From the NCBI RefSeq assembly GCF_016591715.1, contig NZ_AP024109.1, forward strand, positions 5,456,001-5,520,000: a stretch of 64,000 nucleotides of DNA, given 5' to 3'. The translations under genes were made by a program, and so were the position numbers. The number at the start of each line of letters is the position of its first letter. Within the stretch, counting starts at the first letter, position 1. The DNA comes from Mesorhizobium sp. J8. Its GTDB lineage: Bacteria; Pseudomonadota; Alphaproteobacteria; Rhizobiales; Rhizobiaceae. Shown here piece after piece: positions 1 through 64,000 of the stretch. The notes beneath the pieces were generated by a model. That model saw nothing but the letters and a program-made list of their open reading frames with translations. It had not been told where the DNA came from and made no database searches.

Positions 1-1225
1 GGTCGATATGCATGCGGATATGCGCCGCCTCGGCGGCAGTGTTGGCCAAGGCGATGGCGCGGTCGAAGGCGACGCGCGCCTCCTCGTTGCGGCCAAGCTG
101 CATGAGCAGCCCGCCTCTCAGCCCGAAGAAGTGGAAATAGCCCGAGAGCCGCTCTTCCAGCGGCTCGATCATGGCAAGCGCCGTTTCCGGGCCACGCACC
201 TTGCTGACCGCGACGGCGCGGTTCAGCGTCACCACCGGCGACGGCTGCATCTGCTCCAGCAGGCCGTAGAGCAGGTCGATCTCGGTCCAGTCGGTATCCT
301 CGGCCGTCGCCGCCCGCGCATGCAGCGCCGCGATCGCCGCCTGCACCTGATAGGGGCCGGGCTTGCGGTGGCGCAGCGCCTTGTCGACCAGCGCCAGGCC
401 CTCGTCGATCATCTTGCGACTCCACAGCGAGCGGTCCTGGTCCTCGAGCAGGACGATCTCGCCATGCTCGTCGAAACGCGCCGGCGCCCGCGCATGCTGT
501 AGAAGCATCAACGCCGTTAGCCCCATGATTTCCGGTTCCTGCTGGAACAGCCTGAGCAGGAGCCGGGCAAGCCGTATCGCCTCTTCGCAAAGCGGCGCGC
601 GGGCCGGCGCCTCCCCGCCATTGCTCGAATAGCCCTCGTTGAAGATCAGATAGACCATCGCGGCAACCGCGGCGAGCCGTTCCGAGCGCTCGACCGCGCC
701 CGGCGTCTCGAACGGCACGCCGGCGTCCGCAATGCGCGCCTTGGCGCGGGTGATGCGCTGTTCCATGGCGCTCTCACCAACGAGGAAGGCGCGCGCGATC
801 TGCTTGACGGTGAGGCCGGAGACGATGCGCAGCGCCACCGCGATCTGCTGTGTCGCCGGCAGATCCGGATGGCAGCAGATGAAAAGGAGCCGCAGGATGT
901 CATCGCGATAATGCGCGCCGTCCAGCCGCTCGGCCATGTCGCTCTCGGCATCCTCCAGATCGGACACCTGGTCTTCTTCCGGCATCGGCGCCTGCTTGGC
1001 GCGCTTGCGCACCGCGTCGATGCCGCTGTTGCGGCCGACGAAGATCAGCCAGGCGGCCGGATCGCGCGGCGGCCCGTTCTTGGGCCAGTTCTTGAGCGCC
1101 TTCAGGCACGCCTCCTGGAAAGCCTCTTCCGCGGCGTCGAGGTCGCGGAAGTAGCGCAGCAGCGCGCCCATCGCCTGCGGACGGGCGTTGCTGATTGCGG
1201 TGCTTATCCAGGCGAGATCCGTCAT
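1..1225 (-). CDS. ECF42-type RNA polymerase sigma factor, C-terminal end cut by window edge
   Basis: Reading from the ATG at 1225 the frame stays open to base 1 (408 codons, no stop), so only the extreme C-terminus is missing. The N-terminal half has sigma-2 and sigma-4 regions (FQEACLKALKNWP, then RIVSGLTVKQIARAFLVGESAMEQRITRAK as a helix-turn-helix). It is followed by a long C-terminal extension with LIFNEGYSS and NRAVAVSKVRGPE, typical of the DUF6596/ECF42 group. The family is known to carry this TPR-like extension in place of a classical anti-sigma factor. The start overlaps the stop of the upstream DGPF gene by ATGA, so the two are translationally coupled. Its regulon cannot be read from here. 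Confidence 0.9.
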   Translation of the reverse strand, partial: MTDLAWISTAISNARPQAMGALLRYFRDLDAAEEAFQEACLKALKNWPKNGPPRDPAAWLIFVGRNSGIDAVRKRAKQAPMPEEDQVSDLEDAESDMAERLDGAHYRDDILRLLFICCHPDLPATQQIAVALRIVSGLTVKQIARAFLVGESAMEQRITRAKARIADAGVPFETPGAVERSERLAAVAAMVYLIFNEGYSSNGGEAPARAPLCEEAIRLARLLLRLFQQEPEIMGLTALMLLQHARAPARFDEHGEIVLLEDQDRSLWSRKMIDEGLALVDKALRHRKPGPYQVQAAIAALHARAATAEDTDWTEIDLLYGLLEQMQPSPVVTLNRAVAVSKVRGPETALAMIEPLEERLSGYFHFFGLRGGLLMQLGRNEEARVAFDRAIALANTAAEAAHIRMHID

Positions 1226-1596
1226 ACCGCGACCTTTGTCGGATTGAAGACCGAAACCGGACGGATCTCGTAGGAGCCGCCGCTCGGATTGACCTCGGAG
1301 AGTTCGCGCGCGAACTCGACGGCTTCGTCGAGATCGTTGCATTCGAGCGTGTAGAAGCCGAGGAATTGTTCTTTGGTCTCGGCGAACGGGCCATCGAGCA
1401 CGACCGGCTCGCCCTTGACCTTTCGCAGCGTCGTGGCCGCCGTCGTCGGCAAAAGCCGCGCCACGGGGCCTAGCCGGCCGGCCTTGGCGTATTTGTCCTG
1501 CACGTCGAGGATCTTTGCCATGACCTCGTCGTCCTGTTCCTTGCTCCAGGAGCAGACGACGTCTTCGGAAGCGTAGCAAAGGATGGCATAGAGCAT
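1222..1596 (-). CDS. YCII-related / DGPF-domain protein, ECF42 partner
   Basis: A 124-residue protein beginning MLYAILCYASE, with the diagnostic DGPFAETKEQ segment at about residues 69-78 and a C-terminal EIRPV strand. This is the DGPF family, a ferredoxin-like fold related to YCII. DGPF genes are the standard neighbours of ECF42 sigma factors, and here the two share an ATGA overlap. The biochemical role is not settled; the protein is not a recognisable anti-sigma factor. The residues VVCSWSKEQDDEVM in the N-terminal half are also usual for the family. Confidence 0.9.
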   Translation of the reverse strand: MLYAILCYASEDVVCSWSKEQDDEVMAKILDVQDKYAKAGRLGPVARLLPTTAATTLRKVKGEPVVLDGPFAETKEQFLGFYTLECNDLDEAVEFARELSEVNPSGGSYEIRPVSVFNPTKVAV

Positions 1597-1620
1597 GGTG
1601 TTGTCCTTTTCGTATCAAAG

Positions 1621-1647
1621 GACGCGACACTAGGACCCTTCCCGACA
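1621..1647 (-). promoter_or_regulatory. Candidate ECF42 autoregulatory promoter
   Basis: On the minus strand TGTCGG (1647-1642), a 15-bp spacer and CGCGTC (1626-1621) lie 25 bp before the ATG of the DGPF gene. ECF42 promoters are described as having a TGTCGA-like -35 element, so this fits autoregulation of the sigma/DGPF pair. The sequences are direct; the assignment is inference. Confidence 0.45.
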
Positions 1648-1653
1648 CAAGGT

Positions 1654-1671
1654 CGATAAAAAAATTTATCG
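1654..1671 (-). terminator. Weak hairpin downstream of topoisomerase IB gene
   Basis: A perfect 7-bp inverted repeat, CGATAAA/TTTATCG, around an A/T core lies about 40 bp beyond the stop of the minus-strand topoisomerase gene. It is AT-rich with no strong GC stem, so it is a weak terminator candidate or simply a dyad. Confidence 0.3.
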
Positions 1672-1707
1672 AAGGATCACGGACTTGGCGATCTCCGCGC
1701 CAGCCTG

Positions 1708-2799
1708 TCAGGCGCCATGCGCCTGCAGCCACCTGAGCACCAGCGTTTCTTCCTCGTCGAGGCCCGATATCAGGCGTTTGCGCTTGTTGGCCTCTGCCAT
1801 TTCGTCGAGCAGCCGTCCTTCGCTCCACGCCTCGAAAACCAACGGATGGATGTAGCATCTGCGGCAAACCGCCCGGGTGTTTCCCAACCGCTCGGCGACC
1901 TTGTCGACGACATTGTTGATCACCCGTTTTTGCTGTGTCTTGCTTTCCGGCAACTCGGTCCCGGCAAACAGCGACGCAGCATGGATCGTGCCGCCCCAGG
2001 TGCGGAAGTGCTTTGAGCTGAATTCGGCGCCGGATGCATCACGAATATAGCGGTTGACGTCCTCCGAGCGCACCGGCCGCCGGTCGCCTTCTTCATCGAG
2101 ATACTGAAACAGCTTCTGTCCCGGCAGGTCCTGGGCGCCGCGCACGACCTTGGCTATCCGGCGATCGACCAGCTTCAGCTTCCATTCCTTGCCCGACTTG
2201 CCCTTGAAGGCGAAGCGCAGGCTGGATCCGGTGATTTCGACGTGTCGGTCGCGCAAGGTGGTCAGCCCGAAGCTCTTGTTGTCGCGCGCATAAGCCGCGT
2301 TGCCGATGCGGATCATGGTGTTGTCGAGCAACCAGACCACCGAGGCGACGACACGCTCCAGAGGCAATCCGTGCCGGCGCAAATCGGCATCGATCTGCCG
2401 CCTGAGAGCAGGCAGGCTTTCGGCGAAGGCGACGAGACTTGAATATTTGACGCCGTCGCGTTCCTCGGTCCATTGCGGATGATAACGGTACTGCTTGCGG
2501 CCGCGCTGGTCCCGGCCGGTTGCCTGGATATGCCCGTCCGGATCGGGAGATATCCATACATCCGTCCAGGCCGGCGGGATGACGATCGCCTTGATGCGTG
2601 CAAGCGTCGTTTCGTCAACGGTTCCGCCATCGGCCCGGACATAGGTGAATCCCGCACCCCTCCTCAATCTGCGGATGCCGGGATCCGCATCGCTTACATA
2701 GTTGAGCGACGTGCCTTCGGCCGAAGCGCGGGCGCCGTTCCTTCGGGTTTCCTCGTCCCGCGCCGAACGATCCGATGACAATTGTGAATGCTGCAGCAT
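1708..2799 (-). CDS. Type IB DNA topoisomerase
   Basis: A protein of 363 residues from the ATG at 2799. A longer reading frame exists, but it would run into the upstream glycosyltransferase, and MLQHSQ is the natural start. It shows the bacterial topoisomerase IB pattern: an N-terminal domain ending near GRKQYRYHP, the core VVWLLDNTMIRIGN, FKGKSGKEW, and HFRTWGGT. The catalytic tyrosine sits in CRRCYIHP (about Tyr316), close to the C-terminus. The enzyme relaxes supercoils through a 3'-phosphotyrosyl intermediate without ATP. It follows the glycosyltransferases on the same strand after 64 bp and is probably unrelated to them. Confidence 0.93.
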   Translation of the reverse strand: MLQHSQLSSDRSARDEETRRNGARASAEGTSLNYVSDADPGIRRLRRGAGFTYVRADGGTVDETTLARIKAIVIPPAWTDVWISPDPDGHIQATGRDQRGRKQYRYHPQWTEERDGVKYSSLVAFAESLPALRRQIDADLRRHGLPLERVVASVVWLLDNTMIRIGNAAYARDNKSFGLTTLRDRHVEITGSSLRFAFKGKSGKEWKLKLVDRRIAKVVRGAQDLPGQKLFQYLDEEGDRRPVRSEDVNRYIRDASGAEFSSKHFRTWGGTIHAASLFAGTELPESKTQQKRVINNVVDKVAERLGNTRAVCRRCYIHPLVFEAWSEGRLLDEMAEANKRKRLISGLDEEETLVLRWLQAHGA

Positions 2800-2863
2800 G
2801 CCGGCTCCGCGAAAAGACCCGTAGATAAAGCCGCGCGCCGAAGACTGGTTCCGAACGAGGTTT

Positions 2864-3607
2864 TCAGTCCGGCCGGTGGGCGACGAGGTCAGCCATCCAG
2901 AGCCCGCCGTCGTCGGCATGAGCGGGAAAGTACTCTCGCCCGGCCGGCACGACCTCGAGGACCATTCCCGACTCGTCCGCCAGATAGTCGTAGCCGATCT
3001 GTTGCAGCCGCCGATCGGGATCGAGGCGATTGTAGAGGTCGCGACGCGCCGCCCGCCGCTTGGGCTCGATCATCTTCAAATGATAGAGATTGAGACCGCT
3101 GTCCTTCAGGCTGAAGCCGATGTCCTCGGGAAACCAGGCGCCGTGCAGCTCCTTCGATCGGTAGCGGTCGGGGTGGTAGGCAGCAAAAAGCCTGTGCTGC
3201 ATCTTCTGGCCCCAGGGGCCGTCGACCCTGTAGCTGGCCGGCGTATACATCTCCCGGCAGCGGAATCCCCAGGCGATGCGCCTGGACCCGCTGGTCAACC
3301 GGCCGATCCGGCCGGCGACGGCCTGTTCCAGCCTTTCGTCGGGATCCATGGCCAGAACCCAATCGGCGCCCACCTCATGCGCCGCGGCGATAAGCGCGCG
3401 CCGCCTCTGCGGCTCGCTGGTGAAAAGCCCCTCCGCGGCGCGGTCGTCATAGGCGATCCAGCCGTCGACGACAGGAGCGAGGTTGGCGATGAGGTCGGGC
3501 ACGAGATGCTGATCGTAGCGATAGCTGAAGACAGCGACGATCTTGCGCCGCGACCAAAGCCATCGGCCACGCCGCCGGCGCTGCGGCTTCATCTCGACGG
3601 TGATCAT
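2864..3607 (-). CDS. Glycosyltransferase family 2-like protein
   Basis: A 247-residue protein from the ATG at 3607, which overlaps the stop of the preceding glycosyltransferase by ATGA. It has a nucleotide-sugar-binding type N-terminus (KIVAVFSYRYDQH) and an ADWVLAMDPDERLE segment at about residues 83-96 in place of a classical DXD. This acidic cluster in a GT-A-like fold suggests a family-2-like transferase. The C-terminal part includes LYHLKMIEPKRR and YDYLADESG. No membrane segment is evident. Substrate unknown; the three-gene run suggests surface or exopolysaccharide decoration. Confidence 0.7.
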   Translation of the reverse strand: MITVEMKPQRRRRGRWLWSRRKIVAVFSYRYDQHLVPDLIANLAPVVDGWIAYDDRAAEGLFTSEPQRRRALIAAAHEVGADWVLAMDPDERLEQAVAGRIGRLTSGSRRIAWGFRCREMYTPASYRVDGPWGQKMQHRLFAAYHPDRYRSKELHGAWFPEDIGFSLKDSGLNLYHLKMIEPKRRAARRDLYNRLDPDRRLQQIGYDYLADESGMVLEVVPAGREYFPAHADDGGLWMADLVAHRPD

Positions 3608-4476
3608 CGCCTGTCTTCCGCCGCATTGCCATGCCGGGCGCCGACCGATGCGCCGAGCGATTTGGCGAACAATGCCAGCCACACGATCGGCATCGACAGC
3701 CTTGCGAAGGTCCTGTCCTTGCCGGACAACCCCTCCGTAATCAGCTTGCCGACATTGCGACGGTCGCGGAACACCTTGCGGAATGGACGTATGGGTTCTC
3801 CGGTTTCGAGGGACCGGAGATAAGCGCCGTAGCGGCGCCCGCGGCGATACTGGTCGGCAAGCAAGCCGAGCAGGCGCGTCTCGTTGCGATGGATGGTCAG
3901 AACCCTCGGTTCCCAGACCGGCCGCAAAGCCTCCGGCAGCCTGGCCATGAATTCGGTATCTTCTCCGGTCGTCAGCCGCTCGTCGAACGCTCCATATCGA
4001 TCGAACAGCGTCCTGTCGAACGAAACGCCGTAACACTGCGCCTTCCCGGCCGGAAGACCGGGCAGGCGTCGCATATAGGTGACGAGATGCGCCGCGCAGG
4101 CAACCAGACTGCGCGGATGGCTGTTGAGGACGGCACTCGCCACAGCCGCCTCGCCTTCCCGGTGACGCCGCAGCCGAATTTCGGCCCATCCCGCACAGGC
4201 CAGGCAATCATCGGCGAGAAAGGCGACGAACGGAGCCTGCGTTGCGGCAATGCCGCGATTTCGCGCGGCGCCGGCAAACAGACGCTCTTCGACATCGATC
4301 ACTGGTACCTCGATGCCGCAATCGGCAAGCAGCGCCTTGGCGCTGCCGCCGCCGGAATTCACCACCACGATCTCGAGCGGAACGTTCTGGTCGAGCACCG
4401 ACCTTACCGCGGCCGCCAGTGAGGCGGGCGCCCGGAAACCAATCACCACGACCGCAAGATCCGTCCTACCGGCCAT
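3604..4476 (-). CDS. Glycosyltransferase family 2 protein
   Basis: A protein of 290 residues from the ATG at 4476, sharing one base with the stop of the preceding gene (TGATG). The N-terminus, AVVVIGFRAPASLAAAVRSVL then LEIVVVNSGG, is the nucleotide-binding strand-loop of GT2 enzymes. FLADDCLA at about residues 90-97 is the likely DXD-type metal site. The segment DERLTTGEDTEFMARL matches the acceptor-side ED motif. The C-terminus has a hydrophobic stretch (LSMPIVWLALFAKSLGA) that may anchor it to the membrane. Tight coupling with both flanking transferase genes points to one pathway; sugar and acceptor are unknown. Confidence 0.82.
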   Translation of the reverse strand: MAGRTDLAVVVIGFRAPASLAAAVRSVLDQNVPLEIVVVNSGGGSAKALLADCGIEVPVIDVEERLFAGAARNRGIAATQAPFVAFLADDCLACAGWAEIRLRRHREGEAAVASAVLNSHPRSLVACAAHLVTYMRRLPGLPAGKAQCYGVSFDRTLFDRYGAFDERLTTGEDTEFMARLPEALRPVWEPRVLTIHRNETRLLGLLADQYRRGRRYGAYLRSLETGEPIRPFRKVFRDRRNVGKLITEGLSGKDRTFARLSMPIVWLALFAKSLGASVGARHGNAAEDRR

Positions 4477-5450
4477 CAGGCGCGTTGCAGTTGGACGGCC
4501 GGCGCCGAGAATCGGCGCCTGAGCGCGATCTTCAGCCGATAGCGCATGCAGCGCCAGGCATCCGCGCCCGCCCGTGGCGCGGCTTCGGCGACGCCGAGGA
4601 ATCTTGCCGCCGTCTCGAAATCGCCGCGCGCATAGTGAACGCGCGCGATCTTCAAAGCCACGAGGCCTTCCCTGGTCTTGAGCGACTGCTCCGCGATGCC
4701 GCTGGACCGAAGCCGGCGCAGCGCCAGCCGCCATTCGAGAAAGCGCGCGGCAGGCCTGACGGTGAAACGATCGTCGGAGCGCTCCGCCGACACGAAATAG
4801 ATGAAGATCGGTCGTGTCAGGACTGCTAGCGAGGCTTTGGCCATCAGGCGCGCCCAAAACAGCGTGTCCTCGTCATAGCCGAGCCCGGTCGGGAACCTCG
4901 TGTCGCCGACAAGCCGCCGCGACACCAGCGCGCTGCCGACGGCGATCGACCGTATCCGCCCTTCGAGATAGGCGCAGGCGTTGGCTGGTGCGCTTGCCGT
5001 GTAGCCGCCCGGCAGCTTGGTCGACCGTTCCTCGCCGTCGACCTGTCGGCAGTAGGCGCCGACCACCATGTCGGCGCCAGGATCCGCTTCGGCCTTGGCC
5101 AGCAGCGCGCGCAGGCCGCCTTCCAGGTGAATGTCGTCGGCATCAATCAGATATATCCAGGGAAAACGAGCTTCCTCCAGTGCTCGATTCCTGGAACCAC
5201 CGGCGTCACGACAGCTTGATTTGATGACGCGCAACGGCAAGGCAAGCCGCAACGCCGCCTCCGTAGCGACGGCCGCAGTGGCGTCGGACGATGAATCGTC
5301 GACCAGCAGCACCTCGCCGATAGCTTCTCTTTCCGACACCAGCGAAGCGAGCGTCCGGACAATCGTCCGGGCCGCATCATGTGCCGGTATGATGACGCTT
5401 ACCGCTTCCAAATCCGCCTCCGCGCCGCTATCTGATCCGAGAGCAGCCAA
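4476..5450 (-). CDS. Glycosyltransferase family 2 protein
   Basis: A protein of 324 residues and first gene of a three-transferase operon. The classical GT2 order is clear: AVSVIIPAHDAARTI at the N-terminus, VLLVDDSSSDAT, SRNRALEEA, and YLIDADDIH as the DXD metal-binding site at about residues 98-106, then LGYDEDTLFWARL on the acceptor side. The assigned start is TTG at 5450; no good ATG precedes the first beta strand and the ribosome-binding site is weak, so the exact start is uncertain. The C-terminal 80 residues are helical and basic, with no obvious transmembrane segment. Confidence 0.83.
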   Translation of the reverse strand: MAALGSDSGAEADLEAVSVIIPAHDAARTIVRTLASLVSEREAIGEVLLVDDSSSDATAAVATEAALRLALPLRVIKSSCRDAGGSRNRALEEARFPWIYLIDADDIHLEGGLRALLAKAEADPGADMVVGAYCRQVDGEERSTKLPGGYTASAPANACAYLEGRIRSIAVGSALVSRRLVGDTRFPTGLGYDEDTLFWARLMAKASLAVLTRPIFIYFVSAERSDDRFTVRPAARFLEWRLALRRLRSSGIAEQSLKTREGLVALKIARVHYARGDFETAARFLGVAEAAPRAGADAWRCMRYRLKIALRRRFSAPAVQLQRA

Positions 5451-5516
5451 ACCCCGATGCTCAAGATACCGGGGACACCTGTCCTTGAGAAGCGTCCGCA
5501 GGTGACCGGCTTGCTG

Positions 5517-6401
5517 TCACACTTTTTCGACCGCGACCGGAATGACGTCGACGGCCTGCTCGCCGACTTGGCCGCCTGTCGTCTTCAGCACGCCGACGAT
5601 TGGCGCAACGTCGGAATAGTCGCGGCCGTAGCCGACCGTGATATGGTCGTTGCTCGCCCGCATGCCGTTGGTCGGGTCGAACTCCTGCCAGCCGGCATCG
5701 CGCCCGCACCAGGCCTTGACCCAGGCATGCATGGCATCCGCGCCTTCGAGCCGAGGCTTGCCCTTGGGCGGGATCGTGCGCAGGAAACCGCTGACGTAGC
5801 CGGCCGGAATGCCAAGCCCACGCAGGCCGGCGATCATGATATGCGAGAAATCCTGGCAGACCCCGCGCTTCAGCGCAAAGGCGTCGCCGGCCCGCGTCTG
5901 CACCGTCGTCGCCTTGCCGTCATAGGTGAAATCGCGATGGATACGGTTGCAGAGATCGACCGCCGTGGCCACCGCCGAGCCGGCAAGGCTCTCTCGCGCA
6001 TAGGCGGTGATCGCCGCATCGATGCCGACATGATCGCTGGCTGCAAGGAAATGATGCGGTGCGGACGGCGATAGCGACCGCACCAGTTCGAGCTCCGCCC
6101 TCAACCCGCCGATGTCGGGCGAGACATCGAGGCCTGGATCCGGCCGTGAGACCGAAACGCGCGCGCTCATCCGGATGTCGAGCGTCTCATGCGCGTCGCG
6201 AAAGGCGATCGAGGTGACATTGTTGCCGAAGAAATCGGAAAAATCGGCACGTTCGGCCGGCGGCGGCTGGAAGGACAATGAGGCGGCGATCACGCGCTGC
6301 ACTCCGGCGATCGTCTGCGGCATCACGCGCACCTGGTGCCGTCCGCCGCCCGCGGCGGCGGCATAGTCGTAATGCAGATGGAGTTTGATGTCGTAGAGCA
6401 T
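5517..6401 (-). CDS. Transglutaminase-like cysteine protein (N-terminal beta domain plus core)
   Basis: A protein of 294 residues. An N-terminal Bact_transglu_N-type beta domain (MLYDIKLHLHYDY, QRVIAASLSFQPPP) is followed by a transglutaminase/protease core with Cys182 in KRGVCQDFSHI, His225 in DAMHAWVKAW and Asp242 in QEFDPTNG, a complete triad. There is no signal peptide, so it should act in the cytoplasm. It is the last gene of the ATP-grasp/alpha-E/DUF2126 cluster on the minus strand. An intergenic repeat separates it from the ATP-grasp gene and ends four bases before its ATG, leaving no good Shine-Dalgarno sequence. The family is proposed to cleave or form amide bonds on the product of the neighbouring ligases; no substrate is known. 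Confidence 0.88.
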   Translation of the reverse strand: MLYDIKLHLHYDYAAAAGGGRHQVRVMPQTIAGVQRVIAASLSFQPPPAERADFSDFFGNNVTSIAFRDAHETLDIRMSARVSVSRPDPGLDVSPDIGGLRAELELVRSLSPSAPHHFLAASDHVGIDAAITAYARESLAGSAVATAVDLCNRIHRDFTYDGKATTVQTRAGDAFALKRGVCQDFSHIMIAGLRGLGIPAGYVSGFLRTIPPKGKPRLEGADAMHAWVKAWCGRDAGWQEFDPTNGMRASNDHITVGYGRDYSDVAPIVGVLKTTGGQVGEQAVDVIPVAVEKV

Positions 6402-6404
6402 TAA

Positions 6405-6500
6405 GGCAATTCCAGCGAAAGCGCGCGGCGGCTTTGCGTCCGGAATTGCGCAAAAACAAAGAGATAGAGCATGGACGCGATCCTTTTCGCTGGAAGTGCT
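6405..6500 (-). repeat. Rhizobial intergenic palindromic repeat, copy 1
   Basis: On the minus strand, bases 6449-6406 read GCAATTCCGGACGCAAAG... to CTGGAATTGC, with imperfectly complementary ends. Further out, TTCCAGCGAAA (6410-6420) is exactly complementary to TTTCGCTGGAA (6485-6495), so the whole 95 bp can fold. The core matches the element at 45936-45978 over about 43 bp with few differences. It fills nearly the whole gap between the ATP-grasp/alpha-E gene and the transglutaminase gene. Confidence 0.75.
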
Positions 6501-8912
6501 CTAACCGAAATAGGCCCGGGCAAGGCTGTTGTAGAGATCGCCGATCTGGCCGGCGAGGTCGTCGAGCACTTGGGCGCTCATGTCGGACGGCTCCATGACG
6601 GCGATTGCCGTATTGAGCTGCAGGATTTCCTTGGCGGCGGGCGACATATGCCCCTCGCCGCCGACCGAAGGCAGCATGCCGATCTCGGCCTTCAGCCGCT
6701 CGAGCTGGAACAGGATGGAGCGCGGATTGAGCGGGTCGAGCGCGAGCAGGTCGATCACCGTGCGCCGCCCGGCCTGCACCGGATATTGCCGGCGATGGGT
6801 CATGACGCTGTCGCCGATCTCCAGCATCATGTCGAGCGCGCCCTCGGGCGCGCCTGCCTTTGTCAGCCGGGCCAGCGTGCGGGCAGTCTGGATGCCGCGC
6901 TCCAGCCTCCGGCCGATCTCCAGAAAGCGCCAGCCGGTGAAGCGATACATGTTCTCATGCAGCAGGCCTGAAAAGCCGGCGAGCTTGCGCAGCATCACCG
7001 TCATTGCCCGCGTCGCATCGTCTCCGGGCGCGACCGTCTCGGCGAATTTGTGGATGGTCTTCGACAGATCCTTCAGCGCCAGCCAGCCATCGGGAGAGAA
7101 ACGGTCGCGAATCTGGCCGGCACTGTAGACCGCGCTGTCCAGGGTGCCGATCAGCCCCCGGGGTATCGCCGTTTCGACCTCGATGCCGAACGGTTCCAGA
7201 TAGTCCCTGATATCGGCAAGCAACGGCATATCCGGATCGGACGTCTCGGCAAGCCGCACGTGATAGGCGCGCAGCACGCGCACCGTGTCTTCGGAGCGCT
7301 CGATATAGCGCCCGAGCCAGGTCAGGTTCTCCGCCGCGCGGCTGGGCAGGCTGCCCGGCATGGTGCGGGTGAAGCCGTCTTGCTCCTGCGGCAGCAGCGT
7401 CTCGCGCTCGACCGGCCGGTCGCTGACCACCCAGACATCCGCCGCCTGGCCGCCGCGCTGCATGGCGATCGCCGTCGGGTCGAGCGAGAAGCCGACGCGC
7501 GCGAAGCCGCCGGGCATCACCGCCCAGCCTTCCGGCGTGCGCGCCAGATAGACACGCAGGCTGGCGGGCCGAGGCTCGAGCACGCCCCCGACGAACACCG
7601 GCGTGGTCGACAGCGTCACCGCTTCCTGGCCGACGAAACCCGCGCCGTCCGCCTCGATGCGACCGACGAGCTCGGCTCGCTCTCCGGCCGAAAGGAACGA
7701 TCCGAGCCGGGTCGCGCCGTCGTCCTCGAAGGCGAGTCGGGTCGACAGGGCCGGGCCGATCACCATGCGGTCGATATTGGCGAGCACATGGGCGCGCTCG
7801 GCCTCCTGACCGCACCACCACGTGGCGATGCTCGGCAGCTTGAGATCGTCGCCTTGCAGTTCCCGCGCGATCCTGGGCAGGAACGACAGCAAGGCCCGTG
7901 TCTCGATCAGGCCGGAGCCAAGCGCGTTGACCGCCGAGACCGTGCCGCGCCTGATTGCCTCGACCAGGCCCGGCGTGCCGATTTGCGAGTCCGGTCTCAA
8001 CTCCAGCGGATCGGCGAAGGCGGCGTCGAGCCGTCGCCACAAGACGCCGATCGGCATCAGGCCGGAAACCGTGCGCACCATCAGCCTGCCGCCGGAAACG
8101 GTCAGGTCTTCGCCCTCGAGCAGCATGATGCCGAGATAGCGGGCGATGTAGGCGTGCTCGTAATAGGTTTCGTTGAGCGGCCCCGGCGTCAGGATGGCGA
8201 CACGCCCGCCGGATTCCTTGGCCATGCCGTTCAGCGCGTCGCGGAATCGGCGGAAGAAGCCGGCGAGCCGATGCACATGCATCTCGCCATAGACGTCCGA
8301 CAGCGCGCGCGTGGTGGCGACGCGGTTCTCCAGCGCGAAGCCGGCGCCGGACGGCGCCTGCGCACGATCGCCCAGCACCCACCAGCGCCCGTCCGGGCCA
8401 CGGCCGAGCTCGAAGGCGACCATGTGCAGGAAATGCCCGCTGGCCGGCCTGGCGCCGGCGACGGGGCGCAGATATTCCGGGCTCGCCGCGATCAGCCCGG
8501 CCGGCAGGATGCCCTTCTCGATCAGCCGGTTCGGCCCATAGATGTCGGCCAGGAGCGCCTCGAACAGATCGGCGCGCTGGGTGAGTCCTGCGCTGATCTC
8601 GGCCCATTCCTTCTCGTCGATCAGCAGCGGAACATGCGCAAGCGGCCATTCCCGCTCATTGGCGCCGGCTTGCTCATAGACGCGGTAATAGACGCCGGCA
8701 TCGCGCAGATATTGGTCGGCGCGGGCGAACCGTTGGCCCAGCCGCTCAGCCCCCAGTTCGTCGAGCGCGTCGATGAAGAAGCGCCAGGCCGGACGCGGAC
8801 TGCCCGACGCGTCGACCATCTCGTCGGCGACACCTTCGATCGGCCGGTAGCGTTCCAGCAGGCCCTGCGCCCGCGGCCTGCCGCCCGCCCATCTCTGATT
8901 CCCCTTGGCCAT
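6501..8912 (-). CDS. Circularly permuted ATP-grasp domain fused to alpha-E domain
   Basis: A protein of 803 residues. The N-terminal 470 or so residues are a circularly permuted ATP-grasp type 2 (COG2308/DUF404-DUF407): LADIYGPNRLIEKG, ILTPGPLNETYYEHAYIA, LLEGEDLTVSGG, ATWWCGQ and VFVGGVLEPRPASLRVY are all family landmarks. The C-terminal 300 residues, beginning near SRAAENLTWLGRYIERSED, are the all-helical alpha-E domain (COG2307/DUF403), often a separate gene. It lies six bases downstream of the transglutaminase-DUF2126 gene, clearly in one operon. ATP-grasp proteins of this group are predicted amide- or peptide-bond-forming ligases; the product is not known. Confidence 0.92.
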   Translation of the reverse strand: MAKGNQRWAGGRPRAQGLLERYRPIEGVADEMVDASGSPRPAWRFFIDALDELGAERLGQRFARADQYLRDAGVYYRVYEQAGANEREWPLAHVPLLIDEKEWAEISAGLTQRADLFEALLADIYGPNRLIEKGILPAGLIAASPEYLRPVAGARPASGHFLHMVAFELGRGPDGRWWVLGDRAQAPSGAGFALENRVATTRALSDVYGEMHVHRLAGFFRRFRDALNGMAKESGGRVAILTPGPLNETYYEHAYIARYLGIMLLEGEDLTVSGGRLMVRTVSGLMPIGVLWRRLDAAFADPLELRPDSQIGTPGLVEAIRRGTVSAVNALGSGLIETRALLSFLPRIARELQGDDLKLPSIATWWCGQEAERAHVLANIDRMVIGPALSTRLAFEDDGATRLGSFLSAGERAELVGRIEADGAGFVGQEAVTLSTTPVFVGGVLEPRPASLRVYLARTPEGWAVMPGGFARVGFSLDPTAIAMQRGGQAADVWVVSDRPVERETLLPQEQDGFTRTMPGSLPSRAAENLTWLGRYIERSEDTVRVLRAYHVRLAETSDPDMPLLADIRDYLEPFGIEVETAIPRGLIGTLDSAVYSAGQIRDRFSPDGWLALKDLSKTIHKFAETVAPGDDATRAMTVMLRKLAGFSGLLHENMYRFTGWRFLEIGRRLERGIQTARTLARLTKAGAPEGALDMMLEIGDSVMTHRRQYPVQAGRRTVIDLLALDPLNPRSILFQLERLKAEIGMLPSVGGEGHMSPAAKEILQLNTAIAVMEPSDMSAQVLDDLAGQIGDLYNSLARAYFG

Positions 8913-8918
8913 TGTCGA

Positions 8919-11900
8919 TCAGAATCTCGCCGGCCGCCTCAGGTCAAGGGTCATGGGAAACTCTTCAGAAACTTCTTCGTCGCGCAGCACATAGCCGCCC
9001 GGCGTGTGGCCGCGCGGCTCGAACCGGGCAAGCCGTCGCGCCTCGGCCTCGTTGCCGTTGACCGGGAAGGTATCGTAGTTGCGGCCGCCGGGATGCGCGA
9101 CATGGTAGACGCAGCCGCCGACCGAGCGACCCGACCAGCGATCGTAGATGTCGAAGACCAGCGGCGTGTTGACCGGCAGTGCCGGATGCAGGCCGGAGGC
9201 TGGTTGCCAGGCCTTGAAGCGCACGCCCGCCACCGCGACCTCGCGATTGTCGGTAACCTTCATCGGCACGATGCGGCCATTGCAGACGATGGCGTGACGT
9301 TCCGGATTGAGCCCTTCGGTGCGCACCTGCAGCCGCTCGACCGAGGAGTCCACAAACCGGACCGTGCCGCCGATCGCGCCCTGCTCACCCATCACATGCC
9401 AAGGCTCCAGTGCCTGCCTGAGCTCCAGCTTCACGCCGGCTTGGCTAACCTCTCCGCAGAAGGGGAAGCGGAATTCGAGCTGGGCGGCGAACCACTCGGG
9501 GCGGAAGTCGAAGCCGTTGAGCTTCAGGTCCTCCAGCACGTCCAGGAAATCCGCCCAGACATAATGCGGTAGCATGAAGCGGTCGTGCAGCGAGGTGCCC
9601 CAGCGCACGAAGCGACCCTCGAGCGGGTTCTTCCAGGCGCGCGCGATGATCGCACGGACCAGCAATTGCTGCGCAAGCGACATGCGCGCATTGGGCGGCA
9701 TCTCGAAACCGCGGAATTCGACCAGCCCAAGCCGGCCGGTCGGGCCATCGGGCGAGAACAATTTGTCGATGCAGATTTCCGAACGATGCGTGTTGCCGGT
9801 CACGTCGGTCAGGAGATTGCGGAACAGCCGGTCGACCAGCCACGGCAAGGGCGCCTCGCCATTGTCCGGATGCGGCACCTGCGCCAGCGCGATCTCCAGT
9901 TCGTAAAGGGAATCGTGCCGCGCCTCGTCGATGCGCGGCGCCTGGCTGGTCGGGCCGATGAACAGACCGGAAAACAGATAGGACAGGGACGGATGCCGCT
10001 GCCATTGCAGCACCAGGCTCTTCAACAGGTCGGGCCGGCGCAGGAACGGGCTGTCATTGGGCGTCGCGCCGCCGACCACGACATGGTTGCCGCCGCCGGT
10101 GCCGGTGTGGCGGCCGTCGATCATGAATTTGTCGGTGCCGAGCCGCGATTGCCGCGCCTCCTCATAGATCGCGCTCGTCGTGGCGACGCATTCCCGCCAA
10201 TTGGCCGCCGGATGGATATTGACCTCGATGACGCCAGGATCCGGCGCCACGCGGATGACGTTGAGGCGCGGATCGTGCGGCGGCGCATAGCCCTCGACAT
10301 GCACCGGCAGGCCGATCGCCTTGGCAGCATTCTCCGTCGCCGCCACCAGTTCGAGATAATCCTCCAGCGCCTCGACCGGCGGCATGAACACGCAAAGCCG
10401 CCCGTCGCGCGGCTCGACGGTGAGCGCGGTGCGCACCGCGCCGCCGATCTCTGTCAGTTGCTGCTCGACCCGGTCCTGCTGGGCCGTGGCCGCCGTGAAG
10501 GACGCCTCGGCCTGTTGCCGCGCCATTTCGTCGGCGCCGCCGGCCGGAAATTCCGGCAGGATGGCATCGCGCGCCGGCAGCGCGCCGCGCGGCACGGACG
10601 GATCGACCGGCACGATATAAGGGAACTGCGCCGGCGGCACGTAAGGCAGCGCGCCGAGCGGCAGGCGGTAGCCGACCGGAGAGTCGCCGGGCACCAGGAA
10701 TAGGCGGCCGCGCCGCGTCTTCCATTTCTCCGAGCGCCAGCGCTGTCCGGCGGCCTGGCTGTTCCAGCGCTGCACCGGCAGCACATAGCCTGACGGTTTG
10801 GTCAGCCCGCGCTCGAAGACGCGCGCCATGCGGCTGCGCTCTTCCGGGTCTTCCAGCTTCGAGTTGGAGGGATCGACATTGTCGGGCAGCTTGCCTTCTT
10901 TGAGCAGCCACTCGCCCGGATCCTCATAGGCCTCGCTCACCATCGCCTTGTCGATGCCGAGCTCGCCAGCGACCGCCTTGAGCAGGCTTTCGGCCTGCTC
11001 TGGTCCGACCGCGGCATTGCCGTTTTCCCTCGCGATCAGCGACGGATCGCGCCAGACCGGCTCGCCGTCGGTGCGCCAGTAGAGCGAGAAGGTCCAGCGC
11101 GGCAGGCTCTCGCCCGGATACCACTTGCCCTGGCCATAATGGAGAAAACCGCCTGGCGCGAAGCGTTCGCGCAACCGGCGGATAAGCTGGTCGGCCTTGT
11201 CGCGCTTGGTCGGACCGACGGCTGCGGTGTTCCATTCCGCAGCTTCGAAATCGTCGATCGACACGAAGGTCGGCTCGCCGCCCATGGTGAGCCGCACGTC
11301 CCCATCCCTCAGCGCCGCATCGACTTTTTCGCCCAGTTGGTCGAGCGCCTCCCAGCTTTCATCCGAAAACGGCTTGGTGATGCGCGGATGCTCGGCGATC
11401 CGGTCGACCCGCATGTCGAAGCCGAAATCGACATTGGCGAAGCTTGCCATGCCGGAGATGGGCGCGGCATTGCGGTAGTGCGGTGTCGCGGCCAGCGGCA
11501 CATGGCTCTCGCCGGTGAGCAGGCCGGAGGTCGGGTCGAAACCGATCCAGCCGGCGCCCGGAATGTAGACCTCGCACCAGGCATGCAGGTCGGTGAAGTC
11601 GACCGCCGTCCCTGGCGGTCCGTCGAGCGAGACAAGATCGGGTTTAAGCTGGATCAGATAACCGGAGACGAAGCGCGCGGCGACGCCCAGATTGCGCAGG
11701 ATCTGCACCAGGAGCCAGCTGGAGTCCCGGCACGACCCCTTGCCGGCGGCAAGCGTCTCTTCCGGCGAATAGACGCCGGTCTCCATGCGCACGATATAGG
11801 CGATCTCGCGCTGCAGCCTCGCATTGAGGCCGACCAGGAAATTGACGGTATTCGTCCGGCTGCGGTCGATACTTTCCAGGAATTTCGACAACAGCGGCCC

Positions 11901-12269
11901 GGCCGGCTCGGGTTGCCGGTAGATGGCGAGGTCCTCCCGGATCTCTTCCGGGTAATCGAACGGAAAATTCTCGGCGCTCTCCTCGACGAAGAAGTCGAAC
12001 GGATTGTAGACCGTCATGTCGGCGACGAGGTCGACTTCGATCTTCAGTTCCGTCACCGGATCCGGAAAGACGAAGCGGGCGAGGAAGTTGCCGTAGGGGT
12101 CCTGCTGCAGGTTGACGAAATGGTTTGTCGGCTCGACCTTCAGCGAGTGGCTGAGCACCTTGGTGCGCGAATGCGGTGCCGGCTGCAGCCTGACCACCTG
12201 GGGACCGAGCACCACCGGCCGGTCATATTTGTAGTGGGTCAGGTGATGGACAGCTGCCAGAATTGCCAT
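8919..12269 (-). CDS. Transglutaminase-DUF2126 fusion protein
   Basis: A protein of 1116 residues. Residues 1-90 form the N-terminal beta domain; the transglutaminase core follows with Cys180 (KGSCRDSSW), His229 ([10 protein letters not shown]) and Asp245 (WIGFDPTSG). From about residue 320 to the end is the COG4196/DUF2126 region, with [38 protein letters not shown] and [11 protein letters not shown], conserved blocks that have been interpreted as a glutamine-synthetase-like COOH-NH2 ligase. The combination suggests a protein that both makes and cuts amide bonds. No signal peptide. First gene of the cluster; the ATP-grasp/alpha-E gene starts six bases after its stop. Confidence 0.92.
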
Positions 12270-12372
12270 GGTGCCCCGGAGAATGGCGTTTTACCGCCGG
12301 ACCCTGACACAAGTCCTGGGCATTCTCCAAGCAGAGATGTTGCGCTGCACCTAATTTAAGCAGCCTTGCCGC

Positions 12373-13563
12373 CTAGAAGAACGCCTGCAGCCCCGTCTGC
12401 GCCCTTCCGAGGATCAGCGCATGCACGTCATGCGTGCCTTCGTAGGTGTTGACCGTTTCCAGGTTCTGCGCATGGCGCATGACGTGGTAGCCGATCTGGA
12501 TGCCGTTGCCGCCATGCATGTCGCGGGCCTGGCGGGCGATATCGAGCGCCTTGCCGCAATTGTTGCGCTTGACGATCGAGATCATCTCCGGCGCCATCTT
12601 GCCTTCGTCCATCAGCCGGCCGACGCGCAACGAGCCCTGCAGTCCGAGCGCGATCTCGGTCTGCATGTCGGCGAGCTTCTTCTGGAACAACTGCGTGCCG
12701 GCAAGCGGCTTGCCGAACTGCTTCCTGTCGAGGCCGTATTGCCGCGCCCGGTGCCAGCAATCCTCGGCCGCGCCCATGGCGCCCCAGGAGATGCCGTAAC
12801 GCGCGCGGTTGAGGCAGCCGAACGGGCCTTTCAGGCCCGAGACATTGGGCAGCAGCGCGTCCTCGCCGACCTCGACGCCTTCCATCACCACTTCGCCGGT
12901 GATCGAGGCGCGGAGGCTGAGCTTGCCGCCGATTTTCGGCGCCGAAAGCCCCTTCATGCCCTTTTCCAGCACGAAGCCGCGGATCTGGTTGTCATGCGCT
13001 GCCGACTTCGCCCAGACGACGAAGACGTCGGCGATCGGCGCGTTCGAGATCCACATCTTGGAGCCGGAGAGCTTATAGCCGTTCGCCGTCTTCTCGGCGC
13101 GCGTCTTCATGCCACCCGGATCGGAGCCGGCATCCGGCTCGGTCAGGCCGAAGCAGCCGATCCACTCGCCCGAAGCGAGCTTCGGCAGGTATTTTTTGCG
13201 CTGCGCTTCCGAGCCATAGGCGTGGATCGGATACATCACCAGCGAGGACTGCACGCTCATCATCGAGCGGTAGCCGGAATCGATGCGCTCGACTTCCCGA
13301 GCCACCAGGCCATAGGTCACATATCCGGCGCCGAGCCCGCCATATTCTTCCGGAATGGTGATACCGAGCAGGCCCGCCTCGCCCATTTCCCGGAAGATCG
13401 ACGGGTCGGTCTTCTCGTCGGCATAGGCTTCCTCGATGCGCGGCGCGAGCTTGTCGGCGGCGAAAGCGGCCGCGCCGTCGCGCACCATGCGCTCATCCTC
13501 GGAAAGCTGGTCCTCGATCAGGAAAGGATCGTTCCACACGAAGGCATTCTTCTCGTCGGCCAT
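12373..13563 (-). CDS. gcdH: Glutaryl-CoA dehydrogenase
   Basis: A protein of 396 residues from MADEKN at 13563; an upstream in-frame start would add 25 implausible residues. This acyl-CoA dehydrogenase has the FAD-binding segment [24 protein letters not shown], and the C-terminal [15 protein letters not shown] in which Glu375 is the expected catalytic base, the signature that sets glutaryl-CoA dehydrogenases apart from other family members. It oxidises and decarboxylates glutaryl-CoA to crotonyl-CoA in lysine and tryptophan breakdown. A LysR-type gene diverges 104 bp upstream, the usual arrangement for a dedicated regulator. Confidence 0.93.
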
Positions 13564-13631
13564 GGCCCGCTCTCCCAGCATATTTTGAGGTGCCCGGCTT
13601 ATCGGCCTCCGCACGGAAAAAATCAAACGAA

Positions 13632-13649
13632 ATTGCATCGCAGATCAAT
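13632..13649. promoter_or_regulatory. Candidate LysR-type regulator binding site
   Basis: ATTG-N10-CAAT, a perfect dyad of the interrupted type LysR proteins recognise, lies in the gcdH/lysR divergent gap 19 bp before the LysR start codon. Its position would allow autoregulation and control of gcdH. Placement and symmetry are direct; function is inference. Confidence 0.4.
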
Positions 13650-13667
13650 GAGCGTTAGTAATGGATC

Positions 13668-14579
13668 ATGAGCGTCCAGCGTCGTCTTCTGCCGAACACC
13701 GCCGCCCTTGCGGCCTTCGAAGCGGTGGCGCGCCTCGGCTCCTTCACCGCCGCTGCGCGCGAGCTCGATCTGACCCAGGGCGCCATAAGTCGGCAGATCA
13801 GCCTGCTTGAGGAACAGTTCGGCCGGCGGCTATTCGAACGCGACAGCCGCAATGTCCGGCTGTCGGCGGCCGGGGAGATTTACGCCGAAGCGGTGCGCTC
13901 GGCGCTTGGCCAGTTGCGCGACGCAGCCCTTGGATTGATGAGCAACCGGCATAGCGGCGTGCTCAACCTTGCCATCCTGCCGACCTTCGGCACACGCTGG
14001 CTGATGCCGCTGATCCCGGATTTCGTCGCCCGTCATCCCGACATCACCATCAACTTCGCCACCCGCATCGGCCGCTTCGACTTCGCCCGCGAGCGGCTCG
14101 ACGCCGCCATCCATCACGGCATGCCCGACTGGCCGGAGGCGGACTGCACGCTCTTGATGCGCGAGACAGTGATGCCGGTGGTTTCACCCGAGTTCCTCGC
14201 CGCCCGCGCCATCGTCGCGGCATCCGATATCAGTCGTCTGCCGTTGCTGCATATGGCGACCCGCCCCGGCGCCTGGAGCGAATGGTTCGAGCATCAGGGG
14301 CTCGAGGCGCCGACCGGCCCAGGCATGCAGTTCGAACAATTCGGGACGGTCGCGCAGGCCTGCATGGCGGGGCTCGGCGTGGCGCTGCTGCCGGAAATCC
14401 TGATTGCCGGCGAATTGCGGCGCGGCCAGTTGGTGCCGGCGCCCGGCGAACCGATGCAAAGCCGAAGCGCCTATTATCTGGTCGTGCCGCACGACAAACG
14501 GAGCCATCCGCCCGTCGCCAGCTTTCGCGACTGGCTGCTCGGCCAGATCGGCAAGGAGCCGTCCGTCCTGGCCTGGTAG
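13668..14579 (+). CDS. LysR-family transcriptional regulator (GcvA-like), divergent from gcdH
   Basis: A protein of 303 residues. The N-terminal winged helix-turn-helix (LAAFEAVARLGSFTAAAREL, then GAISRQISLLEEQFGRRLF) and an effector domain from about residue 95 are typical. The N-terminal style, RRLLPNTAALAAFEAVAR, and the effector blocks are those of the GcvA/AmpR-like branch. Its divergence from gcdH suggests that it senses glutarate or glutaryl-CoA and controls that gene, which is inference from position. Its stop codon directly abuts the stop codon of tex on the opposite strand. Confidence 0.9.
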   Translation: MSVQRRLLPNTAALAAFEAVARLGSFTAAARELDLTQGAISRQISLLEEQFGRRLFERDSRNVRLSAAGEIYAEAVRSALGQLRDAALGLMSNRHSGVLNLAILPTFGTRWLMPLIPDFVARHPDITINFATRIGRFDFARERLDAAIHHGMPDWPEADCTLLMRETVMPVVSPEFLAARAIVAASDISRLPLLHMATRPGAWSEWFEHQGLEAPTGPGMQFEQFGTVAQACMAGLGVALLPEILIAGELRRGQLVPAPGEPMQSRSAYYLVVPHDKRSHPPVASFRDWLLGQIGKEPSVLAW

Positions 14580-16898
14580 CTACTTCCGCTTCATCGCCTC
14601 GGCCAAAGCCGCGCCGAACGCACCTTGCGACGGCCGCTCCGGCTGGCGCTGCGGCGCCGGCGAGCGCGACGCCGGCTTGCCGCCGTGATCGCGCTGGCCG
14701 CCGCGAGGCGCCCCGCCCTCGCCGCCATCCTTGCGCATCGACAAGCCTATGCGCTTGCGTTTGATGTCGACGTCGACGACCCGCACCTTCACCACGTCGC
14801 CGGCCTTCACCACCTCATGCGCGTCCTTCACGAAACGGTCGGCGAGTTGCGAGACATGCACCAGCCCGTCCTGGTGCACGCCGATGTCGACGAAGGCGCC
14901 GAAGGCGGCGACATTGGTGACAGTACCCTCGAGCAGCATGCCGGGCTTCAAATCCTTGATGTCGTCGATCCCTTCCGCAAAAGTCGCGGTCTTGAAGCCG
15001 GGGCGCGGGTCGCGTCCCGGCTTTTCCAACTCGGCGATGATGTCGCGCACCGTCGGCAGGCCGAAACGCTCGTCGACGAAGACGCGTGGATCCAGCGCCT
15101 TGAGCGCGGCGCTGTCGCCCATCAGCGCGCGCACGTCGCGGCCGCAAGCGGCAACGATCTTCTTCGCGACGCCATAGGCTTCCGGATGCACCGAGGACGC
15201 ATCCAGCGGCTCTGTCCCGTTCGGGATGCGCAGGAAACCGGCGCTCTGCTCGAAGGCGCGCGGCCCGAGCCGCGCCACCTTGAGCAGGTCCTTGCGGCTG
15301 GCAAACGGCCCGGCCGCGTCGCGATGCGCGACGATCGCTTCGGCGAGCGACGGCCCGAGTCCCGAAACCCGCGCCAAGAGCGGCGCAGAGGCCGTGTTGA
15401 GGTCGACACCGACGGCGTTCACCGCATCCTCGACTACCGCTTCGAGCGAACGGCCGAGCCGGTACTGATCGACATCGTGCTGGTACTGGCCGACGCCGAT
15501 CGACTTCGGTTCGATCTTGACCAACTCAGCCAGCGGATCCTGCAGGCGCCTGGCGATCGACACCGCCCCGCGCAGCGAGACATCGAGGCCTGGGAATTCG
15601 GCCGCTGCCGTCGCCGACGCGGAATAGACTGAGGCACCAGCCTCGCTGACGATAACCTTGAGGGGCTTCGGCCCGGCGCCGCCCGGCAGGTCGGACAGCA
15701 TGTCGGCCACCAATTTCTCGGTCTCGCGGCTGCCGGTGCCGTTGCCGATCGAGATCAGCTCGACCTTGTGCTGGCGGATGAGCGCCGCGAGTTCCGACTG
15801 CGTGCCGCGCACGTCGTTCTTCGGCGGAAACGGATAGACGGTCGTCGTCGCCACCAGCTTGCCGGTGCCATCGACCACAGCGACCTTGACGCCGGTGCGA
15901 ATGCCGGGGTCTAGCCCCATGGTCGGCCTGGAACCGGCGGGCGCGGCCAGCAGCAGATCCTTCAAATTGCGCGCAAAGACGTGGATCGCCTCTTCCTCAG
16001 CCCGCTCGCGCAGATCGCGCATCAGGTCGAGCGTCAGATGCAGCGACAGTTTGATCCGCCACGTCCAGCCCGCCACCTCCATCAGCCATTTATCGCCGGG
16101 CAGCGTCGCGCCGATCGCATAGGCATTGGCGATCATCCGCTCGACCGGCTTCACCGGCGACTGATCGTCGGCATCCACCTCGATATCGAGCGACAGCACC
16201 TCTTCGTTGCGGCCGCGCAGCATGGCCAAGGCACGGTGGCTTGGCACGCCCGACCAGCGCTCGACATGGTCGAAATAGTCGGAGAATTTCGCGCCGGCCT
16301 CCTGCTTGCCGTCGACGACTTTTGACCGCAGGAAGGCACGTTCCTTCATATAGGCGCGCAGCCTGCCGACCAGATCGGCATTCTCGGCGAACTGCTCCGA
16401 CAGGATGTCGCGCGCGCCTTCGAGCGCCGCCTTGGCGTCGGCCACCTCTTCCCTGACATAGGCGAGCGCCAGTTCCGCGGGCACTTTCGAGCGATCGGCC
16501 AGGATCGCCTCGGCGAGCGGCCCCAGCCCGCGCTCCTTGGCGATCTCGGCCTTGGTGCGCCGCTTCGGCTTATAGGGCAGGTAGATGTCCTCGAGCTCCG
16601 CCTTTGTGGCGGCCGCCGCGATCTTGGCTTCCAACTCCTCGGTCAGCTTGCCCTGCTCGCGGATGGAGCTGACGATGATCTCGCGCCGCGTATCGAGCTC
16701 ACGCAGATAGGCGAGCCGCTCGGAAAGGTCGCGCAGCTGCGTATCGTCGAGCCCGCCGGTGACTTCCTTGCGGTAACGCGCCACGAAAGGCACCGTCGCG
16801 CCCTCGTCCAGCAGTCCGATTGCCGCCGCGGCCTGTTCCGGCCGCGCTCCGATCTCGGCTGCGATGATTGCTGCGATGCGCTTGATGTCCGATGCCAT
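14580..16898 (-). CDS. tex: Tex family RNA-binding transcription accessory protein
   Basis: A protein of 772 residues, the normal length for Tex. In order: the helical Tex N-terminal region ([42 protein letters not shown]), a YqgF/RNase H-like domain near residues 325-450 ([18 protein letters not shown]), helix-hairpin-helix DNA-binding motifs ([19 protein letters not shown]), and an S1 domain near residues 640-710 ([22 protein letters not shown]). The tail is basic and low-complexity ([18 protein letters not shown]). It binds nucleic acids and influences transcription; it acts in the cytoplasm. A single gene with convergent LysR downstream. Confidence 0.96.
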
Positions 16899-17018
16899 GC
16901 TGGTCCCTGCAGAAAAGAGCGGCGACCATAGGCCGGGATGGCCGCTACGCCAACGGCAACGGTTTCGTCATGAGCCGAAGGTCCACAGAAAACCGCCTTG
17001 AACCAATCTCGGGTCGGC

Positions 17019-18197
17019 TTAGACCATGCCGCTCAGGGCCTCCAGGAACGCCACGATGTCCTCGTCCAGCTTGTCGTCCACCGGCTCCGGCTGCGACGAC
17101 ATCTTGGCGATGACCACTTCCGCCTTCGGATTGACGTAGAGCCACTGGCCGTGAATGCCGATGCCACAAAACGCGCCACTGTCGCGGCCGGTCTGGTACC
17201 ATTTGTTGCGGTAGCGGCCCTTCGGGAAAAGGAACACCATCGTGCCGCGCTGCCAGGCTTCACGGCTGCCGCCGGTGGCGACCGTGTCGCGCACCCAGGC
17301 TTCCGGGACGATGCGGCGGCCGTTCGCCGTGCCGCCCTGCCGCATCATCTCGCCGATGCGGGCAAGGTCGCGCGGCGTCATCGACATGCCGCCGGCCGTA
17401 CGCGCCGTGCCTTCCATGTCGACCGTCACCGACATGTCGCTCGCGGCGCCGAGCGGCAACCACAGTTTTTCGCGGAGCAGTTCGGTCACGCGCATGCCCG
17501 ACGCCCGCTCGACCAGAATGCCGAGCACGTCGGAATTGGGCGACCGGTAGCGGTAGGTCTGGCCATGCGGCTCGGAAAGCCGCTGGATCGTCATCAGGAA
17601 AGCCGTGAGGCTCTCCGAGCCGCCACCGGGATTCCACAACGTCGAGCGGCGGTAGCGGGCAAACGCGCTTTCCGGATCGAGATAGGCCTCTTCGAAATCG
17701 AGACTCACCGTCATGTCGAGCACGTTGCGCACGCTGGCATCGCCATAGGCCGAGCCCTTGGCCTCGGGGATATACTTCGTAACCGGCGCGTCGGGATCGA
17801 ACACGCCCTCGCCTTCCAATATGCCTGCGAGGATCGCCGTCACCGACTTGCTGATCGAAAAGATGATGTGGCGGGAGCCGAACGGCATATGCGGAGCCGA
17901 CCAGTCGCCGACAAGCTTGCCGGCCTTCAGGATCGTCAGTCCGTCGGTATTAGAACGGTTGAGGAAGGCCTCGACAGTTTCAGCCCCTCCACCCAGAGCG
18001 ACTTTCTCGTCGAGCAACGTGCCGAGCGATTTCGCTTGGCTCTCGCCGCCGGGCGCCGCCGCCACATGCGCGCTCGGCACCAGCTCGCCGACATTCTGGA
18101 ACGACCATCGGTTGAACGGCGAAAGCCGCCAGGTTTCGAGCCGCACATCCTTGCGGGCAAAGCCGTATCTGGCCTCGAAGGCACTCTTGCCGGTCAC
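17019..18197 (-). CDS. Beta-lactamase-like serine hydrolase (second of a tandem pair)
   Basis: I place the start at GTG 18197, preceded by GGAG at good spacing and 26 bp after the stop of its paralogue; this gives 392 residues. The active-site motif SxxK is SISK in HIIFSISKSVTAI, and YRSPNSD is the second catalytic block (YxN-like). These place it in the class C beta-lactamase/DD-peptidase-like esterase family (COG1680). No signal peptide is seen, so a cytoplasmic esterase or amidase is more likely than a penicillin-binding protein. It resembles the upstream gene throughout, including the N-terminal FNRWSFQNVGELVPSA against WNRWAFQHIREFLPTV. Confidence 0.82.
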   Translation of the reverse strand: MTGKSAFEARYGFARKDVRLETWRLSPFNRWSFQNVGELVPSAHVAAAPGGESQAKSLGTLLDEKVALGGGAETVEAFLNRSNTDGLTILKAGKLVGDWSAPHMPFGSRHIIFSISKSVTAILAGILEGEGVFDPDAPVTKYIPEAKGSAYGDASVRNVLDMTVSLDFEEAYLDPESAFARYRRSTLWNPGGGSESLTAFLMTIQRLSEPHGQTYRYRSPNSDVLGILVERASGMRVTELLREKLWLPLGAASDMSVTVDMEGTARTAGGMSMTPRDLARIGEMMRQGGTANGRRIVPEAWVRDTVATGGSREAWQRGTMVFLFPKGRYRNKWYQTGRDSGAFCGIGIHGQWLYVNPKAEVVIAKMSSQPEPVDDKLDEDIVAFLEALSGMV

Positions 18198-18223
18198 GAC
18201 ATTCTCCGAATCTGTTTGCGGCT

Positions 18224-19438
18224 TCAGGCCAGCGCGGCGGCGATGGCATGCACCGCCTTCTGCGTCGCCACCGAATAGGCTAAGTTGAGGAAATCCGGAT
18301 AGGTCGAAAGCTTCACCACGACCATCCTGTGTTCCCAGCTCATATGGATCAATTGGCCGAATACGCCCCGGCACATCAAAGAGCGCGAGCGCGAATCCTC
18401 GATCCAGAACTGGTTGCGGTAGCTGCCGTCCGGAAGGCTCGGGCTGAAATTCGGCCCGTGCTTGCCGCTGCGTGTCGCCTCGATCCAGTCGGCCGGGATG
18501 ACGCCGCCGCCATTGTCGAGGATCAACTGCCCGAAGCGGCCATAGTCGCGGAGCGTCGCGTTGAAGCCGCCATCGGCCAGTGCATAGCCGGCGCTGTCGA
18601 CGGTGAAGCAGGCGCTCTCGTCGGCGCCGAGCTTTTGCCAGAGCTCTTCCGAGACGAGCTGCGCCAGGCGCTTGCCGCTCACCCGCTCCATGATGAAGGC
18701 GAGCACGTCGGTCTCGATCGAGCGGTATTCGAACGCCTCGCCATGCGGGCGCACTTGGTCCTTGAGCCGCAGGATCAGCTCGAACAGGTGCGAGGGCCAT
18801 TGAAAGTCCGGATCGCTGCCTGGCGGGATCGGCTTCCAGCCCGTGGCGACATCGACCTGGCCGATCTCGGAATAGCGGTCGGTGTATTCCTCGGAAAAGC
18901 GCACGCCGGTCGTCATGTCGAGCACGTGCTGGACCGTGGCGCCGGCCCAGCCGGTCTCGCCGAGCTCCGGCAGATAGTCGGTCACCTGTCTGCCAGGATC
19001 GATCAGGCCGCGCCCGACAAGGATGCCGCACACCGATCCGGTGACCGATTTCGCCATCGACTGCGACAAATGCAGCGTGCGCTCGTCCATGCCGTTGAAA
19101 TAGCGCTCATAGGCAATCTCGCCGTCCTTCAGCACGAGGAAGCCGTCGGCATAGGTTTCGTCGAGCAAGCCGGCGAGCGTGGTCGGCGCTCCGTTGCTGT
19201 CGGTCACCGGCAGGTTGTCGAGATCGACTTCCGCCCGCTCGAGGCGACGGCGGTGGCCGTTGCCGCGCCACACTTCGACCGTCGGCAGGAATTCGCGGAT
19301 GTGCTGGAAGGCCCAGCGGTTCCAGGGCGGCCTGTCCCAGTCGAGCTTCGGCGGCACCAGCTTCGGCGGCGAGCCCTGCATGATCGGCGGCCGCGGATCC
19401 GAGTTGCGATAGGACGACAAGGCTTCCTCCCGGGGCAT
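18224..19438 (-). CDS. Beta-lactamase-like serine hydrolase (first of a tandem pair)
   Basis: A protein of 404 residues from MPREEAL at 19438; an in-frame ATG twelve codons upstream is less likely. The catalytic SxxK is SMAK in LSQSMAKSVTGSV, with YRSIETD in the position of the second motif. Family COG1680, like its downstream neighbour, from which it differs by a longer middle segment (TGWKPIPPGSDPDFQW). The two genes are 26 bp apart and arose by duplication. They sit downstream of the polyamine-type ABC importer but a terminator-like hairpin separates them from it, so a functional link is only possible. Confidence 0.83.
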   Translation of the reverse strand: MPREEALSSYRNSDPRPPIMQGSPPKLVPPKLDWDRPPWNRWAFQHIREFLPTVEVWRGNGHRRRLERAEVDLDNLPVTDSNGAPTTLAGLLDETYADGFLVLKDGEIAYERYFNGMDERTLHLSQSMAKSVTGSVCGILVGRGLIDPGRQVTDYLPELGETGWAGATVQHVLDMTTGVRFSEEYTDRYSEIGQVDVATGWKPIPPGSDPDFQWPSHLFELILRLKDQVRPHGEAFEYRSIETDVLAFIMERVSGKRLAQLVSEELWQKLGADESACFTVDSAGYALADGGFNATLRDYGRFGQLILDNGGGVIPADWIEATRSGKHGPNFSPSLPDGSYRNQFWIEDSRSRSLMCRGVFGQLIHMSWEHRMVVVKLSTYPDFLNLAYSVATQKAVHAIAAALA

Positions 19439-19478
19439 ATCGCTCAAAGGGTAGAGCGATATGCACAGTAACATTCAC

Positions 19479-19502
19479 AAGAAAGGGAGGCCGGTGCCTC
19501 CC
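19479..19502 (-). terminator. Rho-independent terminator after the ABC importer operon
   Basis: Minus-strand hairpin GGGAGGC-ACCG-GCCTCCC followed by TTTCTT, 23 bp beyond the stop of the substrate-binding protein gene. It ends the importer operon before the serine hydrolase pair. Confidence 0.65.
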
Positions 19503-19524
19503 CTCCTTCATGCGTCGCGCTGCA

Positions 19525-20553
19525 TTATTTGCGCAGGTTGGTCCAGATCTTGTTGTAGATCTCCACCACGTCCGGCGGGCATGGTGGCACGAATTCCGGC
19601 GTCGGCGAGCCGGCCGGAGGGCTGATTTCCGGCGAGTTGGCGAACTCCGGCGCCAGGAATTTATGGCTGCCTGCGATGCCGTTGTCATAGCCGGCGAATT
19701 CCGAGATCAGCGCCGCGTTTTCCGGAGCCATGACGAAATCCTGGAACAGCTTGGCGTTCTCGAGGTTCTTGGCGCCCTTCAGCACCGCGACATTGTCCAT
19801 CCAGCCTTCGATGCCTTCCTTCGGGTAGGCATATTTGATCGCCGGGATCTTCTGCCGCGAACGGTAGCTGGCGCCGTTCCACTGCTCCGAAACGATGACG
19901 TCGCCGGAGGTGATCTTGGTGATGGTGTCGTAGCTGAAGGTCTTCCACGACGGCTTGGCGGCCATGAGGATGTCGTTGATCTTCTTCAGATTGGCCTTGT
20001 CGGCGCCGCAGCGCGGCACGCCTGCATAGCGCTCGGCCGCATGCATGACGGTGTTGACGTCGTCGAGCATGTTGATCTGGCCCTTCAGTTCATCGGGCGG
20101 ATTGAACAGGATGGCCAGCGTGTTGATGTCGCCCTTGAACTTGTCCGTGTTGACAGAGAATGCGGTCGTGCCGAACTGCCAGGGAGCGGTGTAGTGGCGG
20201 CCGGCATCCCAATAAACGTCGACGAAGCGCGGATCGATGTTCTTGCCGTTCGGCATCGCGTTGGGCTCGGTCTTCTCGAGCAGGCCCTCTTCGACCATGA
20301 TCTTCACCGTGTAGTCGGACGGCACGACGATGTCGTAGCCGGAATTGCCGGCGCGCACCTTGGACAGCATGGTTTCGTTGGAATCATAGTCGTCCAGCGT
20401 CACCTTGACGTTGTACTGCTTCTCGAACTTGTCGATGAGCTTGGGGTTGGTGTAGTCGCCCCAATTGTAGATGTGCAGTTCGCCGTCGGCGAGCGCCGGC
20501 ACCGCCCACAGCAGAACGGCCGCGGAAACGGCCGCCATCAGTTTTCCAGACAT
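19525..20553 (-). CDS. Spermidine/putrescine-type ABC transporter periplasmic binding protein
   Basis: A protein of 342 residues from MSGKLMAAV at 20553, with GGAGAA upstream. A signal peptide (VSAAVLLWAVPALA) ends near residue 22 and there is no lipobox. The mature start GELHIYNWGDYTNPKLIDKFEKQ is the hallmark of PotD/PotF-like proteins, and YDIVVPSDYTVKIM and DDVNTVMHAA also fit. It delivers a polyamine or related amine to the two permeases encoded just upstream. Transcription order is ATPase, permease, permease, binding protein. The exact ligand cannot be read from sequence. Confidence 0.92.
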   Translation of the reverse strand: MSGKLMAAVSAAVLLWAVPALADGELHIYNWGDYTNPKLIDKFEKQYNVKVTLDDYDSNETMLSKVRAGNSGYDIVVPSDYTVKIMVEEGLLEKTEPNAMPNGKNIDPRFVDVYWDAGRHYTAPWQFGTTAFSVNTDKFKGDINTLAILFNPPDELKGQINMLDDVNTVMHAAERYAGVPRCGADKANLKKINDILMAAKPSWKTFSYDTITKITSGDVIVSEQWNGASYRSRQKIPAIKYAYPKEGIEGWMDNVAVLKGAKNLENAKLFQDFVMAPENAALISEFAGYDNGIAGSHKFLAPEFANSPEISPPAGSPTPEFVPPCPPDVVEIYNKIWTNLRK

Positions 20554-20598
20554 TTTATGTTCTCCTTGCCTTCCCATTGTTGTGTTGGAGCTCGCGGA

Positions 20599-21411
20599 TC
20601 ATTTTGCGCGCCGGCGCGCGATCAGGAACGAGACTGAGACGAACAGGATCGACACCAGGAGCAGGATGGTCGAGATGGCGTTGATCTCCGGTGTCATCGG
20701 CCGCCGGATCTGGTTCCAGATATAGAGGGGCAGCGTCGTCTGGCCGGGGCCGGCGACGAGCTGCGTGATGGTGAAATCGTCGAAGGAGACGATGAAGGCC
20801 AGCGCCGCCCCCGACATGATGCCGGGCACCAAAAGCGGCAGCGTGATGCGCTTGAAGGCGTTCCACGGCGTCGCGTAGAGGTCCGCCGCCGCGTATTCCA
20901 GCGTCAGGTCCATGTCCTCGAGCCGCGCCCTGATCGGCATATAGGCGAAGGGGATGCAGAAAACGGTGTGGGCGAGGATCAGATTGCCGATGCCGAAATT
21001 CAGCCCGAGCGTGCCGGCGATCAGCGCGAAGAAGGAAAGCGTGGCGACCGCCGTGATGATCTCCGGCACCATCAGCGGCAGGTTGATGATCATGAAGGCT
21101 GCGGCGAGCCCGCGCCACGGCTTCACCCGCGTCATGCCGATCGCGGCCAGCGTCGCGCAGATGGTCGACACGATCGTCGCCGTCACCGAGATGATCAGGG
21201 TGTTCTTCGCGGCGCTGTGGAACTCCTCGTTGAGCAGCGCGCTGCCGTACCAGTTGAGCGTGACGCCTTCCCAATGCGTGACCAGCGATCCGCTGTTCAA
21301 TGAGAAGATCATCAGGATCAGCACCGGTATATAGAGCACCAGCAGACAGATGACGGCGATCGAGCGGAAGCCCGGCTGGTCCTTGATGTCCATGACGCGG
21401 GGCTCAGCCAT
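20599..21411 (-). CDS. PotC-like ABC transporter permease
   Basis: A protein of 270 residues from MAEPRVMDI at 21411, overlapping the upstream permease by 8 bp. It has six hydrophobic segments, beginning with SIAVICLLVLYIPVLILMIFS. The EAA loop lies around YAAADLYATPWNAFKRITLP at about residues 175-195, the site that docks on the ATPase. The order and similarity to PotC place it as the second permease of a polyamine-type importer. Confidence 0.92.
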   Translation of the reverse strand: MAEPRVMDIKDQPGFRSIAVICLLVLYIPVLILMIFSLNSGSLVTHWEGVTLNWYGSALLNEEFHSAAKNTLIISVTATIVSTICATLAAIGMTRVKPWRGLAAAFMIINLPLMVPEIITAVATLSFFALIAGTLGLNFGIGNLILAHTVFCIPFAYMPIRARLEDMDLTLEYAAADLYATPWNAFKRITLPLLVPGIMSGAALAFIVSFDDFTITQLVAGPGQTTLPLYIWNQIRRPMTPEINAISTILLLVSILFVSVSFLIARRRAK

Positions 21412-22351
21412 GCTGCACCTTGCCCGACGTGTTGCGGACATAGAAGAACAGCGCCACCAGCACCGCCGCCATCAGGATCAGCGCCTGCGCGCAACCGAGC
21501 GGCCAGTTGCGGCCCGAACCGAATTGCTGCGCGATGAGATCGCCGATCATCAGGTGCACGCCGCCGCCCAGGATCAGCGGCGTCACATAGGCCCCGAGCG
21601 CCGGGATGAAGACGAGCAGGCAGCCGGCGATGATGCCGGGCTTGGACAGCGGAATGATCACCCGCCACAGCACCTGCCGGCGCGTCGCATAAAGATCGTA
21701 AGCTGCCTCGACCAGGCGGAAGTCGAGCTTCTCCAGGCTCGAATAGAGTGGCAGCACCATGAAGGGCAGGAAAGCGTAGAGCAGGCCGAGCTGTATGGCG
21801 AAGTTGGTGTAGAGCATGGTGATCGGCTTATCGATCACGCCGAGCGCCAGGAGCGCGTTGTTGATCAGCCCCTCGTCGCGGATGATGAACATGATCGCCA
21901 GCGTGCGGACCAGAAGGTTCGACCAGAACGGGATGGTGATCAGAAGCACCCACCAGTTGCGTTGCGCCGGCGGCCGCGTCGCCATGAAATAGGCGGTCGG
22001 GAAACCGAGCAGCAGGCAGATGACCGTCGTCACCACCGCGAACAGGAAGGAGCGCAGGTAGATGATCAGGAAGTCCGGCGTGAACTGCAGCGTGTCGTCG
22101 AAAATGTCGCGCTGGAACAGGAAGTTCAGATAGGCATCGGTCGAGAACTGCCACTGCACGCCGCCATAAGGCGCGGCGACGAGCAATGAGTAGACGCAGA
22201 TGATGATCAGCGGCAGCACGCCGAAAACGCCGATGATGATCAGCGCCGGCAGCGACAAGAGCCGGTTGCGCCGCGCGCTGGTTTTCACCGCCTGGGCTTC
22301 GAACAAAGCGGCCTTGGAGAGCGGGGCTGAGGAGAGGGCGGCTGTGGTCAT
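21404..22351 (-). CDS. PotB-like ABC transporter permease
   Basis: A protein of 315 residues with a longer N-terminus than PotC, then a first membrane span (LSLPALIIIGVFGVLPLIII) and five more. The EAA-type loop is LVEAAYDLYATRRQVLWRVIIP. Its ATG shares one base with the stop of the ATPase gene (TGATG), a sign of coupled translation. It forms the membrane channel together with the PotC-like protein. Confidence 0.92.
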   Translation of the reverse strand: MTTAALSSAPLSKAALFEAQAVKTSARRNRLLSLPALIIIGVFGVLPLIIICVYSLLVAAPYGGVQWQFSTDAYLNFLFQRDIFDDTLQFTPDFLIIYLRSFLFAVVTTVICLLLGFPTAYFMATRPPAQRNWWVLLITIPFWSNLLVRTLAIMFIIRDEGLINNALLALGVIDKPITMLYTNFAIQLGLLYAFLPFMVLPLYSSLEKLDFRLVEAAYDLYATRRQVLWRVIIPLSKPGIIAGCLLVFIPALGAYVTPLILGGGVHLMIGDLIAQQFGSGRNWPLGCAQALILMAAVLVALFFYVRNTSGKVQHG

Positions 22352-23454
22352 CAGTCTTTCAGGACGCGTGCGGCGTCCTCCTCGAACTGGATGCCGACCT
22401 TGGCGCCGGTTTCGTAGGTCACAGCGCTCGAACGGCTGTTCTGGTGGCGCACGATGAAATTCTCGCCGCCGCCGTCGAGCTTGACGTGGTAATGCGTGTC
22501 AGTGCCGAAATAGACGATATTCGAGAGCGTGCCGGTGATCGTGCCCTTGGCCGGATCAGGCACCAGATCGGCATGCTCGGGACGCACCACCAGCGTCACC
22601 TCGCCGGTCGGATTGAAGCCTTCCGGATAGCCGGCGCTGATCGTGGCGCTGCTGGCAAACTTGACCGTCGCCACACCGGCCTGCTTCGACACCACCGTGC
22701 CAGGCAGGAAATTGGTTTCACCGATGAAGTCGGCGACGAAGCGTTCGGCCGGCCTGTCGTAGATGTCGCGCGGCGTGCCCACCTGCAGGATCTTGCCGGC
22801 CGACATCACCGCGATGCGGTCGGACATGGTCAGCGCTTCCTCCTGGTCGTGGGTGACGAAGATGAAGGTGATGCCGGTCTCGTTCTGCAGCCGCTTCAGC
22901 TCGATCTGCATTTCCTTGCGTAGCTTGTAGTCCAGCGCTGAAAGCGGCTCGTCGAGCAGGAGCACTTTCGGCTGCGGCGCCAGCGCCCGGGCCAGCGCCA
23001 CGCGCTGCTGCTGGCCGCCCGAAATCTGGCTGGTGCGGCGCGCCTTGAGCGCTTCCATCTTGACCAGCTTCAGCATCTGCGCGACGCGCGCCTCGATCTC
23101 GGCTTTCGGCTTGCCGAGCATCTCCAGTCCGAAGCCGATATTCTGCGCCACCGTCATGTGCGGGAAGAGCGCGTAGCTCTGGAAGACGGTGTTGACCGGG
23201 CGTTTGTAGGGCGGCAGCGGCGCGATGTCCTTGCCGTGCAGCAATATCTCGCCGGCGGTTGGGAAATCGAAGCCGGCAATCAACCTCAGCAGTGTCGTCT
23301 TTCCGCATCCGGAGGGGCCGAGCAATGTGAAAAACTCGTTCTCGCGGATCGACACCGACACCGTGTCGAGGGCGGCTACCTGGTTTTCGCCGGTTCCGAA
23401 GACCTTGCGAACACCGCGAACTTCGATCGCGTTCTTACCCGGTTGTTCCGGCAC
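22351..23454 (-). CDS. PotA-like ABC transporter ATP-binding protein
   Basis: A protein of 367 residues from GTG 23454 (VPEQPGKNA). The open frame extends 40 codons further upstream, but that part lacks family resemblance. Walker A is GPSGCGKT at residues 46-53, the signature motif is ISGGQQQR, Walker B is [12 protein letters not shown], and [12 protein letters not shown] is the H-loop. The C-terminal TOBE-type domain ([13 protein letters not shown]) is the usual regulatory region. First gene of the importer operon. The GTG has only a modest ribosome-binding site, so the start is less certain than the identity. Confidence 0.93.
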
Positions 23455-23593
23455 GATTACCCCATTGAGAGCGCCTGCTCTTGTCGGCAGGTGTGTTCCT
23501 GTTTGATTGTCACCACAAGCCGGTCGGCTTGGCAACTGCGCAGCAGTGACTCGATCCGAGTCCCCATTCAATTAAGCAATTCCTATGCCATCG

Positions 23594-25261
23594 TTAGGCT
23601 TGGTAGGTGATCCTCCCTCCGCAGATGGTGGTCACCGGGTGCAGGGTGTGCAGCGCTTCCGGCGCGGTCGCCTCGATATCAGCCGACAAGACGACGATAT
23701 CGGCGAGATAGCCGGTCTTGAGGCGACCCTTGCGATGTTCGTTGAACTCCGCGTAGGCGCCCTCGACCGTGTAGCCCTCGATTGCTTCCCGCAGCGAGAA
23801 GCTCTGGTCCGGCATGCCTTCTGCCCAAGGTTTGCGCATCACTGCCGCCTGGATCGACAGGATCGGATCGACCGGCGAGACCGGCCAGTCGGATGCGAAC
23901 ACCACCCGCGCGCCGGCGTTCTTCAGCGTGCGCCATGCATAGCTCAACGGCCACTTGTCGCGGCCGATGCGCGAGATCGTCGGCTCCATCGGGAAGTTCA
24001 GCGCGCCCGGCGGATGCGCCGGCTGCATCGAGGCGAGCACGCCGAGCTCGGCGAAACGCGGCACGTCGGAGGCCGTGATCACCTCGATATGCTCGACGCG
24101 GTGCCGGCTGTCGCGCCGGCCGTTCTTCTTCAGCGCCGCCTGGTAGCCGTCGAGCACCGCCCGCACGGCGCCGTCGCCGATCGAATGCACGGCGATCTGC
24201 AGGCCGCGCCTGTCGGCCTCGATCGCCACCTCGGCGAAATGTTCGGGTGAAAACAGCGGCTCGCCGCGCCAACCGGGGCGGTCGGCATAGTCGTCAACCA
24301 TCACCGCCGTCCAGGAATCCAGCACGCCGTCATAGAAGACCTTGACCATGCCGGACGTCAGCCATTCGGAATTATAGGTCTGGGCCATCCGCGAGGCCTT
24401 TTCCAGCATGTCCAGCTTCATGAAATTCTTGAAGTGGAACGGAATCTTGGTGCGGCAGAGCAGCCGCCCCTCCTTTTCGAGCCCGGCCAACAGCTCGAGC
24501 TGGTAGAGATTGCCGTCCATGTTCTGGATCGAGGTGATGCCATGCTTGGCGCACCACTCGAGGCCGCGATGCATCAGGTCCCGATCGGCAGCCAGTTCCT
24601 TCGCCGAAGGATACGGATCGGGCTCCGCGCCCTCCAGGCCAAGCCGCGTCCGGTTCGCCCCGTAATGGTCGAGGAGCGGTCCGAAGGCCTCGCCTTCGCG
24701 CAGCTCGCCGGCGGCGAGCCCGTCGGCGCCCATGACGATCTCGTTGCCTTGTCCGACCTCCCTGCCGTTGAGCAGCCCGGCCTCTTCCAGCGCCTTGGTG
24801 TTCGCCCACATCGTATGGTGGTCCGAAGCCGACATGGCGAAGGGACGATCGGGAATGATACGGTCGAGATCGTGGCGCGTCACCGGCTCCGGCAGGATGG
24901 CGTAGTCGACCCCGGCGCCGATCAGCAGCCTCGCGTCCGGGCGCTTGGCCGCAAAATCCTGGATCGCGTCGCGCAACGCGTCGAAGCCGTGCACGCCTGC
25001 CAGATGCAGGTTGTCGAGCTCGGCCGCGCCGCCGAACAGATGCATATGCGCTTCGATGAAGCCCGGCAGAACGGAGCCGCCCTGCGCGTCGACGACCTTT
25101 GTCGTCGGACCTTTGAGCTCCTCGATGAAAGCGCGGCTGCCGATGGCGATGATGGCGCCGTCCTTGACGGCAACAGCTTCAGCGGCGGGATTGTCGTCGT
25201 CCATGGTCAGCACACGGCCGTTGACGACCACCAGATCCGCACCACCGCCCGCAACCGACAT
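23594..25261 (-). CDS. YtcJ-like metal-dependent amidohydrolase
   Basis: A protein of 555 residues from MSVAGGGADL at 25261. Amidohydrolase-3 family signatures: VVNGRVLTMDDDNP at the start, the metal-binding HxH in GFIEAHMHLFGGA, VHSIGDGAVRAV, RVEHIEVI and FASDWPVSPVDP near the C-terminus. Members hydrolyse N-acyl or N-formyl amines and related amides. Standing just upstream of the polyamine-type importer and divergent from a TetR regulator and an acetylpolyamine deacylase, it may deacylate an imported amide. The substrate is inference. Confidence 0.85.
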   Translation of the reverse strand: MSVAGGGADLVVVNGRVLTMDDDNPAAEAVAVKDGAIIAIGSRAFIEELKGPTTKVVDAQGGSVLPGFIEAHMHLFGGAAELDNLHLAGVHGFDALRDAIQDFAAKRPDARLLIGAGVDYAILPEPVTRHDLDRIIPDRPFAMSASDHHTMWANTKALEEAGLLNGREVGQGNEIVMGADGLAAGELREGEAFGPLLDHYGANRTRLGLEGAEPDPYPSAKELAADRDLMHRGLEWCAKHGITSIQNMDGNLYQLELLAGLEKEGRLLCRTKIPFHFKNFMKLDMLEKASRMAQTYNSEWLTSGMVKVFYDGVLDSWTAVMVDDYADRPGWRGEPLFSPEHFAEVAIEADRRGLQIAVHSIGDGAVRAVLDGYQAALKKNGRRDSRHRVEHIEVITASDVPRFAELGVLASMQPAHPPGALNFPMEPTISRIGRDKWPLSYAWRTLKNAGARVVFASDWPVSPVDPILSIQAAVMRKPWAEGMPDQSFSLREAIEGYTVEGAYAEFNEHRKGRLKTGYLADIVVLSADIEATAPEALHTLHPVTTICGGRITYQA

Positions 25262-25514
25262 CGCGACTCCACATTTTGCTGAGGGACCGGCAGCGCCAAG
25301 GTCCAACGAGCTGCCGCTCCATCGGGCGGCGCCATGGGACAAAAGTCGATGCCGGTGCGCCGTCCTCGAAATTCCCCTTGTTATCGTTGAAGACAGCGTG
25401 GATAAAAGAATGCGACTGTTTATTCGCGTTTGTCAACAGCCGGAATTTGGAATGTATAGTGGACTGCACCGCGCGCCGATGGTGGGGTCGAGCGGGGAAC
25501 GGGGGCAACGAGCA

Positions 25515-26168
25515 GTGAAGCGCAGTCTCGACCGCAAGACCAAAATAGCGCTCGAACCGCGCAAGCAGCCGCGGCAGCAACGGTCAAGCAGGGTGGTCGA
25601 CAGGATTCTCGACGCAGCGCTGATCCTGACCCGCGAGCAAGGAACCAAGACCCCGACGACGCTCGCCATCGCGCAGCGCGCGGGCCTGTCGGTCGGTTCG
25701 GTCTACCAATATTTCCCCAACAAGGAAGCCATCCTTCTCGAACTGGGCAGGCGCTGGCTGTCGTCCTTTCCGGAGGTGATCGCCAAGCGCATCAAAGTCT
25801 CCCCGCCCACCAACCGCGAAGAGTTTCGCCGCGAAGTGCGCAAGCTCTTCATCGACACGTCGCGGATCTATCTCGACAACGCGACCCTGATGCCGGTGAT
25901 CGAGGCCATATCCGGCAACGCCGACCTGAGGCCGATTCAGGACGAATACGACAAAGAGATCATCGCCCTCTACGCAGCCTGGCTGCAGCATGTAAACCCG
26001 GCCCTCGAGGAAAAGACCGCCAAGCGATTGGGCCTGGTGATGATGGAGGTCGGGCACGCCTGCAGGCTTGTCGGACTGAAGCGGGATCGCAAGACATTCG
26101 ACCTCATCGAGGACGATGTGGAAGCCATGTGGCTGGCTCTCGTGAACCCCTATCTCAACCTCGACTGA
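25515..26168 (+). CDS. TetR-family transcriptional regulator
   Basis: A protein of 217 residues from GTG 25515 (VKRSLDRKTK). In-frame ATGs at 25452 and 25482 would extend it; the true start is uncertain. The helix-turn-helix is complete: RILDAALILTREQGTKTPT, then IAQRAGLSVGSVYQYFPNKEAIL at about residues 55-77. The C-terminal ligand domain is typical in size. It diverges from the amidohydrolase/importer operon and is followed 40 bp later by the acetylpolyamine amidohydrolase, so it probably represses one or both units in response to an amine or its acetyl derivative. Confidence 0.88.
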   Translation: MKRSLDRKTKIALEPRKQPRQQRSSRVVDRILDAALILTREQGTKTPTTLAIAQRAGLSVGSVYQYFPNKEAILLELGRRWLSSFPEVIAKRIKVSPPTNREEFRREVRKLFIDTSRIYLDNATLMPVIEAISGNADLRPIQDEYDKEIIALYAAWLQHVNPALEEKTAKRLGLVMMEVGHACRLVGLKRDRKTFDLIEDDVEAMWLALVNPYLNLD

Positions 26169-26208
26169 TTTCGCATTTCCAACCGATTTCGCACTCCAGG
26201 GGAATTCC

Positions 26209-27240
26209 ATGAAAACTGTCTTTTCGCCTCTCCACGCCGGCCATTCAGGCCAGATGGAACTGGTCACGTCGGCGATCGTGCCGGGTTTCGAGAAACCGTC
26301 GCGGGCCGAATTCATCAAGGCGCGGGTGGAGAGCGAGAAGCTCGGCCCGATCATCGGTCCGGCCGAGCATGATCTGACCGCCGCCAAGCGTGTTCATGAA
26401 GCCCACTACATCGACTTCCTGCCGACGGTGTGGCCGGAGTGGGTCGCCGCCGGTTTCACGGGATCGGCCATGGGCTTCACCTGGCCGACGCGCGGCCTGC
26501 GCGGCGATGTGCCGCCGAAGCGCATCGATGCCTTGCTCGGCTATTACTCCTTCGACGCCGGCGCAACCTTCGTCGAGGGCACATGGGCGGCGATCAAGTC
26601 CTCCTATGACGTGGCGCTGACGGCGGCTGCCCTCGTCAAGGGCGGCGAGCGCACCGCCTTCGCGCTCTGCCGTCCGCCAGGCCACCATGCGGGCGCCGCC
26701 TTCATGGGCGGCTATTGCTTCATCAACAACGCCGCTGTCGTCGCGCAATGGTTTCGCGACCAGGGCGCGAAGCGCGTCTCGATCCTCGATGTCGACTACC
26801 ATCACGGCAACGGCACGCAGGAGATCTTCTATCGCCGCGGCGACGTCCAGGTGCTCAACCTGCATGGCGATCCGATGGTCGAGTACCCCTTCTTCCTCGG
26901 TCATGCCGACGAGCGCGGTGAAGGAGAAGGCGAAGGTTTCAACGTCAATTACCCGATGCCCTTCGGCACCAACTGGGACGGCTGGAGCGCGTCGCTGGAG
27001 GACGCCTGCGCTAGGCTCGCGGCCTATGCCCCAGACGTCGTCATCGTCTCGCTCGGGGTCGACACGTTCGAGAAGGACCCGATCAGCCAGTTCAAGCTGA
27101 AGAGCGTCGACTATCCCAAGATCGGCCGCCGTATCGCCAGGCTCGGCCTGCCGACGCTGTTCGTCATGGAAGGCGGCTACGCCGTGGAAGAGATCGGCAT
27201 CAACGCCGTCGGCGTGCTGACCGGCTTCGAGGACCGCTGA
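26209..27240 (+). CDS. aphA: Acetylpolyamine amidohydrolase (histone deacetylase superfamily)
   Basis: A protein of 343 residues. It shows the deacetylase landmarks RPPGHHA (His159, His160), DVDYHHGNGTQ (Asp196, His198), Asp285 in SLGVDTFEKDP, and Tyr324 in MEGGYA. These positions are each one residue beyond those I recall for the Mycoplana ramosa acetylpolyamine amidohydrolase (His158/159, Asp195, His197, Asp284, Tyr323), so the zinc site and catalytic Tyr are intact. It removes acetyl groups from acetylated putrescine, spermidine or related amines in the cytoplasm, the natural partner for the importer next door. A strong terminator follows. Confidence 0.93.
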   Translation: MKTVFSPLHAGHSGQMELVTSAIVPGFEKPSRAEFIKARVESEKLGPIIGPAEHDLTAAKRVHEAHYIDFLPTVWPEWVAAGFTGSAMGFTWPTRGLRGDVPPKRIDALLGYYSFDAGATFVEGTWAAIKSSYDVALTAAALVKGGERTAFALCRPPGHHAGAAFMGGYCFINNAAVVAQWFRDQGAKRVSILDVDYHHGNGTQEIFYRRGDVQVLNLHGDPMVEYPFFLGHADERGEGEGEGFNVNYPMPFGTNWDGWSASLEDACARLAAYAPDVVIVSLGVDTFEKDPISQFKLKSVDYPKIGRRIARLGLPTLFVMEGGYAVEEIGINAVGVLTGFEDR

Positions 27241-27260
27241 GCCGCATCCGGATGGAGATG

Positions 27261-27293
27261 CGCCCCCGGTTGTATCCGGGGGCGTATTTTTTT
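27261..27293 (+). terminator. Rho-independent terminator after aphA
   Basis: A perfect 9-bp stem, CGCCCCCGG/CCGGGGGCG, with a 6-nt loop and a TATTTTTTT tail, 20 bp after the aphA stop. Confidence 0.92.
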
Positions 27294-27674
27294 GCGGCCG
27301 CGCCGCGACATCATCGGCTCAATTCAGCTTGGAAATCACCGCCTAGCAACGCGAGGACCGGCTGCTGAGTCGCAAAGCGAGTCCACCGAATTCGATTTTG
27401 TCAAATCGCGTTTGATGTCGGATTCATCTACGGGTAGATTAGACCCGAATCAGCCGGTCCACGGGGGGCGCGGCGACCAACCCAAAGTCTCAAGTTCCGG
27501 CGCCAGGCCGGTACCAGACGCGGACGGTTTCGCGTTCCCTAGACGGATTCGGCGCGATTGGGCGCCGTTCGCGCCCGCGAGTGTGTCTTCGTAAACGTGA
27601 CGCGTTTCGGTCCGGCCGTTGGCTTTGCCAGCACCGGGCACAAGGATCGATTCCGGCAAGAACCAAGAAATAAA
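27294..27674 (+). other. Non-coding gap before visN
   Basis: About 380 bp without a convincing gene. Short open frames here have no ribosome-binding sites or family features. It must hold the promoter of visN-visR, the top of the flagellar cascade. I see only small dyads such as TCTACGGGTAGA (27428-27439), and the two-half-site pattern found before other flagellar units is absent. Confidence 0.6.
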
Positions 27675-28385
27675 ATGAGCAGTTCCGCCGCGCTTCTCCA
27701 ACCCGATGCTTCAGGCTCGCGCCTGACGTCCCGCGGCGATCTCACCAGTTTCTTCATGCAGCTTGCCGCCGATATCGGCGCCGACAGCTACATGCTGGTC
27801 GCCATCGTGCACGACCAGGACCGCAACGATGCGCGCATCGTCTCCTCGAACTGGATCTTCGACGCCATAGAGCTCATCGGCAAAAGGCTGATTGCCAATC
27901 TGGCGCTGGGCCCCTTGACCGTGGCGCCGGGCGTGCGCCCGAAGCCGTTGGTGGCGGCGCACGCGCCCGACGCCGGCGCATTGCTGACCGGCGAGGAAGC
28001 CCGCCTGCTCGACGTGCTCGGCCACGCCGAAATCTATTCGCTGCGGCTCAATGTCGGCCGGCAGCGCCTGTTCGTCCTGTTCTCGGCCGCAGAGGCGGGC
28101 AAGATCGACCTCACCGCCCTGATGAAGGCGCAGATCAAATGCTGCTACGCGCTTTCCAGCATTCCGCAGCTGATCGCGGCGGCATCCATGCAGGATCCGC
28201 TGTCGGATCGCGAGCGCGAATGCCTGTTCTGGGTTTCGGAAGGCAAGACAACCGACGAAGTCGCCGTCATCCTCGGCGTCTCGTCGAATACCGTGAACAG
28301 CTACATCACCCACGCCATCCAGAAGTTCGCGGCCTCGAACCGCGCGATGGCGATCGCAACGGCGATCAGGAGCGGCATCATTTGA
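27675..28385 (+). CDS. visN: LuxR-type flagellar master regulator VisN
   Basis: A protein of 236 residues from MSSSAALLQ at 27675; the open frame extends upstream without a good start. It has an N-terminal sensory-like region and a C-terminal LuxR helix-turn-helix from about residue 172 (LSDRERECLFWVSEGKTTDEVAVILGVSSNTV). VisN pairs with VisR as the heterodimeric master activator of rhizobial motility genes, acting through rem. It is coupled to visR by an overlap of their stop and start codons. The identity rests on the HTH type, the paired arrangement and the flagellar context. Confidence 0.88.
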   Translation: MSSSAALLQPDASGSRLTSRGDLTSFFMQLAADIGADSYMLVAIVHDQDRNDARIVSSNWIFDAIELIGKRLIANLALGPLTVAPGVRPKPLVAAHAPDAGALLTGEEARLLDVLGHAEIYSLRLNVGRQRLFVLFSAAEAGKIDLTALMKAQIKCCYALSSIPQLIAAASMQDPLSDRERECLFWVSEGKTTDEVAVILGVSSNTVNSYITHAIQKFAASNRAMAIATAIRSGII

Positions 28386-29152
28386 AGCACGCACAGGTCA
28401 GAGAGGCGGCAGCCGCCCTTTTCAACGATCAGCGCAACCCCTTCGGCGCCTTCTCGCTCGGCTCCGAGACCCATCACGCCGCCACCATTCCCGATGCGGT
28501 GCGCCGATGCCGCTGGATCGCCGTCGACATCAACGCCTCGGCTTTCGGCCTCTATTTCGTCAGCCCCTCGCCCGAGCGCCCGCGTCTCGTGGCGTGCTTC
28601 GATTCCGACTATCCCGGCACCGCGGTCGCGACCAAATTCATCTCCGGTGCCAATGGCGAGGACATGGTGCGCCACAGCCGCCTCTCGACGGCGCCGCGCT
28701 GGTGGGCCGACGACGGCGCCGCCGGATCTCGGCAGGTCTTCCAGTCGCTCGCCTGGGCCGAGCCGACCACACCGCTGGCGCCTGGCACCAACGGCATCGC
28801 CTTTCCGGTGCATGCCGATCGCGGTCAATGCGGACTGGTCGTTTTCCTGGGCCCGGAGATCGCGCTGTCCGACGACACGCTTTGCGAGATCCACGCCCGC
28901 TCCTTCGCGCTTTTCGCGGCCGTCTCCCGCATCCGCCCCGGCGATACCGGCAGGATGCGCTCGATTTCCAAGCGCGAGCTCGAATGCCTGAAACTGACCG
29001 CCAACGGCAACACCAGCGAGGAGATCGCCAAACTCCTCAAACTGTCGGTGCATACCGCCAACCAGTATCTCACCCAGTCGACGCAGAAGCTCAACGCGGT
29101 CAACCGCAACCAAGCCGTCGCCAAGGCGCTCCGGCTCGGCCTGATCGAGTGA
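28382..29152 (+). CDS. visR: LuxR-type flagellar master regulator VisR
   Basis: A protein of 256 residues if it begins at TTG 28382, which overlaps the visN stop (TTGA) and has AGGAG (28368-28372) at ideal distance. No ATG is available near the beginning of the conserved region. The N-terminal two thirds resemble the autoinducer-domain fold; the C-terminus is a LuxR helix-turn-helix (SKRELECLKLTANGNTSEEIAKLLKLS). Together with VisN it should activate rem and thereby the class II flagellar genes. The non-ATG start and overlap ensure balanced synthesis of the two partners. Confidence 0.88.
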   Translation: MKHAQVREAAAALFNDQRNPFGAFSLGSETHHAATIPDAVRRCRWIAVDINASAFGLYFVSPSPERPRLVACFDSDYPGTAVATKFISGANGEDMVRHSRLSTAPRWWADDGAAGSRQVFQSLAWAEPTTPLAPGTNGIAFPVHADRGQCGLVVFLGPEIALSDDTLCEIHARSFALFAAVSRIRPGDTGRMRSISKRELECLKLTANGNTSEEIAKLLKLSVHTANQYLTQSTQKLNAVNRNQAVAKALRLGLIE

Positions 29153-29211
29153 CGTCACGCCAGCGGCGCTGAACGTGCCGCGCCGACATCGGCTCGGCTG
29201 CGCTCAAATCA

Positions 29212-29649
29212 TCAAGGAAATGCCAGCGGCTCGGTTCTCCGGATCCGGGCCTCTTCGATCGCGCCCTCGAGCAAGGTCGTGTTGTGCTCCGGCGTCTCGC
29301 CAGGTTTCTCGAACGACACGTAGTTGACCACCACGGATGCCGCGTGCTCGGTCAGCGTCAGCTGGAAATAGACCGTCACGCCGCGCGGCCGCAGCTCCAG
29401 GTCGAGCACGATGCGCGGGCTGCCGCTCCAGTCGACATGCGCCTCCGCGCCATGGCCGAGCCGCAGCGTTCCCGGCCGGAAGTAAAGCTCGACCGCCGAA
29501 TCCACAAGGTCCGACAGGCAGGCGAGATGCTCGAGCCGGATGAAGGCGATATAGTCGGCAACGTCGATGAGCCTCAATTCGCCCACCACGGCCTCGATGG
29601 CGCTGGCGACGATCAGCTCGCGGGAATTGGCGTGGGGTTGCCGGTCCAT
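29212..29649 (-). CDS. Conserved flagellar-locus protein of unknown function
   Basis: A protein of 145 residues beginning MDRQPHANSRE, 17 bp downstream of the flhB stop and therefore the last gene of the motA-fliM-fliN-fliG-flhB operon. It has no signal peptide or membrane segment. The sequence mixes a helical N-terminal half (AVVGELRLIDVADYIAFIRLEHL) with a beta-rich C-terminal half (RPRGVTVYFQLTLTEHAASVVVNYVSF). A gene of similar size occurs between visR and flhB in Sinorhizobium, from memory. No domain is recognised; a role in motility is inferred only from its place. Confidence 0.72.
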   Translation of the reverse strand: MDRQPHANSRELIVASAIEAVVGELRLIDVADYIAFIRLEHLACLSDLVDSAVELYFRPGTLRLGHGAEAHVDWSGSPRIVLDLELRPRGVTVYFQLTLTEHAASVVVNYVSFEKPGETPEHNTTLLEGAIEEARIRRTEPLAFP

Positions 29650-29666
29650 GGATTAACGGCGTCCGT

Positions 29667-30749
29667 TCATTGGGTTGCTTTTCGCGGTGCCTTCTTCGAG
29701 TAGACGATCCGCACCAACTCGGCGACCGCCTGGTAGAATTGCGACGGGATCACGCTATCAACCGAAACTTGCTTGTACATGGAGCGCGCAAGCGCGACAT
29801 CCTCGAAGATCGGGATGTTGTTCTCCCTGGCGATCTCGCGGATCTTCAGCGCCACCAGATCCTGTCCCTTGGCCAGCACGATCGGCGCGGAATCCTCCTC
29901 GCGTACATACTTCAGCGCGATCGAATAGTGCGTCGGGTTGGCGATCACCAGCGTCGCCCGCGGCACGGCCGTCATCATACGTCTGCGCGCCCGGTCGCGC
30001 GCCAGCGAGCGCAGCCGCGATTTGACGATCGGATCGCCCTCCGACTGCTTCAACTCGTCCTTGACCTCCTGCTTGGTCATCCGAAGGTCGCGACGCCAGT
30101 GGAAGCGTGACCAGACGATGTCGGCCACCGCGATCAGCCCCATGACAAAGACGATCGCTGCAAGGATGTCGACGAAGATGCCGCGGATGACGAGGCCGAA
30201 CGAGATCGGGTTGGTGATCATGCCGGCGAGCAGCTTGCGATGATCTTCCGAGAGCGTGAAGCTCAGCACGGCGATGGCGAAGCCGAGCTTGGCCAGCGAC
30301 TTCAGGAACTCGACCCAGCCCTGCATGCCGAACATCCGGCTCCAGCCCTTGGCGATCGAGATGCGCGACAGCTGCGGTCTGATCCGTTCGCCGACGATCT
30401 GCGGCATGTTCTGGAAGACCGAGGCGCCGACGCCGGCGACCGTCAAGAGCACCAGCAGGCTGACGACGGCGCGGCCGATCTCAGTCATCACCTGCTTGTA
30501 GAGCGAGATGACGTCGGTCTCGGTATCCATCGGCCAGGCTTCCGGCTTTTCAAGGAAGGTCGACAGGAACATGCCGAGATCGACGATCGCGTCCTTGGCG
30601 TAGAAGACGGCGAAAACCAGTATGGCGAGGAAGGAGGCAAAGATCGCGGTCTCGCGCGAATGGGGCAGCTTGCCCTGTTCGATCGTGTCGCGGATCTTCT
30701 TTTCTGTGGCTTCCTCGGTTTTGGAATCCTTGTCGACCGCTTCAGCCAT
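29667..30749 (-). CDS. flhB: Flagellar type III export switch protein FlhB
   Basis: A protein of 360 residues. N-terminal KTEEATEKKIRDTIEQGKLPHSRE, four hydrophobic segments in residues 25-210, and the cytoplasmic domain carrying the autocleavage motif NPTH at 271-274 (IANPTHYSIAL). FlhB sits in the export gate and changes substrate class from rod/hook to filament after cleavage. Its genetic partners FlhA and FliR are not encoded in this window. It is transcribed after fliG. Confidence 0.97.
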   Translation of the reverse strand: MAEAVDKDSKTEEATEKKIRDTIEQGKLPHSRETAIFASFLAILVFAVFYAKDAIVDLGMFLSTFLEKPEAWPMDTETDVISLYKQVMTEIGRAVVSLLVLLTVAGVGASVFQNMPQIVGERIRPQLSRISIAKGWSRMFGMQGWVEFLKSLAKLGFAIAVLSFTLSEDHRKLLAGMITNPISFGLVIRGIFVDILAAIVFVMGLIAVADIVWSRFHWRRDLRMTKQEVKDELKQSEGDPIVKSRLRSLARDRARRRMMTAVPRATLVIANPTHYSIALKYVREEDSAPIVLAKGQDLVALKIREIARENNIPIFEDVALARSMYKQVSVDSVIPSQFYQAVAELVRIVYSKKAPRKATQ

Positions 30750-30773
30750 GGCGCTCTGACCGGGTGGTCATCG

Positions 30774-31793
30774 TCAGGCGGCTTCGGCGGTGGCCTGCAT
30801 CGAGGGCAGCTCGAAAGCTCCTTCGCGCGACAGCCGGATGGCGGCGACCGATATGCTCTTGCGCGCCGCCATGATGTCGGCAAGCGCAATGCCCTCCGAT
30901 CCCTGTCCGAGTTCGGATTCGATCATGCGGCGGGAGCGCGCGCCGATCGCCGACAGCGCCGCTTCAGCGAGTTCCGGCGGCGCGCCGCGCAGCGCCAGCG
31001 TGACGAGTTCGGTCGACAGCCCGTCGAACAGCAGGACGCGGGCTTTCTGCGGCAGCAGCGGGAGATCGTCGAAGGCGAACAGCCGCGCCTTGACGCCGGC
31101 GAGATCGGGCGTGCCGGCTTCCTCCAGGTCCTGCATGAGTTCGTCCAGTTCGGGCTTCGCCATTTCGTTGAGCATGCTGGCGACGCGCTCCTGGCCGGCC
31201 GTGGTGTCCCGACTGGCCTTCTGCGACAGCACGCTCACGCGCAGTTGGTTCTCGACGATCCTGGACGCCGCGTCCGGGACATTGGCCATCGTCACCATGC
31301 GCTTGATGATCTGGCTGCGCAGCGGCTTTTCCATCGTCAGCAGCACGTTAGCGGCTGTCTGCGGCGCAAGCTTCGACAGCACCATGGCCGATGTCTGCGG
31401 ATGCTCGCCGGCAAGGAAGCTGCCGAGCCGCGACGGCTCGAGCTTCTCGAGGTCCGGCCATATCGGCGGCGGCCCTTCCACGACCGGCTGGAATTTCTTC
31501 TCGCCCATGATGGCGCTCATCTCCTCGGGCGACAGCGATTCGTTCAGGATCGTGTCCATCCGGTCGGCTGAATCGAGCAGGCCCGCGCCCTCGGTGAATT
31601 CGGCTTCGAACTCGGCGACGATGCGCTCCAGGTCGGCCTGCGGAATGGTGCGCAGGAGACGCGCGCCCTCGATCAGCGCCTTCAGCTCGTCCTGCTTGAA
31701 GAATTTGAGCAGGCGGCTGGCCGCGGGCTTGCCCATGGCCACCAGTATGGCTGCCGCCTTTTGCGGACGTGTCAGCGCCAATGCCGTCGTCAT
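30774..31793 (-). CDS. fliG: Flagellar motor switch protein FliG
   Basis: A protein of 339 residues. N-terminal domain LTRPQKAAAILVAMGKPAASRLLKFF, a middle domain with the diagnostic GEHPQTSAMVLSKLAP at about residue 140, and a C-terminal domain containing the torque-helix region with charged residues (FAFDDLPLLPQKARVLLFDGL). It sits at the top of the C-ring, binding FliF and meeting the MotA stator. Part of the minus-strand C-ring operon. Confidence 0.96.
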   Translation of the reverse strand: MTTALALTRPQKAAAILVAMGKPAASRLLKFFKQDELKALIEGARLLRTIPQADLERIVAEFEAEFTEGAGLLDSADRMDTILNESLSPEEMSAIMGEKKFQPVVEGPPPIWPDLEKLEPSRLGSFLAGEHPQTSAMVLSKLAPQTAANVLLTMEKPLRSQIIKRMVTMANVPDAASRIVENQLRVSVLSQKASRDTTAGQERVASMLNEMAKPELDELMQDLEEAGTPDLAGVKARLFAFDDLPLLPQKARVLLFDGLSTELVTLALRGAPPELAEAALSAIGARSRRMIESELGQGSEGIALADIMAARKSISVAAIRLSREGAFELPSMQATAEAA

Positions 31794-31836
31794 GCGCGTT
31801 GCCCTTGCTGCCGATTGATCCGCCCGCCGGTCATTA

Positions 31837-32217
31837 TCAGGCGCTCTTCGTCGCGGCGATGATCTCGGTCAGCCGGATGCCGAAGCGCGTCGGATCGCTT
31901 TCCAGCACCGTGATCTCGCCGCGGGCGATCTTGCGGCCGTTGACCACGACGTCGACCGGCTCGCCGATACGGCGATTGAGCGCAACCGTGGAGCCCTTCT
32001 GCAGCGCCATCAGCTCCGAGACCGGCATCTCCGTGCTGCCGAGGATGATCTGCACATCGACCGGAATGGTCATGATGATGGAAGAATTGGCGCCCGACCG
32101 AAGGGCGGCGTCCGGGCGCTTTTCCTCTTCCCGCAGCACGCCCCGCAATTCCTCGATGGCGCGGTCGAGCTGCTCGTCGGGCTGATCGGGGTCGGCTTCC
32201 GCCTTGGTTTTTGCCAT
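31837..32217 (-). CDS. fliN: Flagellar motor switch protein FliN
   Basis: A protein of 126 residues with an acidic, helical N-terminus ([19 protein letters not shown]) and a SpoA domain of about 75 residues ([20 protein letters not shown], then [22 protein letters not shown]). It forms the lower rim of the C-ring and helps localise export substrates. It lies between fliM and fliG in the operon. Confidence 0.96.
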
Positions 32218-32247
32218 CTGTCGTCTCCATGAATCCCGCGGCTGGCT

Positions 32248-33177
32248 TCAGCCCGGAAGCAGTCCGTCGATGAAATCCTGCCCGGCATCATGCGGATGGC
32301 TGATGCGGACGGTGTAGTTCTGCCCCAACTTGCCGAACTCGCAGACAAACAGTGTTCTGTCGCGGGCGCTGAGCCTGGCGTTGAGCTGGGCGTTTTCCTC
32401 CAATTCGATCACCTGGCCGGACTCGAACGCCGCGAGGTCGCCGAGCGTCAGCCGGGCGAGAGGCATAGTCGCTTCCAACCGGACGGTCGAGCGCATCACC
32501 TCCTCGGAGAAGCGAGCCCGCCAGTCGGTCTCGCCATGCTCGCCCGCGGCGGCGTCGCCGCTGCGCGAGGTAAGCAGCAGGCGCTGCGGGATCGTCACCG
32601 TGAGCGTGCCGCTGTCCGACGGCGTCGACAGGCCATAGACGATGCGCACGGCGGCACCATCGCGCAACACGCGCCGCCTCGCCTCGTTGCCGGACATTGC
32701 TTTCGGCACGGGCAGGCGCAGGTCAAGCGAACGTTTGCCGGATCCGTTGAGAGCCGCCGCGACCTCCTGGAACACGGTGGTCGCCACGTCGGCTTCGATC
32801 TGCGACAGGTCGCGCTCGATCGGCGCCACCGGCTGGTCGGGATCGCCGCCGAACAGCGCGCTCACCATGACGGCGACCGCCTGCGCATCCATCACCAGCG
32901 TCATGGCGTCGGCCGAGGTCGGCGAGGACACGACGGTCAGCGCGAAGGCATCGCCGGCGCGTGAACGCGCCTCGGGGACGCGGCCGACCTCCACCGCTTG
33001 CAGATCGACGGTCACCGGCGCGCCGAGCTCCGCGGCAAGCGCCTTCTGCAGCAACGGCAGCGCCCGTTCGGCCATGCCGCGGCCGGCGCCGATCACCTGC
33101 GCCGCCTCGCCGCTGTCGCCGACGAGCCGCTCGATGATCAAGGCCCGCGTTTCTGACGGACTGGCCGGACTGGTCAT
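32248..33177 (-). CDS. fliM: Flagellar motor switch protein FliM
   Basis: A protein of 309 residues with a CheC-like middle domain (VMDAQAVAVMVSALFGGDPDQP) and a C-terminal SpoA domain (LARLTLGDLAAFESGQVIEL). The N-terminal EIDALL-type CheY-binding peptide typical of enteric FliM is not present; the first residues read MTSPASPSETRALIIERLVG. Divergent N-termini are common in rhizobia, whose motors vary speed instead of switching direction. The gene is second in the motA operon. Confidence 0.93.
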   Translation of the reverse strand: MTSPASPSETRALIIERLVGDSGEAAQVIGAGRGMAERALPLLQKALAAELGAPVTVDLQAVEVGRVPEARSRAGDAFALTVVSSPTSADAMTLVMDAQAVAVMVSALFGGDPDQPVAPIERDLSQIEADVATTVFQEVAAALNGSGKRSLDLRLPVPKAMSGNEARRRVLRDGAAVRIVYGLSTPSDSGTLTVTIPQRLLLTSRSGDAAAGEHGETDWRARFSEEVMRSTVRLEATMPLARLTLGDLAAFESGQVIELEENAQLNARLSARDRTLFVCEFGKLGQNYTVRISHPHDAGQDFIDGLLPG

Positions 33178-33211
33178 GACGGCAGGCGGCCCTGTCTCGA
33201 ATGCTGCATGC

Positions 33212-34087
33212 TCAGGCCGCCTTCTTCTCGGCGACGCCGGCGCTCATGGTGCTCTGCTCCACCGCATCGATCGTAGGACGCTCGTAGGAGGATATGGTCT
33301 TGCGACCGAATTCGATCGCGACCTGCGGCAGGGCGCCGTTCATATACGCAAGCAGCGTCTGCTTAACGATGATGTAGAGGCGGTTCTTCTTTTCGCGCAC
33401 CGTCTTGATCTTGGTGGCTACCGGACCGACCACCGCGTAGGACAGGAAGATGCCGAGGAAGGTTCCGACGAGCGCCGCGCCGATCAGGCCGCCCAGGATT
33501 TCCGGCGACTGGTCCAGCGCGCCCATCGCCTTCACCACGCCAAGCACGGCTGCCACGATGCCCAGCGCCGGCAGGCCGTCGCCGACCGCGACCATCGCGT
33601 GGTAGGCCTTCAGCTTGTCTGCGCGGATCGTCTGGATCTCTTCGTCCATCAGCGCTTCGATTTCATGCGAGCGGGCATTGCCGATGATGATGATGCGGCA
33701 GTAGTCGCAGATGAAGTTCGTCAGGTCATGGTTCTTGAGCACGGTTGGGAAGGCCTGGAAGATGGCCGACTCTTCCGGATTGTCGATATGGGCCTCGACC
33801 TCGCTGCGCGACTTCGAGCGCAGTTCGCGCATCAGGCTGTGCAAGACGCCCAGCGTCTCGAGATAGTCGCGCTCCTTCGGCACCGCCTGCTTGAAGGCTT
33901 CGAGGATGCCCTTGCCGGTGTCCTTGACCGTCTTCATCGGGTTGGCGACGAGGAAGGTGCCGAGCGCGGCGCCGCAGATGACCACCGCTTCCCACGGCTG
34001 CAGCAACACATGCAGATGCCCGCCCATGGCCATGAAGCCGCCGAGAACACAGCCGAGCGTCACCACAAGTCCGATCAGAATGCCCAC
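33212..34087 (-). CDS. motA: Flagellar motor stator protein MotA
   Basis: A protein of 291 residues starting at GTG 34087 with AAGGA upstream. Four membrane segments: [18 protein letters not shown], a second near residue 30, and the pair around [17 protein letters not shown] and [20 protein letters not shown]. The cytoplasmic loop between spans 2 and 3 has the charged residues that face FliG ([20 protein letters not shown]). MotA and MotB form the proton-conducting stator. It opens the operon motA-fliM-fliN-fliG-flhB and faces the divergent DUF1217 gene. Confidence 0.96.
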
Positions 34088-34124
34088 GACAGGTCCTTCC
34101 GCATGTCACGTCGTGGAATAGGGA

Positions 34125-34151
34125 TAGTCTGCGTGCCTTGTGTGAGGCTTG
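34125..34151 (-). promoter_or_regulatory. Two-half-site flagellar promoter upstream of motA
   Basis: On the minus strand CAAG (34151-34148), seven bases, CAAG (34140-34137), ten bases, then TATCC with TA at 34126-34125. The second half-site is 50 nt before the motA start. Same geometry as four other flagellar promoters in this window. Confidence 0.62.
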
Positions 34152-34173
34152 AATCGAAGGCGGCGAACGCGAT

Positions 34174-34200
34174 TCAGCTTCGCGCAAGGAAGTGACGCTA
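34174..34200 (+). promoter_or_regulatory. Two-half-site flagellar promoter upstream of the DUF1217 gene
   Basis: TCAG (34174-34177), seven bases, CAAG (34185-34188), ten bases, then TATTG with TA at 34199-34200. The second half-site is 49 nt before the TTG start at 34237. It is divergent from the motA promoter, with their outer half-sites 22 bp apart. Confidence 0.62.
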
Positions 34201-34236
34201 TTGTGCGAGGGATAGCTTCGGCCGGAGGCATGCCCT

Positions 34237-35358
34237 TTGCTCAGTACCTACACCAACTACCAGTTGATCGCCAGAGACATCCCCAAGTCTATCACCCGCA
34301 TCGAGCAGCAGCCGACGGTCGATCGCGACACCCAATACTATCTGGCCAACATCACCAAGGTGAAATCGATCGACGATTTCGTCAACAACGACCGCCTGTT
34401 CAAATATGCCATGAAGGCCTACGGACTGGAGGACATGGACTACGCCAAGGCCTTCATGGTCAAGGCACTGAAGGAAGGCGTCTCGGACCCCGACAGCTTC
34501 GCCAACAAACTGACCGACAAGCGCTACGCCCAGTTCGTCGCTGCCTTCAACTTCGCGGCCGATGGCGCCGATGCGACGGTCTACAACCCGACACAGCAGC
34601 AGGTTACGGCGAACTACGCCACACAGGCAGAGATCGCGGGTCTTGATCCGGATTCGGACTATGTGAAAGGCGAGACGACCTACTATCTCGCCAACATCAC
34701 CAAGGTGAAGTCGATCGACGACCTGATGTCGAACGACCGGCTCTACACCTACGCGCTGGCCGCGTTCGGCCTGGATTCGGCCACCGAGGACAAGGATCTG
34801 ATCAAGTCCGTCCTCCAAGGCGGCGTGAAGGATCCCGATAGCGTCGCCAACAAGCAGACCAACAAGGCCTATGCCGGGCTCGCCGCCGCTTTCAACTTTG
34901 CGCAGTACGGCGATACGACCACCACCCGCGTTGCGGCGCAGCAGCCGACGGTCGACATGTATCTGCGCCAGACATTGGAGGAGGACGCCGGCCAGACCAA
35001 TGAAGGCGTGCGGCTGGCGCTCTATTTCCAGCGCAAGGCGCCCGACATCACCAACTGGTACGACGTGCTCGCCGACACCGCTTTGGCCAGCGTGGTGCGC
35101 ACCGCGCTCGGACTGCCCGATTCCTTCGCCACCGCCGACATCGACAAGCAGGCGCAGCTCTTCGAGCAGAAGCTCGACATCAAGGACTTCACCGATCCCG
35201 AGAAGCTAGGCAAGTTCCTGACCCGCTTCACCAGCATGTACGAGATCGCCCACCCCACCTCGACGGCGGTGACTTCGGTCAGCGTGCTCTTCGCGCAGCC
35301 GACCACCATAGGCATCTCCACCGATCTGATGATGGCCATGCAGCAGTTGAAGTTCTGA
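34237..35358 (+). CDS. DUF1217 flagellar-locus protein with internal repeats
   Basis: A protein of 373 residues beginning at TTG 34237, chosen because GGAGG (34224-34228) lies eight bases before it and no ATG is near. Residues 32-110 and 147-225 are a clear tandem duplication: both contain YYLANITKVKSIDD followed by a helical block ending in AAFNFA. A third, degenerate unit runs from about residue 255 to 330. The DUF1217 family is found beside flgF in rhizobial flagellar clusters; its function is not established. No signal peptide or membrane segment. The repeat structure suggests an elongated helical scaffold or export chaperone. Confidence 0.87.
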   Translation: MLSTYTNYQLIARDIPKSITRIEQQPTVDRDTQYYLANITKVKSIDDFVNNDRLFKYAMKAYGLEDMDYAKAFMVKALKEGVSDPDSFANKLTDKRYAQFVAAFNFAADGADATVYNPTQQQVTANYATQAEIAGLDPDSDYVKGETTYYLANITKVKSIDDLMSNDRLYTYALAAFGLDSATEDKDLIKSVLQGGVKDPDSVANKQTNKAYAGLAAAFNFAQYGDTTTTRVAAQQPTVDMYLRQTLEEDAGQTNEGVRLALYFQRKAPDITNWYDVLADTALASVVRTALGLPDSFATADIDKQAQLFEQKLDIKDFTDPEKLGKFLTRFTSMYEIAHPTSTAVTSVSVLFAQPTTIGISTDLMMAMQQLKF

Positions 35359-35365
35359 GAAGATC

Positions 35366-36088
35366 ATGCAGGACAGCCTCTACGTCGCCCTTTCCTCTCA
35401 GATCGCGCTCGAGCGTCGTCTCGACACCATCGCCGACAACGTCGCCAACGCCTCGACCATCGGCTTTCGCGCCACCGGCGTGAAGTTCGAGGACGTGGTC
35501 TCGGGCACCGGGCCGAAATCGGTCTCCTTCGCCTCCTCCGGCAAGACTTATCTTTCCGGCGCGCATGGCGCGCTGACCGAAACCGGCAACCCGTTCGATT
35601 TCGCCATCCAGGGCGACGCTTGGTTCGCCATCGAGACGCCAGCCGGCACGGTGATGACGCGTGACGGCCGCTTCTCCATGAATGACAGCGGGGAATTGAT
35701 GTCGATCGAAGGCTATCCGGTGCTGGATAGCGGCGGCGCTCCCATCCAGCTCGATCCCCGCAACGGCCCGCCCAAGGCAGGCGCCGATGGCTCGCTCAGG
35801 CAGAACGACCAGCTGGTCGGCGCCATCGGCCTCTACAATTTCGATCCCGGCGAGAATTTCGTCCGCTACGGCAATTCGGGCATCGTGCCGGCGCGCACGC
35901 CCGAGCCCGTCACCGATCGTTCGGACGTCGGTGTCGCACAAGGGTTCCTGGAGGAATCGAACGTCAACCCGGTTCTGGAAATGACCCGGCTGATCCAGGT
36001 GCAGCGCGCTTTCGAGAACACGGCGGCGCTGATGCGGCAGACCGATTCCTCCACCGACGACGCGATCAAGACGCTCGGCTCGAAGTGA
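35366..36088 (+). CDS. flgF: Flagellar proximal rod protein FlgF
   Basis: A protein of 240 residues with the rod-family N-terminus (SSQIALERRLDTIADNVANAST) and C-terminal helix (NPVLEMTRLIQVQRAFENTAALM). The central part, GDAWFAIETPAGTVMTRDGRFSM, is typical of FlgF. Exported by the type III system into the periplasm, where it joins the rod with FlgB, FlgC and FlgG. It follows the DUF1217 gene by 7 bp and precedes fliI. Confidence 0.95.
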   Translation: MQDSLYVALSSQIALERRLDTIADNVANASTIGFRATGVKFEDVVSGTGPKSVSFASSGKTYLSGAHGALTETGNPFDFAIQGDAWFAIETPAGTVMTRDGRFSMNDSGELMSIEGYPVLDSGGAPIQLDPRNGPPKAGADGSLRQNDQLVGAIGLYNFDPGENFVRYGNSGIVPARTPEPVTDRSDVGVAQGFLEESNVNPVLEMTRLIQVQRAFENTAALMRQTDSSTDDAIKTLGSK

Positions 36089-36092
36089 CGGC

Positions 36093-37499
36093 ATGACGAC
36101 CGGCTCGTCCCTGTTGCGCGCTTCCGAGAGCCCGGCGGACACCGGGCGGACCGACAGGCTGGCCGCGCTCGAACGTGTCTGGCGGCGGTTCGATGATCCG
36201 CAGGCGCTGCTTGCGCGCGGCGGCCGCATCGCCGAGATATCGCCGACACATTACAAGGTCCGCGGCCTGTCCGGGATTGCTAGGCTGGGCGACATCGTCG
36301 AGCAGCGCGGCAAGGCCGGCGCGCGACGCGGCGAGATCGTCAAGATCGCCAGCGACGAGGTGGTGGTCGCGCCCTTCGAGCGCAGCGCCGATGCCGGCAT
36401 CGGCGACGCCGTCTTTCGCCGCGGCCCTCTCGCGGTCACGCCGCATGTCTCCTGGCGCGGCCGCGCCCTCGACGCCTTGACCCGCGTCATCGACGGCGGC
36501 CCGCCGCTGATCAGGCCGAATACGGCGGATGCAGTGCATGGTGCGACACCCGGCGCCCTGGCGCGCCAGCGCGTCGGCACCGGCTTCCTGACCGGCGTCA
36601 GGGTGATCGACATCTTCACCCCGCTCTGCTTCGGCCAGCGACTCGGCATTTTCGCCGGTTCCGGCGTCGGCAAGTCGACGCTGCTTGCCATGCTCGCCGG
36701 CGCCGAGGCCTTCGATACGGTGGTCGTGGCGCTGATCGGCGAGCGCGGTCGCGAGGTGCGCGAATTCCTCGAGGACACGATCGGCGCCGAGAGCATGGCC
36801 AAGACCGTCGCCGTCGTCGCCACCAGCGACGAAAGCGCCATGATGCGCCGGCGCGCGCCCGACACCGCCATGTGCGTGGCCGAGCATTTCCGCGACCAGG
36901 GTCATCGCGTGCTCCTGGTGCTGGATTCCATCACCCGTTTCGCGCATGCGCTGCGCGAGGTGGCGACCGGAACGGGCGAGCCGCCGGTCGCGCGCGGCTA
37001 TCCGGCCTCGGTCTTCACCGACCTGCCGAAGCTCCTCGAACGCGCTGGTCCGGGGGTTGAGGGCAAGGGATCGATTACCGCCATCATTTCGGTGCTGGTC
37101 GACGGCGACGACCATAATGATCCCGTCGCCGATTCGGTGCGCGGCATCCTCGACGGCCACGTCGTGCTCGACCGCTCGCTTGCCGAGCAGGGCCGTTATC
37201 CGCCGGTCAATCCGCTGTCGTCGATCTCGCGCCTTGCCGACAAGGCCTGGAGCCCCGAGCAGCGCATGCTCGTGACAAGGCTGAAATCGATGATCGCGCG
37301 TTTCGAGGATACGCGCGACATCCGTCTTTTGGGCGCCTACCAGAGCGGCGCCGACGCCGAGCTCGACAATGCGGTGCGCCAGGTGCCGCTGATCTACGAG
37401 GCGCTCACGCAATCGCCGAGGGACCGCGCATCCGCCGATCCGTTCGCCGACCTCGCCCGCCATCTCAAGGGGAAGCTGAATGGCGATCAAGGAGACTGA
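36093..37499 (+). CDS. fliI: Flagellum-specific ATPase FliI
   Basis: A protein of 468 residues. The Walker A motif GSGVGKST is at 189-196, and the Walker B strand is RVLLVLDSITRFAHALREV. The DUF-like N-terminus and the F1-ATPase-beta core are complete. FliI powers and orders substrate entry with FliH, whose gene is at 49093. Its last 20 nt overlap the next gene. Confidence 0.97.
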   Translation: MTTGSSLLRASESPADTGRTDRLAALERVWRRFDDPQALLARGGRIAEISPTHYKVRGLSGIARLGDIVEQRGKAGARRGEIVKIASDEVVVAPFERSADAGIGDAVFRRGPLAVTPHVSWRGRALDALTRVIDGGPPLIRPNTADAVHGATPGALARQRVGTGFLTGVRVIDIFTPLCFGQRLGIFAGSGVGKSTLLAMLAGAEAFDTVVVALIGERGREVREFLEDTIGAESMAKTVAVVATSDESAMMRRRAPDTAMCVAEHFRDQGHRVLLVLDSITRFAHALREVATGTGEPPVARGYPASVFTDLPKLLERAGPGVEGKGSITAIISVLVDGDDHNDPVADSVRGILDGHVVLDRSLAEQGRYPPVNPLSSISRLADKAWSPEQRMLVTRLKSMIARFEDTRDIRLLGAYQSGADAELDNAVRQVPLIYEALTQSPRDRASADPFADLARHLKGKLNGDQGD

Positions 37500-38268
37500 G
37501 CTCCAATATACCGAGCGCATGCTGCGCGACATGCTTGCCGAGGCCGAGGCGGCGGAGCGGGCCGAAGCCAACGCGGCAAGAACCGCTAGGGACAGGGCCG
37601 CGCATGCCAAGACACGGAAAACAGCAGCTCTCCTGACCAGAGCCGACAGGCCGCATCCGCCGCGGACATCCGCCGTCGGGACCGCCGACGTCGCGCAGGC
37701 CAGCCGCGATTCCGTGCTCGACGGGCTTTTTCCCCGCACCGAGTGGCCGCAGCCGCCGAAAGCCCAGTTCCCGCGCCTGGCAGACAGGAGCGCCGACCGC
37801 CGCACAGATTTCGTCATTGCCGCGCTCGGCATCACGCTCGGCCTGATCTGCGCGTTGTTTCCCTGGTACATCTTCCTCAACCAGGAGCAGTTCGGCGTTC
37901 AGACGATCAAGTTCGGCGGCAGCGGCAGCAATGCCGGACGCAAGGGCGGCGGCATCGTGGCCGAACGCAGCGGGCCGCTGACGGCCAAGGACGTCCCCAA
38001 TACCGATATCGACCTCTTTGCCACCGGAACGGTCGAGGACGACCCCGCGCCACCGCCCGCCGACCAGCCCTTCCCTGCCGCCGTCTCGGAATTCAAGATG
38101 GTGCATGTCGCCAACGGCCGCGCCATGATCGAGGACGATACCGGTCTGTGGCTGGTCCAGCGCGGCTCGGTGCTGCCCGATTCCAGCCGCGTCGCCGCGA
38201 TCGAGCAGCGCGGCGGCAAATGGGTGATCGTCACCAGCACCGACAAGGTGATCCCGCTCTCGAAATAG
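37480..38268 (+). CDS. Flagellar-locus single-span membrane protein of unknown function
   Basis: A protein of 262 residues whose start overlaps fliI by 20 nt. Residues 1-60 are a charged coiled-coil-like helix (RMLRDMLAEAEAAERAEANA), residues about 110-133 are a membrane span (FVIAALGITLGLICALFPWY), then a flexible region rich in Gly and Pro, and a C-terminal SH3-like beta domain from about residue 205 (MVHVANGRAMIEDDTGLWLV). The position after fliI is that of fliJ in other bacteria, but the membrane span argues against FliJ. A similar gene follows fliI in Sinorhizobium, from memory. Function unknown. Confidence 0.75.
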   Translation: MAIKETELQYTERMLRDMLAEAEAAERAEANAARTARDRAAHAKTRKTAALLTRADRPHPPRTSAVGTADVAQASRDSVLDGLFPRTEWPQPPKAQFPRLADRSADRRTDFVIAALGITLGLICALFPWYIFLNQEQFGVQTIKFGGSGSNAGRKGGGIVAERSGPLTAKDVPNTDIDLFATGTVEDDPAPPPADQPFPAAVSEFKMVHVANGRAMIEDDTGLWLVQRGSVLPDSSRVAAIEQRGGKWVIVTSTDKVIPLSK

Positions 38269-38297
38269 TTAAGCCGGGCCATGTGGCCCGCCCCGCG

Positions 38298-38324
38298 CAA
38301 GGTCCGCGCAAGACTGGCCGCCTA
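38298..38324 (+). promoter_or_regulatory. Two-half-site flagellar promoter upstream of flgB
   Basis: CAAG (38298-38301), seven bases, CAAG (38309-38312), ten bases, TAGTC with TA at 38323-38324. The two half-sites lie in a direct repeat, CGCGCAAG, with 11-bp period. The second ends 42 nt before the flgB start. It lies in the 86-bp gap between the membrane protein gene and flgB. Confidence 0.62.
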
Positions 38325-38354
38325 GTCTTGTGCGTACTTGCCCGGGAGATTCCC

Positions 38355-38735
38355 ATGGAACCGGTAAATCTTTTCGATCTCGCCACGCGGCAGTCGCAAT
38401 GGCTGGCCGTGCGCCAGTCGGCGATTGCCTCCAACATCGCCAATGCCAACACGCCGGGCTACACGGCCAACGACGTCGAGCCCTTCGAAAAGGTGCTCGA
38501 CCGGACCGCCGTGACGCTTGCCGCCACGCAGGCCGGCCACCTCGGCGCCGAAACGGCCAATGCCGGCTTCAACGTCAAGCCCGAGGATCCCGACGGCGCG
38601 ATCATGCCATCGAAGAACACCGTGGTTCTCGAACAGGAGCTGATGAAGGCCGGCGAGGTCCGCCGCTCCTTCGAGCTCAACACGGCGATCGTCAAGGCCT
38701 TCCATTCGATGATGACGATGGTGGTGAAGAGCTGA
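38355..38735 (+). CDS. flgB: Flagellar proximal rod protein FlgB
   Basis: A protein of 126 residues from the ATG at 38355, preceded by GGGAG. N-terminal rod signature [23 protein letters not shown]-terminal helix [22 protein letters not shown]. FlgB is the first rod subunit above the MS ring. It heads the flgB-flgC-fliE-flgG gene string. Confidence 0.95.
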
Positions 38736-38737
38736 CC

Positions 38738-39154
38738 ATGGACGCCCTCACCGCAGCCCTCAAAGTCGCGGCCTCTGGCCTTGGCGCCCAGTCGGAGCGC
38801 CTGCGCGTGGTCTCGGAAAACCTTGCCAACGCCCAGTCGATCGGCAGCACGCCGGGCGCCGATCCCTATCGCCGCAAGACGATCACCTTCCAGTCCGAGG
38901 TCGACCGCGCGACCGGCGGCTCGCTGGTGGAAGTCAGCGCGATCTCGCGCGATCCTTCGGACTTCCCGATCGAATTCCAGCCCGGCAACGAAGCCGCCGA
39001 CGCCAAAGGGTACGTCAAGATGCCCAACGTCAACACATTGGTCGAAATGGCCGACATGAGCGAGGCAAACCGCTCCTATGAAGCCAACCTGCAGGTCATC
39101 AAGCAGGCTCGCGATCTGATTTCCATGACCATCGACCTGATGAGGAACCAGTAA
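38738..39154 (+). CDS. flgC: Flagellar proximal rod protein FlgC
   Basis: A protein of 138 residues beginning at ATG 38738, two bases after the flgB stop. N-terminus [22 protein letters not shown]-terminal [20 protein letters not shown], both typical of FlgC. It overlaps fliE by one base. Confidence 0.95.
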
Positions 39155-39483
39155 TGATCGGCGGTATCGGGGCAATACAATTCAAGACGGCGGTTGACGG
39201 AGCGGAGCAGGCGTCACCAAACCTCTTGCAGGGCGGCGTCGGAACGCAGGCCGGCGAAAGCATCGGCAGCAGCTTCGCCGAAGTCCTCAGCCAGGCGGCG
39301 ACGAAAACCGTCAACACGCTGCAGGGTGCCGAGCAGATGTCGATCCAGGCGCTCAAGGGCGACGCCGACACCCGCCAGGTGGTCGATGCGGTGCTGAGCG
39401 CCCAACAGGCGCTGCAGACCACCATCGCCATCCGCGACAAGGTCGTGTCGGCCTATCTCGAAATCAGTCGCATGAGTATCTAG
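39154..39483 (+). CDS. fliE: Flagellar hook-basal body complex protein FliE
   Basis: A protein of 109 residues. The C-terminal half, VNTLQGAEQMSIQALKGDAD and QVVDAVLSAQQALQTTIAIR, is the FliE signature. It links the MS ring to the rod. Its ATG uses the last base of the flgC stop codon. Confidence 0.94.
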   Translation: MIGGIGAIQFKTAVDGAEQASPNLLQGGVGTQAGESIGSSFAEVLSQAATKTVNTLQGAEQMSIQALKGDADTRQVVDAVLSAQQALQTTIAIRDKVVSAYLEISRMSI

Positions 39484-39492
39484 GACCGCGTC

Positions 39493-40281
39493 ATGAAAGC
39501 CCTTGCCATCGCCGCCACCGGCATGAACGCCCAGCAGACCAACCTGGAAGTCATCGCCAACAACATCGCCAACATCAACACCACCGGCTACAAGCGGGCA
39601 CGGGCCGAATTCTCCGACCTGCTCTACCAGGTCGACCGCACGCAGGGCGTGCCCAACCGCTCCAACACCTCGCTGGTGCCGGAAGGCGTCTCGATTGGTC
39701 TCGGCGTCAAGACGACGGCCGTGCGCAACGTCCACACCCAGGGCGAGCTGGCCAGCACGGGCAACAGTTTCGATCTGGCCTTGACCGGCAGGGGCTGGTT
39801 CCAGATCCAGGGAGCCGACGGCGGCACGCTCTATTCGCGCGCCGGCGCCTTCAATACCAACGCCACCGGGCAGTTGGTGACCGTCGACGGCGCCGAGGTC
39901 ATCCCGGCCATCACCGTGCCGACCGACGCCGTCGAAGTCATCGTCAACAAGACCGGCCAGGTCTTTGCCCGCCTGGACGGTCAGACGAATTTGCAGTTGC
40001 TCGGCCAGCTTCAGATCGCCAACTTCGCCAACGAGGCTGGCCTGGCGCCGCTCGGCGACAACCTTTTCCAGGAGACGGCCGCCTCGGGTCCGGCCAATGT
40101 CGGCGTGCCAGGCGATCCGGGCTTCGCCACGATCCAGCAGGGTTACCTCGAATCCTCCAACGTCGATCCGGTCAAGGAAATCACCGAGCTGATCTCGGCG
40201 CAGCGCGCCTATGAAATGAACTCCAAGGTCATCCAGGCCGCAGACGACATGGCCTCGGTGGTCTCCAAGAACATCAGGTAA
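39493..40281 (+). CDS. flgG: Flagellar distal rod protein FlgG
   Basis: A protein of 262 residues, as usual for FlgG. N-terminal [20 protein letters not shown], a central [20 protein letters not shown], and C-terminal [20 protein letters not shown]. It builds the distal rod that crosses the peptidoglycan and outer membrane rings. Confidence 0.97.
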
Positions 40282-40284
40282 CGG

Positions 40285-40809
40285 ATGATGGCCGGGCCGA
40301 TCTCCTCCGCACTCCGTCGCACCGCGCTGGCCACCGTCCTGGTGGCCGCCGGCGCGCCGGCTTTCGCACAGGATGCGGCCGGCCAGTCGGCGAACCAGAT
40401 CGCCTCCGCCCAGGCGACCGGCGAGGCCGTGCTGATCCCCAACCGGGTCATCTATCCCGGCGAGACCATCGAGCCCGCCTCGCTCAAGCAGGTGACGCTC
40501 ATCCCCGGCAAGCACAAGCCCGACGGCATGGCGACGCGCTCCGAGGAGCTTCAGGGCAAGGTCGCCAAGCGCACGCTTCTGCCTGGACGCTACATTCCGG
40601 TCACGGCGATTCGCGACGCCTGGCTGGTCGAGCAGGGCGCTTCCGTGCAGGTCTATTTCACCGCCGGCGCACTCACCATTTCGGCGGCCGGGGTCACGTT
40701 GCAGCCAGGCGCTGCCGGCGACCAGATCAAGATCCGCAACATCGACAGCGGCAAGATTATCTCGGGCACCGTGATGGCCGACGGCACCATCAAGGTCGGC
40801 GCTTCGTGA
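40285..40809 (+). CDS. flgA: Flagellar P-ring assembly chaperone FlgA
   Basis: A protein of 174 residues with a signal peptide (LATVLVAAGAPAFAQ) ending at about residue 29. The SAF-like domain follows (VLIPNRVIYPGETIEPASLK, GKVAKRTLLPGRYIPV). It is a periplasmic chaperone that helps assemble FlgI. Overlaps flgI. Confidence 0.93.
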   Translation: MMAGPISSALRRTALATVLVAAGAPAFAQDAAGQSANQIASAQATGEAVLIPNRVIYPGETIEPASLKQVTLIPGKHKPDGMATRSEELQGKVAKRTLLPGRYIPVTAIRDAWLVEQGASVQVYFTAGALTISAAGVTLQPGAAGDQIKIRNIDSGKIISGTVMADGTIKVGAS

Positions 40810-42047
40810 TGCGTGCCTTTGTCCTTCTGCTAAGCGCCGCCATCGGCCTTCAGCCGGCATTGGCCGATGGGCTGACGCCCAAGGCCAAGCGCGAGCTGGC
40901 GCAGCGGAATGGCGGCGTCTACGACGATCCCGAATATGATCCGGCCACCACCCAGCGCATGTTCCGTGTATCCACCGGGCCAAGCACGCTGCCGCCCGGC
41001 CAGGTCGCCGCGCGTATCAAGGACATCGCCCAGCTGCAGAGCGCGCGCGACAACCAGCTCGTCGGCTACGGCCTTGTCATCGGCCTCGCCGGCACCGGCG
41101 ACAGCCTGCGCAACTCGCCCTTCACCGAGCAGTCGATCCGCGCCATGCTGGAAAATCTCGGCATCGCCACCGAAGGCGGCAGCGCGCGCGCCAAGAACGT
41201 CGCCGCCGTCATCGTCACCGCCAACATGCCGCCCTTCGTCCAGTCGGGCGCCCGCATCGACATCGACGTCTCCTCGATGGGCGACGCCACCTCGCTCGCG
41301 GGCGGCACGCTGGTGATGACGCCGCTGAAGGCTGCCGATGGCGAGATCTATGCCGTCGGGCAGGGCTCGGTGATCATCGGCGGCTTCACCGCCCAGGGTC
41401 AGGCCGAACAGTTGACGCAAGGCGTGCCGACCGCCGGTCGCGTCCCCAACGGCGCCATCGTCGAACGCGCGGTGCCGGCCGAGTTCGACGACCAGAGTGT
41501 GCTGACGCTGCAATTGCGCAATCCCGATTTCTCGACCGCCATCCGCATCGCAGACGCCGTAAACGACTACACTTCTCAGCGCTTCGGCATGCGGGTCGCC
41601 GCTGAGCGCGATGCCCGCACCGTGCAGATCAGGCGGCCGAAGAATGTCTCGGCCGCGCGCTTCTATGCCGAGATCGAAAATCTCGTCGTGGAGTCGGACG
41701 CCCCTGCCCGCGTCGTCATCGACGAGCGCACCGGCACTATCGTCATTGGCAACAATGTCCGCATTTCGCGTGTGGCGATCAGCCATGGCACGCTCACCGT
41801 ACGCATCACCGAAGCGCCGAAGGTGGTCCAGCCGGAACCCTTCTCCAAGGGCGAGACCGCGGTCGAGCCCTTCACCGCCATCGAGGCGAGTCGGCCCGAC
41901 GCGCGCGTCGCTTTGCTCGACGGTCCCGATCTCGAAACGCTCGTCTCCGGCCTCAATCGCCTCGGCGTGAAGCCCGACGGCATCATCGCCATCCTGCAAG
42001 GCATCAAATCGGCCGGCGCCTTGCAGGCCGACCTGGTTCTCCAATAG
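40809..42047 (+). CDS. flgI: Flagellar P-ring protein FlgI
   Basis: A protein of 412 residues from ATG 40809; a GTG three bases earlier is equally in frame. A signal peptide (FVLLLSAAIGLQPALA) ends near residue 20. An unusual acidic/basic linker (AKRELAQRNGGVYDDPEYD) lengthens the mature N-terminus before the family's opening ARIKDIAQLQSARDNQLVGY. Other family blocks are NVAAVIVTANMPPF and SPFTEQSIRAML. It forms the P ring around the rod in the peptidoglycan layer. Confidence 0.95.
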   Translation: MRAFVLLLSAAIGLQPALADGLTPKAKRELAQRNGGVYDDPEYDPATTQRMFRVSTGPSTLPPGQVAARIKDIAQLQSARDNQLVGYGLVIGLAGTGDSLRNSPFTEQSIRAMLENLGIATEGGSARAKNVAAVIVTANMPPFVQSGARIDIDVSSMGDATSLAGGTLVMTPLKAADGEIYAVGQGSVIIGGFTAQGQAEQLTQGVPTAGRVPNGAIVERAVPAEFDDQSVLTLQLRNPDFSTAIRIADAVNDYTSQRFGMRVAAERDARTVQIRRPKNVSAARFYAEIENLVVESDAPARVVIDERTGTIVIGNNVRISRVAISHGTLTVRITEAPKVVQPEPFSKGETAVEPFTAIEASRPDARVALLDGPDLETLVSGLNRLGVKPDGIIAILQGIKSAGALQADLVLQ

Positions 42048-42055
42048 GCACGCCG

Positions 42056-42655
42056 ATGATTGCGCTTCTTTCCTCGAAGACACGCCATTCGCTCACAATG
42101 ATCGCCGCAGCGGCCGCACTGGTTGGCGGCGCATCCGTCCACGCCGAGGAAGTCCGGCAGGTCCTGCCTGGCGGGCAGGCCCCGGCCCAACCGGCCGAAC
42201 TTACCCGCGAGCAGGAGCCGGCCCGGCCGGCTGCGCTCGCAGGCGGCAAGACGCCGGACGAAAGCGAGGTCCAGCGCTTCTGCTCCAACATCGCCGACGC
42301 CGCGCGCGATCGCCGCTACGCGCTGCAGGCCGAGGAATTGAAGCAGCTGCAGGCCGGCATCGACGAGCGCATGAAGGCGCTGGAGGCTAAGAAAACCGAA
42401 TATGAAGAATGGCTGAAGCGCCGCGAAGTGTTCCTGGCGCGCGCCGAGGACGGCGTCGTCAAGATCTATGCCGGCATGAAGCCCGACGCCGCCGCCGAAC
42501 GTCTGGCGATGGTCAATGCCGAGCTCGCGGCCGCCATTCTGATGAAGCTCGATTCGCGCAAGGCCGGCGTCATCCTGAATGAAATGGACCAGAAGGCGGC
42601 GGCGACTCTCACCGGCATCATGGCCAGCGCGGCGCGAAGGGTTGATCCGTCATGA
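42056..42655 (+). CDS. motE: Periplasmic motility chaperone MotE (for MotC)
   Basis: A protein of 199 residues with a signal peptide (MIAAAAALVGGASVHA), a Pro-rich linker, a coiled coil at about residues 80-130 (QAEELKQLQAGIDERMKALE) and a C-terminal MgtE-N-like helical region (LAAAILMKLDSRKAGVILNE). In Sinorhizobium MotE is the periplasmic chaperone that folds MotC. Its position between flgI and flgH is conserved, and motC is present at 51128. Confidence 0.87.
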   Translation: MIALLSSKTRHSLTMIAAAAALVGGASVHAEEVRQVLPGGQAPAQPAELTREQEPARPAALAGGKTPDESEVQRFCSNIADAARDRRYALQAEELKQLQAGIDERMKALEAKKTEYEEWLKRREVFLARAEDGVVKIYAGMKPDAAAERLAMVNAELAAAILMKLDSRKAGVILNEMDQKAAATLTGIMASAARRVDPS

Positions 42656-43356
42656 AGTTGAAATTGCTCGCCCTGATCGCCCTCGCTAGCCTGGCTGGCT
42701 GCGGCACCGACCTCAAGGAGGTCGGCAGGGAACCCGCTTTGTCGCCGGTCGGTTCCGGCATCGGTGCAGGCGGCTCCGGCCCCTACAGCTATCCCGAGCC
42801 GCCTGCGTCGCGGCCGAAGAAGTTTTCGCTGTGGGACGACCGCCAGAGCCGGCTCTTCACCGATCCGCGCGCGCTGCGCGCGGGCGACATCCTTACCGTC
42901 AACATCAGGCTCAACGACCGGGCCAATTTCAAGAACCAGAACGATCGCAGCCGCACCGCCGCGCGCAAGCTCGGCTACGACATCACGCTCGGATGGGACG
43001 GCAGGAGCACCAGCGGCAAGGGCGACGCCGGCTTGAGTTCCAGCACCGAGACCAATGCCGACGGCGAGATCAAGCGCTCGGAAGACATCGCCCTCAACGT
43101 CGCCGCAGTCGTCACCGAGGTGCTGCCCAACGGCAATCTGATGATCAGGGGCTCGCAGGAGGTCCGCGTCAATTACGAGCTTCGCGTGCTGACCATCGCC
43201 GGCATGGTTCGTCCGTCCGACATCGGCGCGGAGAACACCATCCCCTATGAGCGCATCGCCGAGGCGCGCATCTCCTACGGCGGTCGCGGCCGTGTGAGCG
43301 AGGTCCAGCAGCCGGCCTATGGCCAGCAGGTCCTCGACCAGGTTCTTCCTTTCTAG
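42652..43356 (+). CDS. flgH: Flagellar L-ring lipoprotein FlgH
   Basis: A protein of 234 residues. The lipobox LAGC gives a lipidated Cys17 after a 16-residue signal. FlgH features: LFTDPRALRAGDILTVNIRL and NLMIRGSQEVRVNYELRVL. It forms the L ring in the outer membrane. It overlaps motE by 4 bp. Confidence 0.96.
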   Translation: MKLKLLALIALASLAGCGTDLKEVGREPALSPVGSGIGAGGSGPYSYPEPPASRPKKFSLWDDRQSRLFTDPRALRAGDILTVNIRLNDRANFKNQNDRSRTAARKLGYDITLGWDGRSTSGKGDAGLSSSTETNADGEIKRSEDIALNVAAVVTEVLPNGNLMIRGSQEVRVNYELRVLTIAGMVRPSDIGAENTIPYERIAEARISYGGRGRVSEVQQPAYGQQVLDQVLPF

Positions 43357-43374
43357 GGTCGGGATAGCGCTGCC

Positions 43375-43869
43375 GTGGCCAATGTCGAGCAGGTCCAGCC
43401 CAAGAAGGGACCGTCCCTGGTGATCCAGCTTGCCATGCTCCTGGTCATGACGGGCGCGGCCGTCGGCATGGGCTGGCTTTCCGGCGGCTATCTCAAGCAG
43501 GGCGAAACGCCGGCGCCGGTCCCTGCGGCGCCGGAAAACGCCGGCGCCGTGGAAAAACCCGCCGAGGGTGGCAAGGTGGCCGCCGGGCCAACGCTGGCGC
43601 AATTGGCGCCGATCACCACCAATCTCGCCTCGCCATCGGACGTCTGGATCCGGCTCGAGGCGTCGCTGCTTTATGACGCTCCCCAGCCACCGGAAATGAC
43701 CGAGCAGATCCATCAGGATCTGCTCGCCTTCGTGCGCACGCTCAAGCTGCACCAGATCGAAGGCGCCAGCGGTTACCAGCATCTCAAGGCCGATCTCGAG
43801 GAGCGCGCGGCGCTGCGCAGCGGCGGCCACGTCAAACAGGTTCTCGTCAGGACGATGCTGCTCGAATGA
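43375..43869 (+). CDS. fliL: Flagellar basal body-associated protein FliL
   Basis: A protein of 164 residues starting at GTG 43375. One N-terminal membrane span (VIQLAMLLVMTGAAVGMGWL), a Pro/Ala linker, then the periplasmic FliL domain (SDVWIRLEASLLYD) and ending QVLVRTMLLE. It surrounds stators and supports motor torque. Overlaps fliP by 4 bp. Confidence 0.93.
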   Translation: MANVEQVQPKKGPSLVIQLAMLLVMTGAAVGMGWLSGGYLKQGETPAPVPAAPENAGAVEKPAEGGKVAAGPTLAQLAPITTNLASPSDVWIRLEASLLYDAPQPPEMTEQIHQDLLAFVRTLKLHQIEGASGYQHLKADLEERAALRSGGHVKQVLVRTMLLE

Positions 43870-44597
43870 GAAAATTCCTCATAGCCACGGCGCTCATCGT
43901 CGCCACCACGTCCGTCGCCGCGGCCCAGCAGCTCGATCTTGGCGGCATCGGCAAGGCCGACGGCACGACCGTCGGCTACCTGATCCAGATGTTCGGCCTG
44001 CTCACCGTGCTTTCGGTGGCGCCGGGCCTCTTGATCATGGTGACGAGCTTCACCCGCTTCGTCATCGCCTTCTCGATCCTGCGCGCCGGCATCGGCCTGC
44101 AATCGACGCCGGCAAACCTGATCCTGATCTCGCTGTCGCTGTTCATGACCTTCTATGTCATGGCGCCGACCTTCGACCAGGCCTGGAACACCGGCGTGAA
44201 GCCGCTGATGGACAACCAGATCACCCAGGCCGAGGCGTTCGAGAAGATCTCCGGCCCGTTCCGCGACTTCATGCTGCACAATGTGCGCGACAAGGATTTC
44301 GACCTCTTCGCCGATCTCGCCCGCGAGCGCGGCCAGACCGTATCGCGCGAGACCGTCGACCTGCGCATCCTGGTGCCGGCCTTCATGATCTCGGAAATCC
44401 GGCGCGGCTTCGAGATCGGCTTCCTGATCGTGCTGCCCTTCCTTGTCATCGACCTCATCGTCGCCACCGTCACCATGGCCATGGGCATGATGATGCTGCC
44501 GCCGACGGTGGTATCGCTGCCGTTCAAGATCCTGTTCTTCGTTTTGATCGACGGCTGGAACCTTCTGGTCGGCAGCCTGGTGCGATCCTTCACCTGA
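43866..44597 (+). CDS. fliP: Flagellar type III export gate protein FliP
   Basis: A protein of 243 residues. A cleavable signal (LIATALIVATTSVAAA), then four membrane segments with the invariant FliP blocks APGLLIMVTSFTRFVIAFSI and VPAFMISEIRRGFEIGF. It forms the export pore with FliQ (60455) and FliR (not in this window). The last gene of the long rod/ring operon. Confidence 0.97.
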   Translation: MRKFLIATALIVATTSVAAAQQLDLGGIGKADGTTVGYLIQMFGLLTVLSVAPGLLIMVTSFTRFVIAFSILRAGIGLQSTPANLILISLSLFMTFYVMAPTFDQAWNTGVKPLMDNQITQAEAFEKISGPFRDFMLHNVRDKDFDLFADLARERGQTVSRETVDLRILVPAFMISEIRRGFEIGFLIVLPFLVIDLIVATVTMAMGMMMLPPTVVSLPFKILFFVLIDGWNLLVGSLVRSFT

Positions 44598-44636
44598 GGC
44601 GCCGAGCCGAGTGCTGAGGCGCACTCCCTGCCCATT

Positions 44637-44664
44637 CCAATTTTTCGCAATATATTTTCGATTA
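44637..44664 (+). promoter_or_regulatory. Looser two-half-site promoter-like element upstream of flaA
   Basis: CCAA (44637-44640), seven bases, CAAT (44648-44651), then eleven bases, then TAACC at 44663. The 11-bp half-site period is kept but half-sites are degenerate and the last spacer is one longer than in the other sites. If real, it gives flaA a leader of about 145 nt. Confidence 0.35.
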
Positions 44665-44695
44665 ACCGTCCGATTTAGGTCTTTGGTAGGGACTT

Positions 44696-44783
44696 CCCGC
44701 CATAGTCGCTCGCAGATGGCGGGTGACCCAACTGAGCGGTCATTGGCATGATGCCGCACCGTCATACCGGACATGCCGGTATG
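44696..44783 (+). promoter_or_regulatory. Structured leader of flaA
   Basis: Two perfect 8-bp hairpins lie between the promoter-like element and the start codon: CCCGCCAT (44696-44703) with ATGGCGGG (44716-44723), and CATACCGG (44763-44770) with CCGGTATG (44776-44783). The second ends 36 nt before the ATG and is followed by an A-rich stretch. FlbT is known in alphaproteobacteria to act on flagellin mRNA leaders; these are possible targets. Confidence 0.5.
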
Positions 44784-44819
44784 TCAAAAAAATCCGTGTA
44801 AAATTAAGGTACGAGTACC

Positions 44820-45815
44820 ATGGCCAGTATCATGACCAACGCTTCGGCGTTGACCGCTCTGCAGAGCTTGAACGCCACCCAGAAAGCCCTTGACACCACC
44901 CAGTCCCGCATCTCGACGGGCTATCGCGTCTCCCAGGCTTCCGACAACGCCGCTTACTGGTCGATCGCCACCACGATGCGCTCCGACAACCAGGCTATGT
45001 CCACCGTTTCGGACGCGCTCGGCCTCGGCGCCTCGAAGGTCGACACCGCCTACACCGGCATGGACAGCGCGATCTCGACCATCAACCAGATCCAGCAGAA
45101 GCTGACCGCTTCCTACGGCCAGACGGATGCTTCGAAGGAAAAGACCCAGGTCGAAATCGCCGCTCTTCAGAACCAGTTGAAGGCCTATGCCGATGGCGCC
45201 ACCTTCTCCGGCACCAACATGCTGTCGGTCAACAGCGGCGCTACCGCCACCAGCGCGGCCGACGTGAAGATCGTTTCGGCCTTCAATCGCGATGCCACCG
45301 GCGCGGTTTCGATCTCGACGATCGACGTCAACGTCGACAGCATCAAGCTGTATGAAGCCGGCACGGCGTCGGGCGTATCGAAGGGCATCCTCGACGCCGA
45401 CCGCGTCGGTGCGACCGGTGCTGTCACCACTACCGCGCAGAATCCGACCCTGGGTGCGGCAGCGCAGGCGGGCGACACCTATTCGGTAGCCACGATGAAG
45501 ATCTTCTCCGGCACCACCGCAGCCAGCGATACCCAGATCGCGGAAATGATGAAGGTGGTCGACGCGGCGCTCAAGGATATGACGAACGCCGCCACCAAGC
45601 TCGGCGCCGCCAAGAGCTCGATCGACCTGCAGAAGACCTTCACCTCGAGCCTGATGGACTCCATCGATCGCGGCGTCGGCCAGCTCGTCGATGCCGACAT
45701 GAACAAGGAATCGACCCGCCTCCAGGCGCTGCAGGTGCAGCAGCAGCTCGGCGTCCAGGCGCTGTCGATCGCCAACGGCTCGTCGCAGTCGATCCTGTCG
45801 CTCTTCCGCGGCTGA
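44820..45815 (+). CDS. flaA: Flagellin FlaA
   Basis: A protein of 331 residues with the rhizobial flagellin ends: MASIMTNASALTALQSLNAT and QARI-like SRISTGYRVSQASDNAAYWS at the N-terminus, and the D0/D1 C-terminus (LGAAKSSIDLQKTFTSSLMD, then QQQLGVQALSIANGSSQSIL). The central D2/D3 part (residues about 125-245) is short and Thr/Ala-rich. Exported by the flagellar type III system to form the filament. A monocistronic unit with a structured leader and a strong terminator. Confidence 0.96.
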   Translation: MASIMTNASALTALQSLNATQKALDTTQSRISTGYRVSQASDNAAYWSIATTMRSDNQAMSTVSDALGLGASKVDTAYTGMDSAISTINQIQQKLTASYGQTDASKEKTQVEIAALQNQLKAYADGATFSGTNMLSVNSGATATSAADVKIVSAFNRDATGAVSISTIDVNVDSIKLYEAGTASGVSKGILDADRVGATGAVTTTAQNPTLGAAAQAGDTYSVATMKIFSGTTAASDTQIAEMMKVVDAALKDMTNAATKLGAAKSSIDLQKTFTSSLMDSIDRGVGQLVDADMNKESTRLQALQVQQQLGVQALSIANGSSQSILSLFRG

Positions 45816-45841
45816 TCGCCCTATACTGACCAGGCCAAAGC

Positions 45842-45875
45842 ACCGGGCCGCGCCAAAAGCGCGGCCCGGTTTTTT
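45842..45875 (+). terminator. Rho-independent terminator of flaA
   Basis: A perfect 12-bp GC-rich stem, ACCGGGCCGCGC with GCGCGGCCCGGT, loop CAAAA, and a run of six T, about 26 bp after the flaA stop. Confidence 0.93.
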
Positions 45876-45881
45876 ATTGGG

Positions 45882-45978
45882 GCGGTTCGCCGTTTCACGG
45901 AAACGGTGAACCGCTCCATTCCTATTTGCTTTGAAGCAATTCCGGACGGAAAACCGTTTCACACTTTCCTGGAATTGC
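45882..45978 (+). repeat. Rhizobial intergenic palindromic repeat, copy 2
   Basis: Two parts: a hairpin with arms 45882-45896 and 45900-45914 (15 bp, one G-T pair), and the core GCAATTCCGGACGGAAAA... to CTGGAATTGC at 45936-45978, which matches the element at 6406-6449 on the other strand. It sits between the flaA terminator and the flaB promoter. Confidence 0.75.
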
Positions 45979-45984
45979 TTTGCT

Positions 45985-46011
45985 CAAGGTCCGCGCAACC
46001 TTCGCCTCTTA
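45985..46011 (+). promoter_or_regulatory. Two-half-site flagellar promoter upstream of flaB
   Basis: CAAG (45985-45988), the seven bases GTCCGCG, CAAC (45996-45999), ten bases, then TAACT with TA at 46010-46011. The first 14 bases equal those of the flgB site. It lies 171 nt before the flaB start, much farther than in the other units, and implies a leader of about 160 nt. Confidence 0.5.
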
Positions 46012-46041
46012 ACTTCCCGAAAGCCTGCTTTTAACAGGCCA

Positions 46042-46069
46042 TTAACCATATCGCGCTAGGTATGGTTAA
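46042..46069 (+). promoter_or_regulatory. Perfect 9-bp dyad in the flaB leader
   Basis: TTAACCATA, ten bases, TATGGTTAA. It lies 113-140 nt before the flaB start and just after a smaller hairpin (GCCTG...CAGGC). If transcription begins at the site near 46010, both would be in the mRNA leader as hairpins; otherwise the dyad could be an operator. Confidence 0.5.
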
Positions 46070-46181
46070 CCAATGACTTACGACAGGTTGCCGACTCGGC
46101 CCGACCGGCACGATCGCAACCGATGGGCAGGTTGAGACCCGGCCTGCGTGGCATGCCGGCCTTTGAGAAGGAGCGAGTTTC

Positions 46182-47252
46182 TTGGCAAGCATCATGACGA
46201 ACGCTGCGGCGTTGACTGCACTTCAAAGTCTCAACGCCACCAACAAATCGCTCGAGCAGACGCAGGCCCGGATTTCGACCGGCTACCGGGTCTCGGAGGC
46301 CTCCGACAACGCCGCCTATTGGTCGATCGCCACCACGATGCGCTCAGACAACTCGGCGCTGTCGACGGTGCAGGACGCGCTCGGCCTCGGCGCCTCGAAG
46401 GTCGACACCGCCTATACCGGCATGAACAACGTCCTTTCGACGATCGGCCAGATCAAGACCAAGCTACTGTCGGCGGTGGGCCAGTCGGATGCCAACAAGG
46501 CCAAGACGCAGACCGAAATTACCGCGCTGCAGGCGCAGATGAAATCCTTCGCCGACGCGGCCACCTTCTCTGGCTCGAATTATCTTTCGGTCACGTCCAC
46601 GCAAGTCGCAACCAACAATGACGGCGTCCAGCCGGACGCCAAGATCGTCTCCTCGTTCAACCGCTCTTCGTCGGGCGCCATCTCGCTCGGAACCATCGAC
46701 ATCAACGTCGAGAGCACCAAGCTGTTCGATTCCGGTCTCTCCACCGCCGTCAAGAACCAGGGCATTCTCGATCGCCAGACGTCGATCTATGCCACCGCCG
46801 CGGACCAGTCGGCATACGACGCCGCCTACGCGGCCTCGATCGCCGCCGGCGGCACCGACATCGCCGCCAACACCGCCGGCCAAGCCGCGGTGACGGGCAC
46901 GCCGGTCAAGATCGACAACGTCTCCGCCTTCAATCTCGACATCACGGCGACGGGCGTGACCGACGACATCATCACGCAGATGGTCACCAAGATCGACAAC
47001 GTCATGAGCCAGCTTACGGACGCCGCCACCGTGCTCGGCGCCGCCAAGAGCTCGATCGACCTGCAGAAGACCTTCACGCAGAGCCTGATGGACTCCATCG
47101 ATCGCGGCGTCGGCCAGCTCGTCGATGCCGACATGAACAAGGAATCCACCCGCCTGCAGGCTCTCCAGGTCCAGCAGCAGCTCGGCATCCAGTCCCTGTC
47201 GATCGCCAACAGCTCCTCGCAGTCGATCCTGCAGCTGTTCAAGAACGGCTAA
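46182..47252 (+). CDS. flaB: Flagellin FlaB
   Basis: A protein of 356 residues, starting at TTG 46182: the codon aligns with the ATG of flaA (MASIMTNAAALTALQSLNAT) and has AAGGAG (46168-46173) at good spacing. Ends closely match FlaA; the central region is 25 residues longer and different (TSTQVATNNDGVQPDAKIV, AADQSAYDAAYAASIAAGG). It is the product of a flagellin duplication. A TTG start in a highly expressed structural gene is unusual and may limit its amount relative to FlaA. Confidence 0.95.
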   Translation: MASIMTNAAALTALQSLNATNKSLEQTQARISTGYRVSEASDNAAYWSIATTMRSDNSALSTVQDALGLGASKVDTAYTGMNNVLSTIGQIKTKLLSAVGQSDANKAKTQTEITALQAQMKSFADAATFSGSNYLSVTSTQVATNNDGVQPDAKIVSSFNRSSSGAISLGTIDINVESTKLFDSGLSTAVKNQGILDRQTSIYATAADQSAYDAAYAASIAAGGTDIAANTAGQAAVTGTPVKIDNVSAFNLDITATGVTDDIITQMVTKIDNVMSQLTDAATVLGAAKSSIDLQKTFTQSLMDSIDRGVGQLVDADMNKESTRLQALQVQQQLGIQSLSIANSSSQSILQLFKNG

Positions 47253-47277
47253 GCCGCCCGATCACCATCGACCGACG

Positions 47278-47305
47278 AAAGGCCGCGTCCAAAGCGCGGC
47301 CTTTT
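47278..47305 (+). terminator. Rho-independent terminator of flaB
   Basis: AAAGGCCGCG and CGCGGCCTTT form a 10-bp stem with a 7-nt loop and a final TTTT, 26 bp after the flaB stop. Confidence 0.85.
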
Positions 47306-47364
47306 GCGTTGGTGGCAAGAAGATAACCTTTCGATACTTGCAGACCCCTCGGCGGCACGCCCTA

Positions 47365-47391
47365 TCATCCTCGCACAAGCTTCGCGGTCTA
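47365..47391 (+). promoter_or_regulatory. Two-half-site flagellar promoter upstream of fliF
   Basis: TCAT (47365-47368), the seven bases CCTCGCA, CAAG (47376-47379), ten bases, TAGTC with TA at 47390-47391. The second half-site is 51 nt before the GTG start of fliF. The eleven bases CCTCGCACAAG recur exactly before flgE. Confidence 0.62.
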
Positions 47392-47429
47392 GTCTTCCGG
47401 CGGACAGTCATGCTGGGAGCGGTTGAATC

Positions 47430-49088
47430 GTGCCGGAACAGATCCAGGGCATCATCGCGAATTTGAAGAGCTTCGGCGTGAGACGCCTGGCGCTCATGGG
47501 CGGCATCGCGGCCCTGGTCATGGCCGTCATCGGCATCGCGTCCGTCTATCTCAACCGTCCGGCCTATGAGACGCTCTATGTCGGCCTCGAGCGTTCCGAC
47601 GTCAACCAGATCGGCCTGGTGCTGGCCGATGCCGGCATCGGTTTCGATGTCGGCTCCGACGGCACCTCCGTGCTGGTGCCGGCCGGAACCACCGCGCAGG
47701 CCCGCATGCTGCTTGCCGAGAAGGGCCTGCCGACCAGCGCCAATGCCGGCTATGAGCTGTTCGACAATGTCGGCTCGCTCGGCCTCACCTCCTTCATGCA
47801 GCAGATCACCCGCGTGCGTGCGCTGGAAGGCGAGATCGCGCGCACCATCCAGTCAATCTCCGGCGTCAAGGCGGCGCGCGTCCACATCGTCATGTCCGAG
47901 CGCGCCAATTTTCGCCGCGACGAGCAACAGCCCTCCGCCTCGGTGGTCATCCGCTATGCCGGCAACGATGCCGAAAAGAGCGCCATGTCGATCCGCCACC
48001 TCGTCGCCGCGGCTGTTCCGGGCCTGTCGGCCGACAAAGTCACGGTGCTCGATTCCAACGGCAATCTTTTGGCCGCCGGCGACGACCCGTCCAACACCAG
48101 CGCGGCGCGCACCCTCGGCGTCGAGCAGACGGTCGAGGCGCAGATCGGCGACAACATCCGCCGCGCGCTCACTCCCTATCTCGGCCCGGACAATTTCCGC
48201 GCCAGCGTCAAGGCCGACGTCAACACCGACAGCCGCCAGACCGAGGAGACAATCTTCGATCCGAACTCGCGCGTCGAGCGTTCGGTGCAGTCGGTGAAGA
48301 CCAATGAGGCGAGCAACCAGAAGCAGGCCTCGACCCCGACCAGCGTCGAGCAGAACCTGCCCGAGACGCAGACCACCACCACCGAGGGACCGCAATCCTC
48401 CTCGCAGAACGACCGCAAGGAAGAGATCACCAACTACGAGATCAACTCGAAGAAGATCGCGACCGTTTCGAACGGCTACACGGTCAACAAGATGTCGATC
48501 GCGGTCGTCGTCAACCAGGATCGTCTGAAGACCATCCTTGGCAAGGACGCCACCCCGGAGCAGATCGCCAAGCGCGTCGCCGATATCCAGAAGATGGTCG
48601 CCTCGGCGACCGGCTTCGACGACAAGCGCGGCGACGTCATCGACGTGTCGGCGGTCGAGTTCATCAACGGCCTCGACGGCGAGCCGATCGAACAGCCGGG
48701 TATCCTGGCCTCGATCGGCACCTATACCGGCACGCTGATCAATGCCGCTGCCTTCATTGTCGTCGTCTTCCTGGTGGCCTTCTTCGGCCTGAAGCCGATG
48801 GCCGCCGCGCTGACGGCGTCGGCGAAGCCCGCGGCCATTGCCGGACCGAGCTTCGACGACGTGCAGCGTTCGTTGCCGACGCCCGACGCGCCAGTCGCCG
48901 CGATCACCGCCGAGGCTCCGGCCGGCGCCCAGTCTGGCGCGCGCGCCGGCGCAACCCCGCTCGACGACCTGCGTCAGAAGATCCGGCCGGCGCCGCAGGA
49001 GCGGCTTGCCCGCATGGTCGACCTCAACGAGGAGCGCACCGCGCAGATCCTGCGCAAATGGGCGGCAGCCCCGGAAGCCGTGGGTTAG
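47430..49088 (+). CDS. fliF: Flagellar MS-ring protein FliF
   Basis: A protein of 552 residues beginning at GTG 47430 with GGGAG ten bases upstream. Two membrane spans: near residues 22-42 (LALMGGIAALVMAVIGIASV) and about 435-455 (LINAAAFIVVVFLVAFFGL). Ring-building motifs include AYETLYVGLERSDVNQIG and AARVHIVMSERANF. The C-terminal tail (RLARMVDLNEERTAQILRKW) is the FliG-binding site. It opens the fliF-fliH-motB-motC-fliK unit. In Sinorhizobium fliF lies next to visN, so this position differs. Confidence 0.97.
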   Translation: MPEQIQGIIANLKSFGVRRLALMGGIAALVMAVIGIASVYLNRPAYETLYVGLERSDVNQIGLVLADAGIGFDVGSDGTSVLVPAGTTAQARMLLAEKGLPTSANAGYELFDNVGSLGLTSFMQQITRVRALEGEIARTIQSISGVKAARVHIVMSERANFRRDEQQPSASVVIRYAGNDAEKSAMSIRHLVAAAVPGLSADKVTVLDSNGNLLAAGDDPSNTSAARTLGVEQTVEAQIGDNIRRALTPYLGPDNFRASVKADVNTDSRQTEETIFDPNSRVERSVQSVKTNEASNQKQASTPTSVEQNLPETQTTTTEGPQSSSQNDRKEEITNYEINSKKIATVSNGYTVNKMSIAVVVNQDRLKTILGKDATPEQIAKRVADIQKMVASATGFDDKRGDVIDVSAVEFINGLDGEPIEQPGILASIGTYTGTLINAAAFIVVVFLVAFFGLKPMAAALTASAKPAAIAGPSFDDVQRSLPTPDAPVAAITAEAPAGAQSGARAGATPLDDLRQKIRPAPQERLARMVDLNEERTAQILRKWAAAPEAVG

Positions 49089-49092
49089 GCCA

Positions 49093-49719
49093 ATGGCTTC
49101 CGCAGCCCTCTTCGATCTCCTGCCCGATTTCGGGTCGCGGACCTCGGCACCCAGCCAGGCGCCGAAGGATCGCGACGTCCAACATGTTCCGGCCGCGCCG
49201 GCGCCGCAGGCCGACATCGGCGCGCTGATCGCAGAGGCGGTGGCTGACGCGGAGGCGGCGCTCGAAGCGCGCCTTGCGCTCTCCCACCAGGCGGCGCTCG
49301 ACGCTGAGCGCCAGGCCAATGACGAAGCCGCGAAAGCGTTCCTCGAAAGCTTCGGCGGCGATCTCGGTGCCGCCGTCGCGACGCGCATCGAAGCCATGGA
49401 GCGGCGCGTTGCCGAGCTTGCCGGCGCGACCGTCGCCCGCATCGTCAGCGGCCTTCTCAGCGACGACCTGCAGCAACGGTCGCTGCAGGCCCTTTCGCAA
49501 GCCATCAGCGCCGCGGTCGCCGACAGCGAGGCCGTGCGCATCGGCGTCCGGGGCCCGCTCTCGCTGTTCGAGCCGTTGAAGGCGGCGCTCGGGTCCCGCG
49601 CCGCCAATCTCGACTTCACCGAGGCGCCGGGCTTCGACCTGACCGTCACCATCGACGAAACTGTGTTCGAGACGCGTATCGCCGAGTGGTCGGCGTCCTT
49701 GTCTGAGGTCCTGTCATGA
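49093..49719 (+). CDS. fliH: FliH-like flagellar export ATPase regulator
   Basis: A protein of 208 residues from ATG 49093, four bases after fliF. A variable Pro-rich N-terminus, a long Ala/Glu-rich helix at residues 45-115 (AVADAEAALEARLALSHQAA), and a C-terminal alpha/beta domain (VRIGVRGPLSLFEPLKAALG, then FDLTVTIDETVFETRIAEW) as in FliH/SctL stator proteins. It should hold FliI in check and tether it to the C-ring. The family is very divergent, so the name rests on architecture and position. Confidence 0.75.
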   Translation: MASAALFDLLPDFGSRTSAPSQAPKDRDVQHVPAAPAPQADIGALIAEAVADAEAALEARLALSHQAALDAERQANDEAAKAFLESFGGDLGAAVATRIEAMERRVAELAGATVARIVSGLLSDDLQQRSLQALSQAISAAVADSEAVRIGVRGPLSLFEPLKAALGSRAANLDFTEAPGFDLTVTIDETVFETRIAEWSASLSEVLS

Positions 49720-51131
49720 GCGCCGTCGACCACGCCGACCCCCGGCACGAGATCATCATCGTCAAGCGCAATCACGACGGTCATGACGACGGTCACCATG
49801 GCGGCGTGTGGAAGATCGCTTTCGCGGACTTCATGACGGCGATGATGTGCTTCTTCCTCGTCATGTGGCTGATCAACGCCGCCAATGAGCAGACCAAGGC
49901 AGCCGTCGCCAGCTATTTCAATCCGGTCGAGCTGATCGACCGCAACTCCAGCCGCAAGGGCCTGGAAGACCTCGGTGACGGCCCGAGCAAGGTCGGGCTG
50001 ACCGCGGACAACCCGCAGCAGGGCGCGACCAAGGCGGGCGACGACGGCAAGGGCGGCGCGGGTTCCTCCGAACGCCGCCAGACGAAGGACGGGGCGCAGG
50101 ATGCCCAACTGTCCGATGAGAAGCTGTTTGCGGATCCCTACGCGGTGCTGGCGGAGATCGCCGCCGATACGGGCGTGATGCAGAATGTCAGCGCCAAGGG
50201 CGAAGGCGGCGCCCAGACGGCCGGTCCGGCGACCGGCGCCTCCGGCGGCGAATCCTACCGCGATCCCTTCGCGCCGGATTTCTGGTCGCAGCAGGTGGCG
50301 GCGCCCGACGCCGAGGCAACCGCCGAGCGCGCCAGGATCGACGGTGATCCGGCCAAGCCCGGCGAGAAAGTCGCCACCGTCGCGGTGCCGAAGGTGAAGG
50401 CCGTTCCGGCTGCACCTGCGCTCACGGCCGCGCCGCTGGAGCCGCTGGCGACCCCGGAAGGCACCGACGCCAGGAGCGGGCAAAACACAGCGTCGGGCAA
50501 GGCCGAGAAGCCGTCGAACGAAGCGTCCGGGAGCGACAAGGCACAGGATCGGAAAGCACAAGCCGACAAGCGCGAGGCAGCGGCCGGCGACGCCAAGGCC
50601 GAGGCGGCGGAGGCGAAAAAGGCCGAACAAGGGCAGACCACCGAGAGCGATAAGACGCCAAGCAAAGCCGCCCTCCAGGAAGCGGCTGATATCAAGAAGG
50701 AACTCGCCAAGGCATTCCTGCCCGGCGAGAAGCTCGCCGACGGCGTCTCGGTCGAGGCCACCGACAAGGGTGTCGTGATTTCGATCACCGACCAGCTCGA
50801 TTTCGGCATGTTCGAGATCGGCTCGGCCATGCCGCGCCGCGAGTTGGTGCTGGCGATGGAAAAGATCGGCCGCATCATCAACGAGAGGAAGGGCACCATC
50901 ACCATCAGCGGCCATACTGACGCGCGACCGTTCCGCAGCGACACATACGACAACTGGCGGCTGTCCACCGCGCGCGCCCATTCGGCCTACTACATGCTGG
51001 TGCGCGGCGGCGTCGACGAAAGCCGCATCACCGAGGTCGCGGGCTTCGCGGACCGGCAGCCCAAGATCGCATCCGATCCGATGGCGGCCGCGAACCGGCG
51101 CATCGAAATCCTGATGACGGCCGGCGGATGA
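49716..51131 (+). CDS. motB: Flagellar motor stator protein MotB
   Basis: A protein of 471 residues. Single span at about residues 34-54 with the proton-carrying Asp38 in WKIAFADFMTAMMCFF. A very long, low-complexity periplasmic linker (about residues 90-330, rich in Ala, Lys, Glu and Asp) precedes an OmpA-like peptidoglycan-binding domain (TITISGHTDARPF, NWRLSTARAHSAY). The linker is longer than in enteric MotB. It overlaps fliH and motC by 4 bp on each side. Confidence 0.95.
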   Translation: MSAVDHADPRHEIIIVKRNHDGHDDGHHGGVWKIAFADFMTAMMCFFLVMWLINAANEQTKAAVASYFNPVELIDRNSSRKGLEDLGDGPSKVGLTADNPQQGATKAGDDGKGGAGSSERRQTKDGAQDAQLSDEKLFADPYAVLAEIAADTGVMQNVSAKGEGGAQTAGPATGASGGESYRDPFAPDFWSQQVAAPDAEATAERARIDGDPAKPGEKVATVAVPKVKAVPAAPALTAAPLEPLATPEGTDARSGQNTASGKAEKPSNEASGSDKAQDRKAQADKREAAAGDAKAEAAEAKKAEQGQTTESDKTPSKAALQEAADIKKELAKAFLPGEKLADGVSVEATDKGVVISITDQLDFGMFEIGSAMPRRELVLAMEKIGRIINERKGTITISGHTDARPFRSDTYDNWRLSTARAHSAYYMLVRGGVDESRITEVAGFADRQPKIASDPMAAANRRIEILMTAGG

Positions 51132-52567
51132 AAGGCAGGAGCGCCATCGGCGGCGCGATAGCGCTGCTATTGCTCGCGGCAGGGTCGCCATCGGCGGCCT
51201 TCGCGCAGGACGCGCTGCAGCCCTATCAGCTGGTGCGTTCGCTGCAGCTGATCCAGGACCGCATTGCCGGCGGCGATCATGCCGCGCTGCCGATGCAGGC
51301 GAAGCTCCTCGAGATGATCGACACGCGGATGCGCAGCGCCAGTGCCGAGGATTTCAAGGAGCCGAAGAATTTCCGCGCCTTGCTGGTCTACGGCATGAGC
51401 GGCGGCAATCCGGTGACGGTCGCGGCGGCGGCTTCGCGCGCGGTGACCGACCCGCAAAGCCTCGCCATCGCCAAGGGCGTCGTCGCCTATCTGAACGGCC
51501 GGCCGGCCGAGGCGATCGACTTGCTGAAGCCGATCGATCCGATGAGCGTGCCCGCCGACATCGGCGCCTTCCTAGGGCTGGTCAAGGGCTCGCTGCTTGC
51601 AACCGATGACCCCGCAACGGCGCTTGGGCTGCTCGACGAAGCGCGCCTGCTCAGCCCCGGCACGCTGGTCGAGGAGGCCGCACTGCGCCGCTCCGTCGGC
51701 ATCGCGGCCGCGCGGGGCGACGCTGCCCGCTTCGCGCTGGCCTCGACCCAGTATGTCGCGTCCTATCTCTATTCGCCTTACGCCAGCCAGTTCGCCGATG
51801 CCTTCGTTTCCGGCGTCATCACGCTCCACATGGCGATCAGCCAGGACAAGATCGCCGACATCACCTCGATGATGGATCCCGAGCGCGAGAAGGTGATCTA
51901 CCTGCGGATCGCGCGCCACGCCGCGATCGACGGCATGACGGAGCTCTCAGCCTTCGCCTCGGCCAAGGCGGAGCTGGGCCGCAACGGCAACGGCAACCAG
52001 GATGACCCGCGCACTCAACTCTATTCAGGCCTTTCCACCATGACATCGGCCAGTGTCGACGAGGTGCGCGCCAAGCTCGGCAAGATCGACCGCAGCCAGC
52101 TTTCGCAAGGCGACCGCGACCTGCTTGATGCGGCGCAGGCTGTCGCTGGCGAGGTGGTGGCTCCGGTGAAAGCGGCCGCCAAGGCAAAAGCTGCGCCGCC
52201 GGCCGCCGCACAAGGCGACGACCCGAAATCCGCGGCTGAGGCCGCGGCCGATCCGGCCAATGCGGACCTGCCTCCGGTGGAAGGAGCGATGCCCGACCAG
52301 CCAGCTGTCGCATCAAGCGATCCACCGGTCGCGGAGCGCGATCCGGTGAAAGACGCGCCCACGGCTTCGCCGTCACCCGCCCCGCAGCCGGCGCAGGCAA
52401 CGGCCGAGACGCCGCCGGCCTCAGTATCGGCTGACGCGGCCCCGATGGTGCAGGCATCCGCGCCGGCGGCGACGCCCGATGCGCAAGACCCGATCGATGC
52501 GGCGGTGACCAGCACGCGGCGTCAGCTCGACCAGATCGACCAATTGCTCGGAGCAGCTCCCAAATGA
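51128..52567 (+). CDS. motC: Periplasmic motor protein MotC
   Basis: A protein of 479 residues with a signal peptide (GGAIALLLLAAGSPSAAFAQ). The first 340 residues form a helical domain (LQPYQLVRSLQLIQDRIAGG, then KNFRALLVYGMSGGNPVTV) as in rhizobial MotC. The C-terminal 130 residues are Ala/Pro-rich and end with a short helix (TSTRRQLDQIDQLLG). MotC binds MotB in the periplasm and needs MotE for folding. Part of the fliF operon. Confidence 0.9.
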   Translation: MKGRSAIGGAIALLLLAAGSPSAAFAQDALQPYQLVRSLQLIQDRIAGGDHAALPMQAKLLEMIDTRMRSASAEDFKEPKNFRALLVYGMSGGNPVTVAAAASRAVTDPQSLAIAKGVVAYLNGRPAEAIDLLKPIDPMSVPADIGAFLGLVKGSLLATDDPATALGLLDEARLLSPGTLVEEAALRRSVGIAAARGDAARFALASTQYVASYLYSPYASQFADAFVSGVITLHMAISQDKIADITSMMDPEREKVIYLRIARHAAIDGMTELSAFASAKAELGRNGNGNQDDPRTQLYSGLSTMTSASVDEVRAKLGKIDRSQLSQGDRDLLDAAQAVAGEVVAPVKAAAKAKAAPPAAAQGDDPKSAAEAAADPANADLPPVEGAMPDQPAVASSDPPVAERDPVKDAPTASPSPAPQPAQATAETPPASVSADAAPMVQASAPAATPDAQDPIDAAVTSTRRQLDQIDQLLGAAPK

Positions 52568-53913
52568 CCAGCGTCAACCCGACCCTGCAAGGCCTTGCTT
52601 CGACCCAGTCGCAGCCTCGGCAGCACGCTGCCGGCGGCAAGGACAAGGATCAGAATTTCGGTGAGATGGTGCAAGGCGCGGAAAAGCCCGGTCGGCCGCG
52701 GGATAGACATGCCGCCGGACCGGTAGGGCCGGACGCGCATCCCGCAAAGCGCTCATCTGCCTCGGGCAAAGAGGAGCCGGGGGAGAAAACCGCTCCGTCG
52801 AAAGGGACCGCGGGAAAGGCCGCGAGGAGCGGTGCCCAGGTTGCGGACACCAAGCCAGGGACGGACGAAGATACCACAGCGCAAACCGGGGATTCGGCGC
52901 CGCTGCAAGACCGTTTGCCGCTCCTGATGGCGCTGAGCGACATGAAGCACTTCGCGCAGACTTCGGGCGCCGACGGCAAGGCCGCCGACGGTAAAGATGG
53001 CGCCGGCGGGCGCGGATCGCTGCAATTGTCGCTGCGTCCGGGCAAGCGCGCGGCGCCCGACGGTTCCGGCGAGCCGCAGCCGCGATCCGACCGTTCGGCG
53101 GCGGCTGAGAACGGCGGTCCTGACTTCGGGCAGAAGCCGGTAAGGGCCGACGCGGCGCTCGGCATGCCGAACCGCAGCGATACCAAAATCGTGCCGACGC
53201 AAGGGAATGAACCGCGGACCGACAGCCCGGAAGCGCCGCGAGGCTGGCGGCCGGCTTCCGCCTCCAAGGCTTCGCAACAATCGCAGGCCACGCAGCAGAC
53301 GCCGGCCAAGCCGTCTTCTTCCGCTCCACGCATGGAGGTCGTCAGCCAGCAGAGCTACCCGGCTCCGGCGCAGAACCCGATCGGCCAGACGGCATCGGCG
53401 CTGATTGAAGCGCTTGCCTCCGACAAGAGTGTTCAGCAGGCCTTTGCAAGCGCCTCGGCGGGCTTGCAGACGACCAATTCTGTTGCCGTTCCGACACATG
53501 TGCTGAAGATCGAGCTCCACCCTTCCGAGCTTGGATCGGTCACCGCCAGCCTGCGACTCTCGGGCGAGCAACTTTCGATTGAGATGAAGCCCGAGACACA
53601 CGAGGCATACCGCCGTCTCACCGCCGACAGCGACGCCATCGTCAAGTCCATGCGCAGCCTCGGCTTCGATGTCGACAAGGTGACGATCCTGCAACCCTCG
53701 ATAGCAGTACATGCGGCCGGCCGCACCGACGCGACCAGCGCCATGCCGATGTCGACTGGCCGCGACCAGCCTTCATTCCAGCCCGGGAACTCGGGCGGCA
53801 ACAGCGCTGGCGGCGAGCGGCAACCGGGAAGGAACGATGGCCATGGCGCACAGGAATTCGCTCGCGCCGCTTCGCCTCTTCGCGAGCGTGCTGACGACGA
53901 TATGTATATCTAG
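52564..53913 (+). CDS. fliK: Flagellar hook-length control protein FliK (MotD)
   Basis: A protein of 449 residues. The first 330 are low-complexity and charged, as expected for the molecular ruler; the C-terminal Flg_hook domain is clear (HVLKIELHPSELGSVTASLR, LSIEMKPETHEAYRRL, SLGFDVDKVTIL). In Sinorhizobium this gene was first called motD and later shown to be FliK. Its final 77 nt overlap the lytic transglycosylase gene in another frame. Confidence 0.9.
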   Translation: MTSVNPTLQGLASTQSQPRQHAAGGKDKDQNFGEMVQGAEKPGRPRDRHAAGPVGPDAHPAKRSSASGKEEPGEKTAPSKGTAGKAARSGAQVADTKPGTDEDTTAQTGDSAPLQDRLPLLMALSDMKHFAQTSGADGKAADGKDGAGGRGSLQLSLRPGKRAAPDGSGEPQPRSDRSAAAENGGPDFGQKPVRADAALGMPNRSDTKIVPTQGNEPRTDSPEAPRGWRPASASKASQQSQATQQTPAKPSSSAPRMEVVSQQSYPAPAQNPIGQTASALIEALASDKSVQQAFASASAGLQTTNSVAVPTHVLKIELHPSELGSVTASLRLSGEQLSIEMKPETHEAYRRLTADSDAIVKSMRSLGFDVDKVTILQPSIAVHAAGRTDATSAMPMSTGRDQPSFQPGNSGGNSAGGERQPGRNDGHGAQEFARAASPLRERADDDMYI

Positions 53914-54433
53914 CCTTGCCGTCGGAGCGGCCGGCGCCGCCGGCAATCCCTGCGAGCCGGAGATCCTGCGCGCCGCGGACCGCTACGGCGTGCCGGCCGG
54001 CATTCTTTATGCGGTCGGCCTGACAGAGACCGGAAAGAAAGGCAGCCTTCAGCCTAACGCATTGAACATAGAAGGGAAAGCTGTCTTCCCGCATAGCCGC
54101 GACGAGGCTCTGGCGACCTTCGAGAATGCCCGTCGTGAAGGCAAGGTACTGATCGATCTCGGCTGCATGCAGATCAACCAACACTATCATGGCGATCATT
54201 TCCGCAGCGTCGAGGACATGCTCGACCCGCATCAAAATGTCGACTACGCGGCACGCTTCCTGGCAAGCCTGCATGCCAGGCACATGACCTGGTCGATGGC
54301 CGTCGCCCGCTATCATGCCGGCCCCGACAACGACCCGGCGCAGAAGGTCTATGTCTGCCGCGTCATCGCCAACATGGTCGCCACCGGCTTCGGTAAATGG
54401 ACGCCGAATGCCAGCGCTTTCTGCAATCAGTAG
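53837..54433 (+). CDS. Flagellar-locus lytic transglycosylase
   Basis: A protein of 198 residues from ATG 53837 (another ATG six bases later), inside the end of fliK. The signal peptide (SVLTTICISSLAVGAAGAAG) places it in the periplasm. The SLT-type fold has the catalytic Glu64 in GLTETGKKGS, GCMQINQHYH and VARYHAGPD. It may open the peptidoglycan for the rod, since no flgJ gene is in the window. A gene of this type lies just before rem in Sinorhizobium, from memory. Confidence 0.86.
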   Translation: MAMAHRNSLAPLRLFASVLTTICISSLAVGAAGAAGNPCEPEILRAADRYGVPAGILYAVGLTETGKKGSLQPNALNIEGKAVFPHSRDEALATFENARREGKVLIDLGCMQINQHYHGDHFRSVEDMLDPHQNVDYAARFLASLHARHMTWSMAVARYHAGPDNDPAQKVYVCRVIANMVATGFGKWTPNASAFCNQ

Positions 54434-54655
54434 TTGAGCGCGCTCAAACGCCGATCGACCGTGGCCGACATACGCTCCGGTGCCAATATCGTCAGCCGAC
54501 AGATCGGCGCGAATACACCTGCTCAACCGCCTTTATTACGCCTCCCGAAAAACTCCCAAGAAAATAGCTACAAGAAATGATGGTTTTTCAGGATTCGCCC
54601 GGCCGGGTACCCCTTTCCGCACGGGGCAAGTGAATTTGATTCGGAGGGCGGGCCG
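54434..54655 (+). promoter_or_regulatory. Regulatory gap before rem with a perfect 14-bp palindrome
   Basis: TTGAGCGCGCTCAA (54434-54447) directly follows the transglycosylase stop codon and is perfectly palindromic. The remainder is AT-rich in the middle (54540-54595) and must hold the VisNR-dependent rem promoter. The half-site pattern of the other flagellar promoters is absent. The palindrome could be an operator or part of a terminator; it has no T-run. Confidence 0.45.
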
Positions 54656-55324
54656 ATGATCGTGATCGTTGACGAGCGAGAGCTCGTGACAGAGGGCTAC
54701 TCCTCACTTTTCGATCGCGAGGGAGTGGCCACGGCCGGCTTCGCGCCAGGCGAATTCGGCGAATGGGTGAGTTCCGCCGCCGACACCGATCTCAGATCCG
54801 TCAGGGCCTTTCTCATCGGCGACTGCCGCGACGGCGCGATATCACCGCGCCAGATCCGCGACCGCACCGGCGCGCCGGTGATCGCGCTCAGCGAACAGCA
54901 CTCGCTCGAACATACGTTGCGGCTGTTCGAAAGCGGCGTCGACGATGTCGTCCGCAAGCCTGTCCATATCCGCGAGATTCTCGCCCGCATCACCGCCATC
55001 CGCCGCCGCGGCTCCGAAGAAGCCGCCTACACCGAGGTTGGCGCGATGCGCATCTTCATGGACGGCCGCGATCCGGAGATCGACGGCGAACCGCTGCCGC
55101 TGCCGCGGCGCGAGCGGCGCATTCTGGAATATCTGGCCAGCAACCGCGGCCGGCGCGTGACCAAGACGCAGGTCTTCAACGCCATCTACGGCATCTTCGA
55201 CGAAGAGGTCGAGGAGAACGTGGTGGAGAGCCACATCTCGAAGCTGCGCAAGAAGCTGCGTGAGAAGCTCGGCCACGACCCGATCGATTCCAAGAGGTTC
55301 CTCGGCTACCGGCTGGTGTTTTGA
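54656..55324 (+). CDS. rem: OmpR-type orphan response regulator Rem
   Basis: A protein of 222 residues, preceded by GGAGG. The receiver-like domain (residues 1-115) is divergent: [15 protein letters not shown] supplies the acidic pocket and GDCRDG at about 54-59 may hold the acceptor Asp, and [14 protein letters not shown] keeps the Lys. The C-terminal winged helix ([38 protein letters not shown]) is of OmpR/PhoB type. In Sinorhizobium Rem is the growth-phase-dependent activator of class II flagellar genes, itself controlled by VisNR. No histidine kinase is nearby. Confidence 0.93.
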
Positions 55325-55349
55325 TGGGACTCGAAAGGCACATCCCGCG

Positions 55350-55376
55350 CCAGCCTCGCACAAGACACGAGGCATA
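55350..55376 (+). promoter_or_regulatory. Two-half-site flagellar promoter upstream of flgE
   Basis: CCAG (55350-55353), the seven bases CCTCGCA, CAAG (55361-55364), ten bases, TAATTT with TA at 55375-55376. The second half-site is 53 nt before the flgE start. Best -10 match of the set. Confidence 0.62.
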
Positions 55377-55416
55377 ATTTCATGGCCTCCTACCCAGGCA
55401 CTGCGGAGATCCATCG

Positions 55417-56673
55417 ATGAGCCTCTACGGAATGATGCGGACCGGCGTTTCCGGTATGAACGCGCAGGCCAACCGCTTGTCCGCGGTAGCCGACAACATC
55501 GCCAACTCTGACACCACCGGCTACAAGCGCTCTTCGGCCGAGTTCTCGTCACTGATCATGCCCGGTACCGGCGGCGCCTATAATTCCGGCGGCGTGACGA
55601 CGACGATCCGCTCGGCCATCAGCACGCAAGGCGTCATGACCTACACCACCTCGGTGTCGGATCTTGCAGTCAACGGCGATGGCTTCTTCGTCGTTCAGGA
55701 CGCCAGCGGCACGCCCTATCTGACCCGCGCCGGCTCCTTCGTCCCGGATGCGCAAGGTCGGCTGGTCAATGCCGCCGGCTACCAGCTCATGGCCTACAGC
55801 TACGCCAATGGCGATCCGGCCGCGACCGCCAACGGCTTCGAAGGCCTGGTGCCGGTGCAGATCTCCGACCAGGAGATGACGGCGGCGCCAAGCACGGAAG
55901 GTATCTTCAGCGGCAACCTGCCGGCAGGCGCCACTCCGGTCGCTGCCGGCAGCCTGCCCTCCACCAACAGCGCTTCGGCCGAGTACACGTCCAAGACCTC
56001 GCTGGTCGCCTATGACAATCTCGGCAACAAGAAGCTGCTCGACGTCTATTTCACCAACACCGGCGCCGGCACCTGGGAAGTCTCGGTCTTCGATCAGTCG
56101 AAGGCGACGCCCGGCACCTCCTTCCCCTACGCCGGCGGCGCGCTCGCATCGACGAACCTCACCTTCGACACCACCACCGGCAAGCTCACCGGCGCGACCG
56201 ACAGCATCTCCTTCACCGTGCCGGGCGGCTCGACGCTGAACCTCGATCTTTCCAAGGTGACCCAGCTCGGCACCGGCTTCACTGTCGCCGACGCCAAGGT
56301 CAACGGCAACGCGCCGAGTTCCATCCAGAAGGTGCAGATCGGTCAGGACGGCGTCATCTACGCGCAGTTCGCGGACGGCTCGACCAAGGCGCTTTACAAG
56401 ATCCCGCTCGCCGACGTTCAGAGCCCTGACAACCTCACAGCCATGCCCGGCAATGTCTATGTGGAGAGCACCGACTCCGGCGCCGTTCACATCGGCTTTG
56501 CCAACGAGGGCAAGCTCGGCTCCATCGTCTCCGGCGCACTTGAGAACTCCAATGTCGACATCGCCGAGGAACTGACCAACATGATTGCGGCGCAGCGCAG
56601 CTACACCGCCAATTCCAAGGTCTTCCAGACCGGTTCGGACCTGATGGACGTCCTCGTCAACCTGAAGAGATAA
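55417..56673 (+). CDS. flgE: Flagellar hook protein FlgE
   Basis: A protein of 418 residues with rod/hook-family ends: GMNAQANRLSAVADNIANSD at the N-terminus and LENSNVDIAEELTNMIAAQR at the C-terminus. Central features: LAVNGDGFFVVQDASGTPYL and SKTSLVAYDNLGNKKLLDV. It builds the hook. It opens the unit flgE-flgK-flgL-flaF-flbT-flgD-fliQ, directly downstream of rem. Confidence 0.97.
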   Translation: MSLYGMMRTGVSGMNAQANRLSAVADNIANSDTTGYKRSSAEFSSLIMPGTGGAYNSGGVTTTIRSAISTQGVMTYTTSVSDLAVNGDGFFVVQDASGTPYLTRAGSFVPDAQGRLVNAAGYQLMAYSYANGDPAATANGFEGLVPVQISDQEMTAAPSTEGIFSGNLPAGATPVAAGSLPSTNSASAEYTSKTSLVAYDNLGNKKLLDVYFTNTGAGTWEVSVFDQSKATPGTSFPYAGGALASTNLTFDTTTGKLTGATDSISFTVPGGSTLNLDLSKVTQLGTGFTVADAKVNGNAPSSIQKVQIGQDGVIYAQFADGSTKALYKIPLADVQSPDNLTAMPGNVYVESTDSGAVHIGFANEGKLGSIVSGALENSNVDIAEELTNMIAAQRSYTANSKVFQTGSDLMDVLVNLKR

Positions 56674-56702
56674 ACGACGGGCGCGGCCCGTGAAAGATCA
56701 GC

Positions 56703-58157
56703 ATGTCGCTTTCCTCCGCACTAAGCATTGCCCAGTCGGCGCTTCTGGCCACGTCCAAGCAAACAAGCGTCGTATCGCGCAATGTGGCCGATGCGTCGAA
56801 CCCGGACTACACCCGCCGCATCGCCGTGGTGACCAGCACGGCGCCTGGCGCCCGGGCGGTGGAAATCCAGCGCGCCGCCAATGACCTCCTGTTCCGGCAG
56901 AACCTGTCGGCGCTGTCGGCATGGAGCGGCCAGAGCGCGCTTTACGACGGCATGGATCAGCTCGATCTGTCGGTGAACGGGGTCGACAATGCGTCGTCCC
57001 CCTCCACCGCGATCGCCAACCTGCAGAAAGCCTTGCAGCTCTACGCCACCACGCCGTCGAACCAGAACCTCGGCACCAGCGTCGTCGACGCCGCCAAGCA
57101 GGTGGTGAATTCGCTGAACAGCGGCACCCAGGCGATCCAGGATTTCCGCACCCAAGCGGACAGCCAGATCGCCACCGCCGTCGACGATCTCAACTCTCTT
57201 CTCAGCCAGTTCCAGGACGCCGACAAGGCGGTCATCTCGGGCACCCGTTCCGGCACCGACGTCTCCGACGCGCTCGATCAGCGCGACGCTATTTTGAAGA
57301 AGATATCGGAATATGTCCCGGTCTCGACCTTCACGCGCGGCGACAACGACATGGTCATCACCACCAAGGACGGCACGACGCTGTTCGAGACCGTGCCGCG
57401 CTCGGTTACCTTCACGCCGTCGTCCGGCTATTCGGCCGGCACCGCCGGCAACACGATCTACATCGACAACGTGCCGGTCTCGGCCGGCACTGTCGACAAC
57501 ACCACCGCCGACGGCAAGCTTGCGGGCCTTCTGAAGCTGCGCGACGGCGTCGCCTCGACCATGCAGAGCCAGCTCGACGAGATCGCACGCGGCCTCATTA
57601 CAGCGTTTGCCGAAACCTCGTCGTCGCAGCCCAATGCGACAGGCCTGTTCACATGGTCCGGCGCTCCGGCGATTCCGGCTGCCGGCACGCTGGTCGACGG
57701 ACTCGCCGGCACGATCAGCATCAACGCCGCCTTCGATCCGAGCGCCGGCGGCAATCCCGCGCTGCTGCGCGACGGCGGCGCCAACGGCGTGGCCTATGTC
57801 GCCAACACCGGCGGTGGAGCATCCTATGCCGACCTTCTGATCGGCTACGGCAACAAGCTCGATCAGCCGATGGCTTTCGACAGCTCGGCCGGCATCACCG
57901 TCAGCTCGGGCGTCTCCGACTATGCGGCCAATGCCATCGGCTGGTTCGAAGGCGTGCGCCAGCAGGCCTCGACCAATGCCGACAGCAAGCAGGCGCTCGC
58001 GGCGCGCACGGCCGAGGCGCTGTCCAATGACACCGGGGTCAATGTCGACCAGGAGATGTCCCTGCTCCTCGACCTCGAGCACACCTACCAGGCCTCGGCG
58101 CATATGATGAAGACGGTAAGCGACATGCTGGACGCCCTGATGAGCGCGGTGGGATAA
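56703..58157 (+). CDS. flgK: Hook-filament junction protein FlgK
   Basis: A protein of 484 residues. N-terminus SALSIAQSALLATSKQTSVV with NVADASNPDYTRR, C-terminus VNVDQEMSLLLDLEHTYQAS, both typical of FlgK (HAP1). Shorter than enteric FlgK because of a smaller central region, as is usual in rhizobia. It caps the hook before filament growth. Confidence 0.96.
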   Translation: MSLSSALSIAQSALLATSKQTSVVSRNVADASNPDYTRRIAVVTSTAPGARAVEIQRAANDLLFRQNLSALSAWSGQSALYDGMDQLDLSVNGVDNASSPSTAIANLQKALQLYATTPSNQNLGTSVVDAAKQVVNSLNSGTQAIQDFRTQADSQIATAVDDLNSLLSQFQDADKAVISGTRSGTDVSDALDQRDAILKKISEYVPVSTFTRGDNDMVITTKDGTTLFETVPRSVTFTPSSGYSAGTAGNTIYIDNVPVSAGTVDNTTADGKLAGLLKLRDGVASTMQSQLDEIARGLITAFAETSSSQPNATGLFTWSGAPAIPAAGTLVDGLAGTISINAAFDPSAGGNPALLRDGGANGVAYVANTGGGASYADLLIGYGNKLDQPMAFDSSAGITVSSGVSDYAANAIGWFEGVRQQASTNADSKQALAARTAEALSNDTGVNVDQEMSLLLDLEHTYQASAHMMKTVSDMLDALMSAVG

Positions 58158-58160
58158 TTC

Positions 58161-59210
58161 ATGAAAGCGACAGGCGTTTCCTCGGCCGCCATTTCCAACG
58201 CGCTGCGTTACCAGCAGGCGAAGATGCAGGCGGAGCTCGTTAAGGCGACGAAGGAATCCGACACCGGCACGGTCGCGGATGTCGGCCTGGCGCTCGGCAG
58301 CCGCACGACCCAGGCCGTCACCTTCCAGCGCGATCTCGACCGGCTGAACGGCATCGTCGATTCCAACGCGCTCGTCTCGGCGCGCCTGACATCGACCCAG
58401 GATTCGCTCGGCCAGATCGCCGACACCGCCCAGAGCTTCCTGTCGGCGCTGACCAGCGGCGTTTCGGGCGACTCCTCGACCAGCATCCTGCAGACCGCCG
58501 GCGCCTCGGCGCTGCAGCAGATGACGGGCATCCTCAACACCAGCGTCAACGGCGAATATCTGTTTGCCGGCACCAACACCGACGTCAAGCCGATCGACGA
58601 CTTCAACGCGGCCGGCTCGCCGGCCAAGGCTGCCTTCGATGCCGCCTTTTCGAGCTATTTCGGATTTACCCAGACGGATCCGGCGGCAGCCAACATCACC
58701 GCCGCGCAGATGGACGACTTCATCACCACAAAGGTCGAGCCGCAATTCCTGGGCGCCGGCTGGCAGACCAACTGGTCGAGCGCCACCGACGAGCAGATCA
58801 CCAGCCGCATCTCGCTCAACGAGACCACCCAGACCTCGGTCAGCGCCAACGAGCAAGGCATCCGCAAGCTCGCCATGGCGGCCGCCATGGTCAGCAGCAT
58901 GATGACCGGCAGCATCAGCGAGGCCGCGCAGAACGCGGTCGTCAGCCGCGCCCAGACGCTGGTCGGCGAAGCCGTCGGCGGCATCACCCAGCTGCGGGCC
59001 GAGACAGGCATCGCCCAGCAGCGCGTGTCCGATGCGAGCGACCGGATGAAGACCCAAGTCGACCTCTTCGAGAAGCATATCGTCGATCTCGAGGGCGTCG
59101 ATCCGGCGGAAGCCGCGACCCGCGTCGCCGATCTGACGCAGCATATCGAGACGTCCTTCGCCTTGACCGCGCGTCTGCAGCAGCTCAGCCTGCTCAACTA
59201 TCTGACTTGA
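58161..59210 (+). CDS. flgL: Hook-filament junction protein FlgL
   Basis: A protein of 349 residues. Flagellin-like N-terminus (SSAAISNALRYQQAKMQAEL) and a C-terminal helix (VDLEGVDPAEAATRVADLTQ, then TARLQQLSLLNYL). LNTSVNGEYLFAGTNTDVKP is the FlgL hallmark. It starts three bases after the flgK stop. Confidence 0.95.
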   Translation: MKATGVSSAAISNALRYQQAKMQAELVKATKESDTGTVADVGLALGSRTTQAVTFQRDLDRLNGIVDSNALVSARLTSTQDSLGQIADTAQSFLSALTSGVSGDSSTSILQTAGASALQQMTGILNTSVNGEYLFAGTNTDVKPIDDFNAAGSPAKAAFDAAFSSYFGFTQTDPAAANITAAQMDDFITTKVEPQFLGAGWQTNWSSATDEQITSRISLNETTQTSVSANEQGIRKLAMAAAMVSSMMTGSISEAAQNAVVSRAQTLVGEAVGGITQLRAETGIAQQRVSDASDRMKTQVDLFEKHIVDLEGVDPAEAATRVADLTQHIETSFALTARLQQLSLLNYLT

Positions 59211-59241
59211 ACTCGCAAACCGGAACGCCAGAGCGCCGACG

Positions 59242-59589
59242 ATGTATCAATTCTCCTACGCCGACATCCAGACCGACTCCGTCGCCGATGCCAAGGACCG
59301 GGAGCGGCAGCTGCTCACCCGCTCGATCGACATGCTGGCGGCGGCAGCCGCTGTCGGCACCGATTCGATGGAGGCGGTCGAAGCGCTGCATTTCACCAAC
59401 CGCATCTGGACCACCTTCGTCGAGGATCTCGGCTCCAGCGACAACGCGCTGCCCAAGGAGCTGCGCGCCAACCTGATCTCCATCGGCTTGTGGCTGCTGC
59501 GCGAGACGGAGGACATCCGCCAGGGTCGCACCAACAATTTCGAAGGATTGATCGAGGTCTCCCAGATCATCCGAGATGGCATCCAATGA
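59242..59589 (+). CDS. flaF: Flagellin biosynthesis regulator FlaF
   Basis: A protein of 115 residues, mainly helical (DAKDRERQLLTRSIDMLAAA, NLISIGLWLLRETEDIRQGR). FlaF and FlbT act in opposition in alphaproteobacteria to control flagellin translation and secretion; FlaF favours filament formation. The stop overlaps the flbT start (ATGA). Confidence 0.93.
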   Translation: MYQFSYADIQTDSVADAKDRERQLLTRSIDMLAAAAAVGTDSMEAVEALHFTNRIWTTFVEDLGSSDNALPKELRANLISIGLWLLRETEDIRQGRTNNFEGLIEVSQIIRDGIQ

Positions 59590-60023
59590 CCAACACGCTG
59601 AAGATCTCGCTGAAGCCCAACGAGAAGATCTACATCAACGGCGCGGTCATCCGCGTCGACCGCAAGGTCACCATCGAGCTGATGAACGATGTGCAGTTCC
59701 TGCTCGAAAGCCACGTCATCCAGGCCGACCAGGCCTCGACGCCGCTCAGGCAGCTTTATTTCATCGTGCAGATCATGCTGATCAACCCGGCGGGGGCCGC
59801 GGAGGCGCGTGACATGTTCCGCCGCTCGCTGCCGATGCTGATCGCGAGCTTCGACAACCAGGATATCTGCAACAGCCTGAAGCAGATCGACCGCATGGTT
59901 GGCGAGGACGAGATCTATGAGGCGCTGAAAGCGATCCGCGCGCTTTATCCGCTCGAGCGCAAGGCGCTCGAAGGCAATGACGACATTCCCGAAGTGCCGC
60001 GCGCACTGGCTGTAGGAGCATAA
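59586..60023 (+). CDS. flbT: Flagellin mRNA repressor FlbT
   Basis: A protein of 145 residues from ATG 59586; an open frame extends upstream inside flaF but the overlap start is natural. Family blocks: LKPNEKIYINGAVIRVDRK, FLLESHVIQADQASTPLRQL. FlbT acts on the 5' leader of flagellin mRNA in Caulobacter and relatives. The structured leaders of flaA and flaB in this window are its likely targets. Confidence 0.95.
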   Translation: MTNTLKISLKPNEKIYINGAVIRVDRKVTIELMNDVQFLLESHVIQADQASTPLRQLYFIVQIMLINPAGAAEARDMFRRSLPMLIASFDNQDICNSLKQIDRMVGEDEIYEALKAIRALYPLERKALEGNDDIPEVPRALAVGA

Positions 60024-60024
60024 G

Positions 60025-60432
60025 ATGGCCGTCGACATGACGACAACGATCCCGGTTGGCGCCAACCAGGCCAGCCAGCAGACCTCGAAGACGGCGGTGG
60101 ACTACCAGTCGTTCCTGAAGCTCCTGATCGCCGAGATGAAGAACCAGGATCCGACCAAGCCGATGGATTCGACGCAATACGTCGCTCAGCTCGCGACCTT
60201 CTCACAGGTCGAGCAGTCGGTGCAGACCAACACCAAGCTCGACCAGATCATGCAGTCCTCGGCCTTGTCGCAGGCCGACGCGCTGATCGGCCGCTCGATC
60301 ACCTCGGCCGACGGCAAGACCACCGGCACGGTGGCTTCGGTGACGCTCTCCAGCAGCGGCCTGATCGCCGTGCTGCAGGACGGCACCCAGGTCCCGGTCG
60401 GCGCCGGCGTGTCGATCAAGCCGGCCGCGTAA
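60025..60432 (+). CDS. flgD: Flagellar hook scaffold protein FlgD (short form)
   Basis: A protein of 135 residues, with the conserved N-terminal FlgD block (YQSFLKLLIAEMKNQDPTKP, then STQYVAQLATFSQVEQSVQ) and a short C-terminal beta segment (GTVASVTLSSSGLIAVLQDG). The FnIII/tudor domains of enteric FlgD are missing, as is usual in rhizobia. It caps the growing hook. It starts one base after the flbT stop. Confidence 0.94.
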   Translation: MAVDMTTTIPVGANQASQQTSKTAVDYQSFLKLLIAEMKNQDPTKPMDSTQYVAQLATFSQVEQSVQTNTKLDQIMQSSALSQADALIGRSITSADGKTTGTVASVTLSSSGLIAVLQDGTQVPVGAGVSIKPAA

Positions 60433-60454
60433 CCGGTTTCGCGCAGCTGCAGCC

Positions 60455-60721
60455 ATGAACGAGGCCGACGCCCTCGATATCGTCCAGTACGCGGTGTGGA
60501 CGGTCCTCACCGCGTCAGCGCCGGTGGTGCTCGTGGCGATGGTGGTCGGCATCGGCATCGCGCTGATCCAGGCGTTGACCCAGATCCAGGAAATCACGCT
60601 GACCTTCGTGCCGAAGATCGTCGCCATCATGCTTGTGGTGGCGCTGACCGGCCCGTTCATCGGCAGCCAGATCTCGGCCTTCACCAACGTCATCTTCGAG
60701 CGCATCGAACACGGTTTCTGA
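60455..60721 (+). CDS. fliQ: Flagellar type III export gate protein FliQ
   Basis: A protein of 88 residues with two membrane helices (VVLVAMVVGIGIALIQALTQ and VPKIVAIMLVVALTGPFIG) and the FliQ landmark IQEITLTFVPKI. The last flagellar gene of the window. In Sinorhizobium it is followed by flhA, fliR and a flgJ-like gene; here the next gene is an unrelated transporter. Confidence 0.96.
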   Translation: MNEADALDIVQYAVWTVLTASAPVVLVAMVVGIGIALIQALTQIQEITLTFVPKIVAIMLVVALTGPFIGSQISAFTNVIFERIEHGF

Positions 60722-60944
60722 GGCCTCGTCACCATGCGCTTGGGCTTTGCAGGAGCGGCGAGGCCCAGGTCTGGCTGGCGTTGAAGCTGCGAAAAGCGAA
60801 ATTTTGGTCCAGACGGGCGAGATGCTTGGTTTAAAGCTTCGCCGACGCATTTTCGCCTTTGCCATCTTGTTGTTGGGTCGCACTCTTTGGCGAGTCGCCG
60901 TCCCTGCGGGCGCGGCAAGCCTCTAAGCGGACGAAGGCGCAACC

Positions 60945-62588
60945 ATGATCGACGACGAGCCGGAAAGCGAACGCGTCTCCGCGCTGGCGCCGTTCCGGCA
61001 CGGCATCTTCCGCGCCGTCTGGTCGGCCAGCCTGGTGTCGAATTTCGGCGGCCTGATCCAGGGCGTCGGCGCCGCCTGGATGATGACCACGATCGCCACA
61101 TCGCCCTACCAGGTGGCGCTGGTCCAGTCCTCGACAACCTTGCCGATCATGCTGTTCGCGCTCGTCGCCGGCGCGATTGCCGACAGCTTCAACCGCCGCA
61201 AGGTGATGCTGGTGGCGCAGACCTTCATGCTGGTCGTCTCGGCGCTGCTCACCTTGTTCACCTGGCAAGGCTGGATGACGCCCTGGACGCTGCTGGCCTT
61301 CACCTTCCTGATCGACAGCGGCACGGCGCTGAACAGCCCGTCATGGCAGGCCTCGGTCGGCGACATGGTGCCGCGCGCCAAGGTGCCGGCGGCGGTCGCG
61401 CTCAATTCGCTCGGCTTCAACATCACCCGCAGCGTCGGCCCGGCCATCGGCGGCGTCATCGTCGCCGCCGCGGGTGCGGCTGCCGCCTTCGCCGCGAACG
61501 CGATCAGCTATATCGGCCTGATCGTGGTGCTGGCCCGCTGGAAGCCGGCACTGCCCGAGCAAACCCTGCCGCGCGAGTCGCTCGGTGCCGCGATGGGCGC
61601 CGGCCTGCGCTACGTCGCCATGTCGCCCAACATCGCCAAGGTGCTGGTCCGCGGCTTGGCCTTCGGCTTCAGCGCCGGCGCGGTGCTGGCGCTTCTTCCC
61701 CTGGTGGCGCGCGACGTCGTCAAGGGCGATGCGCTGACCTACGGCATCATGCTCGGCGCCTTCGGCATCGGCGCGGTCGGCGGCGCGCTGATCAGCGTGC
61801 GGCTCAGGCAGTTGCTGTCGAGCGAGGTGATGGTGCGCATGGCCTTTGCCGGCTTCGCGCTCTGCGCCCTCAACGCCGCCGTCAGCCGCAATGGCTGGCA
61901 GACATCCGCGGGCCTGCTCATCGGCGGCGCCTGCTGGGTGATCGCGCTCTCGCACTTCAACGTCACGGTGCAGATGTCGACGCCACGCTGGGTGGTCGGC
62001 CGCGTGTTGTCGATCTACCAGACCGCGACTTTCGGCGGCATCGCGCTGGGCAGCTGGATCTGGGGCGTGGTCGCCGACGCGCATGGCGCCGAGATTGCGC
62101 TGATCGCGGCGGCGATCGCCATGCTTGCCGGCGCGGCAATCGGTTTCTTCCTGCCATTGCCGAAGCAGACGGTCCTCAACCTCGATCCGCTCAACCGCTT
62201 CAAGGAGCCGATGCTGTCGCTCGATCTCAAGCCACGCAGCGGCCCGATCGCCATCATGATCGAGTACATCATCCGCGAAGAGGACGTGCCGGAATTCCTG
62301 GCGACCATGGCTGAGCGCGGCCGCATCCGCCGCCGTGACGGCGCCCGCAACTGGACGCTTGCGCGGGATCTCGAAAATCCGTCGGTGTGGATCGAGCACT
62401 ACCACACGCCGACCTGGGTCGAGTATATCCGCCACAACCGGCGCGCCACCCACGCCGACGCCGTGGTCGGCGAGCGCATCCGCGCACTGCACAGCGGCGA
62501 GAACCCGCCGCGCGTGCGCCGCATGATCGAGCGCCCGACCACCGCGGGCACGACGCTCGTCTCGCCGAAAGGCCCGATCGATCACTGA
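60945..62588 (+). CDS. MFS transporter (MFS_3/EntS-like) with soluble C-terminal tail
   Basis: A protein of 547 residues. The first 410 contain twelve or so membrane segments (MMTTIATSPYQVALVQSSTT and IADSFNRRKVMLVAQTFMLV are typical of the DUF894/MFS_3 group). The last 125 residues are soluble: ALNLDP-like linker, then IAIMIEYIIREEDVPEFLAT and NWTLARDLENPSVWIEHYHT, resembling an ABM-type ferredoxin-like domain. Such a fusion is found in some rhizobial exporters. It probably exports a siderophore-like or toxic compound; the substrate is unknown. It stands 223 bp after fliQ and is not part of the flagellar operon. Confidence 0.87.
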   Translation: MIDDEPESERVSALAPFRHGIFRAVWSASLVSNFGGLIQGVGAAWMMTTIATSPYQVALVQSSTTLPIMLFALVAGAIADSFNRRKVMLVAQTFMLVVSALLTLFTWQGWMTPWTLLAFTFLIDSGTALNSPSWQASVGDMVPRAKVPAAVALNSLGFNITRSVGPAIGGVIVAAAGAAAAFAANAISYIGLIVVLARWKPALPEQTLPRESLGAAMGAGLRYVAMSPNIAKVLVRGLAFGFSAGAVLALLPLVARDVVKGDALTYGIMLGAFGIGAVGGALISVRLRQLLSSEVMVRMAFAGFALCALNAAVSRNGWQTSAGLLIGGACWVIALSHFNVTVQMSTPRWVVGRVLSIYQTATFGGIALGSWIWGVVADAHGAEIALIAAAIAMLAGAAIGFFLPLPKQTVLNLDPLNRFKEPMLSLDLKPRSGPIAIMIEYIIREEDVPEFLATMAERGRIRRRDGARNWTLARDLENPSVWIEHYHTPTWVEYIRHNRRATHADAVVGERIRALHSGENPPRVRRMIERPTTAGTTLVSPKGPIDH

Positions 62589-62595
62589 TTATACA

Positions 62596-62622
62596 TCGCC
62601 CGAAGCGCAGTGCTTCAGGCGA
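62596..62622. terminator. Possible bidirectional terminator between MFS and cupin genes
   Basis: TCGCCCGAAGC and GCTTCAGGCGA form an 11-bp stem with one mismatch and a 5-nt loop, between convergent genes. There is no strong T-run on either side. Confidence 0.4.
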
Positions 62623-62647
62623 ACGGCATCCGTCAAGGAATAGGCGC

Positions 62648-63016
62648 TCAGCTGGCGCTTTGGATCATGTAGAGCTTGCGCGTGGTCTCGTGAATGCGCC
62701 ACTCGCCCCTCCATCCCTGCGGCAGGACGAGAAGGTCGCCCGGCCCCAGTTCGCGCATCTCGCCATCGGCACGGCCCACTTCCACGCGACCGGAGATGAT
62801 GTGGCAGATCTCCGACGAGTTCGTGCGGTCGGCGGTGAAGCGGCCGGGCGTGCATTCCCAGATGCCGATGTCGACGCTGCCGTCCGGCGACTGGAAGAAG
62901 GATCGCGCAGCCTCCAGCTGATCCCCTTCGATCGAGGTTGGCTTCGGTGAAAAGGCGCCGATCTCGGCCTTGGCGAGGTCGCGGAAAGTCGAAAGGTCGA
63001 TCAAGCTGGTCTCCAT
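62648..63016 (-). CDS. Small cupin-domain protein (EutQ/DUF861-like)
   Basis: A protein of 122 residues. A single cupin barrel with IWECTPGRFTADRTNSSEIC, HIISGRVEVGRADGEMREL, GPGDLLVLPQGWRGEW, as in the cupin_3 family. The usual metal-binding His/Glu set is partial. It is downstream of, and probably co-transcribed with, the FAD-dependent oxidoreductase gene, a common pair in rhizobia. Function unknown; a role in amino-acid or amine degradation is a guess from the pairing. Confidence 0.8.
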   Translation of the reverse strand: METSLIDLSTFRDLAKAEIGAFSPKPTSIEGDQLEAARSFFQSPDGSVDIGIWECTPGRFTADRTNSSEICHIISGRVEVGRADGEMRELGPGDLLVLPQGWRGEWRIHETTRKLYMIQSAS

Positions 63017-63083
63017 GCATCAGGGCAATTCCCGCAGTCTGGAACTGCGCGAAAACGGAACAGTTGGTGGGCCCTACGAACCG

Positions 63084-64000
63084 CTAATGGCCGGTGATGC
63101 CATCGGCGAGAGCGGCCAGTTTCGAGGTGTGATGGAGCCCGGCGGCCTCGCGGTTATCGGCGATGCGGTAGAGCTGATACATCGAATGGACGCCCAGCCA
63201 GCGGAATGGCTCCGGCTCCCAGGGCCGCACCTTGCGGTTGACCCAGGGCAGCTGCGTCAGTTCGGTGTTCTCGCCAAGCACCAGATCGGCGAGCGTGCGC
63301 CCCGACAGGTTGGAGCTCGACACGCCGAGTCCGACATAGCCGCCGGCCCAGCCGATGCGCGTTTTGGGATCGAGGCCTACTGTCGTGCACCAGTCGCGCG
63401 GCACGCCGAGCACGCCGCACCAGGCGTGGTCGATGCGAGACCCAGCCGTCTGCGGCAGGAGCGTCGTCAAGATCGTATGCAGCTGGTCGATCGTCGCCTG
63501 CTGCGTCTGCCCGTTGACGTCGGTGCGCGAGCCGTAGCGATAAGGCACACCGCGTCCGCCCATGGTGATGCGCCCCTCGCGCGTGCGCTGGGCGTAGCAA
63601 TAGGCATGCGCGGCATTGCCGAGCAGCTCGTGCCCCTCCCAGCCGATCTTGCGCCAAAGCTCTTCCGACAGCGGTTCGGTGACGATCTGCGCGCTGTTGA
63701 GCGCCAGCCAGGTCCGCTCCTCGCCAGGGATGCCGGCGGTGAACCCTTCGGTGGCGCGGATGATCGTTTCCGCCCGCACCGTGCCGCGATCCGTGGTCAC
63801 GACGCCCTTGGCAATGGCGGTGACCGTCGTCTTCTCGTAGATCGAAACGCCGAGACGCTCGACCGCCGCCGCGAGCCCGCGCACCAGCTTGGCCGGCTGG
63901 ACGCGCGCCTGGCCGTGGATGACGAAGCCGCCCATCACATTCCGGATGTTGATGCGCGCCCGTGTCGCCTCGGCGTCAAGCAGCTCGATGCGTTCGGGAT
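63084..64000 (-). CDS. FAD-dependent oxidoreductase (DAO/OrdL-like), N-terminal part beyond the window
   Basis: Open from the window edge to a stop at 63084, giving about 305 C-terminal residues. The FAD-linked D-amino-acid oxidase fold is seen in MGGFVIHGQARVQPAKLVRG, VRAETIIRATEGFTAGIPGE, YCYAQRTREGRITMGGRG, and the final FAD-contact block IGWAGGYVGLGVSSSNLSGR. Closest in style to OrdL/PuuB-type amine oxidoreductases. Substrate cannot be assigned. The 5' end and the dinucleotide-binding GxGxxG are outside the window. Confidence 0.85.
   Translation of the reverse strand, partial: PERIELLDAEATRARINIRNVMGGFVIHGQARVQPAKLVRGLAAAVERLGVSIYEKTTVTAIAKGVVTTDRGTVRAETIIRATEGFTAGIPGEERTWLALNSAQIVTEPLSEELWRKIGWEGHELLGNAAHAYCYAQRTREGRITMGGRGVPYRYGSRTDVNGQTQQATIDQLHTILTTLLPQTAGSRIDHAWCGVLGVPRDWCTTVGLDPKTRIGWAGGYVGLGVSSSNLSGRTLADLVLGENTELTQLPWVNRKVRPWEPEPFRWLGVHSMYQLYRIADNREAAGLHHTSKLAALADGITGH

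Follow-up and report, generated by a model that had tools for sequence, protein, structure and literature searches.

A predicted operator for the flagellar regulator Rem in Mesorhizobium sp. J8 and other Rhizobiales

Introduction

Class II operators of the PhoB/OmpR type, as represented by the pho box, comprise two direct repeats 11 bp apart, which lie ~10 bp before the -10 element and replace the -35. The CtrA box of alphaproteobacteria, TTAA-N7-TTAA, is a further reference point for flagellar control, as is Brucella FtcR, which we take to be the ortholog of Rem.

Rem of Sinorhizobium meliloti is described as a direct activator of class II genes (PMC9812332, PMC8429497) that is active without phosphorylation (PMC9812332); related regulators occur in Bradyrhizobium (LafR) and in Azorhizobium (PMC8429497, PMC9812332, PMC8639532). 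The motif reported from ChIP-seq with Brucella melitensis FtcR is TGTGGGCA (PMC9456535). PMC3616915, which also treats CtrA motifs, gives TTCA-N7-TTCA as a candidate site for S. meliloti FeuP, and its section on this site presents three de novo motifs, among which the box described here does not appear. A published Rem box consensus was not found in the open literature searched; some primary papers lie outside that scope, so priority is not established.

The original prediction, made from a 64,000-nucleotide stretch of Mesorhizobium sp. J8 (the window), was that five flagellar transcription units share a box of two spaced half-sites and a -10-like TA, and that this box is bound by Rem, encoded nearby.

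Results

The box in Mesorhizobium sp. J8

Direct reading of the window confirmed all five sites, each with the same 4-N7-4-N10-TA geometry, and domain analysis identified the nearby regulator as an OmpR-type protein. The features are as follows.

33212 to 34087, minus strand: motA, a target (TIGR03818).
34121 to 34151, minus strand: motA box and -10, CAAGCCTCACACAAG (CAAG-CCTCACA-CAAG, N10, TATCCC), with counterparts in distant genomes and S. meliloti.
34174 to 34204, plus strand: DUF1217/flgF operon box and -10, TCAGCTTCGCGCAAG (TCAG-CTTCGCG-CAAG, N10, TATTGT).
34237 to 35358, plus strand: DUF1217 protein (PF06748), first gene ahead of flgF, a target; start position uncertain.
38298 to 38328, plus strand: flgB box and -10, CAAGGTCCGCGCAAG (CAAG-GTCCGCG-CAAG, N10, TAGTCT), with orthologous sites.
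38355 to 38735, plus strand: flgB, a target (Flg_bb_rod), within the open frame 37743-38735; FlgB is annotated equivalently in L263 and L265.
47365 to 47395, plus strand: fliF box and -10, TCATCCTCGCACAAG (TCAT-CCTCGCA-CAAG, N10, TAGTCT).
47430 to 49088, plus strand: fliF, a target (TIGR00206).
54656 to 55324, plus strand: putative rem, OmpR-type response regulator (Response_reg and Trans_reg_C).
55350 to 55380, plus strand: flgE box and -10, CCAGCCTCGCACAAG (CCAG-CCTCGCA-CAAG, N10, TAATTT).
55417 to 56673, plus strand: flgE, a target; FlgEFG subfamily above cut-off, FlgE models below theirs.
29752 to 29782, minus strand: weak candidate box, CCATGTACAAGCAAG, N10, TAGCGT, within the 3' end of flhB and ahead of a 145-aa open reading frame.

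The second half-site precedes the start codon by 43-53 nt, within one base of the predicted distance. The first half-site reads YCAG or CAAG, as proposed, at four of the five sites and TCAT at fliF. The seven bases between the half-sites had been taken as free; they are instead conserved, with the consensus CYTCGCR, so that the full box is YCAG-CYTCGCR-CAAG, i.e. two 11-bp units. The TA of the -10 is present in all five sites, but the element as a whole is better written as NANNNT, where the A falls at -11 and the final T at -7.

The name Rem is proposed for the product of the gene at 54656 on the basis of its family, the adjoining flgE, and a 71%-identical S. meliloti ortholog; five residues of the recognition helix are invariant in the 38 Rems compared. 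FlgE is annotated adjoining rem in L263 and L265. At E<=1e-40, Rem was found in one of the 240 genomes of a class-wide sample, that of Mesorhizobium sp. J8 itself.

Two search patterns were derived from the window sites. YCRNNYTCRCRCAAGN9HTA has four exact matches in the 6.69-Mb genome, each ahead of a flagellar gene; with one mismatch allowed there are 15 matches, and 11 for the reversed pattern, so within one genome only the strict form is informative. MANNNYSRSRCAAGN10TANNNT has seven matches, five of them ahead of flagellar genes, and none in its control. One strict match lies beyond the window sites, ahead of flhA (FHIPEP family) and 9.3 kb past the window (genome 5529311-5529337), with the ATG 48 bp downstream. 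Since the patterns come from the window sites, this sixth site and the relatives are the fair tests. Patterns and scores were built on the six own-genome sites; the reversed-pattern controls and the Rem-negative genomes are free of that lean.

For the 29752 candidate, three family members and S. meliloti each show a better match at the corresponding position, although coding constraint on FlhB may account for its conservation. Other weak matches occur at 45985 (plus strand, second half-site CAAC, ahead of the flagellin gene at 46182), 31772 (minus strand), and 38287, 40474 and 46591 (plus strand). An RNA element was rejected as an explanation, since no Rfam model matched region 33000-64000 at its gathering score.

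The box accompanies Rem across genomes

The excess of exact matches over control matches is confined to genomes with Rem. In an order-wide sample of 297 genomes, the 83 with Rem held 109 exact matches versus 10 for the control, and the 142 with FliF and without Rem held 16 versus 19, i.e. without excess. Rem-positive genomes outside the family (n = 70) gave 55 versus 7. Within the family, counts were 510 versus 21 for the 165 Rem-positive genomes and 13 versus 3 for the 34 Rem-negative ones, the 13 being spread over 10 of these 34; inspection of twelve of these matches showed sites ahead of flagellar genes only in G712, whose assembly is 87% complete. Exact matches are absent from 33 of the 83 Rem-positive genomes of the order and from 22 of the 165 of the family, although several genomes have degenerate sites. 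In these comparisons the box thus follows Rem, not flagella as such.

Co-occurrence alone cannot separate Rem from another regulator inherited alongside it, and the co-occurrence test covered VisN. In the sample, 12 of the 13 family genomes yielded a VisN-like protein, as did 3 of the 284 others (E 7e-16 to 7e-18); the box excess extends to Rem-positive genomes outside the family where no VisN-like protein was found. On this distribution of VisN, VisNR was rejected as the box binder.

Orthologous sites stand ahead of motA, flgB, fliF, flgE and flhA in distant families, and S. meliloti has boxes ahead of the same five genes. The DUF1217/flgF box has a counterpart at the equivalent place in L267-L274, with CA in place of TA in L267 and L273. 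At fliF the strict form is present at 73 of 74 loci, and at all 74 once the first C is freed; at flgE the box lies within 130 bp in 73 of 79 loci and at -159 to -232 in the remaining six. In the first sample the motA count at p<0.01 was 16 of 17, after exclusion of a bad slice (G223, position -28217); in this sample flgB of G211 was counted twice, as also in the 94-region set used for the FtcR motif. The upstream set left out DUF1217, rem, FlgE hits below 45% identity and hits starting past residue 20.

The earlier stretches, used for the first p-value counts, the logo, the repeat, the two-system comparison and the initial FtcR and CtrA counts, were mostly chosen around exact matches, so counts from them lean towards the motif; the main counts were therefore repeated on 28 segments chosen by rem position alone (G253 and G261 omitted), which served for sequence footprinting. 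At p<0.01, sites were found in these segments ahead of motA in 8/9, flgB in 11/12, fliF in 7/13, flgE in 7/12 and flhA in 7/12. Selection by the 15-mer alone gave a site in 49 of 58 rem-centred regions; the other nine have none above the cut-off.

Promoter architecture

Of the 49 rem-centred sites, 22 have TA at offset 10, the runner-up being offset 5; 39 have A at -11, and 36 have T at -7. The logo, from which 11 of 92 upstream regions scoring 8 or less were dropped, shows no classical -35. The box is a tandem direct repeat with 54% identity at an 11-bp shift and at most 37% at shifts of 5-10 and 12-21, part of the 11-bp likeness being built in by the site-choosing matrix, which spans all but three of the 18 columns in the comparison. 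The arrangement matches that of an OmpR/PhoB-type class II activator site, with 11-bp tandem repeats that end ~10 bp ahead of the -10. Judged from the -10, the box would span about -37 to -23 and take the place of the -35.

No box was detected ahead of the organism's own rem (p 0.14), nor, at p<0.01, ahead of rem in 35 other genomes (5/35 at p<0.05, ~2 expected) or in the rem-centred stretches (0/28; three at p<0.05). Autoregulation of rem via the box was rejected on the absence of upstream sites at p<0.01. Three genomes speak against a categorical no: NCAG-N7-CAAG-N10-TA stands ~180 bp ahead of rem in G090 (p 0.016) and G124 (p 0.049), both of one family, and L165 has an exact box in front of a cheY-like response-regulator gene ~0.7 kb upstream of rem. 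TTAA-N7-TTAA occurs within 400 bp ahead of rem in 7 of 36 genomes, J8 not among them.

Comparison with known systems

The box shares with the pho box its 11-bp direct repeats, ending ~10 bp ahead of the -10 in the -35 place; the units differ, CMAGCYT with a CGCR spacer here versus CTGTCAT with an A/T-rich spacer, and so does the regulator, in that Rem is described as active without phosphorylation (PMC9812332). The FeuP site has the same spacing and is likewise assigned to a rhizobial response regulator, but differs in half-sites and genes. The FtcR motif, although its regulator is the presumed Rem ortholog, is 8 bp without a repeat, compared with the two-unit box; TGTGGGCA was found in none of 58 flagellar upstream regions of the rem-centred segments, none of 94 in the earlier set (one a faulty slice) and none of 36 rem upstream regions.

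The CtrA box has the same 4-N7-4 spacing, an OmpR-family regulator and flagellar genes among its targets; its half-sites are TTAA rather than YCAG/CAAG, which excludes the present box as a CtrA box. Of 24 Rem-positive genomes with two or more FliF, 20 were analysed. Their other FliF clusters (400 kb) gave no box hits at score 18 and two at 14, and the rem surroundings (1.12 Mb) 31 and 74, respectively. TTAA-N7-TTAA occurred at 11 per 100 kb in the other clusters (shuffles 0.33) and at 2.6 per 100 kb in rem neighbourhoods (shuffles 0.13); as it exceeds shuffles in both cluster types, the split is a matter of degree.

Discussion

The proposal that the box is a Rem box is supported by comparison, in that the excess is confined to Rem-positive genomes, the sites recur in S. 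meliloti, and hardly any lie in the other flagellar cluster of the 20 two-system genomes. The sites are very probably Rem operators used for class II activation, with YCAGCYTCGCRCAAG as the predicted Rem-bound sequence. Most likely, two Rem molecules would bind head to tail on the two 11-bp units (CCAGCYT-CGCR and CAAGSTT). The pair would lie on one helix face, at about -37 to -23, i.e. at the usual place of the -35, and may keep sigma-70 RNA polymerase at a -10 element without a good -35, in the manner of class II activation by PhoB. The direction of control would be activation, such that the motA, DUF1217-flgF, flgB, fliF, flgE and flhA units are switched on together.

The main competitor, which we regard as unlikely, is that another DNA-binding protein, co-inherited with the Rem-type flagellar system, binds the box and that Rem acts elsewhere. 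Two co-inherited regulators are indistinguishable by correlation alone, and the published FtcR motif (PMC9456535) is unlike the box. However, an 11-bp direct repeat at the -35 place is OmpR/PhoB-like, and Rem is the OmpR-type protein of the cluster; the VisN-like protein is nearly confined to the family, whereas the box excess reaches Rem-positive genomes beyond it. That the box is instead a promoter element read by a sigma factor dedicated to flagellar genes would fit its fixed distance from the -10 and a logo without a classical -35, but a conserved 15-bp block with 11-bp self-similarity does not resemble a -35, and the -10, with its A at -11 and its T at -7, resembles that of sigma-70 promoters, making this reading very improbable. 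Chance or base composition, i.e. a loose pattern picked by eye in G+C-rich gaps, is scarcely credible: CAAG and TA are short, and the one-mismatch count in the organism's own genome is close to control, but strict matches stand ahead of flagellar genes, are kept over families and exceed controls in Rem-positive genomes alone.

With Rem as the preferred reader of the box, we lean, with some reserve, towards a broader account, in which a single ancient promoter code, the Rem box, has been retained together with Rem throughout the order and helps to separate the two flagellar systems of a cell. CtrA and Rem would read operators that share the 4-N7-4 geometry but differ in their half-sites, and each would act chiefly at its own cluster. 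In that case FtcR would have a flagellar operator other than TGTGGGCA.

The outcome is the prediction of an operator, together with its register and -10, for a master regulator of flagella in rhizobia and Agrobacterium. Rem regulons would thereby become readable from sequence and testable base by base, and the published FtcR motif is put in question in a manner that can be tested. The results also suggest, in simple terms, how two flagellar systems may be separately controlled within one cell.

Flagellar promoter signal in the window and own genome

The original prediction, of five flagellar promoters with half-sites 11 bp apart, followed by ten bases and TA, stands in coordinates and spacings at all five sites, which precede the genes for MotA, a DUF1217 protein ahead of flgF, FlgB, FliF and FlgE. 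The second half-site, CAAG, is constant in all five, as claimed, but the first is not, being TCAT at fliF. The intervening seven bases are conserved as well, giving YCAG-CYTCGCR-CAAG at the window sites; the observation is thus both confirmed and sharpened. The regulator encoded at 54656, Rem, is of the OmpR type and combines a receiver with a Trans_reg_C domain.

The window, positions 5456001-5520000, comes from a genome in one 6.69-Mb contig, and the named genomes closest to it by Rem belong to Mesorhizobium. Throughout this genome the pattern YCRNNYTCRCRCAAGN9HTA has four exact matches; three of these are window sites, and the fourth lies upstream of flhA, with 48 bp to the ATG. A second pattern, including the -10, has seven matches, five of them flagellar (control, 0), with the other two at 3707447 (-) and 6473773 (-). 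With one mismatch allowed, the first pattern matches 15 times and its reverse 11 times, which makes looser forms of little use within one genome. The strict match with -10 at 3707447 (-) (locus L236, 1501-1530) is remote from the flagellar cluster and is not closely followed by any open frame of more than 70 aa; it is possibly an extra target or a chance occurrence.

Other features observed in the window are:

45985 (+), degenerate box, CAAGGTCCGCGCAAC, with TAACTT, 197 bp before the flagellin gene at 46182
29752-29782 (-), box-like site with -10, within flhB at its 3' end and ahead of a 145-aa ORF
27558-29152 (+), pair of LuxR-type regulators on the margin of the flagellar cluster, probably VisN and VisR

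At the place equivalent to the flhB site, Sinorhizobium meliloti and three other family members have a better match, CCATGTTTGCRCAAG-N10-TAGTGT; this may reflect either coding constraint on FlhB or an internal Rem promoter.

Co-occurrence of the box with Rem

The same 297 genomes of the order were searched for exact CANNYTCRCRCAAGN10TA, for Rem (E<=1e-40) and for FliF. The 83 genomes with Rem have 109 matches, versus 10 for the reversed pattern, and the 70 Rem-containing genomes outside the own family have 55 versus 7; without Rem, the counts are 16 versus 19 in 142 genomes with FliF and 7 versus 3 in 72 without it. Among 199 genomes of the family, 165 with Rem give 510 matches versus 21, and 34 without Rem give 13 versus 3, the 13 falling in ten genomes. 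The exact match is absent from 33/83 (order) and 22/165 (family) of the genomes with Rem. Thus, in these genomes, the excess over the reversed pattern follows Rem rather than flagella. The suggested assignment of the box as the predicted Rem operator is well supported.

Inspection covered 12 of the 13 matches from family genomes without Rem. G712 (87% complete) contributes two, one ahead of a DUF1217 gene and the other ahead of fliF, so its rem is probably missing from the assembly. Seven fall within long open frames, and of these seven one also lies 100 bp upstream of a gene for alanine dehydrogenase; another match, in a 66%-complete genome (G708), precedes a sugar transferase gene, and two have no long frame behind them.

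Promoter architecture

Genes for motA, flgB, fliF, flgE and flhA were located by tblastn in stretches of 39 other genomes and the upstream 220 bp scored; some stretches having been picked around matches, the count was redone on 28 segments chosen solely by where rem lies, with p<0.01 judged against random windows of the same segments. At this level sites precede motA in 8/9, flgB in 11/12, fliF in 7/13, flgE in 7/12, flhA in 7/12 and rem in 0/28 cases. With selection by the 15-mer alone, 49/58 regions in these segments qualify; TA is at offset 10 in 22 of the 49, and none of the other offsets between 0 and 21 has it in more than five; A occupies -11 in 39 of these regions and T occupies -7 in 36. 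For the wider, partly selected collection the counts are 42/81 for TA and, leaving out own sites, 64/76 for A and 55/76 for T. The -10, being independent of site selection, is the best evidence that these predicted sites are promoters. Compared with each other, the two units agree at 54% of positions when shifted by 11 bp, and no other shift between 5 and 21 gives more than 37%; this likeness serves better as a description of the box than as a test of it, since the site-choosing matrix covers most of the compared columns.

Conservation among relatives

Among 80 named loci fetched with Rem, fliF was placeable in 74 and flgE in 79. Of the 74 fliF loci, 73 have the site in strict form, and all 74 have it once the first C is free to vary; for flgE, the site lies no more than 130 bp away in 73/79, the remaining six being at -159 to -232. 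In six Mesorhizobium loci (L019, L025, L031, L039, L041, L060) the flgE box is intact, but its distance from the start codon exceeds the usual one by about 90-165 bp, suggestive of a DNA insertion separating promoter and gene.

In the S. meliloti cluster, taken from record CP090106 with sites scoring at least 13 counted, sites precede fliF (175 bp), motA, flgB, flgE and flhA (unannotated in the record, but recognised by frame), the DUF1217 site has CA in place of TA, and another site is ~320 bp upstream of the gene annotated as first in the motB operon; for the flagellins, rem and visN no site was found within 260 bp. Elsewhere there are five hits, including one 259 bp before a globin-coupled sensor gene ahead of che genes. 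The CP090106 entry (L263/L266) goes under the name S. meliloti Ak57 plasmid pSymB; at 3.72 Mb and bearing the flagellar cluster, it may be a mislabelled chromosome. In Phyllobacterium zundukense, where the cluster is on a 211-kb plasmid, sites precede motA, flgB, fliF and flgE, with a weak one before flhA and none over 13 upstream of DUF1217. A Microvirga plasmid (L264, 19959-20627) encodes a Rem-like regulator for which the annotation shows no flagellar gene closer than 20 kb.

According to published work, class II transcription is directly due to Rem, which is active without phosphorylation (PMC9812332), and VisNR act via rem (PMC8429497, PMC4018554). In genome G245 (L165, ~1676357-1677061) an exact box precedes a response-regulator (cheY-like) gene ~0.7 kb upstream of rem, and G100 has an exact match comparably far away; autoregulation by operon is possible in the genus of G245. 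In G090 (L168) and G124 (L210/L211), of one family, NCAG-N7-CAAG-N10-TA occurs ~180 bp before rem, making autoregulation possible there too.

The Rem recognition helix and related operators

In the recognition helix, E191, H193, S195, R198 and K199 are invariant in 38/38 aligned Rems and K196 is present in 37/38, with neighbouring residues, including 188, 190, 192 and 194, being variable. Mean identity to the commonest residue is 0.83 for residues 185-200, 0.76 for 144-222 and 0.62 for the receiver. At positions 191, 193 and 195, the CtrA of this genome carries D, F and C. The constant residues fit, but do not prove, the reading of one operator by one protein.

As a kind of element, the OmpR/PhoB-type class II operator is already known; no description of this particular one was found in the open papers searched, a set without the primary papers on Rem, FtcR and LafR (Rotter 2006, Leonard 2007, Mongiardini 2017). 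For Brucella FtcR, a ChIP-seq study reports a motif, TGTGGGCA, in 118/363 peaks, confirmed by gel shift at ftcR and betI (PMC9456535). TGTGGGCA occurs in 0/58 flagellar and 0/36 rem upstream regions, a comparison made outside Brucella itself; either FtcR differs or this motif is not its flagellar operator.

Genomes with two flagellar systems

Of the Rem-containing genomes, 24 have at least two FliF matches, and the 20 kb around the better-scoring FliF was fetched in 20. Scores of at least 18, 16 and 14 are reached by 0, 1 and 2 sites in the other FliF clusters (400 kb) and by 31, 55 and 74 around rem (1.12 Mb). TTAA-N7-TTAA, the CtrA box, occurs at 11 per 100 kb in the other FliF clusters versus 0.33 in shuffles, and at 2.6 versus 0.13 in the fetched rem neighbourhoods. 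The densities of the two boxes thus indicate that each flagellar cluster goes mainly with its own box, the split for the CtrA box being one of degree.
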